From an uncultured Polaribacter sp. (GTDB lineage: Bacteria > Bacteroidota > Bacteroidia > Flavobacteriales > Flavobacteriaceae), in NCBI RefSeq assembly GCF_947497125.1, contig NZ_CANMFI010000006.1, positions 62,001 through 126,000 on the forward strand: DNA of 64,000 nucleotides. The letters are read 5' to 3'. The position numbers and the translations under genes are program-made. The notes under the pieces are model-generated. The model had not been told where the DNA came from. It did no database searches and worked only from the letters and a program-made list of their open reading frames with translations. The stretch's first letter is position 1, and each line of letters opens with the position of its first letter. This document shows, piece after piece, positions 1-64,000 of this stretch.

Positions 1-1
1 T

Positions 2-901
2 TTTGAACTTGCACCAGACTTAATAGATGCTGCTGCATTAGGTTTAGATACTGTTAATGTAAAAATATTACCAGCATCTTATTATACTATTGAGCAAGAA
101 AGCCCTTTAACCATTCCTGCGGGATCTATTAAAGGTCGTATTCCTGTTCAATTAACTGATGATTTTTTTAACGACCCATTAGCTTATGCTGGAGAAAATG
201 AAGTTCATTATGTAGTTCCTTTAAAAATTACAAATTATGAAGGAATAGATTCACTTTTAACAGGTGTTCCTGCTGAAGGTGTTTTAAATCCTATAAAAAT
301 TAAAGCAGACGATTGGGAGACATTACCTAAAGATTATACTTTGTATGGTATTAAATTTACAAACAAGTATAGTGGTATATATTTACGTCGTGGAGAAGAT
401 ATTTTTCAAGGAACTAAAGATTCTTTAAACATTTCATCGGGTATTAGAATAGACAATCCTAACTATTCTGATACTGTAATTTACAGTAAAGAATATGTAG
501 AGCAAGATGAATTAACTTCAGTAATTACTAGTGGTAAAAACCAAGTAACTAATACAAATTTAATTAAAAGAGGTACTATTTCTAGTGATAAAGAGTTGGC
601 TATAACATTAGAAGTTAGTGATAATGGAGATGTAATAGTTTCTCCAGTAGAAAACGGTAATCAAACTGTTACAGGTTCTGGAAAATGGGTTGAAGATGGA
701 GATCAATGGGGTGGAAAAACACAAAATGTACTTTATTTAGAATACCAATTTACAGATATTGATACCATTCAGTATAAAACATTTGGTAGAGTAACTGATG
801 AAGTATATATTAATTTCCAGCACCAAGTTAAAGATACCTTAGTAGTTAGAGATAGAAATATAAAGTTTGAAGAATTTATTATTAATTTAGAAAAAAATTA
901 G
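2..901 (+). CDS. DUF1735/DUF5627-type PUL surface protein, 3' part only
   Basis: The reading frame is open from the first complete codon at base 2, so the gene begins outside the window and only its last ~299 residues are visible. The first part has the look of a DUF1735 domain: a segment rich in 'LTIPAGS' and 'VQLTDDFF' followed by 'YVVPLKITN', which is a pattern I associate with PUL surface glycan-binding-like lipoproteins. The rest resembles the C-terminal DUF5627-type beta domain that accompanies it. Proteins of this kind are usually encoded directly after a SusC/SusD pair and thought to bind glycan at the cell surface, so a second SusC/D pair is likely just upstream. The gene ends at a strong hairpin terminator. 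Family assignment is by motif memory and is moderate. Confidence 0.6.
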   Translation, partial: FELAPDLIDAAALGLDTVNVKILPASYYTIEQESPLTIPAGSIKGRIPVQLTDDFFNDPLAYAGENEVHYVVPLKITNYEGIDSLLTGVPAEGVLNPIKIKADDWETLPKDYTLYGIKFTNKYSGIYLRRGEDIFQGTKDSLNISSGIRIDNPNYSDTVIYSKEYVEQDELTSVITSGKNQVTNTNLIKRGTISSDKELAITLEVSDNGDVIVSPVENGNQTVTGSGKWVEDGDQWGGKTQNVLYLEYQFTDIDTIQYKTFGRVTDEVYINFQHQVKDTLVVRDRNIKFEEFIINLEKN

Positions 902-922
902 TACTAAAATCTATTTATTATT

Positions 923-958
923 AAAAACCCTTCATTATAATTATAATGAAGGGTTTTT
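923..958 (+). terminator. Rho-independent terminator after the DUF1735-type gene
   Basis: Perfect inverted repeat: AAAAACCCTTCATTATAA is followed at once by its reverse complement, ending in a run of five T. It lies 22 bases after the stop codon and separates the partial upstream gene from the sulfatase-GH78 gene. Confidence 0.85.
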
Positions 959-1281
959 AATTTTTATCTTGTTAAAATAAATTTGCATTACCTACTTTAG
1001 TTTGTATTTAATACTAGGAAATTGGAATTGTATGGTTTTGAGATAGATTTAAATTAGAATGAAACAAGAACTTAACCGTCTTAGAAATGTTTTTACAGAC
1101 AATACATTTTAATTTTATTAGTCACTATTATAATATTTTTCAGTAATTCCTTTTACATACAATCAGTAAAAGTTTTCAGGACAGGACAGGATACAATAGC
1201 TTACCTTTATTTTTACATTTATCGGTATCAATAATTTTGTAAAAAACAAAGTCAGTTTATTAATATTTAAGAGAATATTCT
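959..1281. other. Intergenic region with the PUL-type promoter
   Basis: About 320 bases without a gene. Bases 960-1170 are AT-rich and I see no ORF or hairpin of note. Bases 1177-1221 hold a copy of the shared promoter. The remaining 60 bases are the presumed 5' leader of the sulfatase-GH78 gene. Confidence 0.6.
1177..1221 (+). promoter_or_regulatory. PUL promoter copy 1 (CAGGA repeat plus -7 box)
   Basis: Three head-to-tail CAGGA units (CAGGACAGGACAGGATAC, 1177-1194), then 19 bases, then TACATTTA at 1214-1221, which fits TAnnTTTR. The start codon is 60 bases further on. This is the most perfect copy of the repeat in the window. Confidence 0.8.
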
Positions 1282-4200
1282 ATGTTTAAAAATAGTTTTT
1301 TATTAGTTCTAATTTGTTCATTATACAGTTTTAATACTGTAACTGCACAAAAAAACACAAATTCAGAAAAACCGAACATCATTTTTATTTTAACAGATGA
1401 TCAACGTTTTGATGCCATTGGTTATGCAGGAAATAAATTTGTGCAAACTCCAGAAATGGACAATTTAGCAAAGGCAGGAACCTACTTTAATTCAGCCATT
1501 GTAACAACACCAATTTGTGCAGCAAGTAGAACTAGTATTTTAACAGGTTTACATGAAAGAACTCATAACTTTAATTTTCAAACAGGAAATGTTAGAGATG
1601 AATACATGGATGCTTCTTATCCAAGATTGTTAAAAGACAATGGATATTATACAGGTTTTTATGGTAAATATGGTACTAGATATAATGATTTAGACAAGCA
1701 GTTTAATGAATATGAGTCTTATGATAGAAACAACAGATTTAAAGATAGAAGAGGCTATTATTACAAAACCATAGGAAAAGATACGGTACACTTAACTAGA
1801 TATACAGGGCAACAAGCCATTGATTTTATTGATAAAAATGCCGATAATAACCAACCTTTCTGTTTATCGTTAAGTTTTAGTGCACCTCATGCACATGATC
1901 CTGCAGAAAAACAATATTTCTGGCAAAGTACTATGGATGCAATGTTAGAAAACACAACCATGCCAAAGCCTGCATTAGCAGACGATAAGTACTTTAATGC
2001 ACAACCAGAAATTGTTAAAAAAGGATTTAACAGATTGCGTTGGACTTGGAGATACGACAATCCAGAAAAGTACCAACATAGTTTAAAAGGGTATTATAGA
2101 ATGATTTCTGGAATAGATGCAGAAATCACTAAAATACGTGCGAAGTTAAAAGAAAAAGGGCAAGACAAAAATACCGTTATCATTGTAATGGGAGACAATG
2201 GTTACTTTTTAGGTGAAAGACAAATGGCCGGAAAATGGTTGATGTATGACAATTCAATTAGAGTACCTTTAATTGTTTTTGATCCTAGAGAAAACAGTCA
2301 TCAAGATATAGATGATATGGTCTTAAATATCGATGTTACACAAACTATTGCAGATTTAGCAGGTGTAAAAGCGCCTAAATCTTGGCAAGGAAAAAGTTTA
2401 ATGCCAATTGTAAAACAACAAAAGAAATCTATAGAAAGAGATACTATTTTAATAGAACATATTTGGGACTTTAGCGAAATTCCACCAAGTGAGGGAGTGC
2501 GTACTAAAAAGTGGAAGTATTTTAGATATGTAAATGATAAGACTATAGAAGAGTTCTATGATTTAGAAAAAGATCCTCAAGAAATTAAAAACCTTGTTGG
2601 TAAAAGAAAATACAAAGAGGTTTTAGCAAACTTAAGAGCAAAGACAGAAGAATTAATTCAAAAAAACAGTGATCACTTTAGAGCTGCTCCGTCAGATTTA
2701 ACAGTAGAATTAATTAGAGAGCCAACTACAGAGGTAAAAATTTTCGATTTAAAACCAGAATTTGGATGGACTGTTCCTTTAGGAGCAAAATACCAAGGTG
2801 CATATCAAATTTTAGTAGCATCAAACAAAGCAAGTATAGATGCAAATAATGGCGATATTTGGGATAGTGGTAGAGTAGCATCATCAAAATCTACAGATGT
2901 AGAGTTTACAGGAAATGAGTTAGAAGTAGATAAAACATATTTCTGGAAAGTTAGAATTTGGGACGAAGCAAATCGTTTAGTTGATTATTCTGAGGCGCAA
3001 CAATTTACAACAGGTAAAAGTGATGACTACATTATTTCTACAGAAAATAAATATTTAGTAGATAAGGTAAAACCTATTGCTTTTGAAAATAGAGGAGATT
3101 TTTATTTCATGGATTTTGGTAAAGCTGCTTTTGCAACTATCGACTTTAATTATATAGCTAAAGAACCTCATACATTAACCGTTAGAATTGGTGAAATGCT
3201 AGATGTTAATGGGAATGTAAATAGAACACCACCAGCAAAAAGTAACATTCGTTACCAAGAAATTAAGGTGAATGTAACTCCTGAAAAGACAACTTACCAA
3301 ATAGAAATTAATCCGGTTCCAGACAAGCGTATGAAAGGGCCAAGTAAGGCAATTCCTTTACCAGAAGGCTTCCCTGTACTACAACCTTTTAGATATGCTG
3401 AAGTAGAGGGCGCAAAAACTTCATTAAAAGCTGCAGATTTCGAACAATTAAGACACACAGGTTATTGGGAAGATGATGCAAGTAACTTTAGCAGTAACAA
3501 TAATATTTTAAATCAAGTTTGGGATTTTTCTAAATATTCTATCAAAGCAACCACTTTTAACGGATTGTATGTAGACGGAGATAGAGAACGTATACCTTAT
3601 GAGGCAGATGCATATTTAAATCAATTAAGCCATTACACAACAGATAGAGAGTTTGCCATTGCTAGAAGAACCATAGAGTATTTTATGGAGAACCCAACAT
3701 GGCCTACAGAATGGCAACAACATGTAGCGTTGTTAATTTATGCAGATTACATGTATACAGGCAACACAGAATTGATAGAACGTTATTATGAGCCGTTAAA
3801 GCACAAAACACTTTTTGAGCTATCAAATGAAGACGGTTTAATTACATCTACAAAAGTAACAGAAGAGTTTATGTATAAGTTAGGTTTTAAATCTGGTTAT
3901 AAAAAACCATTAACAGATATTGTAGATTGGCCTTCTAAGAATTTTGCGGGTAGTAAAACAAAAGGAGAAAGAGATGGGTTTGTATTTAAACCTTACAGTA
4001 CTGTAATTAATGCTTTCTTTTATGAAAACATGAAAATTATGTCTGAGTTTGCTAAATTATTAGGAAAAACACAAGAAGCCTTAGATTTTGAATATAGGGC
4101 TGCAAAAGCTAAAAAAGCAGTAAACGAACAAATGTTTAATAAAGAAAAAGGAATCTATGTAGATGGTATTGGTACAGACCATTCTTCTTTACACGCAAAT

Positions 4201-4815
4201 ATGATGCCTTTAGCATTTGGTTTGGTTCCAGAAGAGCACTATCAATCTGTAGTAGATTTTGTAAAATCTAGAGGAATGGCTTGTAGTGTTTATGGAGCCC
4301 AATTTTTAATGGATGGTTTATACAATGCAGGTGAAGAAGATTATGCACTTGAATTATTGGCAAGTAAAGCTAAGAGAAGTTGGTATAATATGATTCGTAT
4401 AGGATCTACAATTTCTTTAGAAGCTTGGGATTATGAGTATAAAGTAAATTTAGATTGGAACCACGCTTGGGGTGCAGCACCAGCAAATGTAATTCCTAGA
4501 GGATTATGGGGTATTAAACCTAAAACACCAGGTTTTGGTATTGCTACGATTAAGCCTCAAATGAGTAAATTAAAGTCTAGTGCTATAGAAGTACCAACTG
4601 TAAGAGGAACAATAAAGGCAAGTTACAAGCACAATGGGCCGAGATTACAAACGTATGAAATTGAAATACCAGGTAATATGGTTGCAGAATTTTCTTTGAA
4701 CGGTTCTGAAGGAAAAGAATTTATACACAATGGAAAAAGCGTTCCATCTGCATTTAAAATTGTACGATTAACGCCAGGTAAACATACCATTCAGTTAAAA
4801 ATTAATTCTTTTTAA
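1282..4815 (+). CDS. Bimodular S1 sulfatase - GH78 alpha-L-rhamnosidase fusion
   Basis: A 1177-residue secreted protein with an N-terminal signal peptide ending near 'VTAQ'. Residues ~30-460 form an S1 sulfatase: 'FILTDDQR' carries metal ligands, and C79 in 'CAASR' is the site converted to formylglycine. Residues ~490-1170 form a GH78 alpha-L-rhamnosidase. A fibronectin-like N-terminal sandwich comes first, then the (alpha/alpha)6 barrel with '[12 protein letters not shown]' (likely acid E769) and 'SLEAWD' (likely base E1047). One chain could thus remove sulfate from a rhamnose and then cleave the rhamnose. I recall a similar sulfatase/GH78 fusion in the Formosa agariphila ulvan PUL. It is a single-gene unit with its own PUL promoter and a hairpin behind it. 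Domain calls are firm; substrate is inferred. Confidence 0.9.
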
Positions 4816-4857
4816 AGGGTGATGAATACTACAATCGAGTACATATATAAATTTAAT

Positions 4858-4882
4858 AAAAGGTAGCTTTTAACTACCTTTT
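4858..4882 (+). terminator. Hairpin terminator after the sulfatase-GH78 gene
   Basis: Nine-base-pair perfect stem AAAAGGTAG / CTACCTTTT with a seven-base loop, ending in four T. The T-run is short, so some read-through into the lyase gene 58 bases later is possible; that gene has no copy of the shared promoter of its own. Confidence 0.6.
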
Positions 4883-4940
4883 ATTGTTTAATAAGTTTGG
4901 CAAAAAATATATATCTAATTTTAAAAACAACTTTGTAAAT

Positions 4941-7052
4941 ATGAAAAAAGTAATATTCTCTGTTTTATTGATCTGTTTTTTCAATCAAATTCAAGGGCAA
5001 ACAAAACTAGCTGTAACCTTAAATGAGGCTACAAAAGTGACAAAAGAAAATGAAGGAGGTTTATTTTTTGCAGGTACTAAAGATGTAAATTATAGATTTA
5101 GTCAAAGAATTTCTCCTCACGGAGATTGTTTAGATGTAGTAAATGGGTATGCATTTGTAACATGGTATAAAGGCGGAATGGATACCCGTAATTTAATGCT
5201 TTCCAGAAAAAACTTAAACATAGAAAATTCACCTTGGGTAACAATAGAGTTTCCTCATAAACATATCGGTCAAGGAGGAGAACTTTTAAATGGCACTGGT
5301 ATTAGAGGAGATTCTCATAATACAGCTGCAATAGGTATTAGTACTTTAGACAATACAATTCATATTATTTATGACATGCATGCCTATAACGAAACTAGTT
5401 TGCCTAACGATTTTTTTAACTATTCTGTCTCTAAAAAAGAAATGGCATTTGTACCCGATGAAGAATTTACATTGGCAATTTTTAATGCTAAAAGAAATTA
5501 TTTAAAACAAGGGCAAAATTATGAACGGATGACCTATCCGATGATTCATAGAGCTGCAGACGGTAGTTTGTTATCGCGATATAGAAAAGGAGGTTCTGGA
5601 AACGGAGATATTTTAATGGCACATTATAATGGTACTTCTTGGTCTAACAATTGGTTGTTTCACGATGGTACGTTGCCATTGCCAGACAGAAATAATATGT
5701 ATGGAGGAGAACGTTTTTTAAACGGTAAATTGTATTCAGGTTTTTCTATACGGTATGCAAACAATAATAATGCAAACCCCTCAAATGGATATTCCTATAA
5801 TAGTGGTTTGTATTACGCATATACCAATGGAATTCCTAAAAACCAATCAACACAGTGGTTTAATGCAGATGACAACCCCATTGTATTACCCATAATTAAT
5901 AATCTAGATCCAAATCTAGATCCTGTGCAAATAGGACAGCCTGGCGATGATTATGGCACACAAACCAACCCAAGAACCACAAGCGACCCTTCTTGGACAG
6001 TAACAGAAAATGGGGCAATTCATTTTATTACAAGAGTAGACAATATCAATGTACATTATTTTAAGAAAGCTACTGATACTGATTTTTCGAGTGCTGCTGG
6101 CGGATTAATACCAAACCCACAGACTAGAGGAGAAATCTACAGTTATAAGAACCATGTTTTTATGGTAGAGATTATTAGTGGAAAGGTATATGTTAAAACT
6201 ACTTTAGAAGGCGAAAATAACTGGAAAATAGTATATGTAGGTCAAGAAGAATCTATACGTTTTAATCATTTTGATGCCTTTGTTGAAGCTAATAAACTCT
6301 ATGTGTATTTAATGGAAGACACCGGTAATAATACGGTAGGTGAAGGAGATAAGCGTCCGTTGTATTTTCAAGAATTTACCCTGTCTGAAGAAGAGGAGCA
6401 AGAAGAAGTAGCACCAACGGTTCTTTTAGAAGCAGAAAATTTTACCACAGCTTCAAGTGATATTCAAATTGGTACCAGTTCTTCAGCATCAGGCGGTGAA
6501 TACGTAGATTCTTTTGCTAGCAACCAATTTTTAGAATATAAATTTACCATCACAGAAGCAGATGAGTACGATATTGTGTTATTTGTTGCAGTAAGAAATA
6601 GAGATGACTCTGTAATGGATGTCGAAATAAATGGGCAGCTCTATGAGAATTTTTTGGTTACTAAAACTGGAGATTGGAACATTTATGGAGAAAATAAAAT
6701 TGAAAATGTGAGTTTGAATCAAGGAGAAAATACATTGAAACTTACACAAAAAAGATCTTTATCTAGTGAGCCTGATAAAATAGAAATTTTATCAAAAACT
6801 GCTTTAAACATCAAGAGTTTCAACCAAAATAATATTGGTATTTATCCAAACCCAAGTGAAGGTATATTTAATTTAAATACATCTATTCAGAATATTGAAT
6901 ATCAATTGATAACTATACAAGGTGTTATTTTACAACAAGGTATTATCAATAAAAATCAACTTGATTTTTCTAGTTATGCAAAAGGTATTTATGTATTACG
7001 ATTAAATACAGAAGATAATAATGCTTTTATAAAGCGAATAATTATAGAATAG
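4941..7052 (+). CDS. Probable ulvan lyase, beta-propeller type (PL24/PL25-like), with CBM and T9SS tail
   Basis: A 703-residue protein, taking the ATG at 4941 because it opens a clean signal peptide (MKKVIFSVLLICFF...). An in-frame TTG at 4884 would add 19 residues that spoil it. Residues ~30-465 resemble the BNR_4-like seven-bladed propeller of PL24/PL25 ulvan lyases. H126 ('DSHN') and H147 ('YDMH') are 21 apart, and Y199 ('MTYPM') and R215 ('RYRKGG') are 16 apart. These spacings match the catalytic His/His/Tyr/Arg set I remember for PL24. Residues ~475-610 ('LEAENF...') look like a CBM6/CBM35-type beta-sandwich, and the last ~75 form a T9SS type A sorting domain ('IYPNPSEG'). The role is beta-elimination of ulvan next to uronic acids, outside the cell. 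PL24 versus PL25 is not resolved. Confidence 0.75.
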   Translation: MKKVIFSVLLICFFNQIQGQTKLAVTLNEATKVTKENEGGLFFAGTKDVNYRFSQRISPHGDCLDVVNGYAFVTWYKGGMDTRNLMLSRKNLNIENSPWVTIEFPHKHIGQGGELLNGTGIRGDSHNTAAIGISTLDNTIHIIYDMHAYNETSLPNDFFNYSVSKKEMAFVPDEEFTLAIFNAKRNYLKQGQNYERMTYPMIHRAADGSLLSRYRKGGSGNGDILMAHYNGTSWSNNWLFHDGTLPLPDRNNMYGGERFLNGKLYSGFSIRYANNNNANPSNGYSYNSGLYYAYTNGIPKNQSTQWFNADDNPIVLPIINNLDPNLDPVQIGQPGDDYGTQTNPRTTSDPSWTVTENGAIHFITRVDNINVHYFKKATDTDFSSAAGGLIPNPQTRGEIYSYKNHVFMVEIISGKVYVKTTLEGENNWKIVYVGQEESIRFNHFDAFVEANKLYVYLMEDTGNNTVGEGDKRPLYFQEFTLSEEEEQEEVAPTVLLEAENFTTASSDIQIGTSSSASGGEYVDSFASNQFLEYKFTITEADEYDIVLFVAVRNRDDSVMDVEINGQLYENFLVTKTGDWNIYGENKIENVSLNQGENTLKLTQKRSLSSEPDKIEILSKTALNIKSFNQNNIGIYPNPSEGIFNLNTSIQNIEYQLITIQGVILQQGIINKNQLDFSSYAKGIYVLRLNTEDNNAFIKRIIIE

Positions 7053-7186
7053 AAAATACTTTTTTCATTACACTATTTAAGCTAAAATACGTTACTTTCT
7101 TTGGTCTATTTTTAGAGATCAATATTTTTTTAGTTAAAAAAAAACAATACTATATTACCTTTAAAATATACTATATTAATAAAAAA

Positions 7187-7231
7187 CAGTACAGTGCAGG
7201 ATACTTGAGTATGGTTTCGGTTTTATATTGC
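7187..7231 (+). promoter_or_regulatory. PUL promoter copy 2
   Basis: CAGTACAGTGCAGGATAC (7187-7204), 19 bases, then TATATTGC (7224-7231), whose TA is exactly in register although the TTTR part is imperfect. The start codon of the T9SS protein follows 32 bases later. Confidence 0.75.
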
Positions 7232-7263
7232 AAAAAATCTCTCATTAAATAAATTTAAAAATT

Positions 7264-9399
7264 ATGAAGAAAATTTTACACAAATTATTATTTGCAGCAC
7301 TGCTTATAAGTGGATTCTCATTTTATAGCCAAACAGCACTACCTGGCACTGTTGAAGTAGAAACTGGTACTTTCGGTGGAGTAGTTGGAACTTCTGGTTC
7401 AGGTATAAATAATTTACGTGGTGGTAGTGCCAATTTTGTAACAAATAATGTTATTGTTGCAGTTGCTGGAAATTATGATTTTACATTCACCTATAACAGA
7501 AGTGGTGCAGGAGCAGCATCAGTAACTATGGAAATAGTAGATCCTGCTACAGGTTTATTTTCAGCATTTGCTATGCCACAAACAAGTGGTGCTGGAACAA
7601 TAACAAAAACAGCTGTTACCTTACCTATTGGTACCTATGATATTAAATTTTATAATGCTAATGGTAACGGATTTTCTTTAGATAAATACGAAGTAACAGC
7701 TTCAACTGCACCCATACCTCCAACAATGACATCTACCAAAGTTGGTAATTGGAATGATCCAACTGTTTGGACAGTTTCTGGAACAGCTGCAACTACTCCA
7801 AGCACAACACCTACTGCAGAATATGATGTTGTTTTAGGTCATGTTGTAACAATACCTTCGAATATGGGAGCTGCAACAGCGAAATCAATCGGGTCTACTT
7901 CTGGAGCTCAATTGATATTACGACAAAATAATACGCTAACAGTTGAAGGAGATATTTCTCTTGCCAGATCTAATGATGGGATGATTTTGTACGCTCAAAA
8001 CGGAAACTTTTCTACGGTTACTATTGGCGGTACTTACGCTACGGGTAAGAAGACTACTATTGTAAAAAGACTGTTACAAGATAAATGGACGTTAGTATCA
8101 TCAGGTTTAAAAAATTCAAGACAGTTTAAAACACTCGATGACTCAAGAAATTATACCGTTAAAGTAGGAGATAAATATGCTTTTGGCTCTTATGATGATT
8201 CTAGACCTGTTTATGATGCAACTGCAGATGCAGGGACAACCGGTAAATATGAGTATGTTACTGATGATCATGGAAATGGACCTGAATGGGGTAGTGGAAT
8301 AGGATGGGCTACGAAGTCAGATGAAAATACAACCATTACTTCAGATTCAAAACATGATGTAGTGTTTCAAGGAGATTTACATGATGATGATGTTTCCGTT
8401 GCTCTTGCTAATGCAGGTTTCCATTTGGTAGGAAACCCTTATCCAACGTATTTATATGGGAATAATGCAACAGCAGATGCTACCAATAATGTGTTAACTT
8501 TAAATAATGCTGGGCTATCAGAAGCTACCTTATGGTTTTGGGATTCTGCAAACGAATCATGGATAACAAAAAACCAATCTAGTGGAGCATATCATATAAG
8601 TCCACTTCAAGGCTTTTTTGTAAAGTCTAGTTCAGCTGGCAATTTTAATTTTACAGAAGAGATGCAGACACACACTTCTAATGGAGATACTTTTAATAGG
8701 TCAGAAAATAATAGATTTGAGATAGATTTGTCTATTGCAAATGAAGAAAAGACTTCAAGTACTTCTATAAGATATATAAATAACAAAACTAAGTCTTTCG
8801 ACAATGGTTATGATAGTTCATTATTTGACGGTTATGCATCAGCATTAGAGGTTTACACAGGTTTAGTAGCTGGTAATTCTGGCAAAAAATTAGCAATTCA
8901 ATCGTTGCCTAATGAAAATTATGAAGATATGGTTGTACCTGTTGGAGTAACTGCAGCAGCAAATTCTGAGATTGAGTTTTCTGCAGAAGCATTAAACATT
9001 CCTTCAGGATACAAAGTGTTTTTAGAAGATAGAGCCAATAATACATTTACAAGATTAGATGAAGCAAATGCAAAATATACTGCTACTGTAACAGATGCGT
9101 CAACAGAGGGTCGTTTTTTCTTGCATACTTCTATGCAATCTGCATTAAGTGTGGAAGATGCATTGTTAAATAGTGTAAGTATTTACAAGTCTAATGCAAC
9201 AACATTAAGAGTTGTTGGTTTGTCTCAAGGAGAAGCTAGTGTAAAATTATTTAATGTAATGGGTAAACAAGTAATGAGTTCTAGTTTTAATGCACAAGGC
9301 GTTAAAGAAATCGCATTGCCAAGTCTATCTACTGGTGTTTATATTGTTCAATTAGAAACTGAAGCAGGAACATTGAATAAAAAAATCATTTTAGAATAA
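7264..9399 (+). CDS. Secreted multi-domain T9SS protein, unknown function (putative glycan binding)
   Basis: 711 residues with a signal peptide (cleavage near 'FYSQ'). Residues ~25-145 form a beta-rich segment opening 'VEVETGTFGG' and ending 'FSLDKYEV', which resembles the carbohydrate-binding sandwiches seen on PUL enzymes. Residues ~155-260 ('GNWNDPTVWTV', 'PSNMGAATAKSI', 'LTVEGDISL') look like the G8-like or cell-surface beta-helix starts of T9SS cargo. 'HLVGNPYPTYL' and 'PLQGFFVKS' further on are common in large T9SS surface proteins. The tail (~635-711) is a type A sorting domain. I see no catalytic signature. It has its own PUL promoter and is followed after 28 bases by the small peptide gene, so the two are probably co-transcribed. 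Confidence 0.6.
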   Translation: MKKILHKLLFAALLISGFSFYSQTALPGTVEVETGTFGGVVGTSGSGINNLRGGSANFVTNNVIVAVAGNYDFTFTYNRSGAGAASVTMEIVDPATGLFSAFAMPQTSGAGTITKTAVTLPIGTYDIKFYNANGNGFSLDKYEVTASTAPIPPTMTSTKVGNWNDPTVWTVSGTAATTPSTTPTAEYDVVLGHVVTIPSNMGAATAKSIGSTSGAQLILRQNNTLTVEGDISLARSNDGMILYAQNGNFSTVTIGGTYATGKKTTIVKRLLQDKWTLVSSGLKNSRQFKTLDDSRNYTVKVGDKYAFGSYDDSRPVYDATADAGTTGKYEYVTDDHGNGPEWGSGIGWATKSDENTTITSDSKHDVVFQGDLHDDDVSVALANAGFHLVGNPYPTYLYGNNATADATNNVLTLNNAGLSEATLWFWDSANESWITKNQSSGAYHISPLQGFFVKSSSAGNFNFTEEMQTHTSNGDTFNRSENNRFEIDLSIANEEKTSSTSIRYINNKTKSFDNGYDSSLFDGYASALEVYTGLVAGNSGKKLAIQSLPNENYEDMVVPVGVTAAANSEIEFSAEALNIPSGYKVFLEDRANNTFTRLDEANAKYTATVTDASTEGRFFLHTSMQSALSVEDALLNSVSIYKSNATTLRVVGLSQGEASVKLFNVMGKQVMSSSFNAQGVKEIALPSLSTGVYIVQLETEAGTLNKKIILE

Positions 9400-9427
9400 T
9401 TACAAGCATTTAAAAAGACAATACATC

Positions 9428-9607
9428 ATGAAAAAAAATATAGAAAACAAAAAAGGTACTACTCAAGATATTTCTCGTAAAGACGCGATAAAAAAGATAG
9501 GTAGTTATGGTAAATATGCAGCACTTACTGCATTAGGTACCTATATGATTTTAAACCCACAGAAAGCTCAGGCACAAAGTCCTGAAGCTCCTGGAACAGG
9601 TTTTTAA
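9428..9607 (+). CDS. 59-residue exported peptide precursor, predicted ~10-residue mature product
   Basis: A short gene, ATG at 9428, TAA at 9605-9607. The N-terminal half is basic (lysine-rich) and contains 'SRKDAIKKIG', reminiscent of Tat-type leaders ('SRRxFIKK') elsewhere in this window. A hydrophobic stretch 'AALTALGTYMIL' and an 'AQA' cleavage-like motif at residues 47-49 follow. If cleaved there, only QSPEAPGTGF (residues 50-59) remains, so nearly the whole gene is leader. It lies 28 bases after the T9SS protein gene and immediately before a strong terminator, so it ends that transcript. Codon use and composition match its neighbours. I know no function; a signalling peptide, a T9SS accessory peptide or a degenerate leader are all possible. 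Confidence 0.7.
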   Translation: MKKNIENKKGTTQDISRKDAIKKIGSYGKYAALTALGTYMILNPQKAQAQSPEAPGTGF

Positions 9608-9625
9608 TCAGCAGTAAAATTTATT

Positions 9626-9662
9626 TTAAAAAATCCCAATTTTATAAAATTGGGATTTTTTT
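9626..9662 (+). terminator. Rho-independent terminator after the peptide gene
   Basis: Long stem built on AATCCCAATTTTA paired with TAAAATTGGGATT and flanked by A and T runs (seven T at the 3' side). It starts ~20 bases after the peptide stop codon. Confidence 0.85.
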
Positions 9663-9673
9663 ATGTTTATAAA

Positions 9674-9718
9674 CCATATAGTACAGGACACAAATTTAAG
9701 TTGTTAATTATAATTTGC
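9674..9718 (+). promoter_or_regulatory. PUL promoter copy 3
   Basis: Upstream half-site degenerate (CCATA), core CAGGACAC at 9684-9691, 19 bases, then TAATTTGC at 9711-9718 with the TA in exact register. It drives the GH2 to GH105 operon; the leader to the GH2 start is about 75 bases. Confidence 0.7.
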
Positions 9719-9792
9719 AATTCATTTTTTTATGTTTTTTACCGATTAAATTGCAATCCAATACTAATAAATAATAAGCCAAATTAAATTTT

Positions 9793-12771
9793 ATGTCAAA
9801 TATTTACAAATCATTTTTCTTACTTACATTTATAAGTGTTTTGTCAATTTCTTGTAAAAAACAACAAGATGCAATAAAATCTAAAGGAAATAGAATTAAA
9901 TATAATTTTAATCCGGATTGGAAATTCATTAAAGAAAATCCAGAAAATGCTCAAAATATAGATTTTGACGATTCAGATTGGATTACAATAAGTACGCCAC
10001 ACACTTTTAACGATGTAGATACTTTTGATGATATGAGTTTGGGTGGTCATAAAGGTGAAAAAAACCAATGGAGGGGTACAGTCTGGTACAGAAAACACTT
10101 TAAACTTCCAAAAGAAGATTCAGAAAAAAAAGTGTTTATAGAGTTTGAATCTGTACGTCAAATAGCAGATGTATATATCAATGGAAAATATCTAGGTCAA
10201 AATCAAACAGGCTTTATTCCTTTTGGTTATGATATTAGTAAACATTTAAAATTTGGTTCAGAAGAAAATATTATTGCTGTAAAAGTAAATAACGATAGGA
10301 ATAGTGATAATTTTAGAGACAATGATCCTTTAGTATGGAATCACGAGCATTGGCATCCAACTCACGGAGGAATTTACAGAAATGTGTTCTTACACACCAT
10401 GGATCCTTTACATATTACACTTCCATTATATGACAATTTAGAAACTGTTGGAACTTACGTATATGCAGAAAATATTAGTGCAGAAAATGCAGATGTAACT
10501 ACAAATGCAGAGGTGAAAAATGATTATAATACAGCTAAAAATGTAACATATTTAACGCAAATTGTAGATAGAGAAGGTAAAGTTGTTGCAACATCTACAG
10601 CAAATAAAGAATTAAAAGCAGGAGAAAAATACACGTTTTCTACAACTGCTAGTGTTAAAAATCCAAATCGTTGGTATACACGTAAACCTTATATGTATAA
10701 GGTTTTAACCTTTTTAAAAGAAGGAAATACTATTGTAGATAGATACGAAACTCCTTTAGGAATTCGTAGTTTCGATTTTAATAAAGATGCTGGTTTTTAT
10801 AATAATGGCGAACATGCAAAATTACATGGTTGGGGACAAAAACCAACCAATGCTTGGGCAGGTTTAGGTGCAGCTTTACCAGATTGGTTAAGAGAATACA
10901 CTTTTAAGATGATGGACGAAGCTGGAGGTAACTTTATTAGATGGGGACATTGTGCAGGTTCACCAGCAGAAATTGCTTTAGGAGATAAATATGGTTTTGT
11001 AACTTTAATGCCAGGAGTTTCAGGGGAATCTCAAGATGAAGGAGAAGTTTGGGATATTCGTATCAAAGCTTTTAAAGATATGATTGTGTATTACAGAAAT
11101 CATCCTTCTATTTTTATTTGGGAAGGTGGTAATTGGGCAGAAACAGAGGTACATTATAAAGAAATTTTAGACATCATAAATACCTTTGATCCTAAAGGGA
11201 AACGTTTAATGGGAAACAGAAGATCAGATACTAAAGTAGAATCTGAAAAATATGTAACCATAGAAATAGGTACAGAAGGTTGGGAAAGAGAATTTGAAAG
11301 GTTACCAATTATAGAAAGTGAATACATGAGAGATGAGGCTCCTAGACGTATTTGGGATCAATTTTCCCCTGATGATAATTTTTATAATCACCCTAATATA
11401 GACAGAAATACATACGATTTAAATTCAGAAGAATTTGCAGTAGGTCAAGTAAGCCATTGGTGGACAAAAATGGGCAGAAAACCATTTCATGTGGGTGGTG
11501 CAAATTGGGTGTTTTCAGATGGTACTCATGGAGGAAGAAACCCAACAGAAGTAACAAGAGCAAGTGGAGAGGTAGATGCTGTTAGATTGCCAAAAGAAGC
11601 TTTTTATACTGTAAAAGCAATGTGGAGGCCAGAAGCACAAATTCACTTAGTTGGGCATTGGAACTACAAGGAAGGTACTATAAAAGACATGTATGTAGTT
11701 TCTAATTGTTCTTTAGTAAAACTATATGTAAACGGAAAATTATTAGATACAGATTCAGAACCAGAAAATGGTTATGTATTTAAATTCCCAAAGATTACTT
11801 GGCAAAAAGGAGAAATAAAAGTAGAAGGTTATTTAAATGATAAATTATTAGTTTCTCAAACAAAAAAGACGATTGGAAAACCTGTTGCCATTAAATTAAC
11901 ACCAATTACTGGTGCAAAAGGATGGCTTGCAGATGGTTCTGATATTGCCTTAGTAGATTTTGAAGTGGTTGATGAAAATGGAGATAGATGTCCATTAGAT
12001 GCAGATCGCGTAGACTTTACAATTTCTGGCCCAGGTGTTTGGAGAGGAGGTTACAATAGTGGAAAAGAAAATTCTACAAATAATTTATTTTTAGATACAG
12101 AAGCTGGTATTAATAGAGTTGCAATTCGTTCTTTATTAGAAGCAGGAGAAGTAACTATAACAGCATCTAGAAAAGGCTTACAATCAGCAAGTATTTCGTT
12201 GAATTCTAAATCAATTTCTATTGTTGATGGATTGACAAAAGAACTTCCTCAAGTATATTACCAGGGTACTGTTGTAGAGGAGCCAACACCCGTTCACATT
12301 CCGGAAATGCCACCGTATGTTGCTGGTGTTAAAAATAGAAGTAAATTATTTACCAATTTTAGCTATACAGGAGATGGCAAAGCCATGTTAAGAACTACCA
12401 TGAATTGGGGTAAAAAAGCATACACAGATGTAGATCAAAATTATACAGTTATTCCGGGATATTTAAGATTTGGAGAATATATAAGAACTCCAAATTCTGA
12501 TAACAAATATTGGGCTAGAGATCAGTTGCAGTTTATTGCTGGAGCAGATATGCACATTTATATACTACATGATGATCGTGTAAAAAGACCTGCTTTTTTA
12601 TTAGAAGATTACAAAGATAATGGAGACAATGTAAAGGTTGGAGATGTTGTAATGTCTGTTTTTAAAAGAACCGCCAAAAAGGGAGAAAGTATCATTATGG
12701 CAGGTAATAGTGATAATGGTGTGCCTAAACAAAGTAGGATGTATACTGTTATTGGAAAAAAAGTAAAGTAA
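9793..12771 (+). CDS. GH2-family glycoside hydrolase lipoprotein with atypical acid/base region
   Basis: 992 residues, lipoprotein signal with Cys in 'VLSISC'. Domains in order: GH2 sugar-binding jelly roll (~30-200, 'GTVWYRKHF', 'ADVYINGKYLG'), immunoglobulin-like domain (~205-330), a TIM barrel (~335-600), then C-terminal beta domains including a DUF4982-like segment. The likely nucleophile is E510 in 'IESEYM'. The usual GH2 acid/base motif 'GNE' is not there: the equivalent strand reads 'IFIWEGGNWAETE' (E444, N447, W448), so the glutamate after the conserved Asn is replaced by Trp. The enzyme may use another residue or act on an unusual bond. It is first gene of an operon with Gfo/Idh/MocA, GH43, GH3 and GH105, ending three bases before the next start. 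Activity (for example beta-galactosidase or beta-glucuronidase type) cannot be told. Confidence 0.85.
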   Translation: MSNIYKSFFLLTFISVLSISCKKQQDAIKSKGNRIKYNFNPDWKFIKENPENAQNIDFDDSDWITISTPHTFNDVDTFDDMSLGGHKGEKNQWRGTVWYRKHFKLPKEDSEKKVFIEFESVRQIADVYINGKYLGQNQTGFIPFGYDISKHLKFGSEENIIAVKVNNDRNSDNFRDNDPLVWNHEHWHPTHGGIYRNVFLHTMDPLHITLPLYDNLETVGTYVYAENISAENADVTTNAEVKNDYNTAKNVTYLTQIVDREGKVVATSTANKELKAGEKYTFSTTASVKNPNRWYTRKPYMYKVLTFLKEGNTIVDRYETPLGIRSFDFNKDAGFYNNGEHAKLHGWGQKPTNAWAGLGAALPDWLREYTFKMMDEAGGNFIRWGHCAGSPAEIALGDKYGFVTLMPGVSGESQDEGEVWDIRIKAFKDMIVYYRNHPSIFIWEGGNWAETEVHYKEILDIINTFDPKGKRLMGNRRSDTKVESEKYVTIEIGTEGWEREFERLPIIESEYMRDEAPRRIWDQFSPDDNFYNHPNIDRNTYDLNSEEFAVGQVSHWWTKMGRKPFHVGGANWVFSDGTHGGRNPTEVTRASGEVDAVRLPKEAFYTVKAMWRPEAQIHLVGHWNYKEGTIKDMYVVSNCSLVKLYVNGKLLDTDSEPENGYVFKFPKITWQKGEIKVEGYLNDKLLVSQTKKTIGKPVAIKLTPITGAKGWLADGSDIALVDFEVVDENGDRCPLDADRVDFTISGPGVWRGGYNSGKENSTNNLFLDTEAGINRVAIRSLLEAGEVTITASRKGLQSASISLNSKSISIVDGLTKELPQVYYQGTVVEEPTPVHIPEMPPYVAGVKNRSKLFTNFSYTGDGKAMLRTTMNWGKKAYTDVDQNYTVIPGYLRFGEYIRTPNSDNKYWARDQLQFIAGADMHIYILHDDRVKRPAFLLEDYKDNGDNVKVGDVVMSVFKRTAKKGESIIMAGNSDNGVPKQSRMYTVIGKKVK

Positions 12772-12774
12772 AAA

Positions 12775-13746
12775 ATGAGTACAAAAAATATTAATTGGGG
12801 TATTATTGGTTGCGGAGATGTCGCAGAAATAAAAAGTGGTCCTGCTTTTCAGAAAGTAGAAAATTCCGCCCTAATTAGTGTAATGAGAAGAAACAAAGAA
12901 AAAGCAAAAGATTTTGCAAAAAGACATAACGTTGCTCATTGGACTTCAAACGCCATAGACATTATTAATCATAAAGATATTAATGCTGTTTATATTGCAA
13001 CACCACCCTCTTCTCATTTAGAATATGCATTAAAAGCAATAGAAGCTAATAAACATGTCTATCTAGAAAAACCAATGGTGTTAAACAGTAAAGAAGCAAG
13101 CATACTGTCTAAAGCTGTTAAAAAAGGAAATTCAAAAGTAACTGTTGCGCATTATAGAAGAAAATTGCCAAATTTTATTGCAGTAAAAGAAATGTTAGAG
13201 GCAGAACTAATAGGAGATGTTACCCATGCAATGCTTACTATTTCTCAATCAAAAAAAGCAAATTTAATTGCCAAAACAGCTGTAAATTGGAGGGTAAACC
13301 CAGAAATATCAGGAGGTGGTTATTTTCATGACATTGCTCCACATCAAATAGATTTAATGTACTATTATTTTGGTGATATAGATACTATGAAAGGAATTGA
13401 TATAGAAAACTATAAACGTTCTAAAGATGTTGTGAAAGGAGAAATACAATTTAAAAACGGAGTTCAGTTTAAAGGAAGTTGGAATTTTAACGCTTCTACA
13501 GATGTAGACAATTGTACAATTTATGGAGAGAACGGTACCATCTCTTTTTCTTTTTACGGCAATGAGATTAAGGTTATTTTAGAAGAACACACTCAAACAT
13601 ATACTTTTAACAACCCAAAACACGTGCAACAACCATTGATAGAAAAAACAGTTGCTTATTTTCTAGGCAATACTTCAAACCCTTGTTCTATTGAAGAAGG
13701 AGTAGTTGTAACACAAGTTATGGATACTTTTTGTGGAATTAAATAG
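12775..13746 (+). CDS. Gfo/Idh/MocA-family NAD(P)-dependent oxidoreductase, cytoplasmic
   Basis: 323 residues with no signal peptide, so cytoplasmic, unlike the two Tat-exported relatives further right. The N-terminal Rossmann fold shows 'GIIGCGDVAE'. 'VYLEKPM' carries the lysine typical of the family near the sugar and cofactor, and 'HDIAPHQIDLMYYYFG' is the usual C-terminal alpha/beta-domain motif. Family members oxidise or reduce sugars and inositols, or run redox-assisted isomerisation. It starts 3 bases after the GH2 stop and its own stop (TAG) abuts the next ATG, so it is translated in an operon with periplasmic glycosidases. It may process a monosaccharide freed by them; the substrate is unknown. 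Confidence 0.85.
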   Translation: MSTKNINWGIIGCGDVAEIKSGPAFQKVENSALISVMRRNKEKAKDFAKRHNVAHWTSNAIDIINHKDINAVYIATPPSSHLEYALKAIEANKHVYLEKPMVLNSKEASILSKAVKKGNSKVTVAHYRRKLPNFIAVKEMLEAELIGDVTHAMLTISQSKKANLIAKTAVNWRVNPEISGGGYFHDIAPHQIDLMYYYFGDIDTMKGIDIENYKRSKDVVKGEIQFKNGVQFKGSWNFNASTDVDNCTIYGENGTISFSFYGNEIKVILEEHTQTYTFNNPKHVQQPLIEKTVAYFLGNTSNPCSIEEGVVVTQVMDTFCGIK

Positions 13747-15105
13747 ATGAGCAGAAATATTAAGATGCATAAAATAACTTTTATTTTACTGATTTTTATG
13801 TCAGTACCACTTGTTGCGCAAAATCCAATTGTACCTAATCAAGGTTTAAACGATCCTCATATTCATATATTTAATGATACAGCATATGTGTATGCATCGC
13901 ATGACAAATCTGCAAATAATAAGAAATTTATTATGGAAGATTGGTGGGTTTGGTCTTCACCAGATTTAGTTAATTGGACAAAAAAAAGTGTTTTAAAACC
14001 ACAAGACACCTACATAGGTAAAGATTTTACCAGCTGTTGGGCAACAGATGTTGCATATAAAAACGGAAAATATTATTGGTATTTTTCTGAAGGAAATCAG
14101 CAAACAGGAGTTGTTGTGGGAGATTCTCCTGTGGGACCTTGGAGAGATCCTTTAGGAAAACCACTTTTAACGTCAGAATTAACACCTACAGATGAATATG
14201 ACATGGCTATTTTTGAAGAAAATGGCGCCCATTATATCATTTTTGGTGTTTGGGAGTATTACATTGCTAAGCTGAATGATGATATGATTAGTTTGGCAGA
14301 GAAACCCAAAAAGCTCATTGTTAACAACCCAAGAGGCCCATATAATTTAGACGGTAAAAATTCAGAAAAACCAACCGATGACAAGCCTTTTGTGCATAAA
14401 TATAATGGAAAGTATTATTTGTCTTGGGGATGTTTTTATGCAATGGCAGATAATTTATACGGGCCTTATGATTATAAAGATACTGTTATAAAACAAGAAA
14501 GTTTTGCAGAAGGGTATGATGCTCCAACTTGGCCAACAGGTTTTTTACAAGGTAGACACGGTTCTTTTTTTGAATGGAACAATCAGTGGTATTATGCTTA
14601 TTGCGATATCAGCCAGACCGGAAACAGATATTTTAGAGATACATTTATTAGTTACGTTCACTATAAAGAAAATGGAGAAATGGCTACCATTAGAGTTGAT
14701 GGAGTTGGTGTAGCAAATTACGATGCAAATTCTAAAATAGAAGCAGAAGATTATTTTAAAGCTAAAGGAGTAAAGAAAGAAGAAACTAATAGTGGTTTTG
14801 TAATAACAACAACAGACACAAAAAGTTATTTAAATTTTACGAATGTAAAAGGTTTAAAGAATACATCAAAATTAACTTTAAAAACTTCAGCAAAAAAGGA
14901 AGGAAAATTTATAATAAAAATATTAAAAGATAGTTTGCAAGGAGAAATGATAGCTTCTAAAGTTTTTGAAATAAAACAGAGAAATCAATTTAAAGAGATA
15001 TCTTTCGAACTTAAAAAGCTAACATCAAAAGAAAATATATATTTAACCATAGAACAATTAACAAACAATCAATTACAAATTGATTCATTTTCATTTTCAA
15101 AATAA
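13747..15105 (+). CDS. GH43-family glycosidase with C-terminal CBM6-like domain
   Basis: 452 residues; the ATG directly abuts the previous stop codon, and a second ATG at 13765 (MHKITF...) would give a tidier signal peptide ending 'LVAQ'. Residues ~25-325 form a five-bladed propeller of GH43 type. D36 in 'LNDPHIHIF' is the expected base and D152 in 'DEYDMAIFEE' the expected pKa modulator. The blade that should supply the acid Glu reads 'PTDDKPFVHKYNGKYYLSWG', with Asp where Glu is usual. The C-terminal ~125 residues ('KIEAEDYF...') look like a CBM6-type domain. In ulvan loci GH43 enzymes are associated with beta-xyloside removal, which would fit the nearby xylose isomerase, but this is inference. 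Confidence 0.8.
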   Translation: MSRNIKMHKITFILLIFMSVPLVAQNPIVPNQGLNDPHIHIFNDTAYVYASHDKSANNKKFIMEDWWVWSSPDLVNWTKKSVLKPQDTYIGKDFTSCWATDVAYKNGKYYWYFSEGNQQTGVVVGDSPVGPWRDPLGKPLLTSELTPTDEYDMAIFEENGAHYIIFGVWEYYIAKLNDDMISLAEKPKKLIVNNPRGPYNLDGKNSEKPTDDKPFVHKYNGKYYLSWGCFYAMADNLYGPYDYKDTVIKQESFAEGYDAPTWPTGFLQGRHGSFFEWNNQWYYAYCDISQTGNRYFRDTFISYVHYKENGEMATIRVDGVGVANYDANSKIEAEDYFKAKGVKKEETNSGFVITTTDTKSYLNFTNVKGLKNTSKLTLKTSAKKEGKFIIKILKDSLQGEMIASKVFEIKQRNQFKEISFELKKLTSKENIYLTIEQLTNNQLQIDSFSFSK

Positions 15106-15114
15106 AAACAACCG

Positions 15115-17382
15115 ATGAAAAAATTACTAATTTTAAGTTTATCAATTACTCTTTTTTATGCTTGTGGAGAAACAGCCTCAAAAAAAGATTACAAAGACGC
15201 TTCCTTATCAATAGATGAGAGAGTAGAAGCTTTATTACCACTAATGTCTACGGAAGAAAAAGTAGCTCAAATGAGAATTTTTCATGCAAATATTGGTACA
15301 AAACCAGATGCAAACGGAAATTTAAAATTATCTGATAGAGTTATTAAAAAACTAAAATTAGGTATTGCAGGTGTAAAAAATCCAGGAGAACATATAGATC
15401 CTGTGGCTGCAGCGAAAATGAATAATGAATTGCAGAAATACATCATAGAAAATAATAGATGGGGTATTCCTGCATTGTTTGTAACAGAATCTTACAATGG
15501 TGTAGATGCAGCTGGTTCTACTGTTTTTGGTAGACCAATGACATCTGCAGCTTCATTTAATCCAGAATTGGTGCAAAGACAATGGGATGTTGTTGGTAAA
15601 GAAGCGCGTTTAAGAGGTATGCATATGTGTCATTCACCAGAAGCAGATATTGTTAGAGATCCGCGTTTTGGTAGAATGAGTGAGGCTTTTGGAGAAGATA
15701 CTTATTTAACGACACAAATGGTAAAAAATGCTATTATTGGTGTGCAAGGTAATTATGAAGGTTTAGGAAATGGAACTCATATTGGTGCTGTTGCAAAACA
15801 TTTTGCAGGATACGGACAAGTGTTAGGTGGTTCTAATTTTGCTGCCATAGAAATATCTGAAAGAACGTTAATTGATGAAATTTATCCACCTTTTGAAGCA
15901 GCAGTAAAAGAAGCAAAAACATTAGGAATTATGGCTTCTCATGGAGATTTAAATGGGGTGGCTTCTCATGGTAATCCAGAATTATTAACAGGAGTATTAA
16001 GAGATCAATGGGGTTTTGATGGGTATGTAGTTTCAGATTCTAATGACATTGCACGCTTGTACTATTTTATGGGAGTTGCAGAGTCGCCAGAGGCAGCTGC
16101 ACAAATGGGCTTAGAAGCTGGTATTGATATCGATTTATATGCAGAAGATTCTTACTCTTATTTGCCTAAAATGGTAGAAAAAAATCCTGAATTAATGAAA
16201 CTAATAGACCGATCTGTAAGACGTGTTTTAAGAACAAAATTCATACTAGGTTTGTTTGATAATCCTTATATCGATTTAGAAGAAACTAAAAAAGGTGTGC
16301 GTGCAGCAAGTTCTTTAGAGTTAGCTAAAGAGTCTGATTTAGAGTCTGTTATTTTGTTAAAGAATGACGATAATACATTGCCTTTAAACAAAAACAAATC
16401 TACAAGAGTAGCATTATTAGGGCCTTTATTAAAAGAAAACACTAAAGAAATGTTTGAAGCTGCTATAGGTGATGCAAAAGTTAAATTTATTGCAGAAAAA
16501 GGGTTTAACTTAACAAATGAAAAAGGAGGAGCTCCAGAATTATTAGATAGAGATCCAAAAGCAATTGCCAAACTTGTAAATACCGCTAAAAGAGCAGATG
16601 TTGTAGTCTTGTTTTTAGGAGGAGATGAGTTTACTGCAAAAGAGGCATATTTTAGCAATAGTACTTTAGGAGATAGAGCTACTATAGATCCTGTGGGGCC
16701 ACAAGACGAGTTGGTAGAAAAAATTACAGCATTAGGTAAAAAAGTAATTGTGGTTTTAAAACACAGAAGAACGTTATCTATTAATACAATTGCAAAAGAG
16801 GCAGATGCCATTTTAGATACTTGGGATTTAAGCGAATTTGGAGATCATTCTACCGCTAAAATTATTTTTGGTGATGTTTCTCCTTCAGGGAAATCTCCTG
16901 TTACCATTCCAAGGTCTATCGGGCAATTACCATATCATTATAGTATGAAAGAAATCAATTATAAAAAAGAATACTTATTTTTAGAGAAAGGACCAATTTA
17001 TCCTTTTGGACATGGTTTAAGTTATGGTGATTTTGAGTATTCAGACATTAAACTTTCTAATTCAGAAATTACACCAGAGAGCGAAATTATTGCAAGTGTT
17101 ACAGTTACCAATAAAGGAAATGTAAAAGCAAAAGAAGTTGTGCAGATGTATTTGAAAGATGAAATAGGATCTGTAACAAGACCAGATAAAGAATTAAAAG
17201 GTTTTGATAAAATTGAATTAGCAGCAGGAGAAAGCAAAACCGTATCATTTACCATTAACCCAAAAATGTTAGAATTTACAGGTATTTCTATGGAAAAAGT
17301 TTTAGAGGCAGGAGATTATACTGTAAAAATAGGAACTTCATCACAAGAATACTTAGAAACAACATTTAAATTAAAAAAATAA
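15115..17382 (+). CDS. GH3-family beta-glycosidase lipoprotein
   Basis: 755 residues with a lipoprotein signal ('LFYACGE'). The order is the usual GH3 one: TIM-like barrel (~30-390), alpha/beta sandwich (~400-610), fibronectin III-like domain (~660-750). 'KHFAGYG' contributes to substrate binding, and D308 in 'VVSDSND' is the expected nucleophile. 'FGEDTYL' is also typical. Activities in the family include beta-glucosidase and beta-xylosidase; xylosidase is attractive here because ulvan contains xylose, but the sequence alone does not decide. It is fourth in the GH2-led operon, nine bases after GH43. Confidence 0.9.
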   Translation: MKKLLILSLSITLFYACGETASKKDYKDASLSIDERVEALLPLMSTEEKVAQMRIFHANIGTKPDANGNLKLSDRVIKKLKLGIAGVKNPGEHIDPVAAAKMNNELQKYIIENNRWGIPALFVTESYNGVDAAGSTVFGRPMTSAASFNPELVQRQWDVVGKEARLRGMHMCHSPEADIVRDPRFGRMSEAFGEDTYLTTQMVKNAIIGVQGNYEGLGNGTHIGAVAKHFAGYGQVLGGSNFAAIEISERTLIDEIYPPFEAAVKEAKTLGIMASHGDLNGVASHGNPELLTGVLRDQWGFDGYVVSDSNDIARLYYFMGVAESPEAAAQMGLEAGIDIDLYAEDSYSYLPKMVEKNPELMKLIDRSVRRVLRTKFILGLFDNPYIDLEETKKGVRAASSLELAKESDLESVILLKNDDNTLPLNKNKSTRVALLGPLLKENTKEMFEAAIGDAKVKFIAEKGFNLTNEKGGAPELLDRDPKAIAKLVNTAKRADVVVLFLGGDEFTAKEAYFSNSTLGDRATIDPVGPQDELVEKITALGKKVIVVLKHRRTLSINTIAKEADAILDTWDLSEFGDHSTAKIIFGDVSPSGKSPVTIPRSIGQLPYHYSMKEINYKKEYLFLEKGPIYPFGHGLSYGDFEYSDIKLSNSEITPESEIIASVTVTNKGNVKAKEVVQMYLKDEIGSVTRPDKELKGFDKIELAAGESKTVSFTINPKMLEFTGISMEKVLEAGDYTVKIGTSSQEYLETTFKLKK

Positions 17383-17388
17383 ATAGTT

Positions 17389-18525
17389 ATGAAAAAATCA
17401 CTTTTAACATTATTGTCGGTTGTTCTCACGCTTTTTAGTTGTTCAGTTTCACAACAAACAACTGCTCAGAAATCTTTAGATTTAGACAATAGAGCCATTG
17501 AAAAATCGATGATTAAAGCCCTAGAATGGCAAGAAGCACATCCTATTTTTGCAATTGCACCAACAGATTGGACTGCAGGGGCTTATTATACAGGTGTTGC
17601 AAGAGCCCATAAGACAACCAAAAACATGATGTATATGGCAGCTCTAAAAAACCAAGCGGTTTGGAATAAATGGGAAACTTATAAACGCCTGCACCATGCA
17701 GATGATGTAGCCATTTCTTATAGTTATTTATATGTGGCAATGAATGAAAATAGAAGAAATTTTGCTGATTTAGAGCCAACAAAAAAATTCTTAGACACTC
17801 ATTTGTACGAAGATAATAATTGGAAAGCTGGTAAAGATAAAAGTCACGAAGCAAAAACAATTTTATGGTGGTGGTGTGACGCCTTGTTTATGGCGCCTCC
17901 GGTAATTAACCTGTATGCAAAGTATGCTAAAGAGCCTAAATACCTAGAAGCAATGCATACTTATTATATGGAAGCTTATAATAGATTGTATGACAAAGAA
18001 GAAAACTTATTTGCAAGAGATATGCGTTTTGTTTGGCAAGGAGATGGCAAAGAAAGAAAAGAACCAAACGGTAAAAAAGTGTTCTGGTCTAGAGGAAATG
18101 GATGGGTAATTGGTGGTTTGGCCTTACTTTTAGAAGATATGCCTAAAGACTATAAACATAGAGATTTTTATGTGAATTTATATAAGGAAATGGCAGCAAG
18201 AATTTTAGAAATTCAGCCAGAAGATGGGTTGTGGAGAACAAGTTTATTGAGTCCAGAATCTTACAATCATGGAGAAGTTAGTGGAAGTGGTTTTTATACC
18301 TTTGCTTTAACTTGGGGTATTAACAATGGTTTGTTAGATAAAAAACATACACCAGCAGTTAAAAAAGCATGGAATGCATTAGCGGCGTGCCAACATGAAG
18401 ATGGTAGAGTAGGTTGGGTACAAAATATTGGTGCTTTTCCAGAACCTGCATCTGCAGATAGCTGGCAAAACTTTGGTACTGGAGCATTTTTAATGGCAGG
18501 TAGCGAGATTTTGAAGTTGAAGTAA
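17389..18525 (+). CDS. GH105 unsaturated glucuronyl hydrolase, lipoprotein
   Basis: 378 residues; lipoprotein signal ('LTLFSCS'). The rest is one (alpha/alpha)6 barrel of GH88/GH105 type. Likely catalytic aspartates are D105/D106 in 'HADDVAISY' and D164 in 'WWWCDALFM'. '[13 protein letters not shown]' and '[18 protein letters not shown]' are family hallmarks. The enzyme removes the 4,5-unsaturated uronic acid left at the non-reducing end by lyases, releasing a keto-acid precursor. It is the natural partner of the PL enzymes around it and the strongest single hint of a uronic-acid polysaccharide. Last gene of its operon, six bases after GH3 and before a strong terminator. Confidence 0.93.
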
Positions 18526-18556
18526 AACATCGATTTTAATCAGAATAATTTAAAAG

Positions 18557-18584
18557 TCGAGGATTCAATCCTCGATTTTTTTTT
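18557..18584 (+). terminator. Rho-independent terminator after GH105
   Basis: Stem TCGAGGAT / ATCCTCGA with loop TCA, followed by nine T. It closes the five-gene GH2-GH105 operon. Confidence 0.9.
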
Positions 18585-18599
18585 ACGAGCTAATTATAT

Positions 18600-18644
18600 C
18601 AGGATAAGACAGGATGGAGCTTTTTCTATATAAAAGTACTTTTA
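18600..18644 (+). promoter_or_regulatory. PUL promoter copy 4
   Basis: CAGGA at 18600 and CAGGATGG at 18610-18617 (10-bp period), 19 bases, then TACTTTTA at 18637-18644. The GH3 start codon is 23 bases further on. Confidence 0.8.
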
Positions 18645-18667
18645 TAAACAAATCAATATAATAAAGA

Positions 18668-20854
18668 ATGAAAAATACGATAGGAAAAAGAATAGCTTTC
18701 TTAGTTTTTTTGGTAAGTCTATTCGTTGGATGTACCTCTGAAAATCAAACTTCACCAAAGAGTGAAAAAGATCAAAAAATAGCAGAAAAAGTATCAGACT
18801 TAATCAATAAGATGACTTTGGATGAGAAAATTGCTGAAATGACGCAAGATGCTCCTGCAAATGATCGATTAGGAATTCCATATATGAAGTATGCAGAAGC
18901 ATTGCATGGGGTTTGGCTTGTACTAGATTATTATGGAAATACAACAGCATATCCACAGGCGATTGCTGTTGCTTCTACTTGGCAGCCCGAATTGGTTAAA
19001 AAAATGGCATCACAAACAGCGCTAGAAGCAAGAACTTTAGGAGTTACACATACTTATTCGCCTAATTTAGATGTAATTTCTGGCGATCCAAGATATGGTA
19101 GAGTAGAAGAATCTTATGGAGAAGATCCTTACTTGGTATCTAGAATGGGTGTTGCATTTATTCAAGGTTTACAAGGTATGGGTGATGAACGATTTGATGA
19201 AAACCATGTGATTGCAACAGCAAAACATTTTATAGGGTATCCAGAAAATAGACGTGGTATTAATGGTGGTTTTAGCGATATGTCTGAACGTCGTTTAAGA
19301 GAAGTTTATTTACCACCTTTTGAAGCTGCTATAAAAGAAGCAAAAGTAGGTGCTATCATGCCAGGACATCAAGATTATAATGGAGTTCCAAATCACATGA
19401 ATACTTGGTTACTAAAAGATGTTTTACGAGATGAATTAGGTTTTGATGGTTTTATTGTTTCAGATAATAATGATGTTGCTCGATTAGGAACCATGCATTT
19501 TATTGCCGAGACTAGAACAGAATCAGCTATTTTAGGTCTAAAAGCTGGTGTAGATATGGACTTGGTTATTGGAAAGAATGAGAAGTTAGCAGCCTATAAT
19601 TCTAAAGTACTGAAAGATACTGTAACAAAGAATCCAAAATTATTAAAATATATTGACAAAGCAACATCTCGTATTTTAACCGCAAAATATCAATTGGGTT
19701 TATTTGATACAGCACCAAAAGAAATAGATACTAAAACAATAAATGCTGGTAGAAAGGAACATCAAGATTTTTCTTATGAAATGGCAAAAAAAGCAATTAT
19801 TTTATTAAAGAATGAAAATAATGTTTTGCCTTTAGACCTCTCTAATATAAAGTCGTTAGCAGTTATTGGCCCAAATGCTCATGAAGAAAGACCAGCAAAG
19901 GGAACCTATTCTTTGTTAGGAGGTTATTCAGGATTGCCACCATTTTATGTTTCGGCATTAGATGGTATTAAAGCTAAAGTTGGCGATAAAGTAAAAATTA
20001 ATTACGCAAAAGGTTGCGATTTGTTAAGCAATTCTAAAAAAGGATTTCCTGCAGCAATTGCAGCAGCAAAAAAGTCGGATGCTGTAATTTTAGTAATTGG
20101 TGGCTCTAGAAAAACAGGTGGAGAAGGCGTAGATAGAGCAGATTTAGATTTATATGGTGTACAAAAAGAATTGGTAAAAGCAATTCATAAAACAGGTAAG
20201 CCAGTAGTCGCTGTTTTAATAAATGGTAGACCATTATCAATCAATTATGTAGCAGAAAATATCCCTTCAATTTTAGAAACGTGGTATTTAGGTATGCGTT
20301 CTGGAGATGCTATTGCAGATGCTATTTTTGGTGATGTAAATCCAGGAGGAAAATTAACAGTTTCTTTTCCAAGATCTGTAGGGCAAGTTCCAGTAACTTA
20401 TTTACAGCGTCCAGATTTTATTGGATCAGGAAAAGGGCAGTTTAAAGATGCAGATAAATCGCCTTTATTTCCTTTCGGATTTGGTTTAAGTTATACCACA
20501 TTTAAATACGGCACTCCTAAATTTAAAAACGCTAGTATTTCTATTGATGAAAGTACAACAGTTTCAGTTGATGTTACAAACACAGGAGAGAGAGCTGGAG
20601 ATGAAGTAGTACAAATGTATGTAAGAGACGATTTTGCTTCTGTTGGGCGTTATAACAAAATGTTAAAAGGTTTTGAACGCATTTCGTTACAACCAGGAGA
20701 AACCAAAACTGTTACTTTTAAATTAGGATTTGATGAGTTAAATATTTTAAATCAACAAATGAAAAAAGTGGTAGAGCCAGGTACTTTTACTATTTCTGTG
20801 GGAGCATCTTCACAAGAAAAAGATTTAAAGAAAGCTATTCTTCGTGTAAAATAG
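18668..20854 (+). CDS. GH3-family beta-glycosidase lipoprotein (second copy)
   Basis: 728 residues, lipoprotein signal ('LFVGC'). Layout is barrel (~35-370), alpha/beta sandwich (~385-590) and fibronectin III-like tail (~630-725). 'AKHFIGYP' and D266 in 'IVSDNNDVA' (nucleophile) are clear. It is related to the GH3 at 15115 but clearly diverged, so the two probably split substrates (for example xylosides versus glucosides or different linkages) rather than being a fresh duplicate. It stands alone between its own PUL promoter and a strong terminator. Confidence 0.9.
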   Translation: MKNTIGKRIAFLVFLVSLFVGCTSENQTSPKSEKDQKIAEKVSDLINKMTLDEKIAEMTQDAPANDRLGIPYMKYAEALHGVWLVLDYYGNTTAYPQAIAVASTWQPELVKKMASQTALEARTLGVTHTYSPNLDVISGDPRYGRVEESYGEDPYLVSRMGVAFIQGLQGMGDERFDENHVIATAKHFIGYPENRRGINGGFSDMSERRLREVYLPPFEAAIKEAKVGAIMPGHQDYNGVPNHMNTWLLKDVLRDELGFDGFIVSDNNDVARLGTMHFIAETRTESAILGLKAGVDMDLVIGKNEKLAAYNSKVLKDTVTKNPKLLKYIDKATSRILTAKYQLGLFDTAPKEIDTKTINAGRKEHQDFSYEMAKKAIILLKNENNVLPLDLSNIKSLAVIGPNAHEERPAKGTYSLLGGYSGLPPFYVSALDGIKAKVGDKVKINYAKGCDLLSNSKKGFPAAIAAAKKSDAVILVIGGSRKTGGEGVDRADLDLYGVQKELVKAIHKTGKPVVAVLINGRPLSINYVAENIPSILETWYLGMRSGDAIADAIFGDVNPGGKLTVSFPRSVGQVPVTYLQRPDFIGSGKGQFKDADKSPLFPFGFGLSYTTFKYGTPKFKNASISIDESTTVSVDVTNTGERAGDEVVQMYVRDDFASVGRYNKMLKGFERISLQPGETKTVTFKLGFDELNILNQQMKKVVEPGTFTISVGASSQEKDLKKAILRVK

Positions 20855-20873
20855 TTTCCTTTTGTAATATAAG

Positions 20874-20906
20874 AGCCTCATATTATAAAATAATATGAGG
20901 CTTTTT
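20874..20906 (+). terminator. Rho-independent terminator after the second GH3
   Basis: Twelve-base-pair stem AGCCTCATATTA / TAATATGAGGCT, five-base loop, T-run behind it. Confidence 0.9.
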
Positions 20907-20992
20907 AATGGTGTCATTTTTAATATATTAGTAAACAATTTTATGCATGAACTTTATTAATATAAAGAAGAACATTTATTTATCGAATGTTT

Positions 20993-21037
20993 CAGTACAG
21001 TACAGGATAAATTACTTTTTAAAATAGATTAATATTA
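20993..21037 (+). promoter_or_regulatory. PUL promoter copy 5
   Basis: CAGTACAGTACAGGATAA at 20993-21010, 19 bases, then TAATATTA at 21030-21037 (TA in register, TTTR imperfect). It precedes the toroid/heparinase-fold lyase by 30 bases. Confidence 0.78.
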
Positions 21038-21067
21038 AAGATTGTATTTCTTTTAATATATTTTAAA

Positions 21068-24000
21068 ATGATAAAAAAACTTTGCATCGCTTTTTTAATT
21101 TTTGGGTTTTCAAAACCAATAAAAGCACAACTTTTTAACCAAGACTTTAGTGCTTCATCATCAGTTGAAGAGTATGTAAGTTCATCTCCAAGTAAAAGTA
21201 AATTTAACGGAATTTCTATAAATGGAACTAATTTTACAACTAGCATAACGAATGGTGCCTTGCGTTTTAACAGAACTGGCACAGGTACAATGTATGCTTA
21301 TAAAAACATTGCTTTTGAAACAAAACCCGAATTTGTTCAGTTAAAATTCGATTTTGAAGCTACAAATCACGAGTTAAATAAAAATAATGTTTTTGCAATT
21401 TTTGTGGGATCAACCTTTACAAGTGCTTCTGCTGGTAGTTCGTCTAATTACGCAAGTAGATTTGGAATTAGCACCAGAGGAAACCAAGGTGAGTTTAGAG
21501 TTTCTTCTATAGATAATATTGGAGGTGCTCCAAGTTCTGCTACTTTTTCAGGAAAACAAACTATTACTTTTATTGTAAATAGTAAAGAAACAGCCCAAAC
21601 GTATACAGCTCCAAATAGTATTTCAGAAAGTGTAGCTAATGGTAAAATGGATGTTTGGATTGGGCAGACTAAAGTTATAGAAAACTTTTCTTTGAAAAAT
21701 ACAGATTCGCCAAAAGGAGCTATTACAGGTTTTAAAATCCAAGCAACTTCAAGCACAGGAACAGGTGTGTTTGATTTTGATAATATAGAAATGTTAGATT
21801 TATTAAATGAATCTGCGCAAGTATCTTCTAGTCAATCTTTATTACATCCACATATTTGGGTTTCTCCATCAGATAAACAAAGTATTTTAGATAATATTTC
21901 AAATCATACTTGGGCAAGTAGCTTGTTTAATCAATTAAAACAACGTCAAGCCTCAATATTAACAACACATGCAAATAATCCCTCAGCAGAAATAAATTTA
22001 ATTCCTGCTATTCCTGGAGATAGAACCGTGCACAGAACTCGATTAAATATAGGTGTTGAATGTGCAATGTTATACTATTTAACAGAAGATGAAAGATATG
22101 CCCAAATAGCAGCAGATATTTTGCATCAATATGTAAAAATGATTAGCACCAAAGATCCGTTAACTTTTCAGTTTTATACCCCAAGTTTTAATCATTTAAT
22201 TCCGCCCAGAGAATTATTTCCAAGAGTTGCAATAATGTACGATTTTGTGCAGCCTTTTATCTCAAATTCAGGAAAAACAGTGTACGATTTAGGTTTAAAC
22301 ACACAAGTAGCTTTTAATTTTGAAACTTCTCAAAAAGCGTTTGAAGTGATGACAAATAACGTTTTAAAAGTTGGTGGTGTAAATTCTAATCATTCAGTTT
22401 TAGAACTTCCTGGTGCTTTATATAGCGTACTGTGTATGGAAGTTGATATAACAAGAGAAATTTTCTTTAATAAATTATGGAATGGAGATGCTAAGCAAGA
22501 CGGAATCACATGGATGCTAAATAGATTTAGTGACCAAGATCGTTTATGGCCAGAATCTGTTGGTTATGGAAAGTTTACACACGCACTTTTTATTCAATTA
22601 ATGAATATTATAGATCGTTACAAACCAGATTTAAATCTAGTTGAAAACAATCAAGATATTATAGAAAGCATATTTACATACGAGAATTTTTTATATCCAA
22701 ATGGAGCAACAATGGCTTATGGAGATATCGGAAGAAGTTTTACAGAGCACGATCCTATTTTTAGAAGCGTTTTAGCAATAGCAGACAGAAAAAATTATGC
22801 AGAGTTAAAAGATAAAGCTTTAACTACTTTGCAGAAAATTTACAAAGAAGATGGTGGTTACAATCCAATAATAGAAAACCAAAGATTAGAATGGAACAAT
22901 CCATTACAATTGTTATGGGGCGTTCATATTCCTGCTTCTGTAAGTGATGCTGGAGCTCCAAAATACGGAACAGAAAAAGCAACACATGCTGGTGTTGTAA
23001 TGCAAAGAAATTATACTGGTGTAGATGATAAACAAAATGGATTGATGTATTATACAGGAGGTGGAACTTATGTGCATGCACATGCTTCTGGCTTAGATTT
23101 AGAAATTTATGGAGCAGGTTATGTTATTGGACCAGATTACGGAAATGATTCTTATGGTTCTGATATTCACGAACAATATGCAGTTTCTTATGCAGCACAT
23201 AATACAATTATCGTAAACGGAACTTCTGGCAGAGGTGCAAAAACTAATGGAAATGGCACATGGCAAAACATTGTAGATCCTATTGTTTTACAAGCTGTAG
23301 AACCCAAGCCGTATGAAAATCCGATTGCTACAAATTTTAGTTTTTCTACCCAGTTTTTAGATGATACTATAAATGATGTTAAACAACAGAGGACCAATAG
23401 TATTATTAGAACCAGTGCTACATCTGGCTATTATGTAGACGTTTTCAGGTCTAAATCGAATACAAACAATAATTTTCACGATTATTTATTTCACGGTTTA
23501 GGAGATCAGATGCAAATAAAAACAGGAGACAACCTTTTGAATTTAACAGCTTCTCCTACCAGATATCAAAATGATGTTGGAGATGACAGAAAACAACCAG
23601 GTTGGAGATGGTTTGCAGATGCAAAAACATCAACAGAAACCAGTGATGCCATAACTGCAAGATTCGATTTGCAAGTTACAAACGCTTATTTACACGTAGC
23701 TGTTCCTGCAGGAATTGATAAAGAATACAGTACAGCTTTAGCACCACCAACAAAAGAAGTAAGCAATGGTTATGATCAAAAAGATACCCAAATGTTTATT
23801 ATGCGTAAATATGGAGGAGCTTGGAATCAGCCTTTTATTGCAATTTATGAACCTTCTTCAAATGTAGAAAGCACTATAAAATCTACAGAAAATATTACAG
23901 AAAATAATAAAGTGGTGGGTGTAAAAGTGACTTCTAGTGTAAATGGACAAGAAATAATAGATTATGTTTTATCTAATGATGCTGATAATGTTTCTGTTAA

Positions 24001-24445
24001 TTTAACTGATTTAAATATTGCCTTTACAGGGAGATTTGCAGTAGTTAGAACCATTTCTAAAACAAATACAACCGATGTTTCTATGTATATTGGAAAAGGA
24101 ACTGAGCTTACTTTTTTAGACAAAACTATCAATGGAGATATGGATGGGAAAGCATTTTCTGAATTTAGTTTGGGGTATTCTTTATCCGTTTTAGAAAACA
24201 AACTTTCAAAAAACATTACTTTTTATCCAAATCCAGTAAAAGACAGTTTACAAATACAAGTATCAAAATCTTTGGAGAATTTAGCCATAAAGGTATATAC
24301 TATTCAAGGAAAAATCATAGAATCAAACATAGAAAAAGTAACAAACGGAACTATTAATCTTGATTTTAATTCCCTTTCTAAAGGCGTTTACTTTATCAAA
24401 TTAAATATGGATAAGCCTGTTTTTTTGAAATTTATTAAAAATTGA
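21068..24445 (+). CDS. Large polysaccharide lyase, toroid plus heparinase II/III fold (probable ulvan lyase)
   Basis: 1125 residues with signal peptide (cleavage near 'IKAQ') and a T9SS type A tail ('FYPNPVKD', last ~75 residues). Residues ~25-235 form an N-terminal beta-sandwich. Residues ~255-600 read as an alginate-lyase-like (alpha/alpha) toroid ('GGVNSNHSVLELPG', 'RLWPESVGYGKF'). Residues ~620-930 read as a heparinase II/III-type beta domain ('TYVHAHASGLDLEIYGAGYVI'). Conserved Asn/His in the first and Tyr/His in the next fit a Tyr/His beta-elimination mechanism. Families PL37 and PL40, which I recall as containing ulvan lyases, have this architecture; which applies cannot be settled by eye. 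It is co-transcribed with the GH106 gene 85 bases downstream, which has no promoter copy of its own. Confidence 0.75.
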   Translation: MIKKLCIAFLIFGFSKPIKAQLFNQDFSASSSVEEYVSSSPSKSKFNGISINGTNFTTSITNGALRFNRTGTGTMYAYKNIAFETKPEFVQLKFDFEATNHELNKNNVFAIFVGSTFTSASAGSSSNYASRFGISTRGNQGEFRVSSIDNIGGAPSSATFSGKQTITFIVNSKETAQTYTAPNSISESVANGKMDVWIGQTKVIENFSLKNTDSPKGAITGFKIQATSSTGTGVFDFDNIEMLDLLNESAQVSSSQSLLHPHIWVSPSDKQSILDNISNHTWASSLFNQLKQRQASILTTHANNPSAEINLIPAIPGDRTVHRTRLNIGVECAMLYYLTEDERYAQIAADILHQYVKMISTKDPLTFQFYTPSFNHLIPPRELFPRVAIMYDFVQPFISNSGKTVYDLGLNTQVAFNFETSQKAFEVMTNNVLKVGGVNSNHSVLELPGALYSVLCMEVDITREIFFNKLWNGDAKQDGITWMLNRFSDQDRLWPESVGYGKFTHALFIQLMNIIDRYKPDLNLVENNQDIIESIFTYENFLYPNGATMAYGDIGRSFTEHDPIFRSVLAIADRKNYAELKDKALTTLQKIYKEDGGYNPIIENQRLEWNNPLQLLWGVHIPASVSDAGAPKYGTEKATHAGVVMQRNYTGVDDKQNGLMYYTGGGTYVHAHASGLDLEIYGAGYVIGPDYGNDSYGSDIHEQYAVSYAAHNTIIVNGTSGRGAKTNGNGTWQNIVDPIVLQAVEPKPYENPIATNFSFSTQFLDDTINDVKQQRTNSIIRTSATSGYYVDVFRSKSNTNNNFHDYLFHGLGDQMQIKTGDNLLNLTASPTRYQNDVGDDRKQPGWRWFADAKTSTETSDAITARFDLQVTNAYLHVAVPAGIDKEYSTALAPPTKEVSNGYDQKDTQMFIMRKYGGAWNQPFIAIYEPSSNVESTIKSTENITENNKVVGVKVTSSVNGQEIIDYVLSNDADNVSVNLTDLNIAFTGRFAVVRTISKTNTTDVSMYIGKGTELTFLDKTINGDMDGKAFSEFSLGYSLSVLENKLSKNITFYPNPVKDSLQIQVSKSLENLAIKVYTIQGKIIESNIEKVTNGTINLDFNSLSKGVYFIKLNMDKPVFLKFIKN

Positions 24446-24530
24446 CAAATTTTAAAATATTCATTTTATCATATCCTTAAACAAATAATATTTCAATAAA
24501 ATTATTAAAATCATTATTAAATCACTCAAA

Positions 24531-27500
24531 ATGAAATATAGCAAACTATTTTTTTATTCAATAATTTATTTTTTGATAAGTTGTAATTCATCAGAAAATA
24601 AAAATTCTAAAGAAGAAAAATCACCAACTATTAAAGAGTTAAGTATTGGTTTTAAAAACCCAACAAAAGAATATCACCCAGAAACTTGGTTTCATTTAAA
24701 CGGTAATAATATTAGCAAAGAAGGTTTAAAATTAGATCTACAGGCTGTTAAAGATGCAGGCATACAAGGTATTCATTTGTTTAACAAAGCAGGAAGATCT
24801 TATCCAAACGTAAAACCAATTAAAATTTTATCTCCAGAATGGGAAGATATGATTCGTTTTGCAGCAGACGAATGCAAGCGATTGGGTTTGAAATTTACCA
24901 TGCAAAATTGTCCTGGTTGGTCTATGACAGGTGGTCCTTGGGTTCCTGTAGAAGAAGCGCAAAGAGAAATGGTAGAAACGGTCTATCATATTTCTGGTAA
25001 CCAACAATTCAATGAAGTTTTAGAAATCGATTCTTTATATCATACACCAGATTATAATTACAAAGAGGTACAAGTGTTGGCTTTTCCTACAATTGAAGGA
25101 GATAATTTAGCACCTTTTAATCCATCTAAAATAGAAACAAACAATAGTTTAGTGCCTTGGGAAGCTATTTTTAACCCCAATTCTAAACTTACTGTAACAC
25201 GTAAAACAACGCAATTAGACAAACCTTTAAAAAATTACAGAAAACAAGGGATTTCTATAATCAATCATAAAGAAACTTTTGTTAAAACTACGTTTGATCA
25301 AGAGGTTACAATACGTTCAATTGTTTTGCCACAGTCTCGTCACATGATTTTGAATTTTGAATATCCAAGGGTAGATGCTGCTATTAAAGTTGAAGCTTTT
25401 GTAAATGGGAAATTATCAGAAATTACCACTTTAAATTTGCCAGATGCTAATTGGAATGACAGACGTAAGCATTTAACTTTGGCAATTCCAGAGACAACAG
25501 CTAAAGAATTTGTGTTTACTTTTAAAGGCAAACACGCTATTGCTCCAGAATTCATTCGACTAAGTGCAAAACCAAAATTACACAATCACGAAGCAAAAGC
25601 TGGTAAAGTCTTAAGACGTCTAGAAAAAGGGGTGAATACCACTTTTTCAGAAAACACTATTATAAAATCAGAAACTATTTTAAATATTACTGATAAATTG
25701 TCTGCTGATGGAAAATTAAGTTGGAACGTTCCAGAAGGAAATTGGACAATCATTAGGTTTGGACATATAAATATGCGTCTAAAAAACAAACCAGCAGTTC
25801 CAGAAGCCACAGGTTGGGAATCTAGTAAGTTAGATAAAGTTACGATAGAAAATCATTTAAAAAACGGAATGATTGGAGATTTGATTAAAGATGGTGGCCC
25901 AATAGGAGATGGAAAATTACATGGCTTATTAATTGATAGTTGGGAAAGTCACGTGCCAACTATGACAATGAATTCTGAAGATTTATTTAAAGAGTTTAAA
26001 AATCGAAGAGGTTATTCTATGAAAAACTATTTGCCAGCAACCATGGGTTATGTTGTAGAAAGTACAGAAATAACTACAAAGTTTTTAAGAGATCTACGTC
26101 AAACCATGGATGATATTTTTATAGATAATTTCTTTAAACATTTTGCAACAGTAGCCAATGAAATGGGTGCAGATGTTTATACAGAAGGAGCAGGAGGAGA
26201 AGTGTTGCCGATAGATCCAATGCGTTATTATGGTGTTAGCGATATTCCAATGACAGAATTTTGGTATCCTAAATCTCCATCAGCGCAAAATGAATATGCA
26301 AAACCAATTTATAATGCGGCATCTGCGGTTCATTTGTATAACAAACCAAAATTAGCTGCAGAAGCCTGTACACAAGTAGGCGTAAAATGGAATGAACATC
26401 CGTTTTCTGTAAAATATTTAATTGATTATAACTTTACTAAAGGAGTAAATCATTTGGTTTTTCATACGTTTTCTCACACACCTCAAACAGATGTTTTTCC
26501 AGGGTCTAGTTTTGGTGGTAATATTGGTTTTCCGTTGGTAAGGCAACAAACTTGGTGGAAATATATGTCTGATTGGACAGCATATTTAACCAGAAATCAA
26601 TATGTATTGCAACAAGGCGAATATGTTGCAGATGTATTAAGATATTATGGAGATCATTTTGATAGACCGCCTTTTGATTTAGATGCCTTTCCTAAAGGAT
26701 ATAAATTCGACTATTTAAACCAAGAAATCTTACAAGAAAAATTAAGTGTAAATGAGGGTAAAATTCATGTTGAAAATGGAGGAGATTACAGGGTTATTAC
26801 TCTAAGAGATTCTGAGAGTATGATGTTATCAACTCTAAAAAAAATTAAAGAATTGGTTTTAAATGGAGCTGTAGTTTTAGGAGATAAACCGAAAGATTCT
26901 CCAAGTTTAATGGATGATACACAAGACTTACAAGAGTTATTAGCTATTTCAGACGAGTTATGGGGAACAACTAAGGCGGGTTTAAAAGAGGTAGGAAAAG
27001 GGCGCGTATATTGGGGTAAAACACTTGATGAAGTTCTAGAAGCAGAGAAAATTACAAAAGATGTAATTGTTCCAGAAAATTTAAATATAAATTGGATTCA
27101 CAGAGAAACCCAAGATGCACATATTTATTTTGTAGCGTCTAAAGATGAAAACCCAGTTGATGTTTCTTTAAGTTTTAGAATAAATAATCTAGCTCCTCAA
27201 ATTTGGGATGCCTTTACAGGAAATCAGCAAGAAGCCAAAGTTTGGAAGTTAGAAAATAATAGAACTAATGTAGTTATTTCATTGCCTTCAAATGGAAGTA
27301 AAATTATTGTGTTTTCTAAAAGTGATTCTAAAGCATTGGCATCTAAAGTTTCGCATAATAACAATGTTATTTTAGACACAAAAACAGGGTGGTATCAAAT
27401 TCATAAAACAAATGACTTTCCAAAATTATCGTTTCAAGGAAATCAATTAATTGCTTCAGATTCTGGAGAATATTCGTTTCATCAAAATGAAAAAGAAATT

Positions 27501-28001
27501 AAAAAAATAGTTTCTGTGAATGAAATGTTACTTCAAAATAATTGGAAATTATCTTTTGATAAAGGTTGGGATACTCCAGAGTCAATTCAAATTGATGCAT
27601 TAAAATCGTTAACTGAATTAGAAAATAATGCTGTAAAACACTATTCAGGCACAACCACGTATTCTAAAACAGTTGAAGTAATAGAAACAGGTAAAACAAC
27701 CATTTTAGAATTAGGTGAAGTTGCCAATATTGCAGAAGTATGGTGTAATGGGATTAAAATAGGGGTAAAATGGGCTCCTCCTTTTCAGTTTGATGTAACT
27801 GAGGCCATTCAAAAAGGAAAAAATAACTTAGAAATAAAAGTTACAAATACTTGGAGAAATCAATTAATTTTTGATAATAAGAGGCCAAAAGATGCTAAAA
27901 AAACATGGACAACAGCGGGTCCAAAAAAGAACGAAACAGAATTGGAAAAAGCGGGATTAATTGGCCCTGTTATTTTAAAAGCTACTTTATTGTTAAAATA
28001 G
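24531..28001 (+). CDS. GH106-type alpha-L-rhamnosidase lipoprotein
   Basis: 1156 residues with a lipoprotein signal ('FLISC'). The beginning of the catalytic region has the GH106 pattern: 'ETWFHLNGNNISKEGLKLDL', then 'LSPEWEDMIRFAADECKRLGL' and 'QNCPGWSMTGGPWV'. The barrel continues with 'LLIDSWESH' and 'YTEGAGGEV', which carry acidic candidates. The last ~150 residues form a GH2-like jelly roll ('AEVWCNGIKIGVKWAPPFQFDV'), usual for the family. The reaction is release of terminal alpha-L-rhamnose, probably in the periplasm. Together with the two GH78 modules it gives three independent rhamnosidases, as expected for a rhamnose-rich polymer. Confidence 0.85.
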   Translation: MKYSKLFFYSIIYFLISCNSSENKNSKEEKSPTIKELSIGFKNPTKEYHPETWFHLNGNNISKEGLKLDLQAVKDAGIQGIHLFNKAGRSYPNVKPIKILSPEWEDMIRFAADECKRLGLKFTMQNCPGWSMTGGPWVPVEEAQREMVETVYHISGNQQFNEVLEIDSLYHTPDYNYKEVQVLAFPTIEGDNLAPFNPSKIETNNSLVPWEAIFNPNSKLTVTRKTTQLDKPLKNYRKQGISIINHKETFVKTTFDQEVTIRSIVLPQSRHMILNFEYPRVDAAIKVEAFVNGKLSEITTLNLPDANWNDRRKHLTLAIPETTAKEFVFTFKGKHAIAPEFIRLSAKPKLHNHEAKAGKVLRRLEKGVNTTFSENTIIKSETILNITDKLSADGKLSWNVPEGNWTIIRFGHINMRLKNKPAVPEATGWESSKLDKVTIENHLKNGMIGDLIKDGGPIGDGKLHGLLIDSWESHVPTMTMNSEDLFKEFKNRRGYSMKNYLPATMGYVVESTEITTKFLRDLRQTMDDIFIDNFFKHFATVANEMGADVYTEGAGGEVLPIDPMRYYGVSDIPMTEFWYPKSPSAQNEYAKPIYNAASAVHLYNKPKLAAEACTQVGVKWNEHPFSVKYLIDYNFTKGVNHLVFHTFSHTPQTDVFPGSSFGGNIGFPLVRQQTWWKYMSDWTAYLTRNQYVLQQGEYVADVLRYYGDHFDRPPFDLDAFPKGYKFDYLNQEILQEKLSVNEGKIHVENGGDYRVITLRDSESMMLSTLKKIKELVLNGAVVLGDKPKDSPSLMDDTQDLQELLAISDELWGTTKAGLKEVGKGRVYWGKTLDEVLEAEKITKDVIVPENLNINWIHRETQDAHIYFVASKDENPVDVSLSFRINNLAPQIWDAFTGNQQEAKVWKLENNRTNVVISLPSNGSKIIVFSKSDSKALASKVSHNNNVILDTKTGWYQIHKTNDFPKLSFQGNQLIASDSGEYSFHQNEKEIKKIVSVNEMLLQNNWKLSFDKGWDTPESIQIDALKSLTELENNAVKHYSGTTTYSKTVEVIETGKTTILELGEVANIAEVWCNGIKIGVKWAPPFQFDVTEAIQKGKNNLEIKVTNTWRNQLIFDNKRPKDAKKTWTTAGPKKNETELEKAGLIGPVILKATLLLK

Positions 28002-28021
28002 ATGTTAAAATAGTTGTGTTT

Positions 28022-28066
28022 CAGGATAGTTCAGGATACTTTCGCTAAAGACATAACATAGATTTA
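28022..28066 (+). promoter_or_regulatory. PUL promoter copy 6
   Basis: CAGGA at 28022 and CAGGATAC at 28032-28039, 19 bases, then TAGATTTA at 28059-28066. It lies in the 94-base gap between GH106 and the first PL28-like gene, 29 bases before the ATG. Confidence 0.82.
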
Positions 28067-28095
28067 CCTTTAAACCTATTACAAATTTAGCAATT

Positions 28096-30093
28096 ATGAA
28101 AAAAAGTACTTTTACCTCACTATTAATTTTCTGTTTTACATTTTTTTCTGTTTTTATAGCAGCGCAAGATGCACCTCCATCAGATGGTGTTTTTAGGTTA
28201 CAAAATGTGGAGACAGGTAAATTTTTAACTGATTCTGGGGTTAGTGCTACAGCTGTTTCTATGACAGATTTAGATGAAGAAACACCAAGTACACATTTTA
28301 AATTTGTAGAAAGTGGGTCTTTTTATAATATAGATAGTCAAATCTTAGGAATATTACGTGCGCCAGGAGCTGGTGGTCCAGTAGGAGCATATGTGGTTGT
28401 TAGTACAACTAAAGCTTCGCCAGCTTCTGATCCTGACAAAACTTGGACAATTTCTCATAACACAACAGATGATACTTACAGATTTGGTTCTAGAACTACA
28501 GGTAGGTTTATGTATCATGATGCTAATGGAACTGTAACCCATGCTGTAGTTGCAGATACTGATGATAGAAGTAATTGGAAACTTATTCCTTATGTGCAAA
28601 CTCCAGTTGTAGTCGCTTCAGACGAAGATACAAGTACAGATTTTAATTGTCCGTCATCAGGTGAATTTCAAAACGATAGCACAAGAAATGTAGATATCGT
28701 AAATTCTGTTAATGTAGGTACTGCAGATGATAGAAGTTGTTATTCAGATTACTCAGAAAGTGAAGTTAATGGAAAAACTTGGGGTGTTTATAATATTACA
28801 GCAGGTTCTAATCATTGGGATGGAGCTTCATTACAGCCAAGAATAGAACGCTCTTTACCTAGATCTAGTGAAACCGGTGTGGGTAGTTTTGCAAAATTTA
28901 CAGGAACTTTTAGAATTCTTGAAGTAGGAGATGTTTCTGGGAATGGTAGTGGAAGTGCTGATGGTAGTTATTTAATACAAGCAAAAGGAAAGCATACCGG
29001 AGGTGGTGGTTCTCCGGATCCAGCAATTTGTTTGTTTCTAGCGAAGCCAATCTATGGAGATGGTATTAATGCAGGTAAACAGGTAGCTTTTAATATTTAT
29101 GCAGAACGTATATTAGAAAGAGGAGGAGAAGGAAGTGGTAGAGAAATAGTGTTATTAAAGACAGTAAGTAAAAATGAAGAAGTTGATTTTGAGTTAGAAG
29201 TAGGCTTTAGAGAAGATCCTAACGATGCTACAAAAAAAATTCATTATTGTGATGCCGTAATTGGGGGAGAAGCTTTTGATTATAACATTCCAGAACCAGA
29301 TAGAGGTATAGAATCTGGTATTAGATATGGAGCCTATAGAGTTAGGGGAGGTAGAGCTCAATTTAGATGGGCAAATACAACCTATCAGAAGGTAGAAGTA
29401 GTAGATAATAATACTGCAGAACCATCTGATGATATTTTTAGATTACGAAATGTAGCTACAGGTAAATTTTTAACAGATGCAGGAACAGGTGCTGCACCTG
29501 TTTCGATGACAGATTCGGGTGAAGCAACAAACACACACTGGACTTTAGTACAAAGTGGATCTTATTATAACATAGATAGTGAAACATTTGGAATATTACG
29601 TGCTATAGGTGATGGTTCTGTGGTAAGTACCTCAAAAGCTTCTCCAGCTGCAGATACAGATAAAGTATGGACCATACATGAAACAGGAACAGAAAATATA
29701 TTTAGATTCGAAGCGAGAAATAATGCAAGATATTTATATCATGAAGAAGATGGAGATGTTACTAATATTGCAGCCAATGAAACAGATACAAGAAGTCATT
29801 GGGAAGCTATACCAACAAGCGTATCTTTAAGTGTTGATGAGAATCAGGTTGCTTTATCTTCAATAAAAACATATCCTAATCCGGCAAAAAATAATTTTAA
29901 AATTCAGTTAAATAATATTCAAAATGCTTCCATAGGTATTTATGATGTTCTAGGAAAAAAGATGTATCAGAAAACGAATGTAAAAGAAAGCATAGAAATT
30001 ATCAATAATAATAAATTTAAAGCCGGAATTTATTTAATAAAAGTTATTGATAACAATCAAAAAGTATACTTTAAAAAACTGATTATAAACTAA
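28096..30093 (+). CDS. PL28-like lyase with two flanking beta-trefoil-like domains and T9SS tail
   Basis: 665 residues with a signal peptide ending near 'FIAAQ'. The core (~180-435) is a single jelly-roll-like domain ('[10 protein letters not shown]', '[19 protein letters not shown]', '[22 protein letters not shown]') that I associate with PL28 ulvan lyases. It is flanked by two copies of one ~140-residue module (~33-172 and ~443-582). Both begin 'FRL.NV.TGKFLTD', contain 'YNIDS..(L/F)GILRA' and end 'W..IP', and they look like ricin-type beta-trefoils that could bind glycan. The tail is T9SS type A. The reaction would be beta-elimination of ulvan at the surface or outside the cell. PL28 is from memory of the fold and pattern and is not proven. 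Confidence 0.65.
29825..30093 (+). repeat. Direct repeat, left copy: near-identical T9SS tail DNA
   Basis: These 269 bases align without gaps to 31036-31304, with about a dozen differences by eye. They encode the sorting tail plus stop of the first PL28-like gene. The catalytic domains of the two genes differ far more. Confidence 0.85.
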
Positions 30094-30116
30094 GAGTATC
30101 ACATTTCTTAAAACAT

Positions 30117-30148
30117 AAAAAAACTCAGAAAAATTTCTGAGTTTTTTT
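30117..30148 (+). terminator. Rho-independent terminator between the two PL28-like genes
   Basis: Stem AAACTCAGAAA / TTTCTGAGTTT with a two-base loop and a long T-run. The downstream gene begins only ~30 bases later and has no promoter copy, so its expression may depend on read-through. Confidence 0.85.
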
Positions 30149-30179
30149 CTAAAATTAATAAAGAAAAAAACAAAATATT

Positions 30180-31304
30180 ATGAAATTATATATATTAAAA
30201 CCTTTATTATTCTTCAGTTTTGTGTTTTTTTCAGTCTATTTAAGAGGGCAAGCAACAGCGCCTGATGAAGATACAGGTTCGTATACAACTTGTAATGCCG
30301 ATGGAGCAAATGCTACAAGAACGTCTGATGATTTACCAAATCCTGTTAATGTAGGTGCTATTGATGATAGAAGTTGTTACGCAAATTACAAGGAAAGTGA
30401 TGTTTACGGTAAAACTTGGGGTATTTATAACATAACACACAATTCTAATCAATTCGGTTCTTCTTTACAACCTCGAATTGAAAGAGCCTTAAGTGCTTCT
30501 CTTAAAACAGGTGTGGGCAGTTTTGCAAAATTCTCTGGAATTGTAAGAATTCTTGAAGTTGGAGATACCTCAGGAACCAATAATGATGGTAGTTATTTAA
30601 TTCAAGCAAAAGGAAAGCATACTGGTGGTGGTGGTTCTCCAGATCCAGCAATTTGTCTATATTTAGCAAAACCAGTATACGGTACAGGTTCAAATTCTGG
30701 AAAGCAAGTCTCGTTTGATATTTATGCAGAGCGTATTTTAGTTCGCGGTGGATCTGGAAGTGGTAGAGAAGTTGTTTTTCTAAAAAATATACTTAAGGAT
30801 GAGCAAACTAGCTTTGAACTAGAGATTGGCTTTAAAGAAGACCCAAATGATGCATCAAAAAAAATACATTATTGCAATGCAGTAATAGGAGGAACGGTTT
30901 TTAATTGGAATATTCCTGACCCAGAAAGAGGAACACAATCTAAAATAAGATATGGTGCATATCGTGTTAAGGGTGGTAGAGCTCAAATTAGATGGGCAAA
31001 TACAACCTATCAGAAAGCAGAGGTAGAAAATCAGTCTTTAAGTATTGATGAGAATCAGGTTACTTTATCTTCAATAAAAACATACCCAAATCCGGCAAAA
31101 AATAATTTTAAAATTCAGTTAAATAATATTGAAAATGCTACCATAGGTATTTATGATGTTCTAGGAAAAAAGGTATATCAAAAAACGAATGTAAAAGAAA
31201 GCATAGAAATTATCAATAATAATAGATTTAAAGCCGGAATTTATTTAATAAAAGTTATAGATAACAATCAAAAAGTATACTTTAAAAAACTGATTATAAA
31301 TTAA
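30180..31304 (+). CDS. PL28-like lyase, minimal paralog with T9SS tail
   Basis: 374 residues: signal peptide, one PL28-like core (~35-285) and a T9SS tail (~290-374). It lacks the trefoil-like modules of the neighbouring paralog. Core signatures '[10 protein letters not shown]', '[27 protein letters not shown]' (shown here in part) and '[22 protein letters not shown]' are shared with the first copy, with scattered substitutions between. The pair arose by tandem duplication, and the sorting tails have been kept almost identical. The longer protein may stay on polymer through its extra domains while this one works on soluble material; that is inference. No PUL promoter copy precedes it. Confidence 0.65.
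31036..31304 (+). repeat. Direct repeat, right copy: near-identical T9SS tail DNA
   Basis: Right partner of 29825-30093, same length, no gaps. It covers the sorting domain and stop codon of the second PL28-like gene. Confidence 0.85.
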
Positions 31305-31331
31305 GAATATTACATTTTTTATTTTTTTAAA

Positions 31332-31376
31332 CAGGATAAAACAGGATGCGTTTTAAATAGTATCTTCATAATTTAC
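31332..31376 (+). promoter_or_regulatory. PUL promoter copy 7
   Basis: CAGGA at 31332 and CAGGATGC at 31342-31349, 19 bases, then TAATTTAC at 31369-31376 (TA in register). The start of the toroid protein is 19 bases later. Confidence 0.75.
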
Positions 31377-31395
31377 TTGCTTAAATAAAATCTAA

Positions 31396-33312
31396 ATGAA
31401 AAGACGTAATTTTCTTCAACTTTCAGCATTTGCAGGTGTTGGTTTATCATTACCAATGTCTGGTATACTAAATGCTTGTTCCCATCAACCAGAACACTCT
31501 TTAGAGTTTAAAAATCTAATTTCAAACTTGTTAAAAGATTGGAGTGATGGTATGTTAAAAGTGCAAATTAATGATCCTACTAATTTAGAGATTCATGGTG
31601 CTTTGGGTTGCCCATCTTGTTCACATATTCATGGTAGATGTATGGATGCTGTGTATCCTTTCTTATATATGGCAGATACAACTGGAGATCAAAAATATGT
31701 AGAAGGTGCAAAATTGGTTATGACTTGGGCAGAGAACAATGTTTCTCAACCAAACGGTGCTTGGACTGTTATTAAAAATCCAAAATCTTGGAAAGGAATT
31801 ACTGTTTTTGGAGCCATTGCGCTAGCGGAAGCATTGCATTATCATGGCCATGTTTTAGATGATGCCACAAAACAAGCTTGGACAAATCGTCTAGAAAAAG
31901 CAGGAGATTATATTTATAAAGAATTTACCATAGATTTTACGAACATCAATTATCCAGGAACGGCAGTATATGGATTGAACTTGATTGGCAATGTTTTAAA
32001 TAGAAAAGATTTTAAAGCCAAGAGTAAAACATTAGCATCTCAAGTAAAAGGTTATTTTACAGAAAATGAAGGGATGTTATTTGGCGAATGTAAAAAGAGC
32101 TCAAGCAAGTTAAGTGAAAAAGGACTGCATGGGGTTGATTTAGGGTATAATGTAGAAGAAACTTTAAATAGTTTGGTAATGTATGCTATTAAAGAAAAAG
32201 ATGAAGAACTACTGCAAATATTAACCAAATCGTTAAATAGTCATTTAGAATTTATGTTACCAGATGGTGCTTGGGACAACAGTTGGGGTAACAGAATGTA
32301 TAAATGGAGTTATTGGGGAAGCAGAACTTGTGACGGTAGCCAGCCAGCATTTGGAATGATGGCAAACATCAATCCAGCATTTGGAACAGCAGCTGTAAAA
32401 AATACGGAATTGTTACAACGTTGTACTTCGGGTGGCTTAATTCATGGTGGTCCTGGTTTTATAGAAGCCGGTATTCCACCTTGTGTACATCATACATTTA
32501 CACATGCAAAACCCTTAGCAGCATTGTTAGATCATTGGGATCATTTACCAGAAATAAACTCTAATGCTAATTTACCAAGAACTACTGCAAATGGTGTAAA
32601 ACATTTTAAAGACTTAGATGTCTTTCTTTTTGCAAGAGGAGATTGGCGAGGAACCGTAAGTGCTTATGACGCAGAATATCACTATAAATACGATTATAGA
32701 CAAGCTTCTGGTGGAGCATTAGGTGTTTTATATCATAACAAAGTAGGGCTTTTGTGTGCTGCAAGTATGGCAGAATACGCTTTAGTTGAAAAAAACAATC
32801 AACAGGTACAACCAGGAAAAGACATTTGTTTAACGCCAAGAGTTGAAGTATATAAAGACGATGTTTGGTACACAAACTTGTACGATTTGCCAGCAACAGT
32901 TAAATCTAAGGATGAAAATGGAACCATTGAATTGCTTGCTAAAACGAAATTAAAAAATGTAAATAGAGAAGAGGTTTCAGGAACTGCTGTTTCCTTTGAT
33001 ATTGCATATAATTGTGATGCTAACAAAACAGAAATTAAAGTAAGTACACAACAAGACATTAAAGCACCAACTGCTTTTGTATTGCCAATAGTTTCTCCTT
33101 CAAGTGAATTGGTAACTAACGTAAGTGAAAATGAAATTACCATTCAAAAACCAGAAGGATTAGTAACTATTACTGCAAATGCAGCTATTAAAACCAAAGA
33201 AATTTCAGGAAAAAGAACCTTTAATATGGTACCCGGAGTTGAAGCATTACCTTTAGAAGTATATTTTGAAAAAGGAACAAAACAAATGGCAATATCTATA
33301 ACAGTGAGTTAA
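31396..33312 (+). CDS. Tat-exported (alpha/alpha)-toroid protein, candidate glycan-active enzyme
   Basis: 638 residues. The leader 'MKRRNFLQLSAFAGVG' is of Tat type, and a Cys at 'LNACSH' suggests a Tat lipoprotein. Residues ~40-400 are helical with paired aromatic and acidic motifs ('GRCMDAVYPFLYMADTTGD', 'GAWDNSWGNRMYKWSYWGSR', 'GGPGFIEAG') like toroid-fold lyases and glycosidases. The rest is beta-rich ('AYDAEYHYKYDYRQASGGALGVLYHNKVGLL'), similar in layout to heparinase II/III-type or GH154-like proteins. I cannot place it in a named family. Its PUL promoter ties it to the locus, and its stop is only 5 bases from the stop of the convergent oxidoreductase gene. Confidence 0.6.
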   Translation: MKRRNFLQLSAFAGVGLSLPMSGILNACSHQPEHSLEFKNLISNLLKDWSDGMLKVQINDPTNLEIHGALGCPSCSHIHGRCMDAVYPFLYMADTTGDQKYVEGAKLVMTWAENNVSQPNGAWTVIKNPKSWKGITVFGAIALAEALHYHGHVLDDATKQAWTNRLEKAGDYIYKEFTIDFTNINYPGTAVYGLNLIGNVLNRKDFKAKSKTLASQVKGYFTENEGMLFGECKKSSSKLSEKGLHGVDLGYNVEETLNSLVMYAIKEKDEELLQILTKSLNSHLEFMLPDGAWDNSWGNRMYKWSYWGSRTCDGSQPAFGMMANINPAFGTAAVKNTELLQRCTSGGLIHGGPGFIEAGIPPCVHHTFTHAKPLAALLDHWDHLPEINSNANLPRTTANGVKHFKDLDVFLFARGDWRGTVSAYDAEYHYKYDYRQASGGALGVLYHNKVGLLCAASMAEYALVEKNNQQVQPGKDICLTPRVEVYKDDVWYTNLYDLPATVKSKDENGTIELLAKTKLKNVNREEVSGTAVSFDIAYNCDANKTEIKVSTQQDIKAPTAFVLPIVSPSSELVTNVSENEITIQKPEGLVTITANAAIKTKEISGKRTFNMVPGVEALPLEVYFEKGTKQMAISITVS

Positions 33313-33317
33313 AGGTT

Positions 33318-34511
33318 TTATAGAATAATAGTATCATTCCACTTTACAATTTTATTATGATACATAGCATCTAATCCCATTTGAACACAAACAGCTGTTT
33401 TTGCACCAGAAGTTATATTAGATAAAGGTGTTTTGTTATTTGTAATAGCATTTTTAAAATCTAACAATGCTTGTTTACTAGGGTCTAGGTGCTCTATGTT
33501 TATGTTATAGCCTTTGTTTCTATCCCATTGAGCAGTAGCGCCACTTACACCATCAACTTCACCCATTATTTTGTTTTTCTTCCCTTCAGGATAAAACCAA
33601 GCATCTTTATAATCAATAATTAGGGTTCCTTTATCTCCTAAAACTTTTATTTGATATCCATCTTTAGCGTTACTCGTTAAACAAGAAAATTTTGCTTTAA
33701 CTCCATTAGCGTATGAATATGTTAGATGTACATTGTCATAAGTTTCTCTACCATCTTTCCAGTAATCAATGCCTCCTACACCCATCACTTGTGTAGGGGT
33801 TTCACCTAAAACCCAATTTACAAAATCTATTTGATGAGAACATAACTCAGCAGTTAAACCTCCAGAAAATTCTCTGTACATTCTCCAATTAATTGCTTTT
33901 TCTAAATTTGGATTTGGTACTTTTCTTCGCCAATTGCCATGCCTGTTCCATTGACATTCAAAAGCAGTAATATTTCCTACTTTTCCTTGACGAATTAATT
34001 CTACAACATGTGTGTATAATCTTGAGCTATGGTATTGATGTCCTGTTTGAAAAATAGTCTTTGAAGCTTTTGTTTTATTTACCAATTCTTGAATGCCTTC
34101 ATATCCTTTTGCCAAAGTTTTTTCACAATAAACGTGTTTGCCAGCATCTAAAGCATCAATAGCAATTTTAGTGTGCGTATTAAAAGGCGTAGCAATTAGT
34201 ATTGCATCTACATCTTTATTGTCTAAAAGCGCTTTGTAGTTTTTATATCCTTTGGTTTTGGTATTAGACTTTGCAATACCATTTTGCAATCGAAAAGGAA
34301 TGATATCCGAAGCAGCAATAACATTAATTCCTTCTATTTTATTAATGATTGATGTTAAACCTGCACCTCTTTGGCCAGTACCTATAACGCCAAGATTAAT
34401 TGTGTTATTAGGGCTATATCTAAGGTTTGATATATTGCCAAATAAGGAGTTTGTAGTTAAAATTCCTGCTGAGGCAATTCCTGTTTTTTTTATAAAGTTA
34501 CGTCTTTTCAA
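33318..34511 (-). CDS. Tat-exported Gfo/Idh/MocA oxidoreductase A
   Basis: 397 residues with Tat leader 'KRRNFIKKTGIASAG'. The Rossmann motif is 'LGVIGTGQRGAG'. 'HVYCEKTLAKG' is the family EKP-like motif with Thr in place of Pro. 'TAELCSHQIDFVNWVLGE' is the substrate-side histidine motif. Exported members of this family normally carry a tightly bound NAD(P) and work through it in the periplasm. It is third gene of the minus-strand operon, three bases after its paralog, behind a DUF1080 protein: this combination recalls 3-keto-sugar pathways. Substrate unknown. Confidence 0.85.
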   Translation of the reverse strand: MKRRNFIKKTGIASAGILTTNSLFGNISNLRYSPNNTINLGVIGTGQRGAGLTSIINKIEGINVIAASDIIPFRLQNGIAKSNTKTKGYKNYKALLDNKDVDAILIATPFNTHTKIAIDALDAGKHVYCEKTLAKGYEGIQELVNKTKASKTIFQTGHQYHSSRLYTHVVELIRQGKVGNITAFECQWNRHGNWRRKVPNPNLEKAINWRMYREFSGGLTAELCSHQIDFVNWVLGETPTQVMGVGGIDYWKDGRETYDNVHLTYSYANGVKAKFSCLTSNAKDGYQIKVLGDKGTLIIDYKDAWFYPEGKKNKIMGEVDGVSGATAQWDRNKGYNINIEHLDPSKQALLDFKNAITNNKTPLSNITSGAKTAVCVQMGLDAMYHNKIVKWNDTIIL

Positions 34512-34514
34512 GTT

Positions 34515-35858
34515 TTATATTTTAGGTTCCCAACCAGGTTCATAAGTTCTAGACCAAAGCTTCATAGCATCTCTGTCATAAATTTTCCCAGAATTTTCAT
34601 CAACATTAAAACCCTTGTTAATTCTATAAGAAATGTTTGCATAATGAGTTAACATTTGAGATACTGCACCTACTTCTATAGAAGATGTTAATTTTTGTTT
34701 CCCTCTAATTGCGTCGAAAAAATTAGTTACGTGTCTTGTGGTTAAATTGCCACCACCACCTAGGGTAAGTCCACCTTCTTTTCCTCCAGATTTTTTTTCT
34801 TTAATTAATTTTCCTTTTAGATCATACAATTCATAACCACCTCTATCTACAAATACCAAGCCTTTAGATCCATAAATAATAGTTCCTCTTCCTCTACCAT
34901 ATTTTTGAAACGCATTTCTGCTATCTCCATCCCATTGAATGACTCTGTTATTTGCAAATTTAAAAGTGGCTTCCATTTGATCGTACATTTCCCAACCATC
35001 GCTTTTAAACTGTCTTTTTCCGGCAATTACATCAACATATTCTGGATATTTTACATCTAAAGCCCAACGTGCAATATCTAATTCATGCGTTGCATTGTTT
35101 CCCATTTCTGCAGTTCCAAAATCCCAACCATACCAATGCCAGTTGTAATTCCAAGTATCATGAGTATATTCTTTTCTTGGAGATGGACCTTGAAACAATT
35201 CCCAATTTAATCCTTTAGGTGGTGCAGCTTTTACAGGAACAGGAACTTCGCCTCTTCGATTTGTATAAAATGCTACAGCTTTGTACACATCGCCTATAAC
35301 GCCATTATGTATTTCTGTAATAATTTCTTGACTTTCTAAAGATGATCTTTGCTGATTGCCCATTTGTACAATTTTATTGTATTTTTTTTGAGCAGCAACT
35401 ACCAATTCATTTTCATGCGGATTGTGGCTACAAGGTTTTTCTAAATACACATGCTTGCCTGCTTGCATTGCCATAATTGCCCCAGGGGTGTGCCAATGAT
35501 CTGGTGTTGCCATAAAAATGGCATCTATATCTTTATCATTAATAATTTTTCTGATGTCTTCTTCAGATTTAATTTTATAATCAATTTTTTTGCTAACTTT
35601 TTCTTGCGCTTTTTCTAATTGACTAGGCATTACATCGCACAAATATTTTAAGCGAACATTATTTTCTTTGGCAGCAATACCATCTATAAACCCAAAATAT
35701 CTTCTTCCTAATCCTTGAATAGCTAAGTTTATTCTGTCATTTGAGCCAATAATATTATTATAACTTTTTGCAGACATCGCGTTAGCAGAACCTACCAAGC
35801 CAATTCCTGCAGCAGCAGTAGCTGTTTTTTTTATAAAATTTCTTCTAGAAGTGTTCAT
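34515..35858 (-). CDS. Tat-exported Gfo/Idh/MocA oxidoreductase B
   Basis: 447 residues with Tat leader 'SRRNFIKKTATAAAG' and a cleavage-like 'ANA'. Rossmann region 'LAIQGLGRRYFG', then 'HVYLEKPCSHN' (EKP lysine) and 'NATHELDIARWALDV' (histidine motif). Longer than the cytoplasmic relative at 12775 and close in layout to the Tat-exported group often listed with GH109. Its ATG shares one base with the stop of the upstream DUF1080 gene (TAATG), so the two are translationally coupled. An exported pair A/B next to DUF1080 suggests sequential oxidation and reduction of a sugar. Which of the two does which is not visible. Confidence 0.85.
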   Translation of the reverse strand: MNTSRRNFIKKTATAAAGIGLVGSANAMSAKSYNNIIGSNDRINLAIQGLGRRYFGFIDGIAAKENNVRLKYLCDVMPSQLEKAQEKVSKKIDYKIKSEEDIRKIINDKDIDAIFMATPDHWHTPGAIMAMQAGKHVYLEKPCSHNPHENELVVAAQKKYNKIVQMGNQQRSSLESQEIITEIHNGVIGDVYKAVAFYTNRRGEVPVPVKAAPPKGLNWELFQGPSPRKEYTHDTWNYNWHWYGWDFGTAEMGNNATHELDIARWALDVKYPEYVDVIAGKRQFKSDGWEMYDQMEATFKFANNRVIQWDGDSRNAFQKYGRGRGTIIYGSKGLVFVDRGGYELYDLKGKLIKEKKSGGKEGGLTLGGGGNLTTRHVTNFFDAIRGKQKLTSSIEVGAVSQMLTHYANISYRINKGFNVDENSGKIYDRDAMKLWSRTYEPGWEPKI

Positions 35859-37231
35859 TATTTTTTCTTTTTAGTATTAGGAACTTTAATTTTAATATTT
35901 CTAAATGATACTTTATCTCCATGATCTTGTAATAAAATCTGACCTTTTTCTAACATTCCAAAATTTGGCCATTTTTCATATTTACTTCCAGCAACAAGTT
36001 TTAAAAATTCTTCACTTCCACGTTCATATTCTAAAACTTTAACATCGTTAACCCAATGCTCTACATGATTGTTTATCGATTTAATGTAAGCATTATTCCA
36101 TTCTCCAATTGGTTTTAAAGGTTTTATTGGGTCAGCTTTTATTAAATCGTACAAAGAGCAAACGGTTCTACTTCCTTCATAAGAACCTCTTTTAGCATCT
36201 TCATGTAAGGCATCATCTAAAATCTGATATTCTAGACCAATAGAAGAACCTGGACCTTTATTAATTTCTGTATCTACATAATATTTAATACCACTATTTG
36301 CACCAGCAGTTAATTTAAAATCTACTTTTAATTCAAAATCACTGTACTCTTTTGTGGTTACAATATCTCCACCTGCAGTAGATTCTGCACCACCAGTATC
36401 GGCAACGGTTAATTCTCCATTTTCTATAGACCACCCTTTTTTAGGAAATTCATTTAATTTAGCTCCTCTCCAACCATTAGTTGTTTTTCCGTCCCAAAGC
36501 ATTTTCCATCCAGTTCTCTTTTCTTGATATGTTAGATTATTTTTGGTGATAATTGGTTTTAGTGGAGATTTTCTGGCATATGTATCTAAATCTGTGGTTA
36601 AAATTCTAATATTTTTCCAAAGGGTTTGTTTGCCTAAATTCTTTTTATTTTTTCCAATAGAGTGCACTTGTAGGCCAATAAATCCGGCAGCATTTTTATC
36701 ATCAATTAAATGAGATGCAGCCACTCCGTTAACCCAAGTTTTAATAGTGTCTGCAATTGCTTCAATTCGATAGTGGTTCCATTCATTTTGTTTAAAAGCC
36801 TTTTGAGCAGCAACATTATCTTTCAAAGGATTTAACCACAATCTTCTTTTTTCGTCATAAATTCCTCCACTCCAAGCACGTTTTGATGGATCGATCTCTA
36901 CTTGATATCCATGTACCATTCCGTCTCTATAATATGGGATTGAATTACTGCGTATTTGAATGCCAGAATTCATAGTTGAATCTACTTTAAAATCAATTTC
37001 TAAAATAAAATTAGAATACATTTCATTGGTGCATAAAAAAGTGTTTGGAGTATCGGCTACGGTAGTCCCAATGATTACTCCGTTTTCATTTTTATAAGTT
37101 GCATTACCTCCTTTAATATTCCAATCTTTTAAAGAATCTTGTAGAATTAGGTTTTTCCAGGGTGTTTGATCTTTATTGCACGAAAAAAAAGTGAATGCAA
37201 TTAAAATGAGATATAAATTATAATATTTCAT
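35858..37231 (-). CDS. Lipoprotein with two DUF1080 (3-keto-disaccharide hydrolase) domains
   Basis: 457 residues; lipoprotein signal with Cys in 'TFFSCNK'. Two copies of the DUF1080 jelly roll are visible: ~25-210 ('DSTMNSGIQIRS', 'NEWNHYRIEAIADTIKTWVNG') and ~235-450 ('GANSGIKYYVD', 'GEWNNAYIKSINNHVEHWVND'). Both end with the usual 'N(I)' strand. Some DUF1080 proteins are known to hydrolyse or eliminate 3-keto-glycosides. It is first gene of the minus-strand operon under a PUL promoter and is coupled to two exported oxidoreductases. The likely role is cleavage of an oxidised ulvan fragment in the periplasm, which is inference. Confidence 0.85.
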   Translation of the reverse strand: MKYYNLYLILIAFTFFSCNKDQTPWKNLILQDSLKDWNIKGGNATYKNENGVIIGTTVADTPNTFLCTNEMYSNFILEIDFKVDSTMNSGIQIRSNSIPYYRDGMVHGYQVEIDPSKRAWSGGIYDEKRRLWLNPLKDNVAAQKAFKQNEWNHYRIEAIADTIKTWVNGVAASHLIDDKNAAGFIGLQVHSIGKNKKNLGKQTLWKNIRILTTDLDTYARKSPLKPIITKNNLTYQEKRTGWKMLWDGKTTNGWRGAKLNEFPKKGWSIENGELTVADTGGAESTAGGDIVTTKEYSDFELKVDFKLTAGANSGIKYYVDTEINKGPGSSIGLEYQILDDALHEDAKRGSYEGSRTVCSLYDLIKADPIKPLKPIGEWNNAYIKSINNHVEHWVNDVKVLEYERGSEEFLKLVAGSKYEKWPNFGMLEKGQILLQDHGDKVSFRNIKIKVPNTKKKK

Positions 37232-37273
37232 AAGGTTAATTTAAGTGTTTGTTGAAAATTTAAAATTGATGTT

Positions 37274-37318
37274 GTAATTTATCAAATGTATTTCAATCAA
37301 ATATCCTGTTGTGTCCTG
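37274..37318 (-). promoter_or_regulatory. PUL promoter copy 8 (minus strand)
   Basis: Read on the minus strand: CAGGA (37318-37314), CAGGATAT (37308-37301), 19 bases, then TAAATTAC (37281-37274), TA in register. It drives the DUF1080/oxidoreductase operon. It is back-to-back with copy 9 on the other strand. Confidence 0.75.
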
Positions 37319-37380
37319 TTAATATCATATAGGTGTTTTACAGCATATTTTTGTGCTGTTAAGATGTTAATTACTTATAT

Positions 37381-37425
37381 CTTACTAGTGCAGGACAGTT
37401 ATTTATTTCTTTTGAAATATATTTA
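37381..37425 (+). promoter_or_regulatory. PUL promoter copy 9
   Basis: Upstream half degenerate (CTTAC), core CAGGACAG at 37391-37398, 19 bases, then TATATTTA at 37418-37425. The leader to the enolase-superfamily start is ~93 bases, the longest of the set. Confidence 0.72.
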
Positions 37426-37518
37426 AGGATTATTAGAATCTATCGTTAAAATACATTTAGTTTAAATATTTTCAATTTAAGAATTTTATTAATACTAACT
37501 TTTTTGAATAATTTTGAG

Positions 37519-38748
37519 ATGAAAACAAATAGACGTCATTTTATAAAAAGTATCTCTGCACTTGGTATGATGGGTGTAACTTATCCTTTATTAAGTAACT
37601 GTACAAGTAAAAATGAAACAGCATATTTAAACGAAAAGATTACAAAAATCGAGTTGTTTCGGTATGATATTAACATCCCTCGTTATTTTTCTTGGGGTAC
37701 TTGGCACAACCGCCAACATTTATTTATTAAAATATCTGCAGGAGATTTTTATGGCTGGACAGAGACACCTGCATCTAAAAATAATCCAGATTTTAAACCT
37801 ACCGCTTGGGTTAAATATTTAAAACAGTTTAAGGGTTTAACATTAAGAGAAGCTCAAAAAATATTAGTATCAGAACAAGTTTTAGGCTCTAAAAGATCTC
37901 TAAAAATGTTAGAATCTTTAGATATGGGACTTTTAGATTTGTCTGGAAGACTTCAAAATAAACCTGCAGTAGATTTATTAGGTTTAACAGCAAAAAATTC
38001 TGTGCCTGGGTTATATTGCATACTAGATAAAGACGAAAAAAAAGTGAGAGAAGAGGCCGAAAAAAGTATCGAACAGAATCTAGGCCATCACTTGAAATTT
38101 AAAATGTATGGTGATGAGTTAGTAGATATGAAGTTGTTGAATACTATAAAAGGTGTTTTAGGTGATGAAGCTGTAATTATTTCTGATGTTAATAAAGGAT
38201 ATAAAAAATGGCAATCACTAGACGAATTAAAATCAATTTTAGTCCGTTTTAAAGATCATGGATTGAATGCTATTGAAGATCCGGCACATTTAAACACCAA
38301 GCAATGGATACAATTACAAGAAATGGTTGGCGCACTAACTTTAATACCAGACGCACCCTTGCGACCAGCTTGGAAAGGAATTAAAACATTACAAAAGGGC
38401 ATGGGTGGTATTTATAATTTACATCCATCTACAATGGGTAGCTTAACACATACAACACAATTAGCAAATAAGGTAAAAGAAATGGGAGCTAAAGTGATGA
38501 TAGGTGATGATAGTTTGGTAGGGCCAGCATGTTCTGCATGGCAGCAAATAGCAATAGGTTTAGGTGCAGCTTGGGTAGAAGCTATAGAGAAAAAAGAAGA
38601 TTCTAAAAATTATTTAGAATGTTTGCAAAGTATTGCTACCAAAAAAGAAGCTAATGGCTATTATTCATCTAAACCAACCCCTGGTTTTGGTATAGAAATA
38701 GACATCAATCGTTTAAAAAAAGTAAGTGAATTATATATTGATGTTTAA
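37519..38748 (+). CDS. Tat-exported enolase-superfamily protein (mandelate racemase/muconate lactonizing type)
   Basis: 409 residues from the ATG at 37519, chosen because it opens a Tat leader ('NRRHFIKSISALGMMG') with Cys in 'LLSNCTS'. The in-frame TTG at 37504 only adds five residues. After an N-terminal capping domain the barrel shows 'KFKMYGDE' (lysine pair), 'IISDVN' (metal Asp), 'AIEDPAH' (metal Glu), 'IPDAPL' (third ligand position) and 'MIGDDSLVG'. The family takes a proton from the carbon next to a carboxylate, as in sugar-acid dehydratases and epimerases. Uronic or aldonic acids are the obvious substrates in this locus. Export of such an enzyme is unusual. Single-gene unit with its own PUL promoter. 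Confidence 0.75.
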   Translation: MKTNRRHFIKSISALGMMGVTYPLLSNCTSKNETAYLNEKITKIELFRYDINIPRYFSWGTWHNRQHLFIKISAGDFYGWTETPASKNNPDFKPTAWVKYLKQFKGLTLREAQKILVSEQVLGSKRSLKMLESLDMGLLDLSGRLQNKPAVDLLGLTAKNSVPGLYCILDKDEKKVREEAEKSIEQNLGHHLKFKMYGDELVDMKLLNTIKGVLGDEAVIISDVNKGYKKWQSLDELKSILVRFKDHGLNAIEDPAHLNTKQWIQLQEMVGALTLIPDAPLRPAWKGIKTLQKGMGGIYNLHPSTMGSLTHTTQLANKVKEMGAKVMIGDDSLVGPACSAWQQIAIGLGAAWVEAIEKKEDSKNYLECLQSIATKKEANGYYSSKPTPGFGIEIDINRLKKVSELYIDV

Positions 38749-38816
38749 TAAAATATTTTATATAAGAAATAGTAATATTCGAATTGACTTCTTATTTTAA
38801 CTAAAAATATTAAAAA

Positions 38817-38861
38817 CAAGATACTACAGGATAATTTTATCGAAAACAAAAAATAACTTTA
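38817..38861 (+). promoter_or_regulatory. PUL promoter copy 10
   Basis: CAAGA at 38817, core CAGGATAA at 38827-38834, 19 bases, TAACTTTA at 38854-38861. It sits 24 bases before the first gene of the Planctomycetes-like module. Confidence 0.8.
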
Positions 38862-38885
38862 CCATAGTATTTTATAAGGTATTAT

Positions 38886-41723
38886 ATGGATAACACAAAC
38901 TGGGTATTACAATTATTAGGGCGTTTACATCCTTTATTGGTGCATTTTCCCATAGGGCTATTGGTGGTTGCTTTCGTGTTAGAGATTTTCACAATAACAG
39001 GAAAACATAAAGAGCTTAGAAAAGGTGTAAATTTGATGGTATACATTGGTGCGAGTTTTGCTGTTTTTTCTGCATTATTTGGTTGGTTTTTAAAAACCCA
39101 AGAAGAATATTCAGGAGATTTAGTAGATAACCATCAATATACAGGAATTGCAACAGCAGTTTTATCTTTGCTTACCGCGTTATTTTTAAAATCGGGTTTA
39201 AAAAAGTTACCTGTAAAGTTAAAGGCATATCGAATTTTATTCTTTGCAACTATAATTTTATTAACAATAGCAGGGCACTTAGGAGCAAATTTAACACATG
39301 GAGAAGATTATCTTTTAAGTGTTTTACCAGGAAATAAAGAGGTATATACTAAAAAAGAATCTGGTAATTTACTTACAGAATTAAAAGGAAAGTCGGAATT
39401 ATCAGTTTTACAAAAAGATAAATTAAGCTTAGAAGTAAGAGGTCTTTTTGCGCACAAATGTTATCAATGTCACAGTGAAAATAAACAAAAAGGGCAGTTA
39501 GTTTTAGAGCATAAAGAAGGTGTTTTTAAAGGTGGTAAATCTGGTTTAGCAGTTGTGCCGGGTAAACCAGAAGAAAGTGAAATTTATAAAAGAATTATAC
39601 TACCAGAAGGTGATAAAAAAGTAATGCCAACCAAAGGTAAATTACTAACTAAGGATGAAATAGCCCTCGTAAAACTTTGGATTAAAGATGGTGCTCATTG
39701 GTCTGATGATGAAGTAAAGGTGTTTCCAGAAGCAGCATTGGTATTGGTAAAACCAGAACTACCAACGGTAACTAACGAAAATCATCCTCTAGATAAAATA
39801 ATAAGTTCTTATTTTGATAAAAATGATATTTCTTGGAAATCTTTAATTTCTGATAGAAAATTTATAAAAAGGGCATATTTAGATGTTGTAGGCTTATTGC
39901 CAGAACCTTCAGTTATAGATGCTTTTGTAAATGATGTCAATCCTCAAAAAAGAGAATTATTAATAGATGAGTTGTTAAATGATTCAGAAAATTACACACA
40001 GCATTGGTTAAGTTTTTGGAACGATTTATTAAGAAATGATTATAGTGGAACAGGTTTTATAACAAAAGGAAGGTTCCAAATTACAGGATGGTTGTACAAT
40101 TCCTTAAAAAAGAATACTTCTTATGATCAGATGATTAGTCAGCTTATAAATCCAGACAAAAAATCGGAAGGGTTTATAAAAGGAATTCAATGGCGAGGAG
40201 TTGTAAATTCTAGCCAAAGTACAGAAATGCAAGCAGCTCAAAATATTGGACAATCTTTAATGGGGGTTAATGTAAAATGTGCTTCTTGCCATAATAGTTT
40301 TGTTAGTAATTTAACCTTAGATCAGGCATACAGTTTTGCTTCTATTTTTGCAGAAGAGCCTTTAGAATTAAATAGATGTGATAAACCCATAGGTAAGTTT
40401 GCAAAAGTAAATTTTTTATATCCAGAATTAGGGAGTGTAGAGGCAGAAACTCTTGAAGAACGTTTGCTAAAATTATCTGAAGTAATGATTAGTAAACAAA
40501 ATGGACGTTTGTATAGAACTATTACAAATCGTTTTTGGGAGCGTTTAATTGGTAGAGGTATTGTAGAGCCTTTAGATGAAATGGACAATACACCTTGGAA
40601 TGCAGAATTATTAGATTGGTTGGCAGCAGATTTTATAGATGCAGAGACCGATTTAAAGCATTTGATAAAGCGTATTATGACCTCTAAAGCCTATCAATTA
40701 CCAATAGTAAACTACAAAACACAAGAAGATTTAAAGAAAAATTATGTTTTTAAAGGCCCCGTTTTAAGAAGGCTAAGTGCAGAGCAATTTTCGGATGCTA
40801 TTAGTCAGGTTGTAGCACCAGTTTATGAGGCAGTTGCGTACAATCCTAACGAAGAAAAAATGCCTGCAAAAAGGATTTGGCATCATCAGAAAGACTTAAC
40901 AAATACAGTATTGCCATTGCCTGGGAAGCGCTATTTTAGAAAGCAATTTAAATTGTCAAAAAAACAAATAAAGCAAGCTTCAGTTTTAATTTCTGTTGAT
41001 GATTCTTACAAACTTTTTATAAATGGTAATAAAGTAGGAGAGGGAAATAATTGGACAGAAGTTGGTAATTTTGATGTAACAAGTCTACTGGTTAAGGGCG
41101 ATAATATTATTGCTATAGAAGGTAATAATGAAGGTAAAATAGGAAATCCAGCAAGCATTTTATTTGCACTTAAAGTTACATTTAATGATAAAAAAGTGTT
41201 CAAATTATTTTCAGATACATCTTGGGTAAGTAATGATAAAACATCCAATTCTAATTGGGTTTCATTAGATTATGATGCTAGTAACTGGGAAAAAGTTCGC
41301 AATTATGGAGATCATAATTGGGGTAAATTATTAGATTTTACTTTCAGAAATCATAAAAAAACATTTGCAAGAGCTAGTTTGGTAAAACAGCATTCTTTTT
41401 TAAAATCTTTAGGAAGGCCAAATAGAGAAATTGTAGTTTCTAAAAGAGAAGAGCAAGCTTCATTATTGCAAGCTTTAGAGCTTACAAATGGTGTTTTTTT
41501 TAATGGTATTTTAGAAAAAGGAGCAGAAAAATGGCTAGATACATATGAGTACAATAGCGCTAAAATAGTAGATGCTTTGTATCAGAAATTATTAGGAAGA
41601 CAACCTTCTTCTGATGAAAAAAAGATTGTAATAGCTTCCTTAGGAGAGCAACCAAGCATAGAACAAGTTCAAGATGTTTTTTGGTCGGTTTTAATATCTC
41701 CTGAATTTCAATTTATAAACTAA
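38886..41723 (+). CDS. Membrane-anchored cytochrome/DUF1549/DUF1553 protein (Planctomycetes type)
   Basis: 945 residues. Residues ~1-150 hold about four hydrophobic segments of a DUF2231-like membrane domain ('LGRLHPLLVHFPIGLLVV'). Next is a c-type cytochrome region with CxxCH at C192-H196 ('CYQCH') and 'VVPGKPEESEIYKRI', as in PSCyt1. A DUF1549-like region follows, with a second CxxCH at C465-H469 ('CASCH'), then 'NRFWERLIGRGIVEPLDEMD'. A jelly roll ('VLISVDDSYKLFINGNKVGEG', split over ~695-820) is inserted before the C-terminal DUF1553 part ('YQKLLGRQPSSDEKK'). Such proteins are abundant in Planctomycetes, paired with DUF1501 as here, and no reaction is established for them. The haem motifs imply electron transfer at the membrane or periplasm. 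Confidence 0.8.
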   Translation: MDNTNWVLQLLGRLHPLLVHFPIGLLVVAFVLEIFTITGKHKELRKGVNLMVYIGASFAVFSALFGWFLKTQEEYSGDLVDNHQYTGIATAVLSLLTALFLKSGLKKLPVKLKAYRILFFATIILLTIAGHLGANLTHGEDYLLSVLPGNKEVYTKKESGNLLTELKGKSELSVLQKDKLSLEVRGLFAHKCYQCHSENKQKGQLVLEHKEGVFKGGKSGLAVVPGKPEESEIYKRIILPEGDKKVMPTKGKLLTKDEIALVKLWIKDGAHWSDDEVKVFPEAALVLVKPELPTVTNENHPLDKIISSYFDKNDISWKSLISDRKFIKRAYLDVVGLLPEPSVIDAFVNDVNPQKRELLIDELLNDSENYTQHWLSFWNDLLRNDYSGTGFITKGRFQITGWLYNSLKKNTSYDQMISQLINPDKKSEGFIKGIQWRGVVNSSQSTEMQAAQNIGQSLMGVNVKCASCHNSFVSNLTLDQAYSFASIFAEEPLELNRCDKPIGKFAKVNFLYPELGSVEAETLEERLLKLSEVMISKQNGRLYRTITNRFWERLIGRGIVEPLDEMDNTPWNAELLDWLAADFIDAETDLKHLIKRIMTSKAYQLPIVNYKTQEDLKKNYVFKGPVLRRLSAEQFSDAISQVVAPVYEAVAYNPNEEKMPAKRIWHHQKDLTNTVLPLPGKRYFRKQFKLSKKQIKQASVLISVDDSYKLFINGNKVGEGNNWTEVGNFDVTSLLVKGDNIIAIEGNNEGKIGNPASILFALKVTFNDKKVFKLFSDTSWVSNDKTSNSNWVSLDYDASNWEKVRNYGDHNWGKLLDFTFRNHKKTFARASLVKQHSFLKSLGRPNREIVVSKREEQASLLQALELTNGVFFNGILEKGAEKWLDTYEYNSAKIVDALYQKLLGRQPSSDEKKIVIASLGEQPSIEQVQDVFWSVLISPEFQFIN

Positions 41724-41739
41724 TACGAACTCTAGGGGT

Positions 41740-43200
41740 ATGAAGTATAAAAATAATAAAATAAGTTCGCGAAGAGAATTTATAAAAAAAATGACTGCAG
41801 CAAGTATTGCTGCTTCTGCAACAACAATTCCTATTGCAAGTCTTTTAAGTTCTTGCTCATCAGAAGTACAAAAAAAAGCAGCATCTGCAGATACTGTTAT
41901 TTTACTTTGGATGGCAGGAGGAATGGCACACACAGAAACATTTGATCCTAAAAAATATGCTCCTTTCGAAAAAGGATTGGATACAAAAAAAGTATTAAGT
42001 ACGTTTCCAAAGCATCCAACAGCTGTAGATGGGTTAGAGTTTTCAGAAGGGTTGCAGTCTATTGGTGATGTTATGGATAAAGGTGCGATTATAAGATCTT
42101 ATAAAGCTGCAGATTTAGGGCATATTTTACACACAAGGCATCAATACCATTGGCACACTTGTTACGAGCCACCTCAATCTGTTCAGGCGCCACACATTGG
42201 TGCTTGGATTGCTAAAGAGTTAGGGCCAGCAAACCCAGTAATTCCTCCTTTCATTTCTATTGGGCAACGTTTTACAATGGGAGAGGCAGAAGAGTTAAAA
42301 GCATTTCATTCTGCAGGGTTTTTAGGAAATGAATATGGTCCATTTTTAATACCAGATCCTTCAGAAGGATTAGACAGTGTTCGTCCTCCAGAAGGAATGT
42401 CTTTAAAACGTTTTGAAGCCCGTTATAAATTATACAAAGAATTGTCTAATAAAAGCGAGGTTATGGAGCAGGCAAGCGATTATCAAAGAGAATCGTTAAT
42501 GCGTTCTATGGAGCAGTCTTACAGACTTTTAAATTCTCCAGAAGCCAAAGTTTTTGATTTGTCACAAGAATCGAAAGAGGTTTATGATACTTATAACACT
42601 GGTCGTTTTGGATTGGGTTGTTTATTAGCCAAACGATTGGCGCAAGGTGGAGGAAGGTTTATAAGTGTTTCTACAGAATATGAACCCTTTTTAGGTTGGG
42701 ATACACACGCAAATGGGCATACAAGAGCAAAACAAATGAAAGCTTTAATTGATAGGCCTGTAGCACAGTTGATTAAAGATTTAGACGAATCGGGTCATTT
42801 AGACAGAACTTTGGTTATTCTAGCTAGCGAATTTAGTAGAGATGCTATTATGGAAGGCAGACCAGGAGAAGAAGTTAAAGATCAAGCAAAAAATCAGCCA
42901 GATAAAATAAACAATATAAAGCATTATGGTATGCATCGTCATTTTACAGACGGAGGCTCTATTTTAATGTGGGGTGGAGGTATTAAAAAAGGATTGGTAT
43001 ACGGGAAAACTGCAGATGAAAGACCATGTGTTTCTATAGAAAAACCAGTAGTTATAGATCAAGTACATCAATCTGTTTACCATGCTTTAGGCATTGATTC
43101 TCAAACACATTATGAAGTAGAAAGTAGGCCTTTTTACACGACTCCAGATGGAAAAGGAAAACCTATTTTAGACCTTTTTGGTAGAGAAATGAAAGCATAA
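41740..43200 (+). CDS. Tat-exported DUF1501 protein
   Basis: 486 residues with Tat leader 'SSRREFIKKMTAASIAAS' and Cys in 'LLSSCSS'. The body is a DUF1501 domain, distantly related to the alkaline phosphatase/sulfatase superfamily: 'ILLWMAGGMAHTETFDPK', 'GHILHTRHQYHW', 'GGGRFISVSTEYEPFLGWDTHANGH', 'VILASEFSR'. The His and Asp clusters could bind metal, but there is no formylglycine motif, so it is not a classical S1 sulfatase. It begins 16 bases after the cytochrome/DUF1549 gene. That pairing is the standard Planctomycetes arrangement. Function unknown. Confidence 0.85.
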   Translation: MKYKNNKISSRREFIKKMTAASIAASATTIPIASLLSSCSSEVQKKAASADTVILLWMAGGMAHTETFDPKKYAPFEKGLDTKKVLSTFPKHPTAVDGLEFSEGLQSIGDVMDKGAIIRSYKAADLGHILHTRHQYHWHTCYEPPQSVQAPHIGAWIAKELGPANPVIPPFISIGQRFTMGEAEELKAFHSAGFLGNEYGPFLIPDPSEGLDSVRPPEGMSLKRFEARYKLYKELSNKSEVMEQASDYQRESLMRSMEQSYRLLNSPEAKVFDLSQESKEVYDTYNTGRFGLGCLLAKRLAQGGGRFISVSTEYEPFLGWDTHANGHTRAKQMKALIDRPVAQLIKDLDESGHLDRTLVILASEFSRDAIMEGRPGEEVKDQAKNQPDKINNIKHYGMHRHFTDGGSILMWGGGIKKGLVYGKTADERPCVSIEKPVVIDQVHQSVYHALGIDSQTHYEVESRPFYTTPDGKGKPILDLFGREMKA

Positions 43201-43213
43201 AAATTATCAGAAA

Positions 43214-44299
43214 ATGAATCGCAAGCAATTTTTAGGAACTACAGTTAAAGCAGCAGCGGGTATACTAGCTGTACCTCACTTTCATATTTTAAAATCAAAA
43301 CCAAAAATGTACGATACTATTATTGGTCATGGAGATTTTAAGTATAAAGTTCATAAATCTTGGGGAGATTTAGATCGTAAAATAACGCCTGTAAAAAACT
43401 GCCATGAAATGGTAATGGACTCTAAAGGGCGTCTAATAATGGTAGGAGATAATACCAGAAATAATATCTTAATTTACGATAAATCTGGTAAGCTTTTAGA
43501 TTCTTGGGGTGTTCGGTACAAAGGTGGTCATGGGCTGTCTTTATGGAACGATGGTTCTGAAGATTTTATATTTATATGTGATTCTAAAGGGCAAAGTGTT
43601 ATAAAAACAACAACCGATGGACGTGAGTTAATGATTCTAGAGCATCCATCAAAGTATGGGGCTTATGATAAAAAAGATGCCTATAAACCAACAGAAAGTG
43701 CTATTGCACCTAATGGAGATATTTATATTGCAGATGGCTATGGTTCTAATTATGTACTTCAATTTACGAAAGATGGCGACTTTATTAGAAAAATAGGAAG
43801 TGGAAGAGGGATTGGTCAAGATCAATTTCAAACAGCACATGGCGTTTGTATTGACTATAGAGGTAAAGGCAATCCAACGTTATTAATAACCTCTAGAGCT
43901 GCAAATTGTTTTAAACGTTTTACTTTAGATGGAAAATATATAGAGCAAATAGATTTGCCAGGTGCGTTTGTGTGTCGCCCAGTAATTCACAATGATAATT
44001 TATATTCAGGAGTCTGTTGGTCTTCAGAACACGATTATATGGAAGGTAATCAGAACACGCATCCAATACGTACAAATCCAAAATCTGGTTTTGTAACTAT
44101 TTTAGATGAAAATGGTAAAGTAGTTTCTAATCCCGGAGGGACAAAACCAAAGTATAAAAAAGGAAAGTTGCAAAGAATGGTTCAAGAAGAACCAATTTTT
44201 AATCATTGCCATGATGTTTGTATAGATGCTGATGAAAATTTGTATGTATGCCAATGGAATGCTAATAAAACATACCCAATAAAATTAGAAAGAGTTTAA
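43214..44299 (+). CDS. Exported NHL-repeat beta-propeller protein
   Basis: 361 residues with a Tat-like leader ('MNRKQFLGTTVKAAAGILAV'). The rest is a run of NHL/SMP-30-like propeller blades: 'CHEMVMDSKGRLIMVGD', 'IAPNGDIYIADGYGSNYVLQFTKDGDF', 'AHGVCIDYRGKG', 'HCHDVCIDADENLYVCQWNAN'. Acidic and His residues at blade starts could hold a metal, as in lactonases or peptidyl-glycine lyase-like propellers. It begins 13 bases after DUF1501 and 12 bases before GH78, so it is in the same operon. It may be a lactonase for oxidised sugars or a binding subunit; not decided by the sequence. Confidence 0.75.
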   Translation: MNRKQFLGTTVKAAAGILAVPHFHILKSKPKMYDTIIGHGDFKYKVHKSWGDLDRKITPVKNCHEMVMDSKGRLIMVGDNTRNNILIYDKSGKLLDSWGVRYKGGHGLSLWNDGSEDFIFICDSKGQSVIKTTTDGRELMILEHPSKYGAYDKKDAYKPTESAIAPNGDIYIADGYGSNYVLQFTKDGDFIRKIGSGRGIGQDQFQTAHGVCIDYRGKGNPTLLITSRAANCFKRFTLDGKYIEQIDLPGAFVCRPVIHNDNLYSGVCWSSEHDYMEGNQNTHPIRTNPKSGFVTILDENGKVVSNPGGTKPKYKKGKLQRMVQEEPIFNHCHDVCIDADENLYVCQWNANKTYPIKLERV

Positions 44300-44311
44300 A
44301 ATTTAGATACC

Positions 44312-47170
44312 ATGAAAACCATAAAAAAATCACTTATTTTTTCTCTGCTATTTTTTGCAATTTTTTCTTGCAGTTCAAAAAAATCAGAAACTTCTACTAA
44401 TTTATTGTTTCAAAAATTGACAATAAATTCAAAACAAAATCCAACCGCTATAGAGCATAAACAACCTATGTTTTCTTGGGTTGTTGCCGCAGAAGGATTT
44501 AATAAAACGCAGTCAGCCTATCACATTTTAGTGGCATCATCAGAAGAAAAATTAAACAATAATGATGCAGATATCTGGAACACCAAAAAAGTAAAAAGTA
44601 ACAAATCATCTTTTGTAAAATACAATGGAGAGACTTTAGTAGCCATGCAAAAGTATTTTTGGAAGGTTAAAATTTGGGATGAAAACGCAGCTGTTTCAAC
44701 TTGGTCTGATGTTCAAGAATTTCAAATGGGGCTAATGGATAAAAAAAACTGGGGAGCTTCTAAATGGATTACCTTACAAAAAGATACCAGAACATCTCCA
44801 TATCAATTTAGAGATTATAAAACAGGTAGAATGCAAAATAAACCTGCAATAAAAGTAAGTGGTTTTGCGGCTAGTTATTTTAGGAACGAATTAGAGATTG
44901 ATAAAAAAATAGAATCTGCACAAGCATATATCTGCGGATTAGGGTATTATGAGTTGTATTTAAATGGAGAAAAAGTGGGCGATCATGTGTTAGATCCTGC
45001 ACCATCAAATTATGATAAACAAGCCTATTATGTAAATTATGATGTAACATCAGCATTAAAATCGGGTAAAAATGCATTTGGTATTATTTTAGGAAATGGT
45101 TTTTATGCCCAAGATATTTCTTGGAAAAGAGATCCAGAATCAGAAAAAGACATGGCATACGGACCACCAACTGTAAAATTTTTACTAAAATTAAAATACA
45201 CAGATGGTTCTACTAAAGATTTTTATACCGATAAGAATTGGAAAGAATCTACTGGCCCAATTGTATTTAATAATATTTATGGAGGAGATACGTATGATGC
45301 ACGTTATGAAATAGGAAAATGGAATACAGTTGGTTATGATGATGCTACTTGGGGAAATCCGATAGAGGTCTCTCCAAAATTGAGAAACATAAGTGCAAGT
45401 CAAATTCCACCAATTAAAAAATTAAAAGAATTAGTGCCACAAAAAGTATTTAAAGGCACACATGGCGAGTGGATTGTAGATTTTGGACAAAATATTGCTG
45501 GTTGGGTGCAATTAAATGTGAAAGAAAAAAAAGGGCAACTTATAGATGTAGTAACTACAGAGGCATTATTAACCAATGGAAAAGATATTTTTAAAGGCTC
45601 TACAGGTGGAGGAGCAAATGGAATGACGCAGGTGTATAAATATATATGTAAAGGAGAAGGTTTAGAGTCTTGGGAACCTAAATTTAGTTACCATGGTTTT
45701 CGATATGCAAAGATTACAGGAATCTCTAGAAAACCAGATGCAGAAATGATTAAAGCTATTCTGGTTGCCACAGATATTAAAGAGACTGGCAGTTTTACTT
45801 CTTCTGATGCTTTATTAAATAAAATGCATACAATCAGCAAATGGACAATAGTTGATAATATGCACGGAATACCAGAAGATTGCCCGCACAGAGAAAAATG
45901 TGGTTGGTTAGGAGACGCACACGCGTTCTGCGAATATGCATTGTACAATTATGATTTATATGATTTCTATAAAAAATATATGGAAGACATTAAAACTCAA
46001 ATGAGACCTACAAAAGGGCATAATAATCCAGAAATTAATTTTCAAGTACCTACAATGATTGCTCCTGGAAAAAGAACATCTACCTATGCAAAAATAGATT
46101 GGGGTGTGGCAACAATGTATTTACCTTGGTACAATTATAAGTTTTATGGTGATGATGAAATTGTAAAAGAGTATTATGAACCAATGAAAGGTTTGACAGA
46201 TTTTTATTTGAATTTTAAAGGAAAAAACGGAATTATGCAAGACGGAATGGGAGATTGGTGTCCGCCACTTTGGGATAGAAAGAAAAACCCAAGTGCTATG
46301 GAGTGTGATCCTATTATTTCTGCCAATGCCTATTTTTATGATGTGTTAGGTGTAATGGAAAAATTTGCAAAAATGAATGATGATGTTGCTTATGAAGCCA
46401 AAATGAAGCAAGAAAAAGAAGCATTATTAAAAGCCTTTAATAAAGAGTTTTTAGTTGCTATACCGAATACAAAACATAAATGGTATCAGAGTCAAACAGC
46501 TACAGTACAAGCTTTGCAATTTGGGCTGGTGCCAGAACCAGAAATTGAAACAGTTGTAAATGGTTTGGTACATAATATCGTTGCGGTAAAAGGTGGTCAT
46601 CATTCTACAGGAATTCACGGAAACAGATATATTTATACGGTTTTAACAGAAAACGGACATGCAGATTTGGCTTATCAAATTTTAACCACCCCAAATTTTC
46701 CGAGCCAAACTTATGTTATGAATTCAGGTTTTACAACCTGGCCAGAGCGTCAGTTTATTTGGGAAGAAATGGAAGGGCCTACAAATTCATTAAATCATCC
46801 AATGCATAGTGGCTTTTCGGCTTATTTCTTTGAAACTTTAGGGGGAATAAAATCATCAATTGATGCTCCTGGGTTTAAAGAGTTTACTGTAAATCCAGAG
46901 TTTTCAGAGAAAATAACTTCAACATCAGTTATTGTGCCAACACCCTATGGGAGTATAAAAAATGAATGGAAAAGTGAAAAAGGAAATTTATCTATAGAAC
47001 TTGAAGTGCCTTTTAATACCAATGCAAAATTAATTTTGAATGCAAAAGAATTGGAAACGTTACAGATAAATGGTTCTCCTTTTAATAGTAAAGTAGAGAC
47101 TGTAGCTAAAGATAAAACAAACATAGTTTTAGGGTCTGGAAATTATAAAATTGAGTATAAAAAATTATAA
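44312..47170 (+). CDS. GH78 alpha-L-rhamnosidase lipoprotein
   Basis: 952 residues with lipoprotein signal ('AIFSCSS'). Domains: fibronectin-like N-terminal sandwich (~30-145, 'HILVASSEEKL'), two beta-sandwiches (~160-470, 'AYICGLGYYELYLNGEKVGDHVLDP', split), the (alpha/alpha)6 barrel (~480-850), and a C-terminal sandwich. Expected catalytic motifs are present: 'EDCPHREKCGWLGD' (acid near E528) and 'QFIWEEMEG' (base near E818). The enzyme removes alpha-L-rhamnose from the non-reducing end, probably after desulfation. It is the last gene of the operon that begins with the cytochrome/DUF1549 protein, which links that module to rhamnose release. Confidence 0.92.
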   Translation: MKTIKKSLIFSLLFFAIFSCSSKKSETSTNLLFQKLTINSKQNPTAIEHKQPMFSWVVAAEGFNKTQSAYHILVASSEEKLNNNDADIWNTKKVKSNKSSFVKYNGETLVAMQKYFWKVKIWDENAAVSTWSDVQEFQMGLMDKKNWGASKWITLQKDTRTSPYQFRDYKTGRMQNKPAIKVSGFAASYFRNELEIDKKIESAQAYICGLGYYELYLNGEKVGDHVLDPAPSNYDKQAYYVNYDVTSALKSGKNAFGIILGNGFYAQDISWKRDPESEKDMAYGPPTVKFLLKLKYTDGSTKDFYTDKNWKESTGPIVFNNIYGGDTYDARYEIGKWNTVGYDDATWGNPIEVSPKLRNISASQIPPIKKLKELVPQKVFKGTHGEWIVDFGQNIAGWVQLNVKEKKGQLIDVVTTEALLTNGKDIFKGSTGGGANGMTQVYKYICKGEGLESWEPKFSYHGFRYAKITGISRKPDAEMIKAILVATDIKETGSFTSSDALLNKMHTISKWTIVDNMHGIPEDCPHREKCGWLGDAHAFCEYALYNYDLYDFYKKYMEDIKTQMRPTKGHNNPEINFQVPTMIAPGKRTSTYAKIDWGVATMYLPWYNYKFYGDDEIVKEYYEPMKGLTDFYLNFKGKNGIMQDGMGDWCPPLWDRKKNPSAMECDPIISANAYFYDVLGVMEKFAKMNDDVAYEAKMKQEKEALLKAFNKEFLVAIPNTKHKWYQSQTATVQALQFGLVPEPEIETVVNGLVHNIVAVKGGHHSTGIHGNRYIYTVLTENGHADLAYQILTTPNFPSQTYVMNSGFTTWPERQFIWEEMEGPTNSLNHPMHSGFSAYFFETLGGIKSSIDAPGFKEFTVNPEFSEKITSTSVIVPTPYGSIKNEWKSEKGNLSIELEVPFNTNAKLILNAKELETLQINGSPFNSKVETVAKDKTNIVLGSGNYKIEYKKL

Positions 47171-47178
47171 AATACAGT

Positions 47179-47223
47179 CATTACAGCACAGGATACTTTA
47201 CGATTATAGTTCGTGTATTTTTG
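47179..47223 (+). promoter_or_regulatory. PUL promoter copy 11
   Basis: CATTA at 47179, core CAGGATAC at 47189-47196, 19 bases, then a perfect TATTTTTG at 47216-47223. Its position rules out a coding start at 47151 and supports the ATG at 47247. Confidence 0.82.
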
Positions 47224-47246
47224 ACATTACTCATAAAATTAAAATA

Positions 47247-48245
47247 ATGAAAAACAGCATTTTATATTTAGTATTTTTATTAACTTCATTGCAATTACTT
47301 GCACAAACAGCCACCTGCGATGGTTCTCTCCCTTTTGAAGAAAAAGAGGGTTTGTTAACGATAGAGATGGAGTCTGGTATTTTTCCTTCTGGATCTGATT
47401 GGAAAACTGGTAGCGAGCCTGATCCTAATTTAACAGGATCAACTATAAATTACATTTATTGGGATGGTGCACAGTCTTTTAGTGCTTTAACAGGAAGTCA
47501 AATAACTTACAATATAAAAATTAATAATCCTGGTACCTATAGATTTGCTTGGCGTGGACGTATTGGGGCAGGAGATTCTGGAGGAGAACATAATGATGCT
47601 TGGCTTAAAATAGTTGCAGATGATTTTTATGCAACAAATCAGAGTAGTGCAACTTCTTCAGGAGCATTAGAACCTAAACCTAATTGTACTAGTAACCCAG
47701 ATAGAGATTGTCCGGCAGGTTCTACTACTGGTGGTTATTTTAAAGCTTTTATGAATAGGCATCCTGTAAACTTATCAGTAGAAGAACGTTGGGGTTTTGT
47801 AACAAACACTAATGATCATAATTCTTTTAGATTTATATGGGCAACTTTTAATACTGCAGGTAATTATTCTATAATGGTAGATGCTAGATCAAATTTCTTT
47901 TTTATGGATAAAATGGTATTACGCAGAACTGATGTTTCTGATGGTGCTGCTTTTAATTTGAATAATCCACAATCTTCTTGTTTTGATGCTTCATTATCTA
48001 CTAATGATGTTCTTAAAAAAGAATTATCAATTTATCCAAATCCAACAGAAGGTAACCTTGAGATAATAAACTTCCCTACAAATTCAAGCTTAATTATCTA
48101 TAATGTTTTTGGAGCTACAGTTAGAAAAATAGTAACAAAAAATTCAACAGAACTTATTGATATTAGTGATTTAAAAAGTGGAGTGTATTTTATTTCTAAT
48201 ACTGACAAAAAGAATCATTTTACAAAAAAAATAATTAAACTATAA
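47247..48245 (+). CDS. Small secreted carbohydrate-binding-like T9SS protein
   Basis: 332 residues from the ATG at 47247, which opens a signal peptide ('MKNSILYLVFLLTSLQLLAQ'). A longer frame from 47151 would run through the promoter and break the signal. Residues ~25-250 look like a single beta-sandwich with 'TIEMESG', 'GTYRFAWRGRIGAGDSGGEHNDAWLKI' (split) and 'YSIMVDARSNFFFMDKMVLRR', resembling CBM-like 'evidence of ligand binding' folds rather than enzymes. Four Cys in the 'NCTSNPDRDCPAG' stretch and elsewhere might form disulfides. The tail is T9SS type A. First gene of an operon with a sulfatase and a DUF1080 protein. Family unknown to me. Confidence 0.65.
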   Translation: MKNSILYLVFLLTSLQLLAQTATCDGSLPFEEKEGLLTIEMESGIFPSGSDWKTGSEPDPNLTGSTINYIYWDGAQSFSALTGSQITYNIKINNPGTYRFAWRGRIGAGDSGGEHNDAWLKIVADDFYATNQSSATSSGALEPKPNCTSNPDRDCPAGSTTGGYFKAFMNRHPVNLSVEERWGFVTNTNDHNSFRFIWATFNTAGNYSIMVDARSNFFFMDKMVLRRTDVSDGAAFNLNNPQSSCFDASLSTNDVLKKELSIYPNPTEGNLEIINFPTNSSLIIYNVFGATVRKIVTKNSTELIDISDLKSGVYFISNTDKKNHFTKKIIKL

Positions 48246-49832
48246 TTGATTAAAGTCTATAAAAAGTTTCTATTACTGTCTTTAATTTTGCTTTTTAATT
48301 GTAACAAAGAAGAGGTTGTAAAACATAAAAAACCAAACATCTTATTTATTCTTGTTGATGATTTAGGCTATCATGATTTAGGTGTAACAGGCAGTACATT
48401 TTACGAAACACCAAATATAGATCAGCTAGCAAATCAAAGTGCAAAATTTACACAAGGGTACGCTGCAAGTAGAGTTTGTAGCCCTTCTAGAGCCAGTATT
48501 ATGACTGGTAAATTTACAGCAAGACATGGAATAACAGATTGGATTGGTGCAAAAGCAGGAGAAGATTGGAGAGCAAGAAACAGACATGATAAATTATTGC
48601 CAGCAAACTACATTCAAGCTTTATCAAAACAAGATGTAACTATTGCAGAAGCTTTTAAAAAAGCAGATTATAAAACTTTTTTTGCAGGTAAATGGCATCT
48701 TGGAGGCCAAGGTTCTTACCCAGAAAACCACGGCTTTGATATTAATAAAGGTGGTTTTCATAGAGGAGGTCCTGTAGGTGGTTTTTTTGCACCATTTAAT
48801 AATCCTAAATTAAAAGATAACCAAAAAGGAGAAAATTTAACCATTCGTTTGGCGGAAGAAACTGCTAAATTTATCAAGCAAAATAAAGACACTACTTTTT
48901 TTGCTTTTTTATCTTTTTATGCAGTGCATGCGCCCATACAAACCACAGAAAGCAAATGGAATAAATACAGGGATAAAGCAGATAGTTTAGGAATTGCAAA
49001 GTCTGGCTATAAATTGGAACGTGTTTTACCTGTAAGGCAAGTGCAAGACAACCCTATTTATGGCGGATTAGTAACAACTATGGACGATGCTGTGGGTATT
49101 GTTTTAAAAGCTTTAAAAGAAAATAACTTAGATAAAAACACCATAGTAATTTTTACTTCTGATAATGGAGGTGTTGCCTCTGGAGATAATTATGCAACAA
49201 GTAATTTACCGTTAAGAGGTGGTAAAGGATACCAGTGGGAAGGAGGAATAAGAGTCCCTTTTTTTATAAAAGTACCTTGGTTAGAAAATATACGTGCAGA
49301 AAGAAATTTCCCTGTAATTCATAGTGATTTTTATCCAACGCTTTTAGATTTAGCAAATATTCCTTTACAACCAGAACAACATAAAGATGGTATTAGTTTA
49401 AAACCAATTTTAGAAGGAAGTAATTTAGATGTAGACAGACCATTGTATTGGCATTATCCTCATTATGGAAATCAAGGTGGAGAACCTTCGTCAATAATTC
49501 AGTTTGAAGGTTGGAAATTAATTCATTATTGGGAAGATAATAGAGAAGAACTTTTTAAACTTCCATCTACTGAAAAAGATGAATTGAATGTAATACACAA
49601 ATACCCAATAATAGCTACTAAATTAAGTAGTCAATTGCTAAGTTGGTTAGCAGAAGTAAATGCAAAGTATCCAGAAAAAGATAAAGAATATGATAGTATT
49701 AAACAGCAAAAAGTTCTTTATATAAACAAAAATAATAAGTTAGAATCTTTAGAAAATAATAGGCTAAAAGTACTTTCAAAAGATTTTAAACCAAATGCAA
49801 ATTGGTGGAAAAGCAAAGTAATTATTGATTAA
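48246..49832 (+). CDS. S1-family sulfatase lipoprotein, TTG start
   Basis: 528 residues. No ATG exists near the N-terminus; the frame opens just after the upstream stop (TAA then TTG) and the TTG gives a coherent lipoprotein signal ('LLLSLILLFNCNK'), so translation is probably coupled. Sulfatase motifs: 'ILVDDLGYHD' (metal Asp pair), C78 in 'CSPSRASIMTG' (formylglycine site), 'FAGKWHLGG', 'IFTSDNGG' (metal Asp/Asn). Length is typical. It removes sulfate from ulvan fragments in the periplasm or at the surface; rhamnose 3-sulfate is the obvious target but not proven. It requires maturation by an enzyme not present in this window. Confidence 0.9.
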   Translation: MIKVYKKFLLLSLILLFNCNKEEVVKHKKPNILFILVDDLGYHDLGVTGSTFYETPNIDQLANQSAKFTQGYAASRVCSPSRASIMTGKFTARHGITDWIGAKAGEDWRARNRHDKLLPANYIQALSKQDVTIAEAFKKADYKTFFAGKWHLGGQGSYPENHGFDINKGGFHRGGPVGGFFAPFNNPKLKDNQKGENLTIRLAEETAKFIKQNKDTTFFAFLSFYAVHAPIQTTESKWNKYRDKADSLGIAKSGYKLERVLPVRQVQDNPIYGGLVTTMDDAVGIVLKALKENNLDKNTIVIFTSDNGGVASGDNYATSNLPLRGGKGYQWEGGIRVPFFIKVPWLENIRAERNFPVIHSDFYPTLLDLANIPLQPEQHKDGISLKPILEGSNLDVDRPLYWHYPHYGNQGGEPSSIIQFEGWKLIHYWEDNREELFKLPSTEKDELNVIHKYPIIATKLSSQLLSWLAEVNAKYPEKDKEYDSIKQQKVLYINKNNKLESLENNRLKVLSKDFKPNANWWKSKVIID

Positions 49833-49839
49833 AAAAACC

Positions 49840-50586
49840 ATGAAAAAAATTATCTATTTAGCATTGTTTAGTTTCAGTATTTTTCAATGTCAAGACTCAA
49901 AAAAAGAAGATTTTAAATCTATTTTTAATGGTAAAAATTTAGAGGGTTGGAGTGGAGATGCAACTTATTGGTCTGTTGAAAATGGCGTTTTAGTGGGTGT
50001 TGTTACACCAGAAACTATTTTAAAGAAAAATACATTTGTTATTTATGAAAAAGAACAACCAAAAAATTTTGAGTTAAAACTTGAATATAAAATTTCTGAC
50101 TCAGGTAATAGTGGTATAAACTATAGAAGTCAGGTTATAGAAAACAACCCATTTGCTTTAAGAGGTTATCAATGTGATATAGATGGTAAAAATAAATATA
50201 CGGGTCAAAACTACGAAGAGAAAAAGCGAACCACACTTGCTTATATTGGAGAAAAAGTTGTGATTAATAATATGCCAGACACAATACCTAACAATAACAT
50301 CAGAAAAAATGTAAAAAAGAATTGTTGGCAAACAAGAGAAGTTGTTGCTTCTTTAGGTGATAAAAAAGAACTTACTACTCACATTAAAGGAAATGATTGG
50401 AATAAAGTTCATTTAATCATCAAAGACAATCACTTGCAGCATTATATAAATGGTGTTTTATTGAGTGAAGTGATAGATTTAGATACTATAAATAGCACTA
50501 AAAAAGGTTTTATAGGAGTACAAGTACATGTTGGACCACCTATGAAAGTTGAGTATAAAAATATACGATTAAAGGTCTTAGAATAA
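49840..50586 (+). CDS. Single-domain DUF1080 lipoprotein (3-keto-glycoside hydrolase-like)
   Basis: 248 residues from the ATG at 49840, seven bases after the sulfatase stop; an in-frame TTG at 49825 overlaps that stop and is less likely. Lipoprotein Cys lies in 'SIFQCQD'. The DUF1080 domain is complete: 'FNGKNLEGWSGDATYWSVENG', 'KISDSGNSGINYRSQ', 'RGYQCDIDG', 'GNDWNKVHLIIKDNHLQHYINGV' (given in parts), 'GFIGVQVHVGPPMKVEYKNI'. The insertion with 'TREVVASLGDKKEL' is also common. Third gene in its operon. It is the second of three DUF1080 proteins in the window. Confidence 0.88.
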   Translation: MKKIIYLALFSFSIFQCQDSKKEDFKSIFNGKNLEGWSGDATYWSVENGVLVGVVTPETILKKNTFVIYEKEQPKNFELKLEYKISDSGNSGINYRSQVIENNPFALRGYQCDIDGKNKYTGQNYEEKKRTTLAYIGEKVVINNMPDTIPNNNIRKNVKKNCWQTREVVASLGDKKELTTHIKGNDWNKVHLIIKDNHLQHYINGVLLSEVIDLDTINSTKKGFIGVQVHVGPPMKVEYKNIRLKVLE

Positions 50587-50734
50587 CTATTTCTTATCAG
50601 AGTTGTTTTTAGTATAATTAAATGACTGTTTTTATCAATCACTTTTTTATTTTTAAGATTGACCTTACTTGTAAATGATGTGTTGTCTTTTAAGGAGTAA
50701 GAGAATAATTGTTAAAACTGTATAAACTGAACTT

Positions 50735-50779
50735 CATAACAGTACAGGACTCCACTTCAATAAAATTCATTTATTTTTG
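50735..50779 (+). promoter_or_regulatory. PUL promoter copy 12
   Basis: CATAA at 50735, core CAGGACTC at 50745-50752, 19 bases, then a perfect TATTTTTG at 50772-50779. The sulfatase ATG is 26 bases later. Confidence 0.8.
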
Positions 50780-50805
50780 AATAACACACAAATTTATTTA
50801 ATTAT

Positions 50806-52551
50806 ATGAAACTAAGAAATACGTTTACTTATGTTACTTCATTTTTTTTATTAAGCTTTTTATTGGCATGTCAGTCTCAAAAAAAAGAGATAAGTAGTAC
50901 AAAACCGATTAATATTCTTTGGTTAGTTACAGAAGATATGGGGCCATATATCCCTCCTTTTGGAGATACTACAGTAGCAACACCTAATTTAACAAGATTG
51001 GCAAAAGAGGGTGTAGTTTTTCCTAATTTATATTCTACATCTGGTGTTTGTGCACCAAGTAGAGCGGCTATAGCAACAGGAATGTATCCTTCTGGAATTG
51101 GTGCAAACCATATGCGTACAACTTCTTATACAGAAGTAACGGGTTTACCAAAGTATGGAGCTGTACCACCACCCGAAACAAAAATGATAAGTGAATTGCT
51201 TCGCTTACAAGGTTATTATTGTACCAATAATTATAAGGAAGATTATCAATTTAAGGCGCCCGTTACTGCATGGGATGAAAGTAGCCCTTATGCACATTGG
51301 AGAAATAGAGCAAAAGACCAACCTTTTTTTGCTGTAGTAAATTTTACAGAAACGCATGAGTCTGGTTTGTTTGAACCTTATGGCTTTAGAGAAATAGAAA
51401 CCAGACATTATTATTCTGGTGAAAGCAATTACAATTGGAAAAATAAAGGAAAATCTCATGCAAAAAATAGAACATTAGAAGTAGAAACAACAATTCATAT
51501 TTCTAAAAACACCAAATTTAAAGTGCCTCCTTACTTAGTTGATAGCGAAGTTACGCAAAGAGATTTGTGGAAAATGTATAACAATATTGCAGAAATGGAC
51601 AAGCAGGTAGGTGCTGTTTTAAAGCAATTAGAAGAGGATGGTTTGTTAGAAAGTACCATTATTATGTTTTATGGCGATCATGGTGGGCCGTTGCCAAGAG
51701 AAAAAAGATTGATTTATGATTCTGGTTTAAACACGCCAATGATAGTGCGTTTTCCAGAAAAAAAGAATGCAGGAACAAAATTTAATCACTTAATTAGTTT
51801 TGTAGATTTTGCTCCAACTTTACTTTCATTAATTAACAAAAAACCGAAAGATTATATGCAAGGCAAAGCTTTTTTAGGAGCTTATCAGTCAAAAGAACCT
51901 CGTAAATATATACATGCAGCAGCAGACAGGTTTGATGGTTTTACAGATGCAATAAGAGCTGTTAGAGATACAGATTTTAAGTATATTAGAAATTATAAGC
52001 CAGAGCAAGGGTACTATTTGCCCGTAGATTACAGAGAGAAAATACCTGCTATGCAAGAATTATTAAAATTTAGAGCGGCCGGGAAGTTAAATGAAACACA
52101 AAAACAATGGTTTAGGGCAAACAAACCCAAAGAAGAATTGTTTAATTGTAAGCTAGATCCTTTTGAATTGAACAATCTTGCTGATAATCCAAAATACAAA
52201 CACAAGCTAAAAGAGTTACGTTTAGAAATGGACAGTTGGTTGGCTAAAATTGATGACAATCCTAATTTAGCGGAAGCTGATTTGGTTAAAAAACTGTGGA
52301 ATAATCAACCTACAAAGCCGATTACCGCAAAACCATTTGTAGCCTTAAAAAATGGTAAAATTATCATTACTTGTGCTACAGAAGGAGCTTCTATAGGGTA
52401 TAAGACAAATTTAAAATCTAAAAGTTGGAAAGTATACTCAGCACCTTTCTCATTAGGTATTAATCAAACTTTGATTGTAAAATCTCATAGAATAGGATAT
52501 GAATCAAGTGAAATTTTAGAAACTGATTTAAACAAATTAAAAGTCTATTAA
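50806..52551 (+). CDS. S1-family sulfatase lipoprotein (S1_8-like)
   Basis: 581 residues; lipoprotein signal ('FLLACQS'). C82 in 'CAPSRAAIATGMYP' is the formylglycine site. The first metal site reads 'LWLVTEDMGP' (Glu-Asp rather than Asp-Asp), and the second is 'MFYGDHGG'. 'TNNYKEDYQF' and 'FTETHESG' are typical of the branch I associate with S1_8, which also occurs in the Formosa agariphila ulvan PUL. After ~residue 490 a short extra beta segment ('IIITCATEGASIGYK') follows the standard fold. Single-gene unit with its own promoter and terminator. Confidence 0.88.
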   Translation: MKLRNTFTYVTSFFLLSFLLACQSQKKEISSTKPINILWLVTEDMGPYIPPFGDTTVATPNLTRLAKEGVVFPNLYSTSGVCAPSRAAIATGMYPSGIGANHMRTTSYTEVTGLPKYGAVPPPETKMISELLRLQGYYCTNNYKEDYQFKAPVTAWDESSPYAHWRNRAKDQPFFAVVNFTETHESGLFEPYGFREIETRHYYSGESNYNWKNKGKSHAKNRTLEVETTIHISKNTKFKVPPYLVDSEVTQRDLWKMYNNIAEMDKQVGAVLKQLEEDGLLESTIIMFYGDHGGPLPREKRLIYDSGLNTPMIVRFPEKKNAGTKFNHLISFVDFAPTLLSLINKKPKDYMQGKAFLGAYQSKEPRKYIHAAADRFDGFTDAIRAVRDTDFKYIRNYKPEQGYYLPVDYREKIPAMQELLKFRAAGKLNETQKQWFRANKPKEELFNCKLDPFELNNLADNPKYKHKLKELRLEMDSWLAKIDDNPNLAEADLVKKLWNNQPTKPITAKPFVALKNGKIIITCATEGASIGYKTNLKSKSWKVYSAPFSLGINQTLIVKSHRIGYESSEILETDLNKLKVY

Positions 52552-52664
52552 TTTATGGTACTTTTTATGTTTAAAAAGCTAATTATTTATTGTTTTTAGA
52601 TTTTTTGTTTTTTTTACAAATTAGTTAGTTTGCAACTTTTTTGATTTCGTATTTTTTTTAACTT

Positions 52665-52700
52665 AAAATAGATATTATTTTTTAATATCTATTTTTTTTT
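52665..52700 (+). terminator. Rho-independent terminator after the sulfatase
   Basis: Thirteen-base-pair stem AAAATAGATATTA / TAATATCTATTTT with a five-T loop and a long T-run, ~115 bases after the stop codon. Confidence 0.75.
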
Positions 52701-52821
52701 GTGTAAAATGTATTTTTATGTTCTTTTTATTAACGTATTAATATTTTGTCTCAGATGCTTTCCTATCAGTAAATTATCGGTCTTTGTGAGCTTGTGTTGA
52801 TTGGGGATTTCGTTTTTAAAA

Positions 52822-52866
52822 AAGGATAGAACAGGATAGTCAATATTATTTTAATAAATAAATTGT
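52822..52866 (+). promoter_or_regulatory. PUL promoter copy 13 (susCD)
   Basis: AAGGA at 52822, core CAGGATAG at 52832-52839, 19 bases, TAAATTGT at 52859-52866 (TA in register, remainder imperfect). It precedes the susC start by 29 bases. Confidence 0.74.
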
Positions 52867-52895
52867 GAATATATTAATCAAATCAAACTAAATTT

Positions 52896-55800
52896 ATGAA
52901 TCTAAAAATGATACTTCAAGTACCTCCAAATTTAAGGAGGGTTTGTTTTTTAGCTATTCTAATCTTCTCTTCGATTACAATAGCAAATGCTCAAACAGTT
53001 AAAGGAACCGTTTCATCAGAGGGTGAGCCGCTACCAGGAGCCTCTGTTTCTATTAAAGGAAGCTCAAAAGGAACAAGTACAGATTTTGATGGTAATTACA
53101 CCATTAATGTAAACTCTGGGGCTACTTTGGTTTTTTCTTATGTAGGTTTCTCTAGTAAAGAAGTTGTTGTTGGCAATCAGTTAACAATTAACCTTTCTTT
53201 AGACCCAGACAATCAGTTAGATGAAATTGTTGTAATTGGATATGGAACACAACGAAAGTCAGATCTGACAGGTTCAGTTTCAACAGTAAAAGCAGAAAGT
53301 ATAACTCAAAACCCTGTTTCTAGAGTAGATCAGGCGTTACAGGGTAGAGCTTCTGGAGTTCAGGTAACACAAGTTAGTGGTGCTCCTGGAGCAGGAACTG
53401 TTATTAGGGTTCGTGGTGGTAATTCTATAACAGGTAGCAATGAGCCTTTGTGGGTTATTGATGGTATTGTAGTAGGTACAAGTTTTAACTTGAATAATAT
53501 TAACAGTAATGATATTAAATCTATTGAAATTTTAAAAGATGCATCTTCTATTGCAATTTATGGTTCTAGAGGAGCCAATGGTGTAATACTAGTAACTACA
53601 AAAAGTGGTAAAAGTTCTGGTGCTGGAAAACCACAAATTAGTTTAAATTTATACAATAGTATACAGTTTTTACCTGAGTTACCAGATAGGTTAACACAAG
53701 TTGAGCAAATTGCATTTACAAATGAGAGTGCGGCATTTAGATCTGCAGCAATTCCGTTTCCTAATGATCCTTCTACATATCCAGATAATGATTGGGTAGA
53801 TTTAGTTTTGGGTCCTGCACTAATTTATAATGCAGATATTTCTATTTCAGGATCAACAGATACTGTAAATTATTACAATTCTTTTAATTATTTTAATCAA
53901 GAAGGTATTGTAAAAAGTTCTGGTTTAGAAAAATATATTTTCAGGTCAAATTTAGATGTAAAATTAACAGATAAAGTAAGAGCAGGATTTAGAATAAACT
54001 ATTCTAGATTAGAGCAAGATAATGCTTTAGCTAGTTATAGTCAAGCTGCTTTTGGAATTTTAAGAACGCAACCAGTTTACAATGACGATGGATCTTATAA
54101 TGGATTTGACGATGTTGTTGGATCTCCATTTTCAAATCCAATTGCAAATAGAGAATTAAATACAAATGAAACATTTACAAATAATCTTCTAGCAACAGCT
54201 TTTTTAGAGTATAAGCCTGCAGAAAATTGGATTATTCGTTCAACATTTAGTCCAGAGTTTAACAATACAAAACAAAATATTTTTAGATCTAGCCAGGCAC
54301 CAAATTTACTTTCAGTAGGAGATGTAGGGCAGGGTAGTGCTAGTGTAAGAACTGTAGCGAGTACTGGTTGGAATAATGAAAATACAATTCAGTATAGTAA
54401 AGATCTTAATGAAGACCATAGTTTTACTGCGCTTGCAGGAGCTTCTTTTCAAAAGGTTTCTACTGAAATTGCAGAAGCAGAAGCTTTTGGTATTACTAGT
54501 GATGCTACAGGGTTTAATAGTTTAGGAAACTCAGATCCAACAAGATCTGTAGTAACAAGTTCATTTTCTGGCTTTCAAATAGCTTCGTTTTTTGGAAGAA
54601 TAAACTATACTTTTAAAGATAAGTATTTATTTACTTTAGTGGGTAGAACTGATGGTAGTTCTCGTTTTGCAGCTGGTAATAAGTACGAATTTTATCCTTC
54701 GGTAGCAGCAGCTTGGAAAATTTCTGAAGAGAAATTTATGGAAAATCAAGATGTTGTTAAAGATTTAAAATTAAGAGCTAGTTGGGGTAAATCTGGAAAC
54801 CAGGCTATTGGGCCATATAGAACATTTGGTCTTTTAACAGAGGCAAATACTACACTTAACGGAGTAGAGGTTCCTGGTTTAACACTGGGAAGACCTTCAA
54901 ACCCTAATTTAAAATGGGAAACAACAAATTCATTTGATGTTGCTTTAGAAGCTTCTTTATTTGGAGGTAGAATTTTTACTGAATTCAATTATTATTACAA
55001 GAAAACAGAAGATTTATTATTAGATGTTACCATACCTAGACAGACAGGGTTTACAAGTCAGCTTCAAAACGTAGGTTCTTTACAAAACCAAGGATGGGAA
55101 CTTTTATTAAACACCAAAAATGTTAGTACAGATAATTTTAGTTGGAACTCTACAATAACGTTATCATCTAATAAAAATGAAATACTAGATCTTGGAGGAG
55201 TAGATTTTATAGATGTTGTTGTAGATCCACTTATAGGATCGGGTAACACACGTTTAATTGTAGGAGAGGCAGTGCCAGTGTTTACAGGAGTTAACTACCT
55301 GGGAACCTGGAAAAGTCAAGCAGAAATAGATGCTTCTGGAATGTCTTCTCAAGTAGTTGGTGGTTCAAGATTTGAAGATAGAAATGGAGATAAAATTATC
55401 TCTACAGAAGATAATGTAGTTTTAGGTAGCCCATTTCCAGATCTAATTTTTGGATTCGAAAATTCTTTTTCTTACAAAAACTGGGACTTATCATTTTATT
55501 TTCAGGGAACGGTAGGAAATGAAGTGTTTAACTTAAATATGCGTAATAATTATTTTAATAGAGGTGAAACTGTAAAATTTGGGGATTTACGTGATCGTTG
55601 GACAGTAGATAATCCAACTTCAGATATCCCAAGAGCAGGAGCTGATTCTGTTACAAATACACCACCCAATTCAGAGTATGTAGAAGATGGATCTCATTTA
55701 CGTCTTAAAACATTAAGACTGGCTTATAATTATCCTATTAATGAAAACGGATTTTTAAAGGGTTTTAAAAATGCAACTATTTACATGTCTGGTGCTAACT

Positions 55801-55946
55801 TGTTCTTATTGTCTAAAACAAGATTAATAGATCCAGAGGCAAGTAACTTTGGTAGTAGTGGTCTAGGAAATATTGCTCAAGGTTACTTAAGTGCGCAATA
55901 CCCTAACCCAAGAGTTGTAACATTTGGTTTAAATTTAAATTTTTAG
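52896..55946 (+). CDS. susC: SusC/RagA-type TonB-dependent outer-membrane transporter
   Basis: 1016 residues. After a signal peptide (cleavage near 'IANAQ') comes the carboxypeptidase-regulatory-like domain (~25-105, 'VKGTVSSEGEPLPGASVSIKG'), then the plug ('DEIVVIGYGTQRKSDLTGSVS', 'RVRGGNSITGSNEPLWVIDG', split), and the beta-barrel to the C-terminal Phe. It imports ulvan oligosaccharides across the outer membrane with TonB energy, together with the SusD lid encoded 10 bases downstream. There is no N-terminal STN domain, so it does not appear to signal to an anti-sigma factor. It is the only complete SusC in the window. The symbol is a family label. Confidence 0.96.
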   Translation: MNLKMILQVPPNLRRVCFLAILIFSSITIANAQTVKGTVSSEGEPLPGASVSIKGSSKGTSTDFDGNYTINVNSGATLVFSYVGFSSKEVVVGNQLTINLSLDPDNQLDEIVVIGYGTQRKSDLTGSVSTVKAESITQNPVSRVDQALQGRASGVQVTQVSGAPGAGTVIRVRGGNSITGSNEPLWVIDGIVVGTSFNLNNINSNDIKSIEILKDASSIAIYGSRGANGVILVTTKSGKSSGAGKPQISLNLYNSIQFLPELPDRLTQVEQIAFTNESAAFRSAAIPFPNDPSTYPDNDWVDLVLGPALIYNADISISGSTDTVNYYNSFNYFNQEGIVKSSGLEKYIFRSNLDVKLTDKVRAGFRINYSRLEQDNALASYSQAAFGILRTQPVYNDDGSYNGFDDVVGSPFSNPIANRELNTNETFTNNLLATAFLEYKPAENWIIRSTFSPEFNNTKQNIFRSSQAPNLLSVGDVGQGSASVRTVASTGWNNENTIQYSKDLNEDHSFTALAGASFQKVSTEIAEAEAFGITSDATGFNSLGNSDPTRSVVTSSFSGFQIASFFGRINYTFKDKYLFTLVGRTDGSSRFAAGNKYEFYPSVAAAWKISEEKFMENQDVVKDLKLRASWGKSGNQAIGPYRTFGLLTEANTTLNGVEVPGLTLGRPSNPNLKWETTNSFDVALEASLFGGRIFTEFNYYYKKTEDLLLDVTIPRQTGFTSQLQNVGSLQNQGWELLLNTKNVSTDNFSWNSTITLSSNKNEILDLGGVDFIDVVVDPLIGSGNTRLIVGEAVPVFTGVNYLGTWKSQAEIDASGMSSQVVGGSRFEDRNGDKIISTEDNVVLGSPFPDLIFGFENSFSYKNWDLSFYFQGTVGNEVFNLNMRNNYFNRGETVKFGDLRDRWTVDNPTSDIPRAGADSVTNTPPNSEYVEDGSHLRLKTLRLAYNYPINENGFLKGFKNATIYMSGANLFLLSKTRLIDPEASNFGSSGLGNIAQGYLSAQYPNPRVVTFGLNLNF

Positions 55947-55956
55947 AAAAAAAGAT

Positions 55957-57537
55957 ATGAAAACAAATAAAATATTTTTATATATCTTCTTGGTTTTTAC
56001 AAGTATTAGTTGTGAAAGTTTTTTAGAGGAAGATCCAAAATCATTAATATCTCCAGATACTTTTTTTGCTTCAGAAAATGATGCGAGACAAGCTGTGCAA
56101 GGAATTTATGCAATTTTAAAAAATAATTCTTTATATGGGCAAGGAGGTTTAGATTGGTTTTATGACAACGGAGCAGATATTATAGAACCTAATAGATCTG
56201 CAAATTTTTTAGAAACAATGGGAAATTACTCTTTAAATGAGGCATTAGCCGATGTGTCTGTTCAAAAGATGAGTGTTTCTGATACTTGGAAAGATTTGTA
56301 TAGAACCATTTTAAATGCAAATGTAATTATAGAGAGAGTAACAGGAAATGAAAAGATAGGAACACAAGCAATTAGAACAGATATTATTGCAGATGCAAGG
56401 TTTATTAGAGGATTGTCTTATTGGCATATTACAAATCTTTGGGGTGATGCTCCATATTACACAGAAGTACTAACTTTAGAAGAAATTAGTGCACTAGGTA
56501 GAACAGATGAGGCAACAATAATTACCGGAGTCCTAGAAGATTTAAAGTTTGCACAAGATAACTTACAAGATTCTTATGCAGGTGATCAAAGTGGTAGAGC
56601 TTCAAAATGGGCTGCTGCAGTTGTAATGGCTAAAATTTATATGAAGCAAAAAGAATGGGATTTGGGTCTAGATAAATGTTTAGAAATTATCAATCAATCT
56701 TCTCATAGTTTATTGCCTACATATAACGAGGTATTCGATCAATTTAATGAATACAATGCAGAAATTATATGGTCTTTAGATTTTGCAAGAGATATTAATA
56801 GTCAATTTGACCCTGCATTTCCTGGAGCTGCGTTTGCCGGAAATAATAACTGGAGACCAAGTATGTTTAATCCTCGTTTAAGAGATGAACCCTTAAATAC
56901 TTCTGAGAGAGATGCTTTAAGTGCTGCTTTAACCGCGCGAGGTGAGGCTTTTAATGGAACGGGTTTACAAGTAGCTTCTAAAGATTTTGCAGAAAAATTT
57001 CCAACAAATGATAAGAGAAGAGAATTAAATATTGTAGACAACTACTTAGGTTTTGATTTAGTGTTTCCATACATGGCAAAATTCTGGAACTTAGAATTAG
57101 ATCGTTCGCCACGTTTCAATCATTCAGATAATAGAATGGTATTTCGTTTAGCAGATGTTCACTTAATGGCAGCTGAGTGTGAAAATGAAAGACCTGGCGG
57201 AAATCCTAATGATGCTTTTGAGTATATTAGAAAAGTTAGAGAGCGTGCATTTGCAACAGTTGCAGAAGCAGAAGCAATTCGCGGTTTAAGTCAACAAGGT
57301 TTTAGAGAGGCAATTTACGATGAGCGTAAGTGGGAATTAGCTGGTGAAGCTCACAGAAGGTATGATTTAATTCGATGGGGAATTTTATTAGATGTTGTTC
57401 AGAATTTAGAATATCGTTTCTGGACTCCTAACACAAATATTAGACCGTATCATACTAAATTACCTATTCCTTTACAAGAATTAGAATTAAATCCGGCATT
57501 ATTGGAGTCAGATCCAACAAATAATGGATACCGTTAA
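55957..57537 (+). CDS. susD: SusD/RagB-type surface glycan-binding lipoprotein
   Basis: 526 residues with lipoprotein signal ('SISCESFLEEDP', Cys then the typical 'FLEEDPKSLISPDTFF' opening). The SusD helical/TPR fold is evident: 'ARFIRGLSYWHITNLWGDAPYY', 'ADVHLMAAECENE', 'YDERKWELAGEAHRRYDLIRWG'. It caps the SusC barrel and binds oligosaccharide at the cell surface. It starts 10 bases after susC and is followed by a terminator, so the pair is a two-gene operon. The symbol is a family label. Confidence 0.96.
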   Translation: MKTNKIFLYIFLVFTSISCESFLEEDPKSLISPDTFFASENDARQAVQGIYAILKNNSLYGQGGLDWFYDNGADIIEPNRSANFLETMGNYSLNEALADVSVQKMSVSDTWKDLYRTILNANVIIERVTGNEKIGTQAIRTDIIADARFIRGLSYWHITNLWGDAPYYTEVLTLEEISALGRTDEATIITGVLEDLKFAQDNLQDSYAGDQSGRASKWAAAVVMAKIYMKQKEWDLGLDKCLEIINQSSHSLLPTYNEVFDQFNEYNAEIIWSLDFARDINSQFDPAFPGAAFAGNNNWRPSMFNPRLRDEPLNTSERDALSAALTARGEAFNGTGLQVASKDFAEKFPTNDKRRELNIVDNYLGFDLVFPYMAKFWNLELDRSPRFNHSDNRMVFRLADVHLMAAECENERPGGNPNDAFEYIRKVRERAFATVAEAEAIRGLSQQGFREAIYDERKWELAGEAHRRYDLIRWGILLDVVQNLEYRFWTPNTNIRPYHTKLPIPLQELELNPALLESDPTNNGYR

Positions 57538-57570
57538 ATCTTTGTTTTGAATTGATTTATTTGAATTTGA

Positions 57571-57604
57571 AAGCCGAAAGAAATTATTTTCTTTCGGCTT
57601 TTTT
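57571..57604 (+). terminator. Rho-independent terminator after susD
   Basis: Ten-base-pair stem AAGCCGAAAG / CTTTCGGCTT, extendable inward by A:T pairs, followed by T-run. 33 bases after the susD stop. Confidence 0.9.
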
Positions 57605-57637
57605 AGTATAGAATAATTTTTAATAAGATTATATAAT

Positions 57638-57682
57638 CAGTATTGCACAGGACACATAATTAAAAATTTACAAGTAATTTTA
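57638..57682 (+). promoter_or_regulatory. PUL promoter copy 14
   Basis: CAGTA at 57638, core CAGGACAC at 57648-57655, 19 bases, then TAATTTTA at 57675-57682. The GH5 start codon is only 15 bases further. Confidence 0.8.
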
Positions 57683-57697
57683 TTTCAAATTAATAAT

Positions 57698-59098
57698 ATG
57701 AATTTTTCAAAAAAAATATTAATAGCGCTTTTTATTGTTACAACCATCAATACTTTTTCTCAAATAAAACATGGGCTAAGAGATAAACAAGGCAAACATA
57801 TTATACCTAGAGGTTTTGTAATAAACACCAATGACCATGCAGGAGAAGTGTTTTTTAATAGTGATGATTATGCAAGACAAGTTAGAATGGGAGCTAACCA
57901 TCAAGTAATTCGTTTAGAGTTAGGTAAGTTAAGCGAGTTTCCTGGAGGAAAATTAGAACCAGCATATCTTGCTAAATTAGATACATTAGTTGCTTTGGGA
58001 AAAAACCACGGCATTAAAACTGTTTTTAAAATGACAGTTTATGGGGTTGATAAATTTATATGGCAAGAATTTTGGGAAAACAAAAACGATTTCCAGTACA
58101 AAACTTACATTGATGCTTGGAAGGTAATTTGGAATAGATATGTAAATGAATCTTATGTAATAGGGTATGATATTGTTAATGAGCCTAGAAAGTTGCAAAT
58201 GAAAATTTCTTACACAGATTTAACAAACAACTATTTAATTCCTTTGTACCAAAGAATTATTGATGAAAGTCAGAAAATTAATGCAGATAAGTTGATTTTA
58301 GTTCAATCTATCTTTATGAACAAAGGAGAGAAAATTGACAATAATCAATATGCAGAAATTTCAGCACCAATCAATCGAAAAAATATAGTTTTTGCACCTC
58401 ATATTTACCAAAGTAATGTCGATTTTATCAAAAAAAACATGGATCGTTTTGATAGAGAATCAGAGATGTTAAAAGCACCAATTTTAATTGGCGAGTGGGG
58501 TTTTCCTACTTTCGCGAAGACAGATACTACTTTGGTCGGTAATTTGGGACAATTAAAATACAGAGAAATGTACATTAGAACTGCAGAGGTTTTTGATAAA
58601 ATGGGAGTGGGCTCTATAAAAGCTTGGTTTTTAGGGAACAGAACAATGCAGAATTTTTTAGCCGGAGGTCCATCAACCTGGTCTATATTTAGCGATAAAA
58701 CAGATGCAGGAACGGTAGAGCGTAAATATATTACAGACATCATTTCTAGACCCTTTCCTCAAGAAATTGCCGGAGATATTCAATCATTTCTATTTAATTT
58801 CCCAAAAAGAGAGTTAACACTAAACATTATTTCAGACAACAGTAAGGGTGCTTCTAAAATATTTATTGGAGCAAACAGGCATTATCCAGATGGTTTTTCA
58901 ATCATCATCAATAACGATTTTGTGATGTATTATAATCCTCTAAAAAATGTTGGGTTAGAGGTTTATAAAACCACTAAGGATTCTAATCCTTCAGATTTTA
59001 TTTGGGATGCTAATGCTCAAAAATTAATTATTTTAAAATGGGGTAAAGACAAAACAGATTATACTATAAAAATAGTTCCAGGAATTCGAAATTTTTAA
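57698..59098 (+). CDS. GH5-family glycoside hydrolase with C-terminal beta domain
   Basis: 466 residues with a signal peptide (cleavage near 'TFSQ'). The barrel (~25-350) has the GH5 pair: acid/base E162 in 'DIVNEPRK' and nucleophile E266 in 'LIGEWGF'. The opening 'GLRDKQGKHIIPRGFVIN' and the C-terminal beta-sandwich (~370-466, 'LTLNIISDNSKGASKIFIGA') give it the layout of endoglycoceramidase-like GH5 enzymes. Substrate is not visible; a beta-linked backbone or side-chain glucan/xylan stretch is possible. Last gene on the plus strand and last member of the shared regulon. Confidence 0.82.
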   Translation: MNFSKKILIALFIVTTINTFSQIKHGLRDKQGKHIIPRGFVINTNDHAGEVFFNSDDYARQVRMGANHQVIRLELGKLSEFPGGKLEPAYLAKLDTLVALGKNHGIKTVFKMTVYGVDKFIWQEFWENKNDFQYKTYIDAWKVIWNRYVNESYVIGYDIVNEPRKLQMKISYTDLTNNYLIPLYQRIIDESQKINADKLILVQSIFMNKGEKIDNNQYAEISAPINRKNIVFAPHIYQSNVDFIKKNMDRFDRESEMLKAPILIGEWGFPTFAKTDTTLVGNLGQLKYREMYIRTAEVFDKMGVGSIKAWFLGNRTMQNFLAGGPSTWSIFSDKTDAGTVERKYITDIISRPFPQEIAGDIQSFLFNFPKRELTLNIISDNSKGASKIFIGANRHYPDGFSIIINNDFVMYYNPLKNVGLEVYKTTKDSNPSDFIWDANAQKLIILKWGKDKTDYTIKIVPGIRNF

Positions 59099-59132
59099 AT
59101 AAAAGTCGATTTTAACTATTTAATTTAGAGTT

Positions 59133-60140
59133 TTATTCTTCAGAGAGCGAAATAATTTTTTCCCAAATACCTTGGTTAACCTTAATACCTTCTTTTAAAT
59201 TTTTTATGCGGGTTTTAGAGCTTCTTTCTCCTGGATAATAAATTTTATCTTCTGCATATATTGGCGTTGCATTATGGGTAAAATCAATAATTTCATCAAT
59301 TAGCCTTTCTTGTAATCCTTTATCACCAAAAACGGTTGGATAAATACAAATAAAAACTTGCGAAATTGCTGTTTCAATTTCTTTTGAATTTATTTTGGCT
59401 GTAGAGTTTCCGGCAGACAATAGAGTTGCTAGCATATCTAGAACTATAGAAAGTGCAGAGCCTTTCCAATAACCAATTGGTAACCCTCTTTCTTTTGTTA
59501 ATATTTTATTAGGATCATTTGAAAGTTCATCATTGTCATCCCAACCGCCAGGATAAGGTAATTTTTCTCCTTTTAATTTATAATCGTTAATCTTACCGAA
59601 TGAAAATTGTGAAATAGCCATATCCAATACAACATCTCCTTTTTTTCTAGGTATAGATACAACAAAAGGGTTGTTCCCTATTCTGCTATCTTTTGCGCCC
59701 CAAGGAGGCATATTTGGTTTCGTATTTGTAAAAAGTATCGATATACAATCTGCATTGGCAGCTTGTTTTCCATACGTTCCGCCTCTCATCCAGTGGTTCG
59801 TATTACGTAATGCAACCATTCCCATGCCGTGTTGTTTTGCTAATTCTATAGCTCTGTTAGTACACTTTGTTGCATTTATAATTCCAGGGCCAAGTTTACC
59901 ATCCCATCTCTCTATATTGCCAAAAGAACTTACTTTTTCAGCTTCAGCATCTACTTTAATGATTCCTTTTTTTATGTATTCGATAAATAAAGGAACTCTA
60001 TTAATGCCATGAGAACTTACACCACTTAAAGTACTTTCTGTAAATGTATTGGCAAGTAATTTGGCATTGTCCTTGCTAAATTTATATTTTATAAAAAGCT
60101 TATAAAGAAGCTTTTGCATATTTTCTGGTAAAATTTGCAT
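59133..60140 (-). CDS. Ldh-family (YiaK/malate-lactate dehydrogenase type) NAD(P)-dependent oxidoreductase
   Basis: 335 residues, no signal peptide, cytoplasmic. Family signatures: 'SSHGINRVPLFI' near the N-terminus (catalytic His), 'ALRNTNHWMRGGTYG' in the unusual cofactor-binding fold, and 'GYWKGSALSIVLDMLATLLSAG'. The closest functional group I can name is 2,3-diketo-L-gulonate or 3-dehydro-L-gulonate reductase/dehydrogenase (YiaK). This would fit keto-sugar or uronate catabolism. It lies 66 bases after the ThuA-DUF1080 gene and may share its transcript. No PUL promoter copy precedes either. Convergent with GH5. Confidence 0.85.
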   Translation of the reverse strand: MQILPENMQKLLYKLFIKYKFSKDNAKLLANTFTESTLSGVSSHGINRVPLFIEYIKKGIIKVDAEAEKVSSFGNIERWDGKLGPGIINATKCTNRAIELAKQHGMGMVALRNTNHWMRGGTYGKQAANADCISILFTNTKPNMPPWGAKDSRIGNNPFVVSIPRKKGDVVLDMAISQFSFGKINDYKLKGEKLPYPGGWDDNDELSNDPNKILTKERGLPIGYWKGSALSIVLDMLATLLSAGNSTAKINSKEIETAISQVFICIYPTVFGDKGLQERLIDEIIDFTHNATPIYAEDKIYYPGERSSKTRIKNLKEGIKVNQGIWEKIISLSEE

Positions 60141-60206
60141 AAATATCTATTTCTGATTCTAATTAGTGACAAGGTTTTGTTTGTTGTAGTTAGAGTTATT
60201 TAGGGT

Positions 60207-61787
60207 TTATAATTGTCTTTTAAATTTTCTAGGTAATTTTTTAATGGATTTTATCTGAATATTTTTATAAAAAACTTCAGCAGCTTCAGATTGAATTTGA
60301 ATACGACCTTTTGTTAGAGGCATAATTTTACCGTTAGCATTTTTATATTTAGAATTGTACAAAGCCATTACAACTTTACCATTTACAATATGCATACTTG
60401 TTCCTTCAAAACAAATTAGTTCTAGGGTATTCCATTCTCCATGTGGTTTTTCATTATCAAAACCTTTATTTGCATGATTTGGTATTTTTTTATCTGCACT
60501 TGAAAAAGGATGTAGCATTCCATTTTTTACATAACTAAATTCTTTTTCTCCTGTTCTTTTTTCTGAAGGAATCTCTATTAATGTTCCGCCTAAACCATAA
60601 TAGTCACCAAGATCTCCTTCTTGAATCTGAAATTCTTGAGAAGACATCCAAACATTCCAAAAAGTTCTGTAAGGCCCAAAAGAATGATATAAAAGACCAC
60701 TATCTCTTTCTCTTAAAAGTCTAGGTTCCCAAACTTCTTCTCCCCATTTAAATTGTAACTTTAAATGATAGTTTTCATATTCTTGTTTGCTAATTAATGC
60801 TCCATAAATTTCTCCAGAGATATGCAGTATATTTTCATTATTTTCTGATGTAAAATTAAATACATTTTTAGGGTCATTATTTAAACCTAAAGGAATTCCT
60901 TTTTTACCATCACTTTCAGAATTTATATTTTCTAAATTTTTAATAGTTTTATGAGGTACTCCTATAAATACATCCCAATTTTTGGTGTAATCTCCTTCAA
61001 AAAGGTGTGTCCATTTATTTGCAGATAGTTTTTTTATTTGTTTCAAGTTTGTAGCCCATAGAATTCCACCTTTTATCATTTTTTTAAAACGAATATCTTC
61101 ATAAGATTCATTGGTATGACCTAAACCTGTATAAAAAATTCTGCCTCCATCATAATGATGAAACCAAGTAATAGGATGCTCTTTAGTATTCATCTTTTTG
61201 CCTTTGTAAGAAGTTTCATCAACGGAAACTAAAACATTTACATGTTTCGCTACAGGTTTTTGAAAATTATACCATTCGTCTTTAAAAACTTCTTCTTTTT
61301 GTAGATGACTTACAGCAGGATGGTTCGTTTCTTTATTGATAATAACTTTTGCAGGTTGTACTTTTGGATGATTTTTAAAGGTAGCGCCCACCATATTTGT
61401 AAACCAAGGCCATTGTTCTTCGGTGTTTGAGGCAGCATGAATTCCTACAAAACCGTTTCCGTTTGCAATGTATTTTTGAAATGCTTTCTTTTGATTTTCA
61501 TCAAATAAATTTCCTGTGGTGTTTAAAAAGACAACTACATTGTAGTTTGATAAATTATCTATAGAAAAATCATTTGCATCCTCAGAAAAATCTATGATCC
61601 AATTCGTTTCTTTTTTTAAATTCACAAAGTAATTAATACCTGCCGGAATGGATTTATGTCTAAAACCTGTTGTTTTGCTAAATACTAATACTTTAGGCTC
61701 GTTTTGTTGTGAAAATCCCGATAAAAAAAAGAATGCACATAAAATTACGAATAGTTGTTTTTTAATTTTTTTTAAAAATATTTTCAT
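60207..61787 (-). CDS. Exported ThuA-like / DUF1080 fusion protein
   Basis: 526 residues with a signal peptide (cleavage near 'SGFSQQ'). Residues ~30-250 form a ThuA-like domain of the glutamine-amidotransferase superfamily: 'VLVFSKTTGFRHKSI', 'VGIHAASNTEEQWPWF', 'HPITWFHHYDGGRIFYTGLGH'. Residues ~260-515 form a DUF1080 domain ('WTHLFEGDYTKNWDVF', 'GDLGDYYGLGGTLIEI', 'GRIQIQSEAAEVFYKNI'). ThuA proteins occur with trehalose and other disaccharide utilisation genes that go through 3-keto sugars, so the fusion supports a keto-sugar route. It has no copy of the shared promoter and therefore may be controlled differently. Confidence 0.85.
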   Translation of the reverse strand: MKIFLKKIKKQLFVILCAFFFLSGFSQQNEPKVLVFSKTTGFRHKSIPAGINYFVNLKKETNWIIDFSEDANDFSIDNLSNYNVVVFLNTTGNLFDENQKKAFQKYIANGNGFVGIHAASNTEEQWPWFTNMVGATFKNHPKVQPAKVIINKETNHPAVSHLQKEEVFKDEWYNFQKPVAKHVNVLVSVDETSYKGKKMNTKEHPITWFHHYDGGRIFYTGLGHTNESYEDIRFKKMIKGGILWATNLKQIKKLSANKWTHLFEGDYTKNWDVFIGVPHKTIKNLENINSESDGKKGIPLGLNNDPKNVFNFTSENNENILHISGEIYGALISKQEYENYHLKLQFKWGEEVWEPRLLRERDSGLLYHSFGPYRTFWNVWMSSQEFQIQEGDLGDYYGLGGTLIEIPSEKRTGEKEFSYVKNGMLHPFSSADKKIPNHANKGFDNEKPHGEWNTLELICFEGTSMHIVNGKVVMALYNSKYKNANGKIMPLTKGRIQIQSEAAEVFYKNIQIKSIKKLPRKFKRQL

Positions 61788-61942
61788 AGAAATTAATTTT
61801 ATATCATTAATAATGTCTTGATGTTTTCTTACGTTTTTAAAAATAAATCTAATAGCTTATGTAAAAAAAATATACGTTATAACTTTTAGTGATATTTTAA
61901 GATTTTAGATATATCAATAGAGAAATACAAAACACTAATAAT

Positions 61943-61980
61943 ACAAAAAGAGATTAGAATATATTTTAATCTCTTTTTGT
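61943..61980 (-). terminator. Terminator of the symporter gene (minus strand)
   Basis: Inverted repeat ACAAAAAGAGATTA / TAATCTCTTTTTGT around a ten-base loop, 42 bases beyond the symporter stop on the minus strand, with a T-rich 3' arm. Confidence 0.7.
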
Positions 61981-62021
61981 TTGGTTTAAGATTTATTGAT
62001 GTTTTAATAGGTAAAATATTC

Positions 62022-63608
62022 TTAACTAAAAATAAGATATGTAGCTATTACAATGGCGCAAATTACCACTCCAAAAGTTTTAACATGTTTCCATGGTGTA
62101 ACATCTACTTGATTTGTGTACTCTTGCACGTAATCTGTTTCTCTTGGTTTTATTTTTCCAATTACTAACATTAAGATAATTGTTAAAACAAATGCTGCAA
62201 ATTGAAAATGTAAAAAATGAGGTAAATCCATTTCTAAACCTTTTGATAAAACGATATACGTTACATAAAAAGTAAATGCGAATATAATTCCAGCTTTTGC
62301 TGCAATAGCTGGAACTCTTTTTGTTAATACACCTACTACAATAACTGTTAAAATTGGTACACTATACGCTCCGTTTACGGTTTGTAAATATCCAAAAAGG
62401 CCGTCTGATGCATAGTATAAAAAGGGCGCTACAAACATAGAAAAGATGGCTAAAAAGATTCCAAAACGTTTACCTACAGTAACTACTTTTTTATCTTCTG
62501 CATCTTTATTGATATATTGTTTGTATATATCAACACCAAAAAGTGTTACACAACTGTTTAGGGCAGAGTTAAATGAGCTTAAAATAGCGCCAAACATAAC
62601 CGCGGCAAAAAAGCCAACTAAATAGGTAGGCAACACCTCTGCCACTAATCTTGGGTAGGCAACATCATTGTTTGTTAAAACTTCTCCTCCCCATTTATGA
62701 TAGGCAATTATTCCAGGAAGTACCACTATAATAGGACCTAAAATTTTTATAACAGCAGCTAATGTTAATCCTTTTTGTCCTTCTGCTAAATTTTTTGCAC
62801 CCAAAGCACGTTGAATAATTTGTTGGTTTGTTCCCCAGTAAAATAGTTGTACCAGCATCATTCCTGTAAAAATAGTTGCGAAAGGAATTGAAGATTCTGC
62901 ACCTCCAATTGCATCTAATTTTTCTGGATATTCACTTGTTAATTTTGAAATACCCCCAAAGAAACTTCCATCATCACTAATAGACATCAAACCAAAAACA
63001 GGAATTAATAAACCACCAATTAACAAGCCAATTGCATTTATAGTATCTGATACAGCTACAGCTTTTAAGCCACCAAAAATGGCGTAAATAGAGCCTATAA
63101 CGCCAATGCTTATTACACAAATCCAAATAGATTGCCACTCTGTAACGCCTAATAGCTCTGGCAGATTAAACATGCCGCTTATTCCAAGAGAACCAGAATA
63201 CAAAACGATAGGCAACAGAACTATTGCATATCCTGATAAAAATAAACCAGAAGTCATTGCTTTTGTAGTGGTATCAAAACGTCTTTCTAAATAGGTCGGA
63301 ATCGTAGAAATACCTCCTTTTAAATATCTTGGTAATAAATAAATAGCGGTAATTACCATAGCAATTGCGGCTAAAGTTTCCCAAGCCATTACTAAAATAC
63401 CATCTGCATAGGCGCTTCCGTTTAGTCCTACAATTTGCTCTGTAGATAAATTTGTTAGTAATAAAGAACCTGCAATAACGGTAGCTGTTAGGCTTCTTCC
63501 TCCTAAAAAGTATCCATCTGAAGTATTTTCGTTTGTGCCTTTGGTTGCCAAATAAGCAATGATTGCCACTAGTAAAGTAAAACCTATAAATGAAATGATT
63601 CCTAACAT
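62022..63608 (-). CDS. Sodium:solute symporter (SSS family, sugar type)
   Basis: 528 residues, almost entirely hydrophobic with about 13-14 membrane segments. Family signs include 'FLGGRSLTATVIAGSLLLTNLSTEQIVGLNGSAY' (TM1-loop region, split) and 'GTNQQIIQRALGAKN', which is typical of SGLT-like sugar symporters. 'FGAILSSFNSALNSCVTLFGVDIYKQY' carries the Na+-site serines. It would bring a released monosaccharide across the inner membrane; the adjacent xylose isomerase gene suggests xylose. It has its own short upstream region behind the xylose isomerase terminator and no PUL promoter copy. Confidence 0.92.
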   Translation of the reverse strand: MLGIISFIGFTLLVAIIAYLATKGTNENTSDGYFLGGRSLTATVIAGSLLLTNLSTEQIVGLNGSAYADGILVMAWETLAAIAMVITAIYLLPRYLKGGISTIPTYLERRFDTTTKAMTSGLFLSGYAIVLLPIVLYSGSLGISGMFNLPELLGVTEWQSIWICVISIGVIGSIYAIFGGLKAVAVSDTINAIGLLIGGLLIPVFGLMSISDDGSFFGGISKLTSEYPEKLDAIGGAESSIPFATIFTGMMLVQLFYWGTNQQIIQRALGAKNLAEGQKGLTLAAVIKILGPIIVVLPGIIAYHKWGGEVLTNNDVAYPRLVAEVLPTYLVGFFAAVMFGAILSSFNSALNSCVTLFGVDIYKQYINKDAEDKKVVTVGKRFGIFLAIFSMFVAPFLYYASDGLFGYLQTVNGAYSVPILTVIVVGVLTKRVPAIAAKAGIIFAFTFYVTYIVLSKGLEMDLPHFLHFQFAAFVLTIILMLVIGKIKPRETDYVQEYTNQVDVTPWKHVKTFGVVICAIVIATYLIFS

Positions 63609-63633
63609 ATTTTGATTGATTTTTAAAAGATTA

Positions 63634-63670
63634 ATAAAAAAACCTCATAGTTTTTAAAAGCTATGAGGTT
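63634..63670 (-). terminator. Terminator of xylose isomerase gene (minus strand)
   Basis: Ten-base-pair stem AACCTCATAG / CTATGAGGTT, followed on the minus strand by a run of seven T. It lies ~20 bases after the stop codon. Confidence 0.88.
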
Positions 63671-63689
63671 CGAAATATACTAAAATATA

Positions 63690-64000
63690 CTAAATATATT
63701 GGTTAATTATATTTTCAAATAATTCTTGTTTGCCACTTTGCAAACTTAATTCACCATTTTCTTGTGCAATTTTATATAAGTCAGATAATTCTAATTTTCC
63801 TGTTTCAAAGTCTTTCCCTTTTCCGCTGTCAAAAGAGCTGTATCTTTTTTCTCTTAAAGAATTGTAAGATGAAGAAGTAATAATTTTATCTGCAGTAATT
63901 AATGCCCTTGCAAAAGTATCTGCACCACCAATGTGTGCTAAAAATACATCTTCCATATCTGTAGAGTTTCTTCTAATTTTTGCATCAAAATTAACACCAC
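63690..64000 (-). CDS. xylA: Xylose isomerase, 3' part only
   Basis: The last ~103 residues of the protein; the 5' part continues beyond base 64000. The frame is open to the window edge ('VNFDAKIRRNSTDMEDVFLAHIGG', split), and the C-terminus 'ERYSSFDSGxGKDFE...LSLQSGKQELFENIINQYI' (written here in shortened form; the window has 'KRYSSFDSGKGKDFE') is the classic xylose isomerase ending. It converts D-xylose to D-xylulose in the cytoplasm. Xylose is a constituent of ulvan, so this gene next to a sugar symporter gives the locus an outlet for one monomer. Confidence 0.92.
   Translation of the reverse strand, partial: GVNFDAKIRRNSTDMEDVFLAHIGGADTFARALITADKIITSSSYNSLREKRYSSFDSGKGKDFETGKLELSDLYKIAQENGELSLQSGKQELFENIINQYI

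Follow-up and report, generated by a model that had tools for sequence, protein, structure and literature searches.

Which protein, if any, reads the repeat that precedes promoter after promoter in this ulvan locus? Ulvan is a major polysaccharide of green-tide algae and the enzymes of its PULs are well studied; our literature search found no regulator for an ulvan PUL. The preliminary description of the 64-kb stretch of DNA analysed here (the window) had joined 14 units into one regulon by a CAGGA-type 8-mer at a fixed distance from a −7-like box. The geometry and genome distribution of this element, its conservation beside orthologs of one regulator, and the way its motif classes follow the clades of that regulator lead us to propose, with a probability of roughly 0.75, that it is the operator and promoter of one regulon, read by RhaR (a name coined here) as a rhamnose-switched activator.

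A direct check of the window confirms all 14 8-mers where they had been placed. In each of the 14, TA begins exactly 19 bases past the 8-mer, that is, 27 bases past the C of CAGGA. The elements are as follows.

1177..1221, + strand: element CAGGACAGGA-CAGGATAC-N19-TACATTTA, 5′ of sulfatase/GH78 fusion and BNR_4 genes
7187..7231, + strand: element CAGTACAGTG-CAGGATAC-N19-TATATTGC, 5′ of a T9SS-tail protein
9674..9718, + strand: element CCATATAGTA-CAGGACAC-N19-TAATTTGC, 5′ of a GH2, Gfo/Idh, GH43, GH3, GH88 operon
18600..18644, + strand: element CAGGATAAGA-CAGGATGG-N19-TACTTTTA, 5′ of a GH3
20993..21037, + strand: element CAGTACAGTA-CAGGATAA-N19-TAATATTA, 5′ of heparinase II/III-like and GH106 genes
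28022..28066, + strand: element CAGGATAGTT-CAGGATAC-N19-TAGATTTA, 5′ of two PL28 ulvan lyase genes
31332..31376, + strand: element CAGGATAAAA-CAGGATGC-N19-TAATTTAC, 5′ of a 638-aa protein without Pfam match
37274..37318, − strand: element CAGGACACAA-CAGGATAT-N19-TAAATTAC, 5′ of a 3-keto-disaccharide hydrolase and two Gfo/Idh genes
37381..37425, + strand: element CTTACTAGTG-CAGGACAG-N19-TATATTTA, 5′ of an enolase-superfamily gene
38817..38861, + strand: element CAAGATACTA-CAGGATAA-N19-TAACTTTA, 5′ of a PSCyt/DUF1501/GH78 operon
47179..47223, + strand: element CATTACAGCA-CAGGATAC-N19-TATTTTTG, 5′ of T9SS-tail protein, sulfatase and 3-keto-disaccharide hydrolase genes
50735..50779, + strand: element CATAACAGTA-CAGGACTC-N19-TATTTTTG, 5′ of a sulfatase
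52822..52866, + strand: element AAGGATAGAA-CAGGATAG-N19-TAAATTGT, 5′ of a SusC/SusD pair
57638..57682, + strand: element CAGTATTGCA-CAGGACAC-N19-TAATTTTA, 5′ of a GH5-like gene

A second CAGGA or CAGTA lies exactly 10 bases 5′ in 8 of the 14. The further statement that the remaining copies usually keep CA holds for only three of six (38817, 47179 and 50735); the other three read CCATA, CTTAC and AAGGA. Within the 10-bp repeat there is a 5-bp sub-period, CAGKA-YAGTA-CAGGA-YAS. The −7 box is of the housekeeping type, with TAnnTT in 13 of the 14 sites (the site at 21003, which has TAATATTA, misses it) and TAnnTTT(A/G) in 8, as first counted. CAGGA-N22-TA occurs 30 times in the window versus a mean of 7.4 (maximum 15) in 60 dinucleotide shuffles; with TAnnTT the counts are 14, comprising 13 reported sites and one inside an ORF (61316), versus 0.87 (maximum 3), and with TAnnTTT(A/G) 8 versus 0.1. 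Thirteen of the 14 sites start in intergenic DNA, which totals 3,699 bases of the window, and the 8-mer at 47189 is within an ORF only because that ORF was opened at TTG, its first ATG lying about 31 bases after TA.

Because CAGGAYAS fills the position of the −33 box, no TTG stands there: TTG is absent 17–23 bases before TA in 24 of 24 sites of this genome, which is true by construction. Intergenic TAnnTTTG boxes of this genome are too few to give a peak in their spacing from TTTG or TTG. The original proposal of a direct repeat that has a one-turn period, replaces the −33 element and keeps a fixed distance to the −7 box is supported. That fixed spacing is also what an alternative sigma factor with CAGGA as its −33 element would give, as had been suggested. 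Such a factor is very unlikely, since the additional repeats extend upstream and the −7 box matches the one reported for the housekeeping sigma factor of Flavobacterium (PMC9723704); the TAnnTTTG consensus is that of PMC9723704 and PMC2483708.

The single regulon extends past the window. Operons headed by the element span a 134-kb ulvan locus of the 2.7-Mb genome and encode ulvan lyases, sulfatases, SusCD, and uronate and rhamnose catabolism. They hold 70 of its 77 genes, or 74 of 77 on adding one weaker site (129696, 5′ of a xylose operon, on which four genes depend), by a rule of gaps ≤200 bases and ORFs ≥100 aa. Ten more sites on the same contig, all outside the window, bring its total to 24; 8 of the ten have CAGGA and TA at +27, the exceptions being 134453 (CAAGA) and 137502 (CA at +27). 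Across the whole genome (2.72 Mb) the strict pattern has 21 matches and its reversed control 0. Eighteen lie on this contig at 42–176 kb (17 promoters and one in-ORF match), one lies in a sister cluster and two elsewhere. The expected enrichment is supported, being limited to the ulvan locus and that one sister cluster, a second sulfatase/rhamnosidase cluster on contig C1 with 9 matches above 8 bits, 8 of them above 14. The scoring matrix was trained on 20 sites of this genome (14 in the window, 6 other) chosen by CAGGA-TA spacing, so that their scores and register are by construction, while other sites here and all those of other genomes are outside the training set. In this genome TA lies at +27 in 10 of 16 core hits outside that set, and in 23 of 36 overall, a count that includes the 20 training sites. 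A further match at C6:194260 (17.6 bits, reading AAGGA) lies 5′ of a gene outside the locus and was left out of the counts.

Which protein reads the element? Our survey of regulators in this genome covered the AraC, LacI and propeller families. The preliminary description favoured a hybrid two-component regulator (HTCS) acting through its AraC-type domain, and Bacteroides HTCS motifs are indeed direct repeats 5′ of PUL promoters in an excerpt of PMC3878776, where they average 21 bp apart, not 10. In a Pfam search of the whole genome (99.86% complete) three genes match PF12833; their frames are 345, 304 and 396 aa long, so that no gene is HTCS-sized, and all three lie off this contig. This leaves an HTCS without a candidate gene and makes it scarcely credible. 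LacI-HTH regulators, with four genes in the genome and none on this contig, and SusR-like propeller sensors, for which the proxy PF07494 gives two single-repeat matches barely over the cut-off and both off the contig, were likewise set aside.

RhaR is encoded at C6:167943-169034 on the minus strand of the same contig, 42–43 kb past the right end of the window and divergent from the rhamnose catabolic operon. Its N-terminus matches the GntR wHTH (PF00392, 3.4e-11, 43.1 bits, cut-off 27) and its C-terminus a LacI/periplasmic-binding-type effector domain (PF13377, 4.6e-07, 30.5 bits, cut-off 26.5). The nearest solved wHTHs include B. subtilis AraR (4egy/5d4r), and residues 98–358 of the model of ortholog L167 align to the AraR effector domain 3tb6 (Z 20.0, 3.7 Å, 246 residues). 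Judged from sequence, this GntR-HTH protein with a LacI-type sensor is the best candidate for the reader of the element. A xylose-linked paralog in the same genome has a related site beside it (129696), and since that site is related to the element the two paralogs may overlap in specificity.

Motif abundance tracks the presence of RhaR. Among 397 genomes of the family (strong ortholog, E<1e-100; hit counts entered by hand), the 79 with a strong ortholog average 7.8 motif hits (reversed-pattern control 0.9), the 90 with no more than a weaker homolog 2.0 (1.1), and the 228 without a homolog 1.6 (0.65); strong-ortholog and no-homolog genomes differ with a Mann-Whitney p=6e-33, kinship ignored. 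Exceptions are 12 of the 79 with at most 3 hits, and 8 of the 90 and 11 of the 228 with at least 5, one of the latter with eight. Two same-genus genomes in the sample, both without a homolog, have 1 and 6 hits (controls 2 and 2). Beside the orthologs a site is present at 24 of 29 loci with 1.5-kb flanks, at 19 of 20 with 9-kb flanks, and at 72 of 80 loci of named relatives; 13 of these 80 repeat loci in the other ortholog sets. These 80 loci hold 113 sites versus 1 in shuffles (one shuffle per locus), and in 62 a site falls within −700..+50 of the regulator start, on the divergent strand in all but one. The PL28 genes of other genomes behave similarly: among 36 of the 39 matches listed, 28 have an upstream site above 15 bits (0 of 108 shuffles), 7 have such a site on the opposite strand, and 19 of the 20 PL28 genomes have a strong RhaR ortholog. 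Eight are misses: L128, L132, L142, L147, L155 and L156 still score 9–15, whereas L150 and L153 (cut by a contig end) give no site at all.

The word itself changes with the regulator. Three motif classes map to three parts of the regulator tree, and their distribution requires 2 changes, the fewest possible and a number that none of 200 shuffles reached, for flanks that differed by set (1.5, 9 and 5 kb), class II and III words defined after the same loci had been viewed, four loci with a class-II word and a matrix score above 15 labelled II, and 11 of 71 rows ungrouped (nine label-less loci and two proteins of this genome). In this tree the placement of the long branches (XylR-like protein of this genome, L119, L106, L116) is uncertain, and the support for class I is only 81/64. 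Counting against our proposal, the class-I matrix gives 18–22 bits at 6 of the 8 loci L106–L113, so that a single base makes most of the difference between classes I and II. At rhaD, all 73 sites found beside class I regulators read CAGGA (96 distinct promoters examined), and the 6 found for the 40–48% clade (8 examined) read CAGAA in 4, CAGGA in 1 and CATAA in 1. No site was found at 23 of 102 class-I rhaD promoters, and ten of these were inspected: in L175, L176, L178, L184, L190, L199 and L228, where rhaD is just 63–64% identical to that of this genome, the site is some 1.2 kb more distant, 5′ of another gene, and in L225, L226 and L240 a CAGGA repeat is visible near rhaD with a low score.

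These results bear on a different possibility, that another DNA-binding protein reads the element and RhaR is a mere neighbour. OmpR/PhoB-type response regulators also bind direct repeats of one-turn period that stand where a −35 box would be, a geometry like that of pho boxes, and the families surveyed in this genome were AraC, LacI and propeller alone. However, the rhaD motif shifts when the GntR/LacI protein next to it belongs to another clade, and motif abundance tracks RhaR, which makes such a reader improbable.

The sign of regulation is a separate matter. Most sugar regulators of the GntR and LacI types act as repressors, and RhaR could read the element as AraR does in Bacillus, covering the −33 region and leaving when sugar is present. 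Among the nearest proteins of solved structure, several bear the name repressor. In a sister clade, class III, a near-palindromic site overlaps the TTTG box upstream of the regulator's own gene, an arrangement that looks like repression. De novo 5-mer counts 5′ of −7 boxes at paralog loci gave AT-rich noise only; this motif came from direct reading of upstream DNA, and no xylose genes were found within 5 kb of class III regulators with xylA/xylB of this genome as queries. Against repression by RhaR, the site is a direct and not an inverted repeat, CAGGAYAS fills the −33 place with no TTG there (true by construction), and a 27–28-base register that a repressor site does not require is kept in relatives. 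Among their 133 distinct core hits, scored without the −7 box, 78 have TA..T at +27 and 22 have it at +28, while no other offset between 15 and 45 exceeds 17, and two high-GC Lewinella-type loci, read by eye, keep the register. Repression is thus the less plausible sign, though the strongest of the alternatives.

We infer activation because the element occupies the −33 place in near-locked register. RhaR would bind CAGTACAGTACAGGATAG-type DNA with its subunits arranged head-to-tail along one DNA face, on the 10-bp repeats at about −43 and −33. There it would stand in for the absent −33 TTTG box and bring the housekeeping polymerase to TAnnTTT(G/A). Its switch would be intracellular rhamnose or a compound from the first steps of rhamnose catabolism, so that ulvan breakdown products would turn on lyases, sulfatases, SusCD, and uronate and rhamnose catabolism together. 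We also lean, with less confidence, towards a broader view in which a one-component GntR/LacI-type sensor, from a family known chiefly for repressors, is a class-II-like activator whose head-to-tail subunits replace the −33 element, a rhamnose switch has captured the whole locus in ulvan degraders (>30 promoters in this genome), a cytoplasmic monosaccharide signal instead of a periplasmic oligosaccharide sensor runs the PUL, and related clades use different words in almost unchanged geometry.

Like RhaR, whose gene adjoins a sugar operon, AraR of Bacillus subtilis joins a GntR wHTH to a LacI-type sensor. The AraR operator is a palindrome, whereas that of RhaR would be a direct repeat replacing the −33 box, with 24 sites on one contig; AraR is a repressor by its PDB molecule name, and RhaR probably an activator. 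MocR-type GntR activators (GabR, PdxR, TauR) share with RhaR the GntR wHTH, direct repeats and an often divergent arrangement, there from a positively regulated target (PMC5320631, in part), and differ in an aminotransferase-like C-terminal domain where RhaR has a LacI-type sensor. HTCS and SusR of Bacteroides also control PULs through direct repeats, spaced about 21 bp and 67 or 77 bp apart in the same excerpt of PMC3878776, unlike the 10-bp period here, and HTCS, absent from this genome, have periplasmic sensor domains. Known rhamnose regulators are of AraC, DeoR and LacI type in a portion of PMC3870299, and control rhamnose catabolism, as RhaR would, and sometimes rhamnosides.

The proposal offers a single protein, motif and spacing rule from which the regulon can be predicted in many genera. 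Free rhamnose alone should induce ulvan lyases; the sources covered by our literature search, some in part, yielded no rhamnose-induction experiment in Formosa agariphila. If activation holds, a GntR/LacI-type activator would substitute for the −33 box of Bacteroidota promoters, and the element would be an easy basis on which to build inducible promoters for this phylum.

The 14 elements of the preliminary description exist in the window as described, with CAGGA followed after 22 bases by the TA of a -7 box in 14/14. The pattern CAGGA-N22-TAnnTT occurs 14 times in the window, against a mean of 0.87 over 60 shuffles (maximum 3); 13 of these matches are reported elements, and the last is inside an open reading frame. 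A second repeat copy 10 bases upstream, CAGGA or CAGTA, had been ascribed to most elements and is present in 8/14. Alignment of 20 contig sites gives CAGKA-YAGTA-CAGGA-YAS, a direct repeat of 10 bp with a 5-bp sub-period, in which CAGGA and TA at +27 (counted from the C of CAGGA) are invariant among sites selected by that very spacing. The element is real, conserved and well beyond chance.

The window corresponds to C6:62001-126000 of the 2.72-Mb genome (G000, 17 contigs). Across this genome, a strict form of the pattern, YANNRCAGGAY-N21-TANNTT, matches 21 times and its reversed control never; 18 lie on contig C6 (42–176 kb), one of which, at window 61316, falls in an ORF, while one lies in a cluster on contig C1 and two elsewhere. 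The regulon and spacing rule proposed earlier stand. Between 42 and 177 kb of C6, 24 matrix sites cover 70/77 genes (at least 100 aa, simple operon rule), and a weaker site at 129696 ahead of the xylose operon would bring in four more. With that site included, three genes remain uncovered: rhaR and a pair at window 59133-61787.

Predicted targets and associated genes outside the window
C6, after 42327: uxuB-like, uxuA and kduI genes and TRAP transporter, predicted targets
C6, after 42327: uxaC-like gene, assigned by eye
C6, after 51699: TonB-receptor/SusD genes, predicted targets
C6, after 169204: bifunctional rhaD, rhaD match over its cut-off
C6, after 169204, with rhaD: rhaI- and rhaK-like genes, best matches, below their cut-offs
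C6, after 175337: permease-like gene, predicted target
C1, 706-740 kb: second cluster, 9 matches over 8 bits, 8 of these over 14; proteins scanned include a sulfatase, a TonB receptor and a GH78 rhamnosidase

The locus and genome have several further features. Window 1282-4815 encodes a sulfatase fused to a GH78 rhamnosidase, resembling the P36_S1_25/GH78 protein of Formosa agariphila (PMC8511951), and window 38886-44299 places a planctomycete-type cytochrome/PSD1/PSCyt2 protein and a DUF1501 protein, adjoined by an NHL/beta-propeller protein, within this flavobacterial ulvan locus. Three oxidoreductases of the Gfo/Idh/MocA type also occur in the locus, as do three proteins carrying 3-keto-disaccharide hydrolase domains (window 12775-13746, 33318-37231, 49825-50586 and 60207-61787), a set suggestive of a 3-keto route that begins with oxidation and handles ulvan oligosaccharides alongside the lyase route. 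An open reading frame of 5,707 aa occupies C6:15698-32821, close to the contig's left end, and two near-identical pairs of pattern matches 18 kb apart (C5:229571-230048 and 247403-247880) point to a duplicated segment.

The AraC/HTCS-type regulator proposed in the preliminary description does not fit, since none of the genome's AraC proteins is of HTCS size. With RhaR (C6:167943-169034, minus strand) as query, the genome yields two full-length GntR-HTH/LacI-sensor proteins, 33% identical and both encoded within the C6 locus; the one other match, outside that locus, is short and partial. RhaR is divergent from the rhamnose operon; the second protein heads xylB-xylA. Both PF00392 and PF13377 exceed their Pfam cut-offs in RhaR, and the AlphaFold model of an 82% identical ortholog (mean pLDDT 85.1, pTM 0.67) contains a LacI-type effector domain.

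Motif counts track a strong RhaR ortholog in 397 genomes of the family, with kinship ignored: the mean is 7.8 matches (reversed-pattern control 0.9) in 79 genomes with a strong ortholog, 2.0 (1.1) in 90 with weaker homologs and 1.6 (0.65) in 228 with none. Exceptions run both ways, with at most 3 matches in 12/79 strong-ortholog genomes and at least 5 in 8/90 weaker-homolog and 11/228 homolog-free genomes. The element adjoins the regulator gene in 24/29, 19/20 and 72/80 loci of three sets with differing flanks, 13 of the 80 named loci duplicating unnamed-set loci. In the named set, 62/80 have a site within 700 bases upstream of the regulator, all but one on the divergent strand, and sites span Flavobacterium and Zobellia to Lewinella and Marivirga. 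Upstream of genes for PL28 ulvan lyases in other genomes, 28/36 stretches carry a site over 15 bits (shuffles, 0/108); seven of the 36 have an opposite-strand site over 15, which may mark divergent targets. Five PL28-bearing genomes (G070, G132, G044, G153 and G163) each have two adjacent RhaR-type genes, the second copy 61–71% identical to our RhaR.

In an unlikely alternative, RhaR would be a bystander and another protein would read the element. The class of the motif (I, CAGGA; II, CAGAAC-type; III, ACTAGTAnnTACTAG-like) agrees with the regulator tree, requiring 2 changes, the minimum possible, a value reached in 0/200 shuffles. At rhaD promoters of class I regulators, CAGGA is present in 79/79 sites found (102 promoters examined; 73/73 and 96 with repeats removed), whereas the 40–48% clade has CAGAA in 4/6 (8 examined); CAGGA differs between the groups with Fisher p 2e-7, repeats included and kinship ignored. 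That the word at one target changes with regulator clade argues against a bystander. In a sister GntR/LacI clade (L111, L115, L117, L118, L120-L125), a near-palindromic ACTAGTAnnTACTAGT-type site lies near the regulator gene, overlapping a TTTG box in some loci.

Of 133 distinct core matches in relatives, scored without the -7 box, 78 have TA..T at +27 and 22 have it at +28, and no other offset between 15 and 45 accounts for more than 17; in our own DNA, core matches outside the training set have TA at +27 in 10/16. Flavobacterial and Bacteroides promoters carry TTTG at -33 and TAnnTTTG at -7 (PMC2483708, PMC9723704). In class I sites the ATAS of CAGGATAS replaces this TTTG, while in class III sites TTTG is readable at the -33 place (CTAGTTTG, 19 bases from the -7 box at locus L118 and 20 at L125). 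An activator touching polymerase would be expected to leave such a fixed register with no -33 box, whereas a repressor site would have no need of it. The predicted activator would contact RNA polymerase in place of the -33 box; we infer RhaR binding to the element, its ligand and the sign of regulation.

RhaR shares the protein build of AraR, but its predicted site works more like those of activators in the MocR subfamily, in which GntR-type proteins are known that activate from direct repeats and whose genes are divergent from the target (PMC5320631). The likeness to HTCS/SusR regulons is one of PUL context; their repeats are reported 21 or 67/77 bp apart (PMC3878776), unlike the 10-bp repeat here. 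A rhamnose-regulon survey lists at least seven regulator types, and 'GntR' is absent from its main text (PMC3870299); in the mostly open-access literature searched on GntR with rhamnose and ulvan and on ulvan-PUL regulators, judged from listings and selected passages, no description of RhaR or its motif was found. We file the system as a putative rhamnose regulator of the GntR/LacI type whose operator resembles that of an activator and whose regulon would be unusually large.
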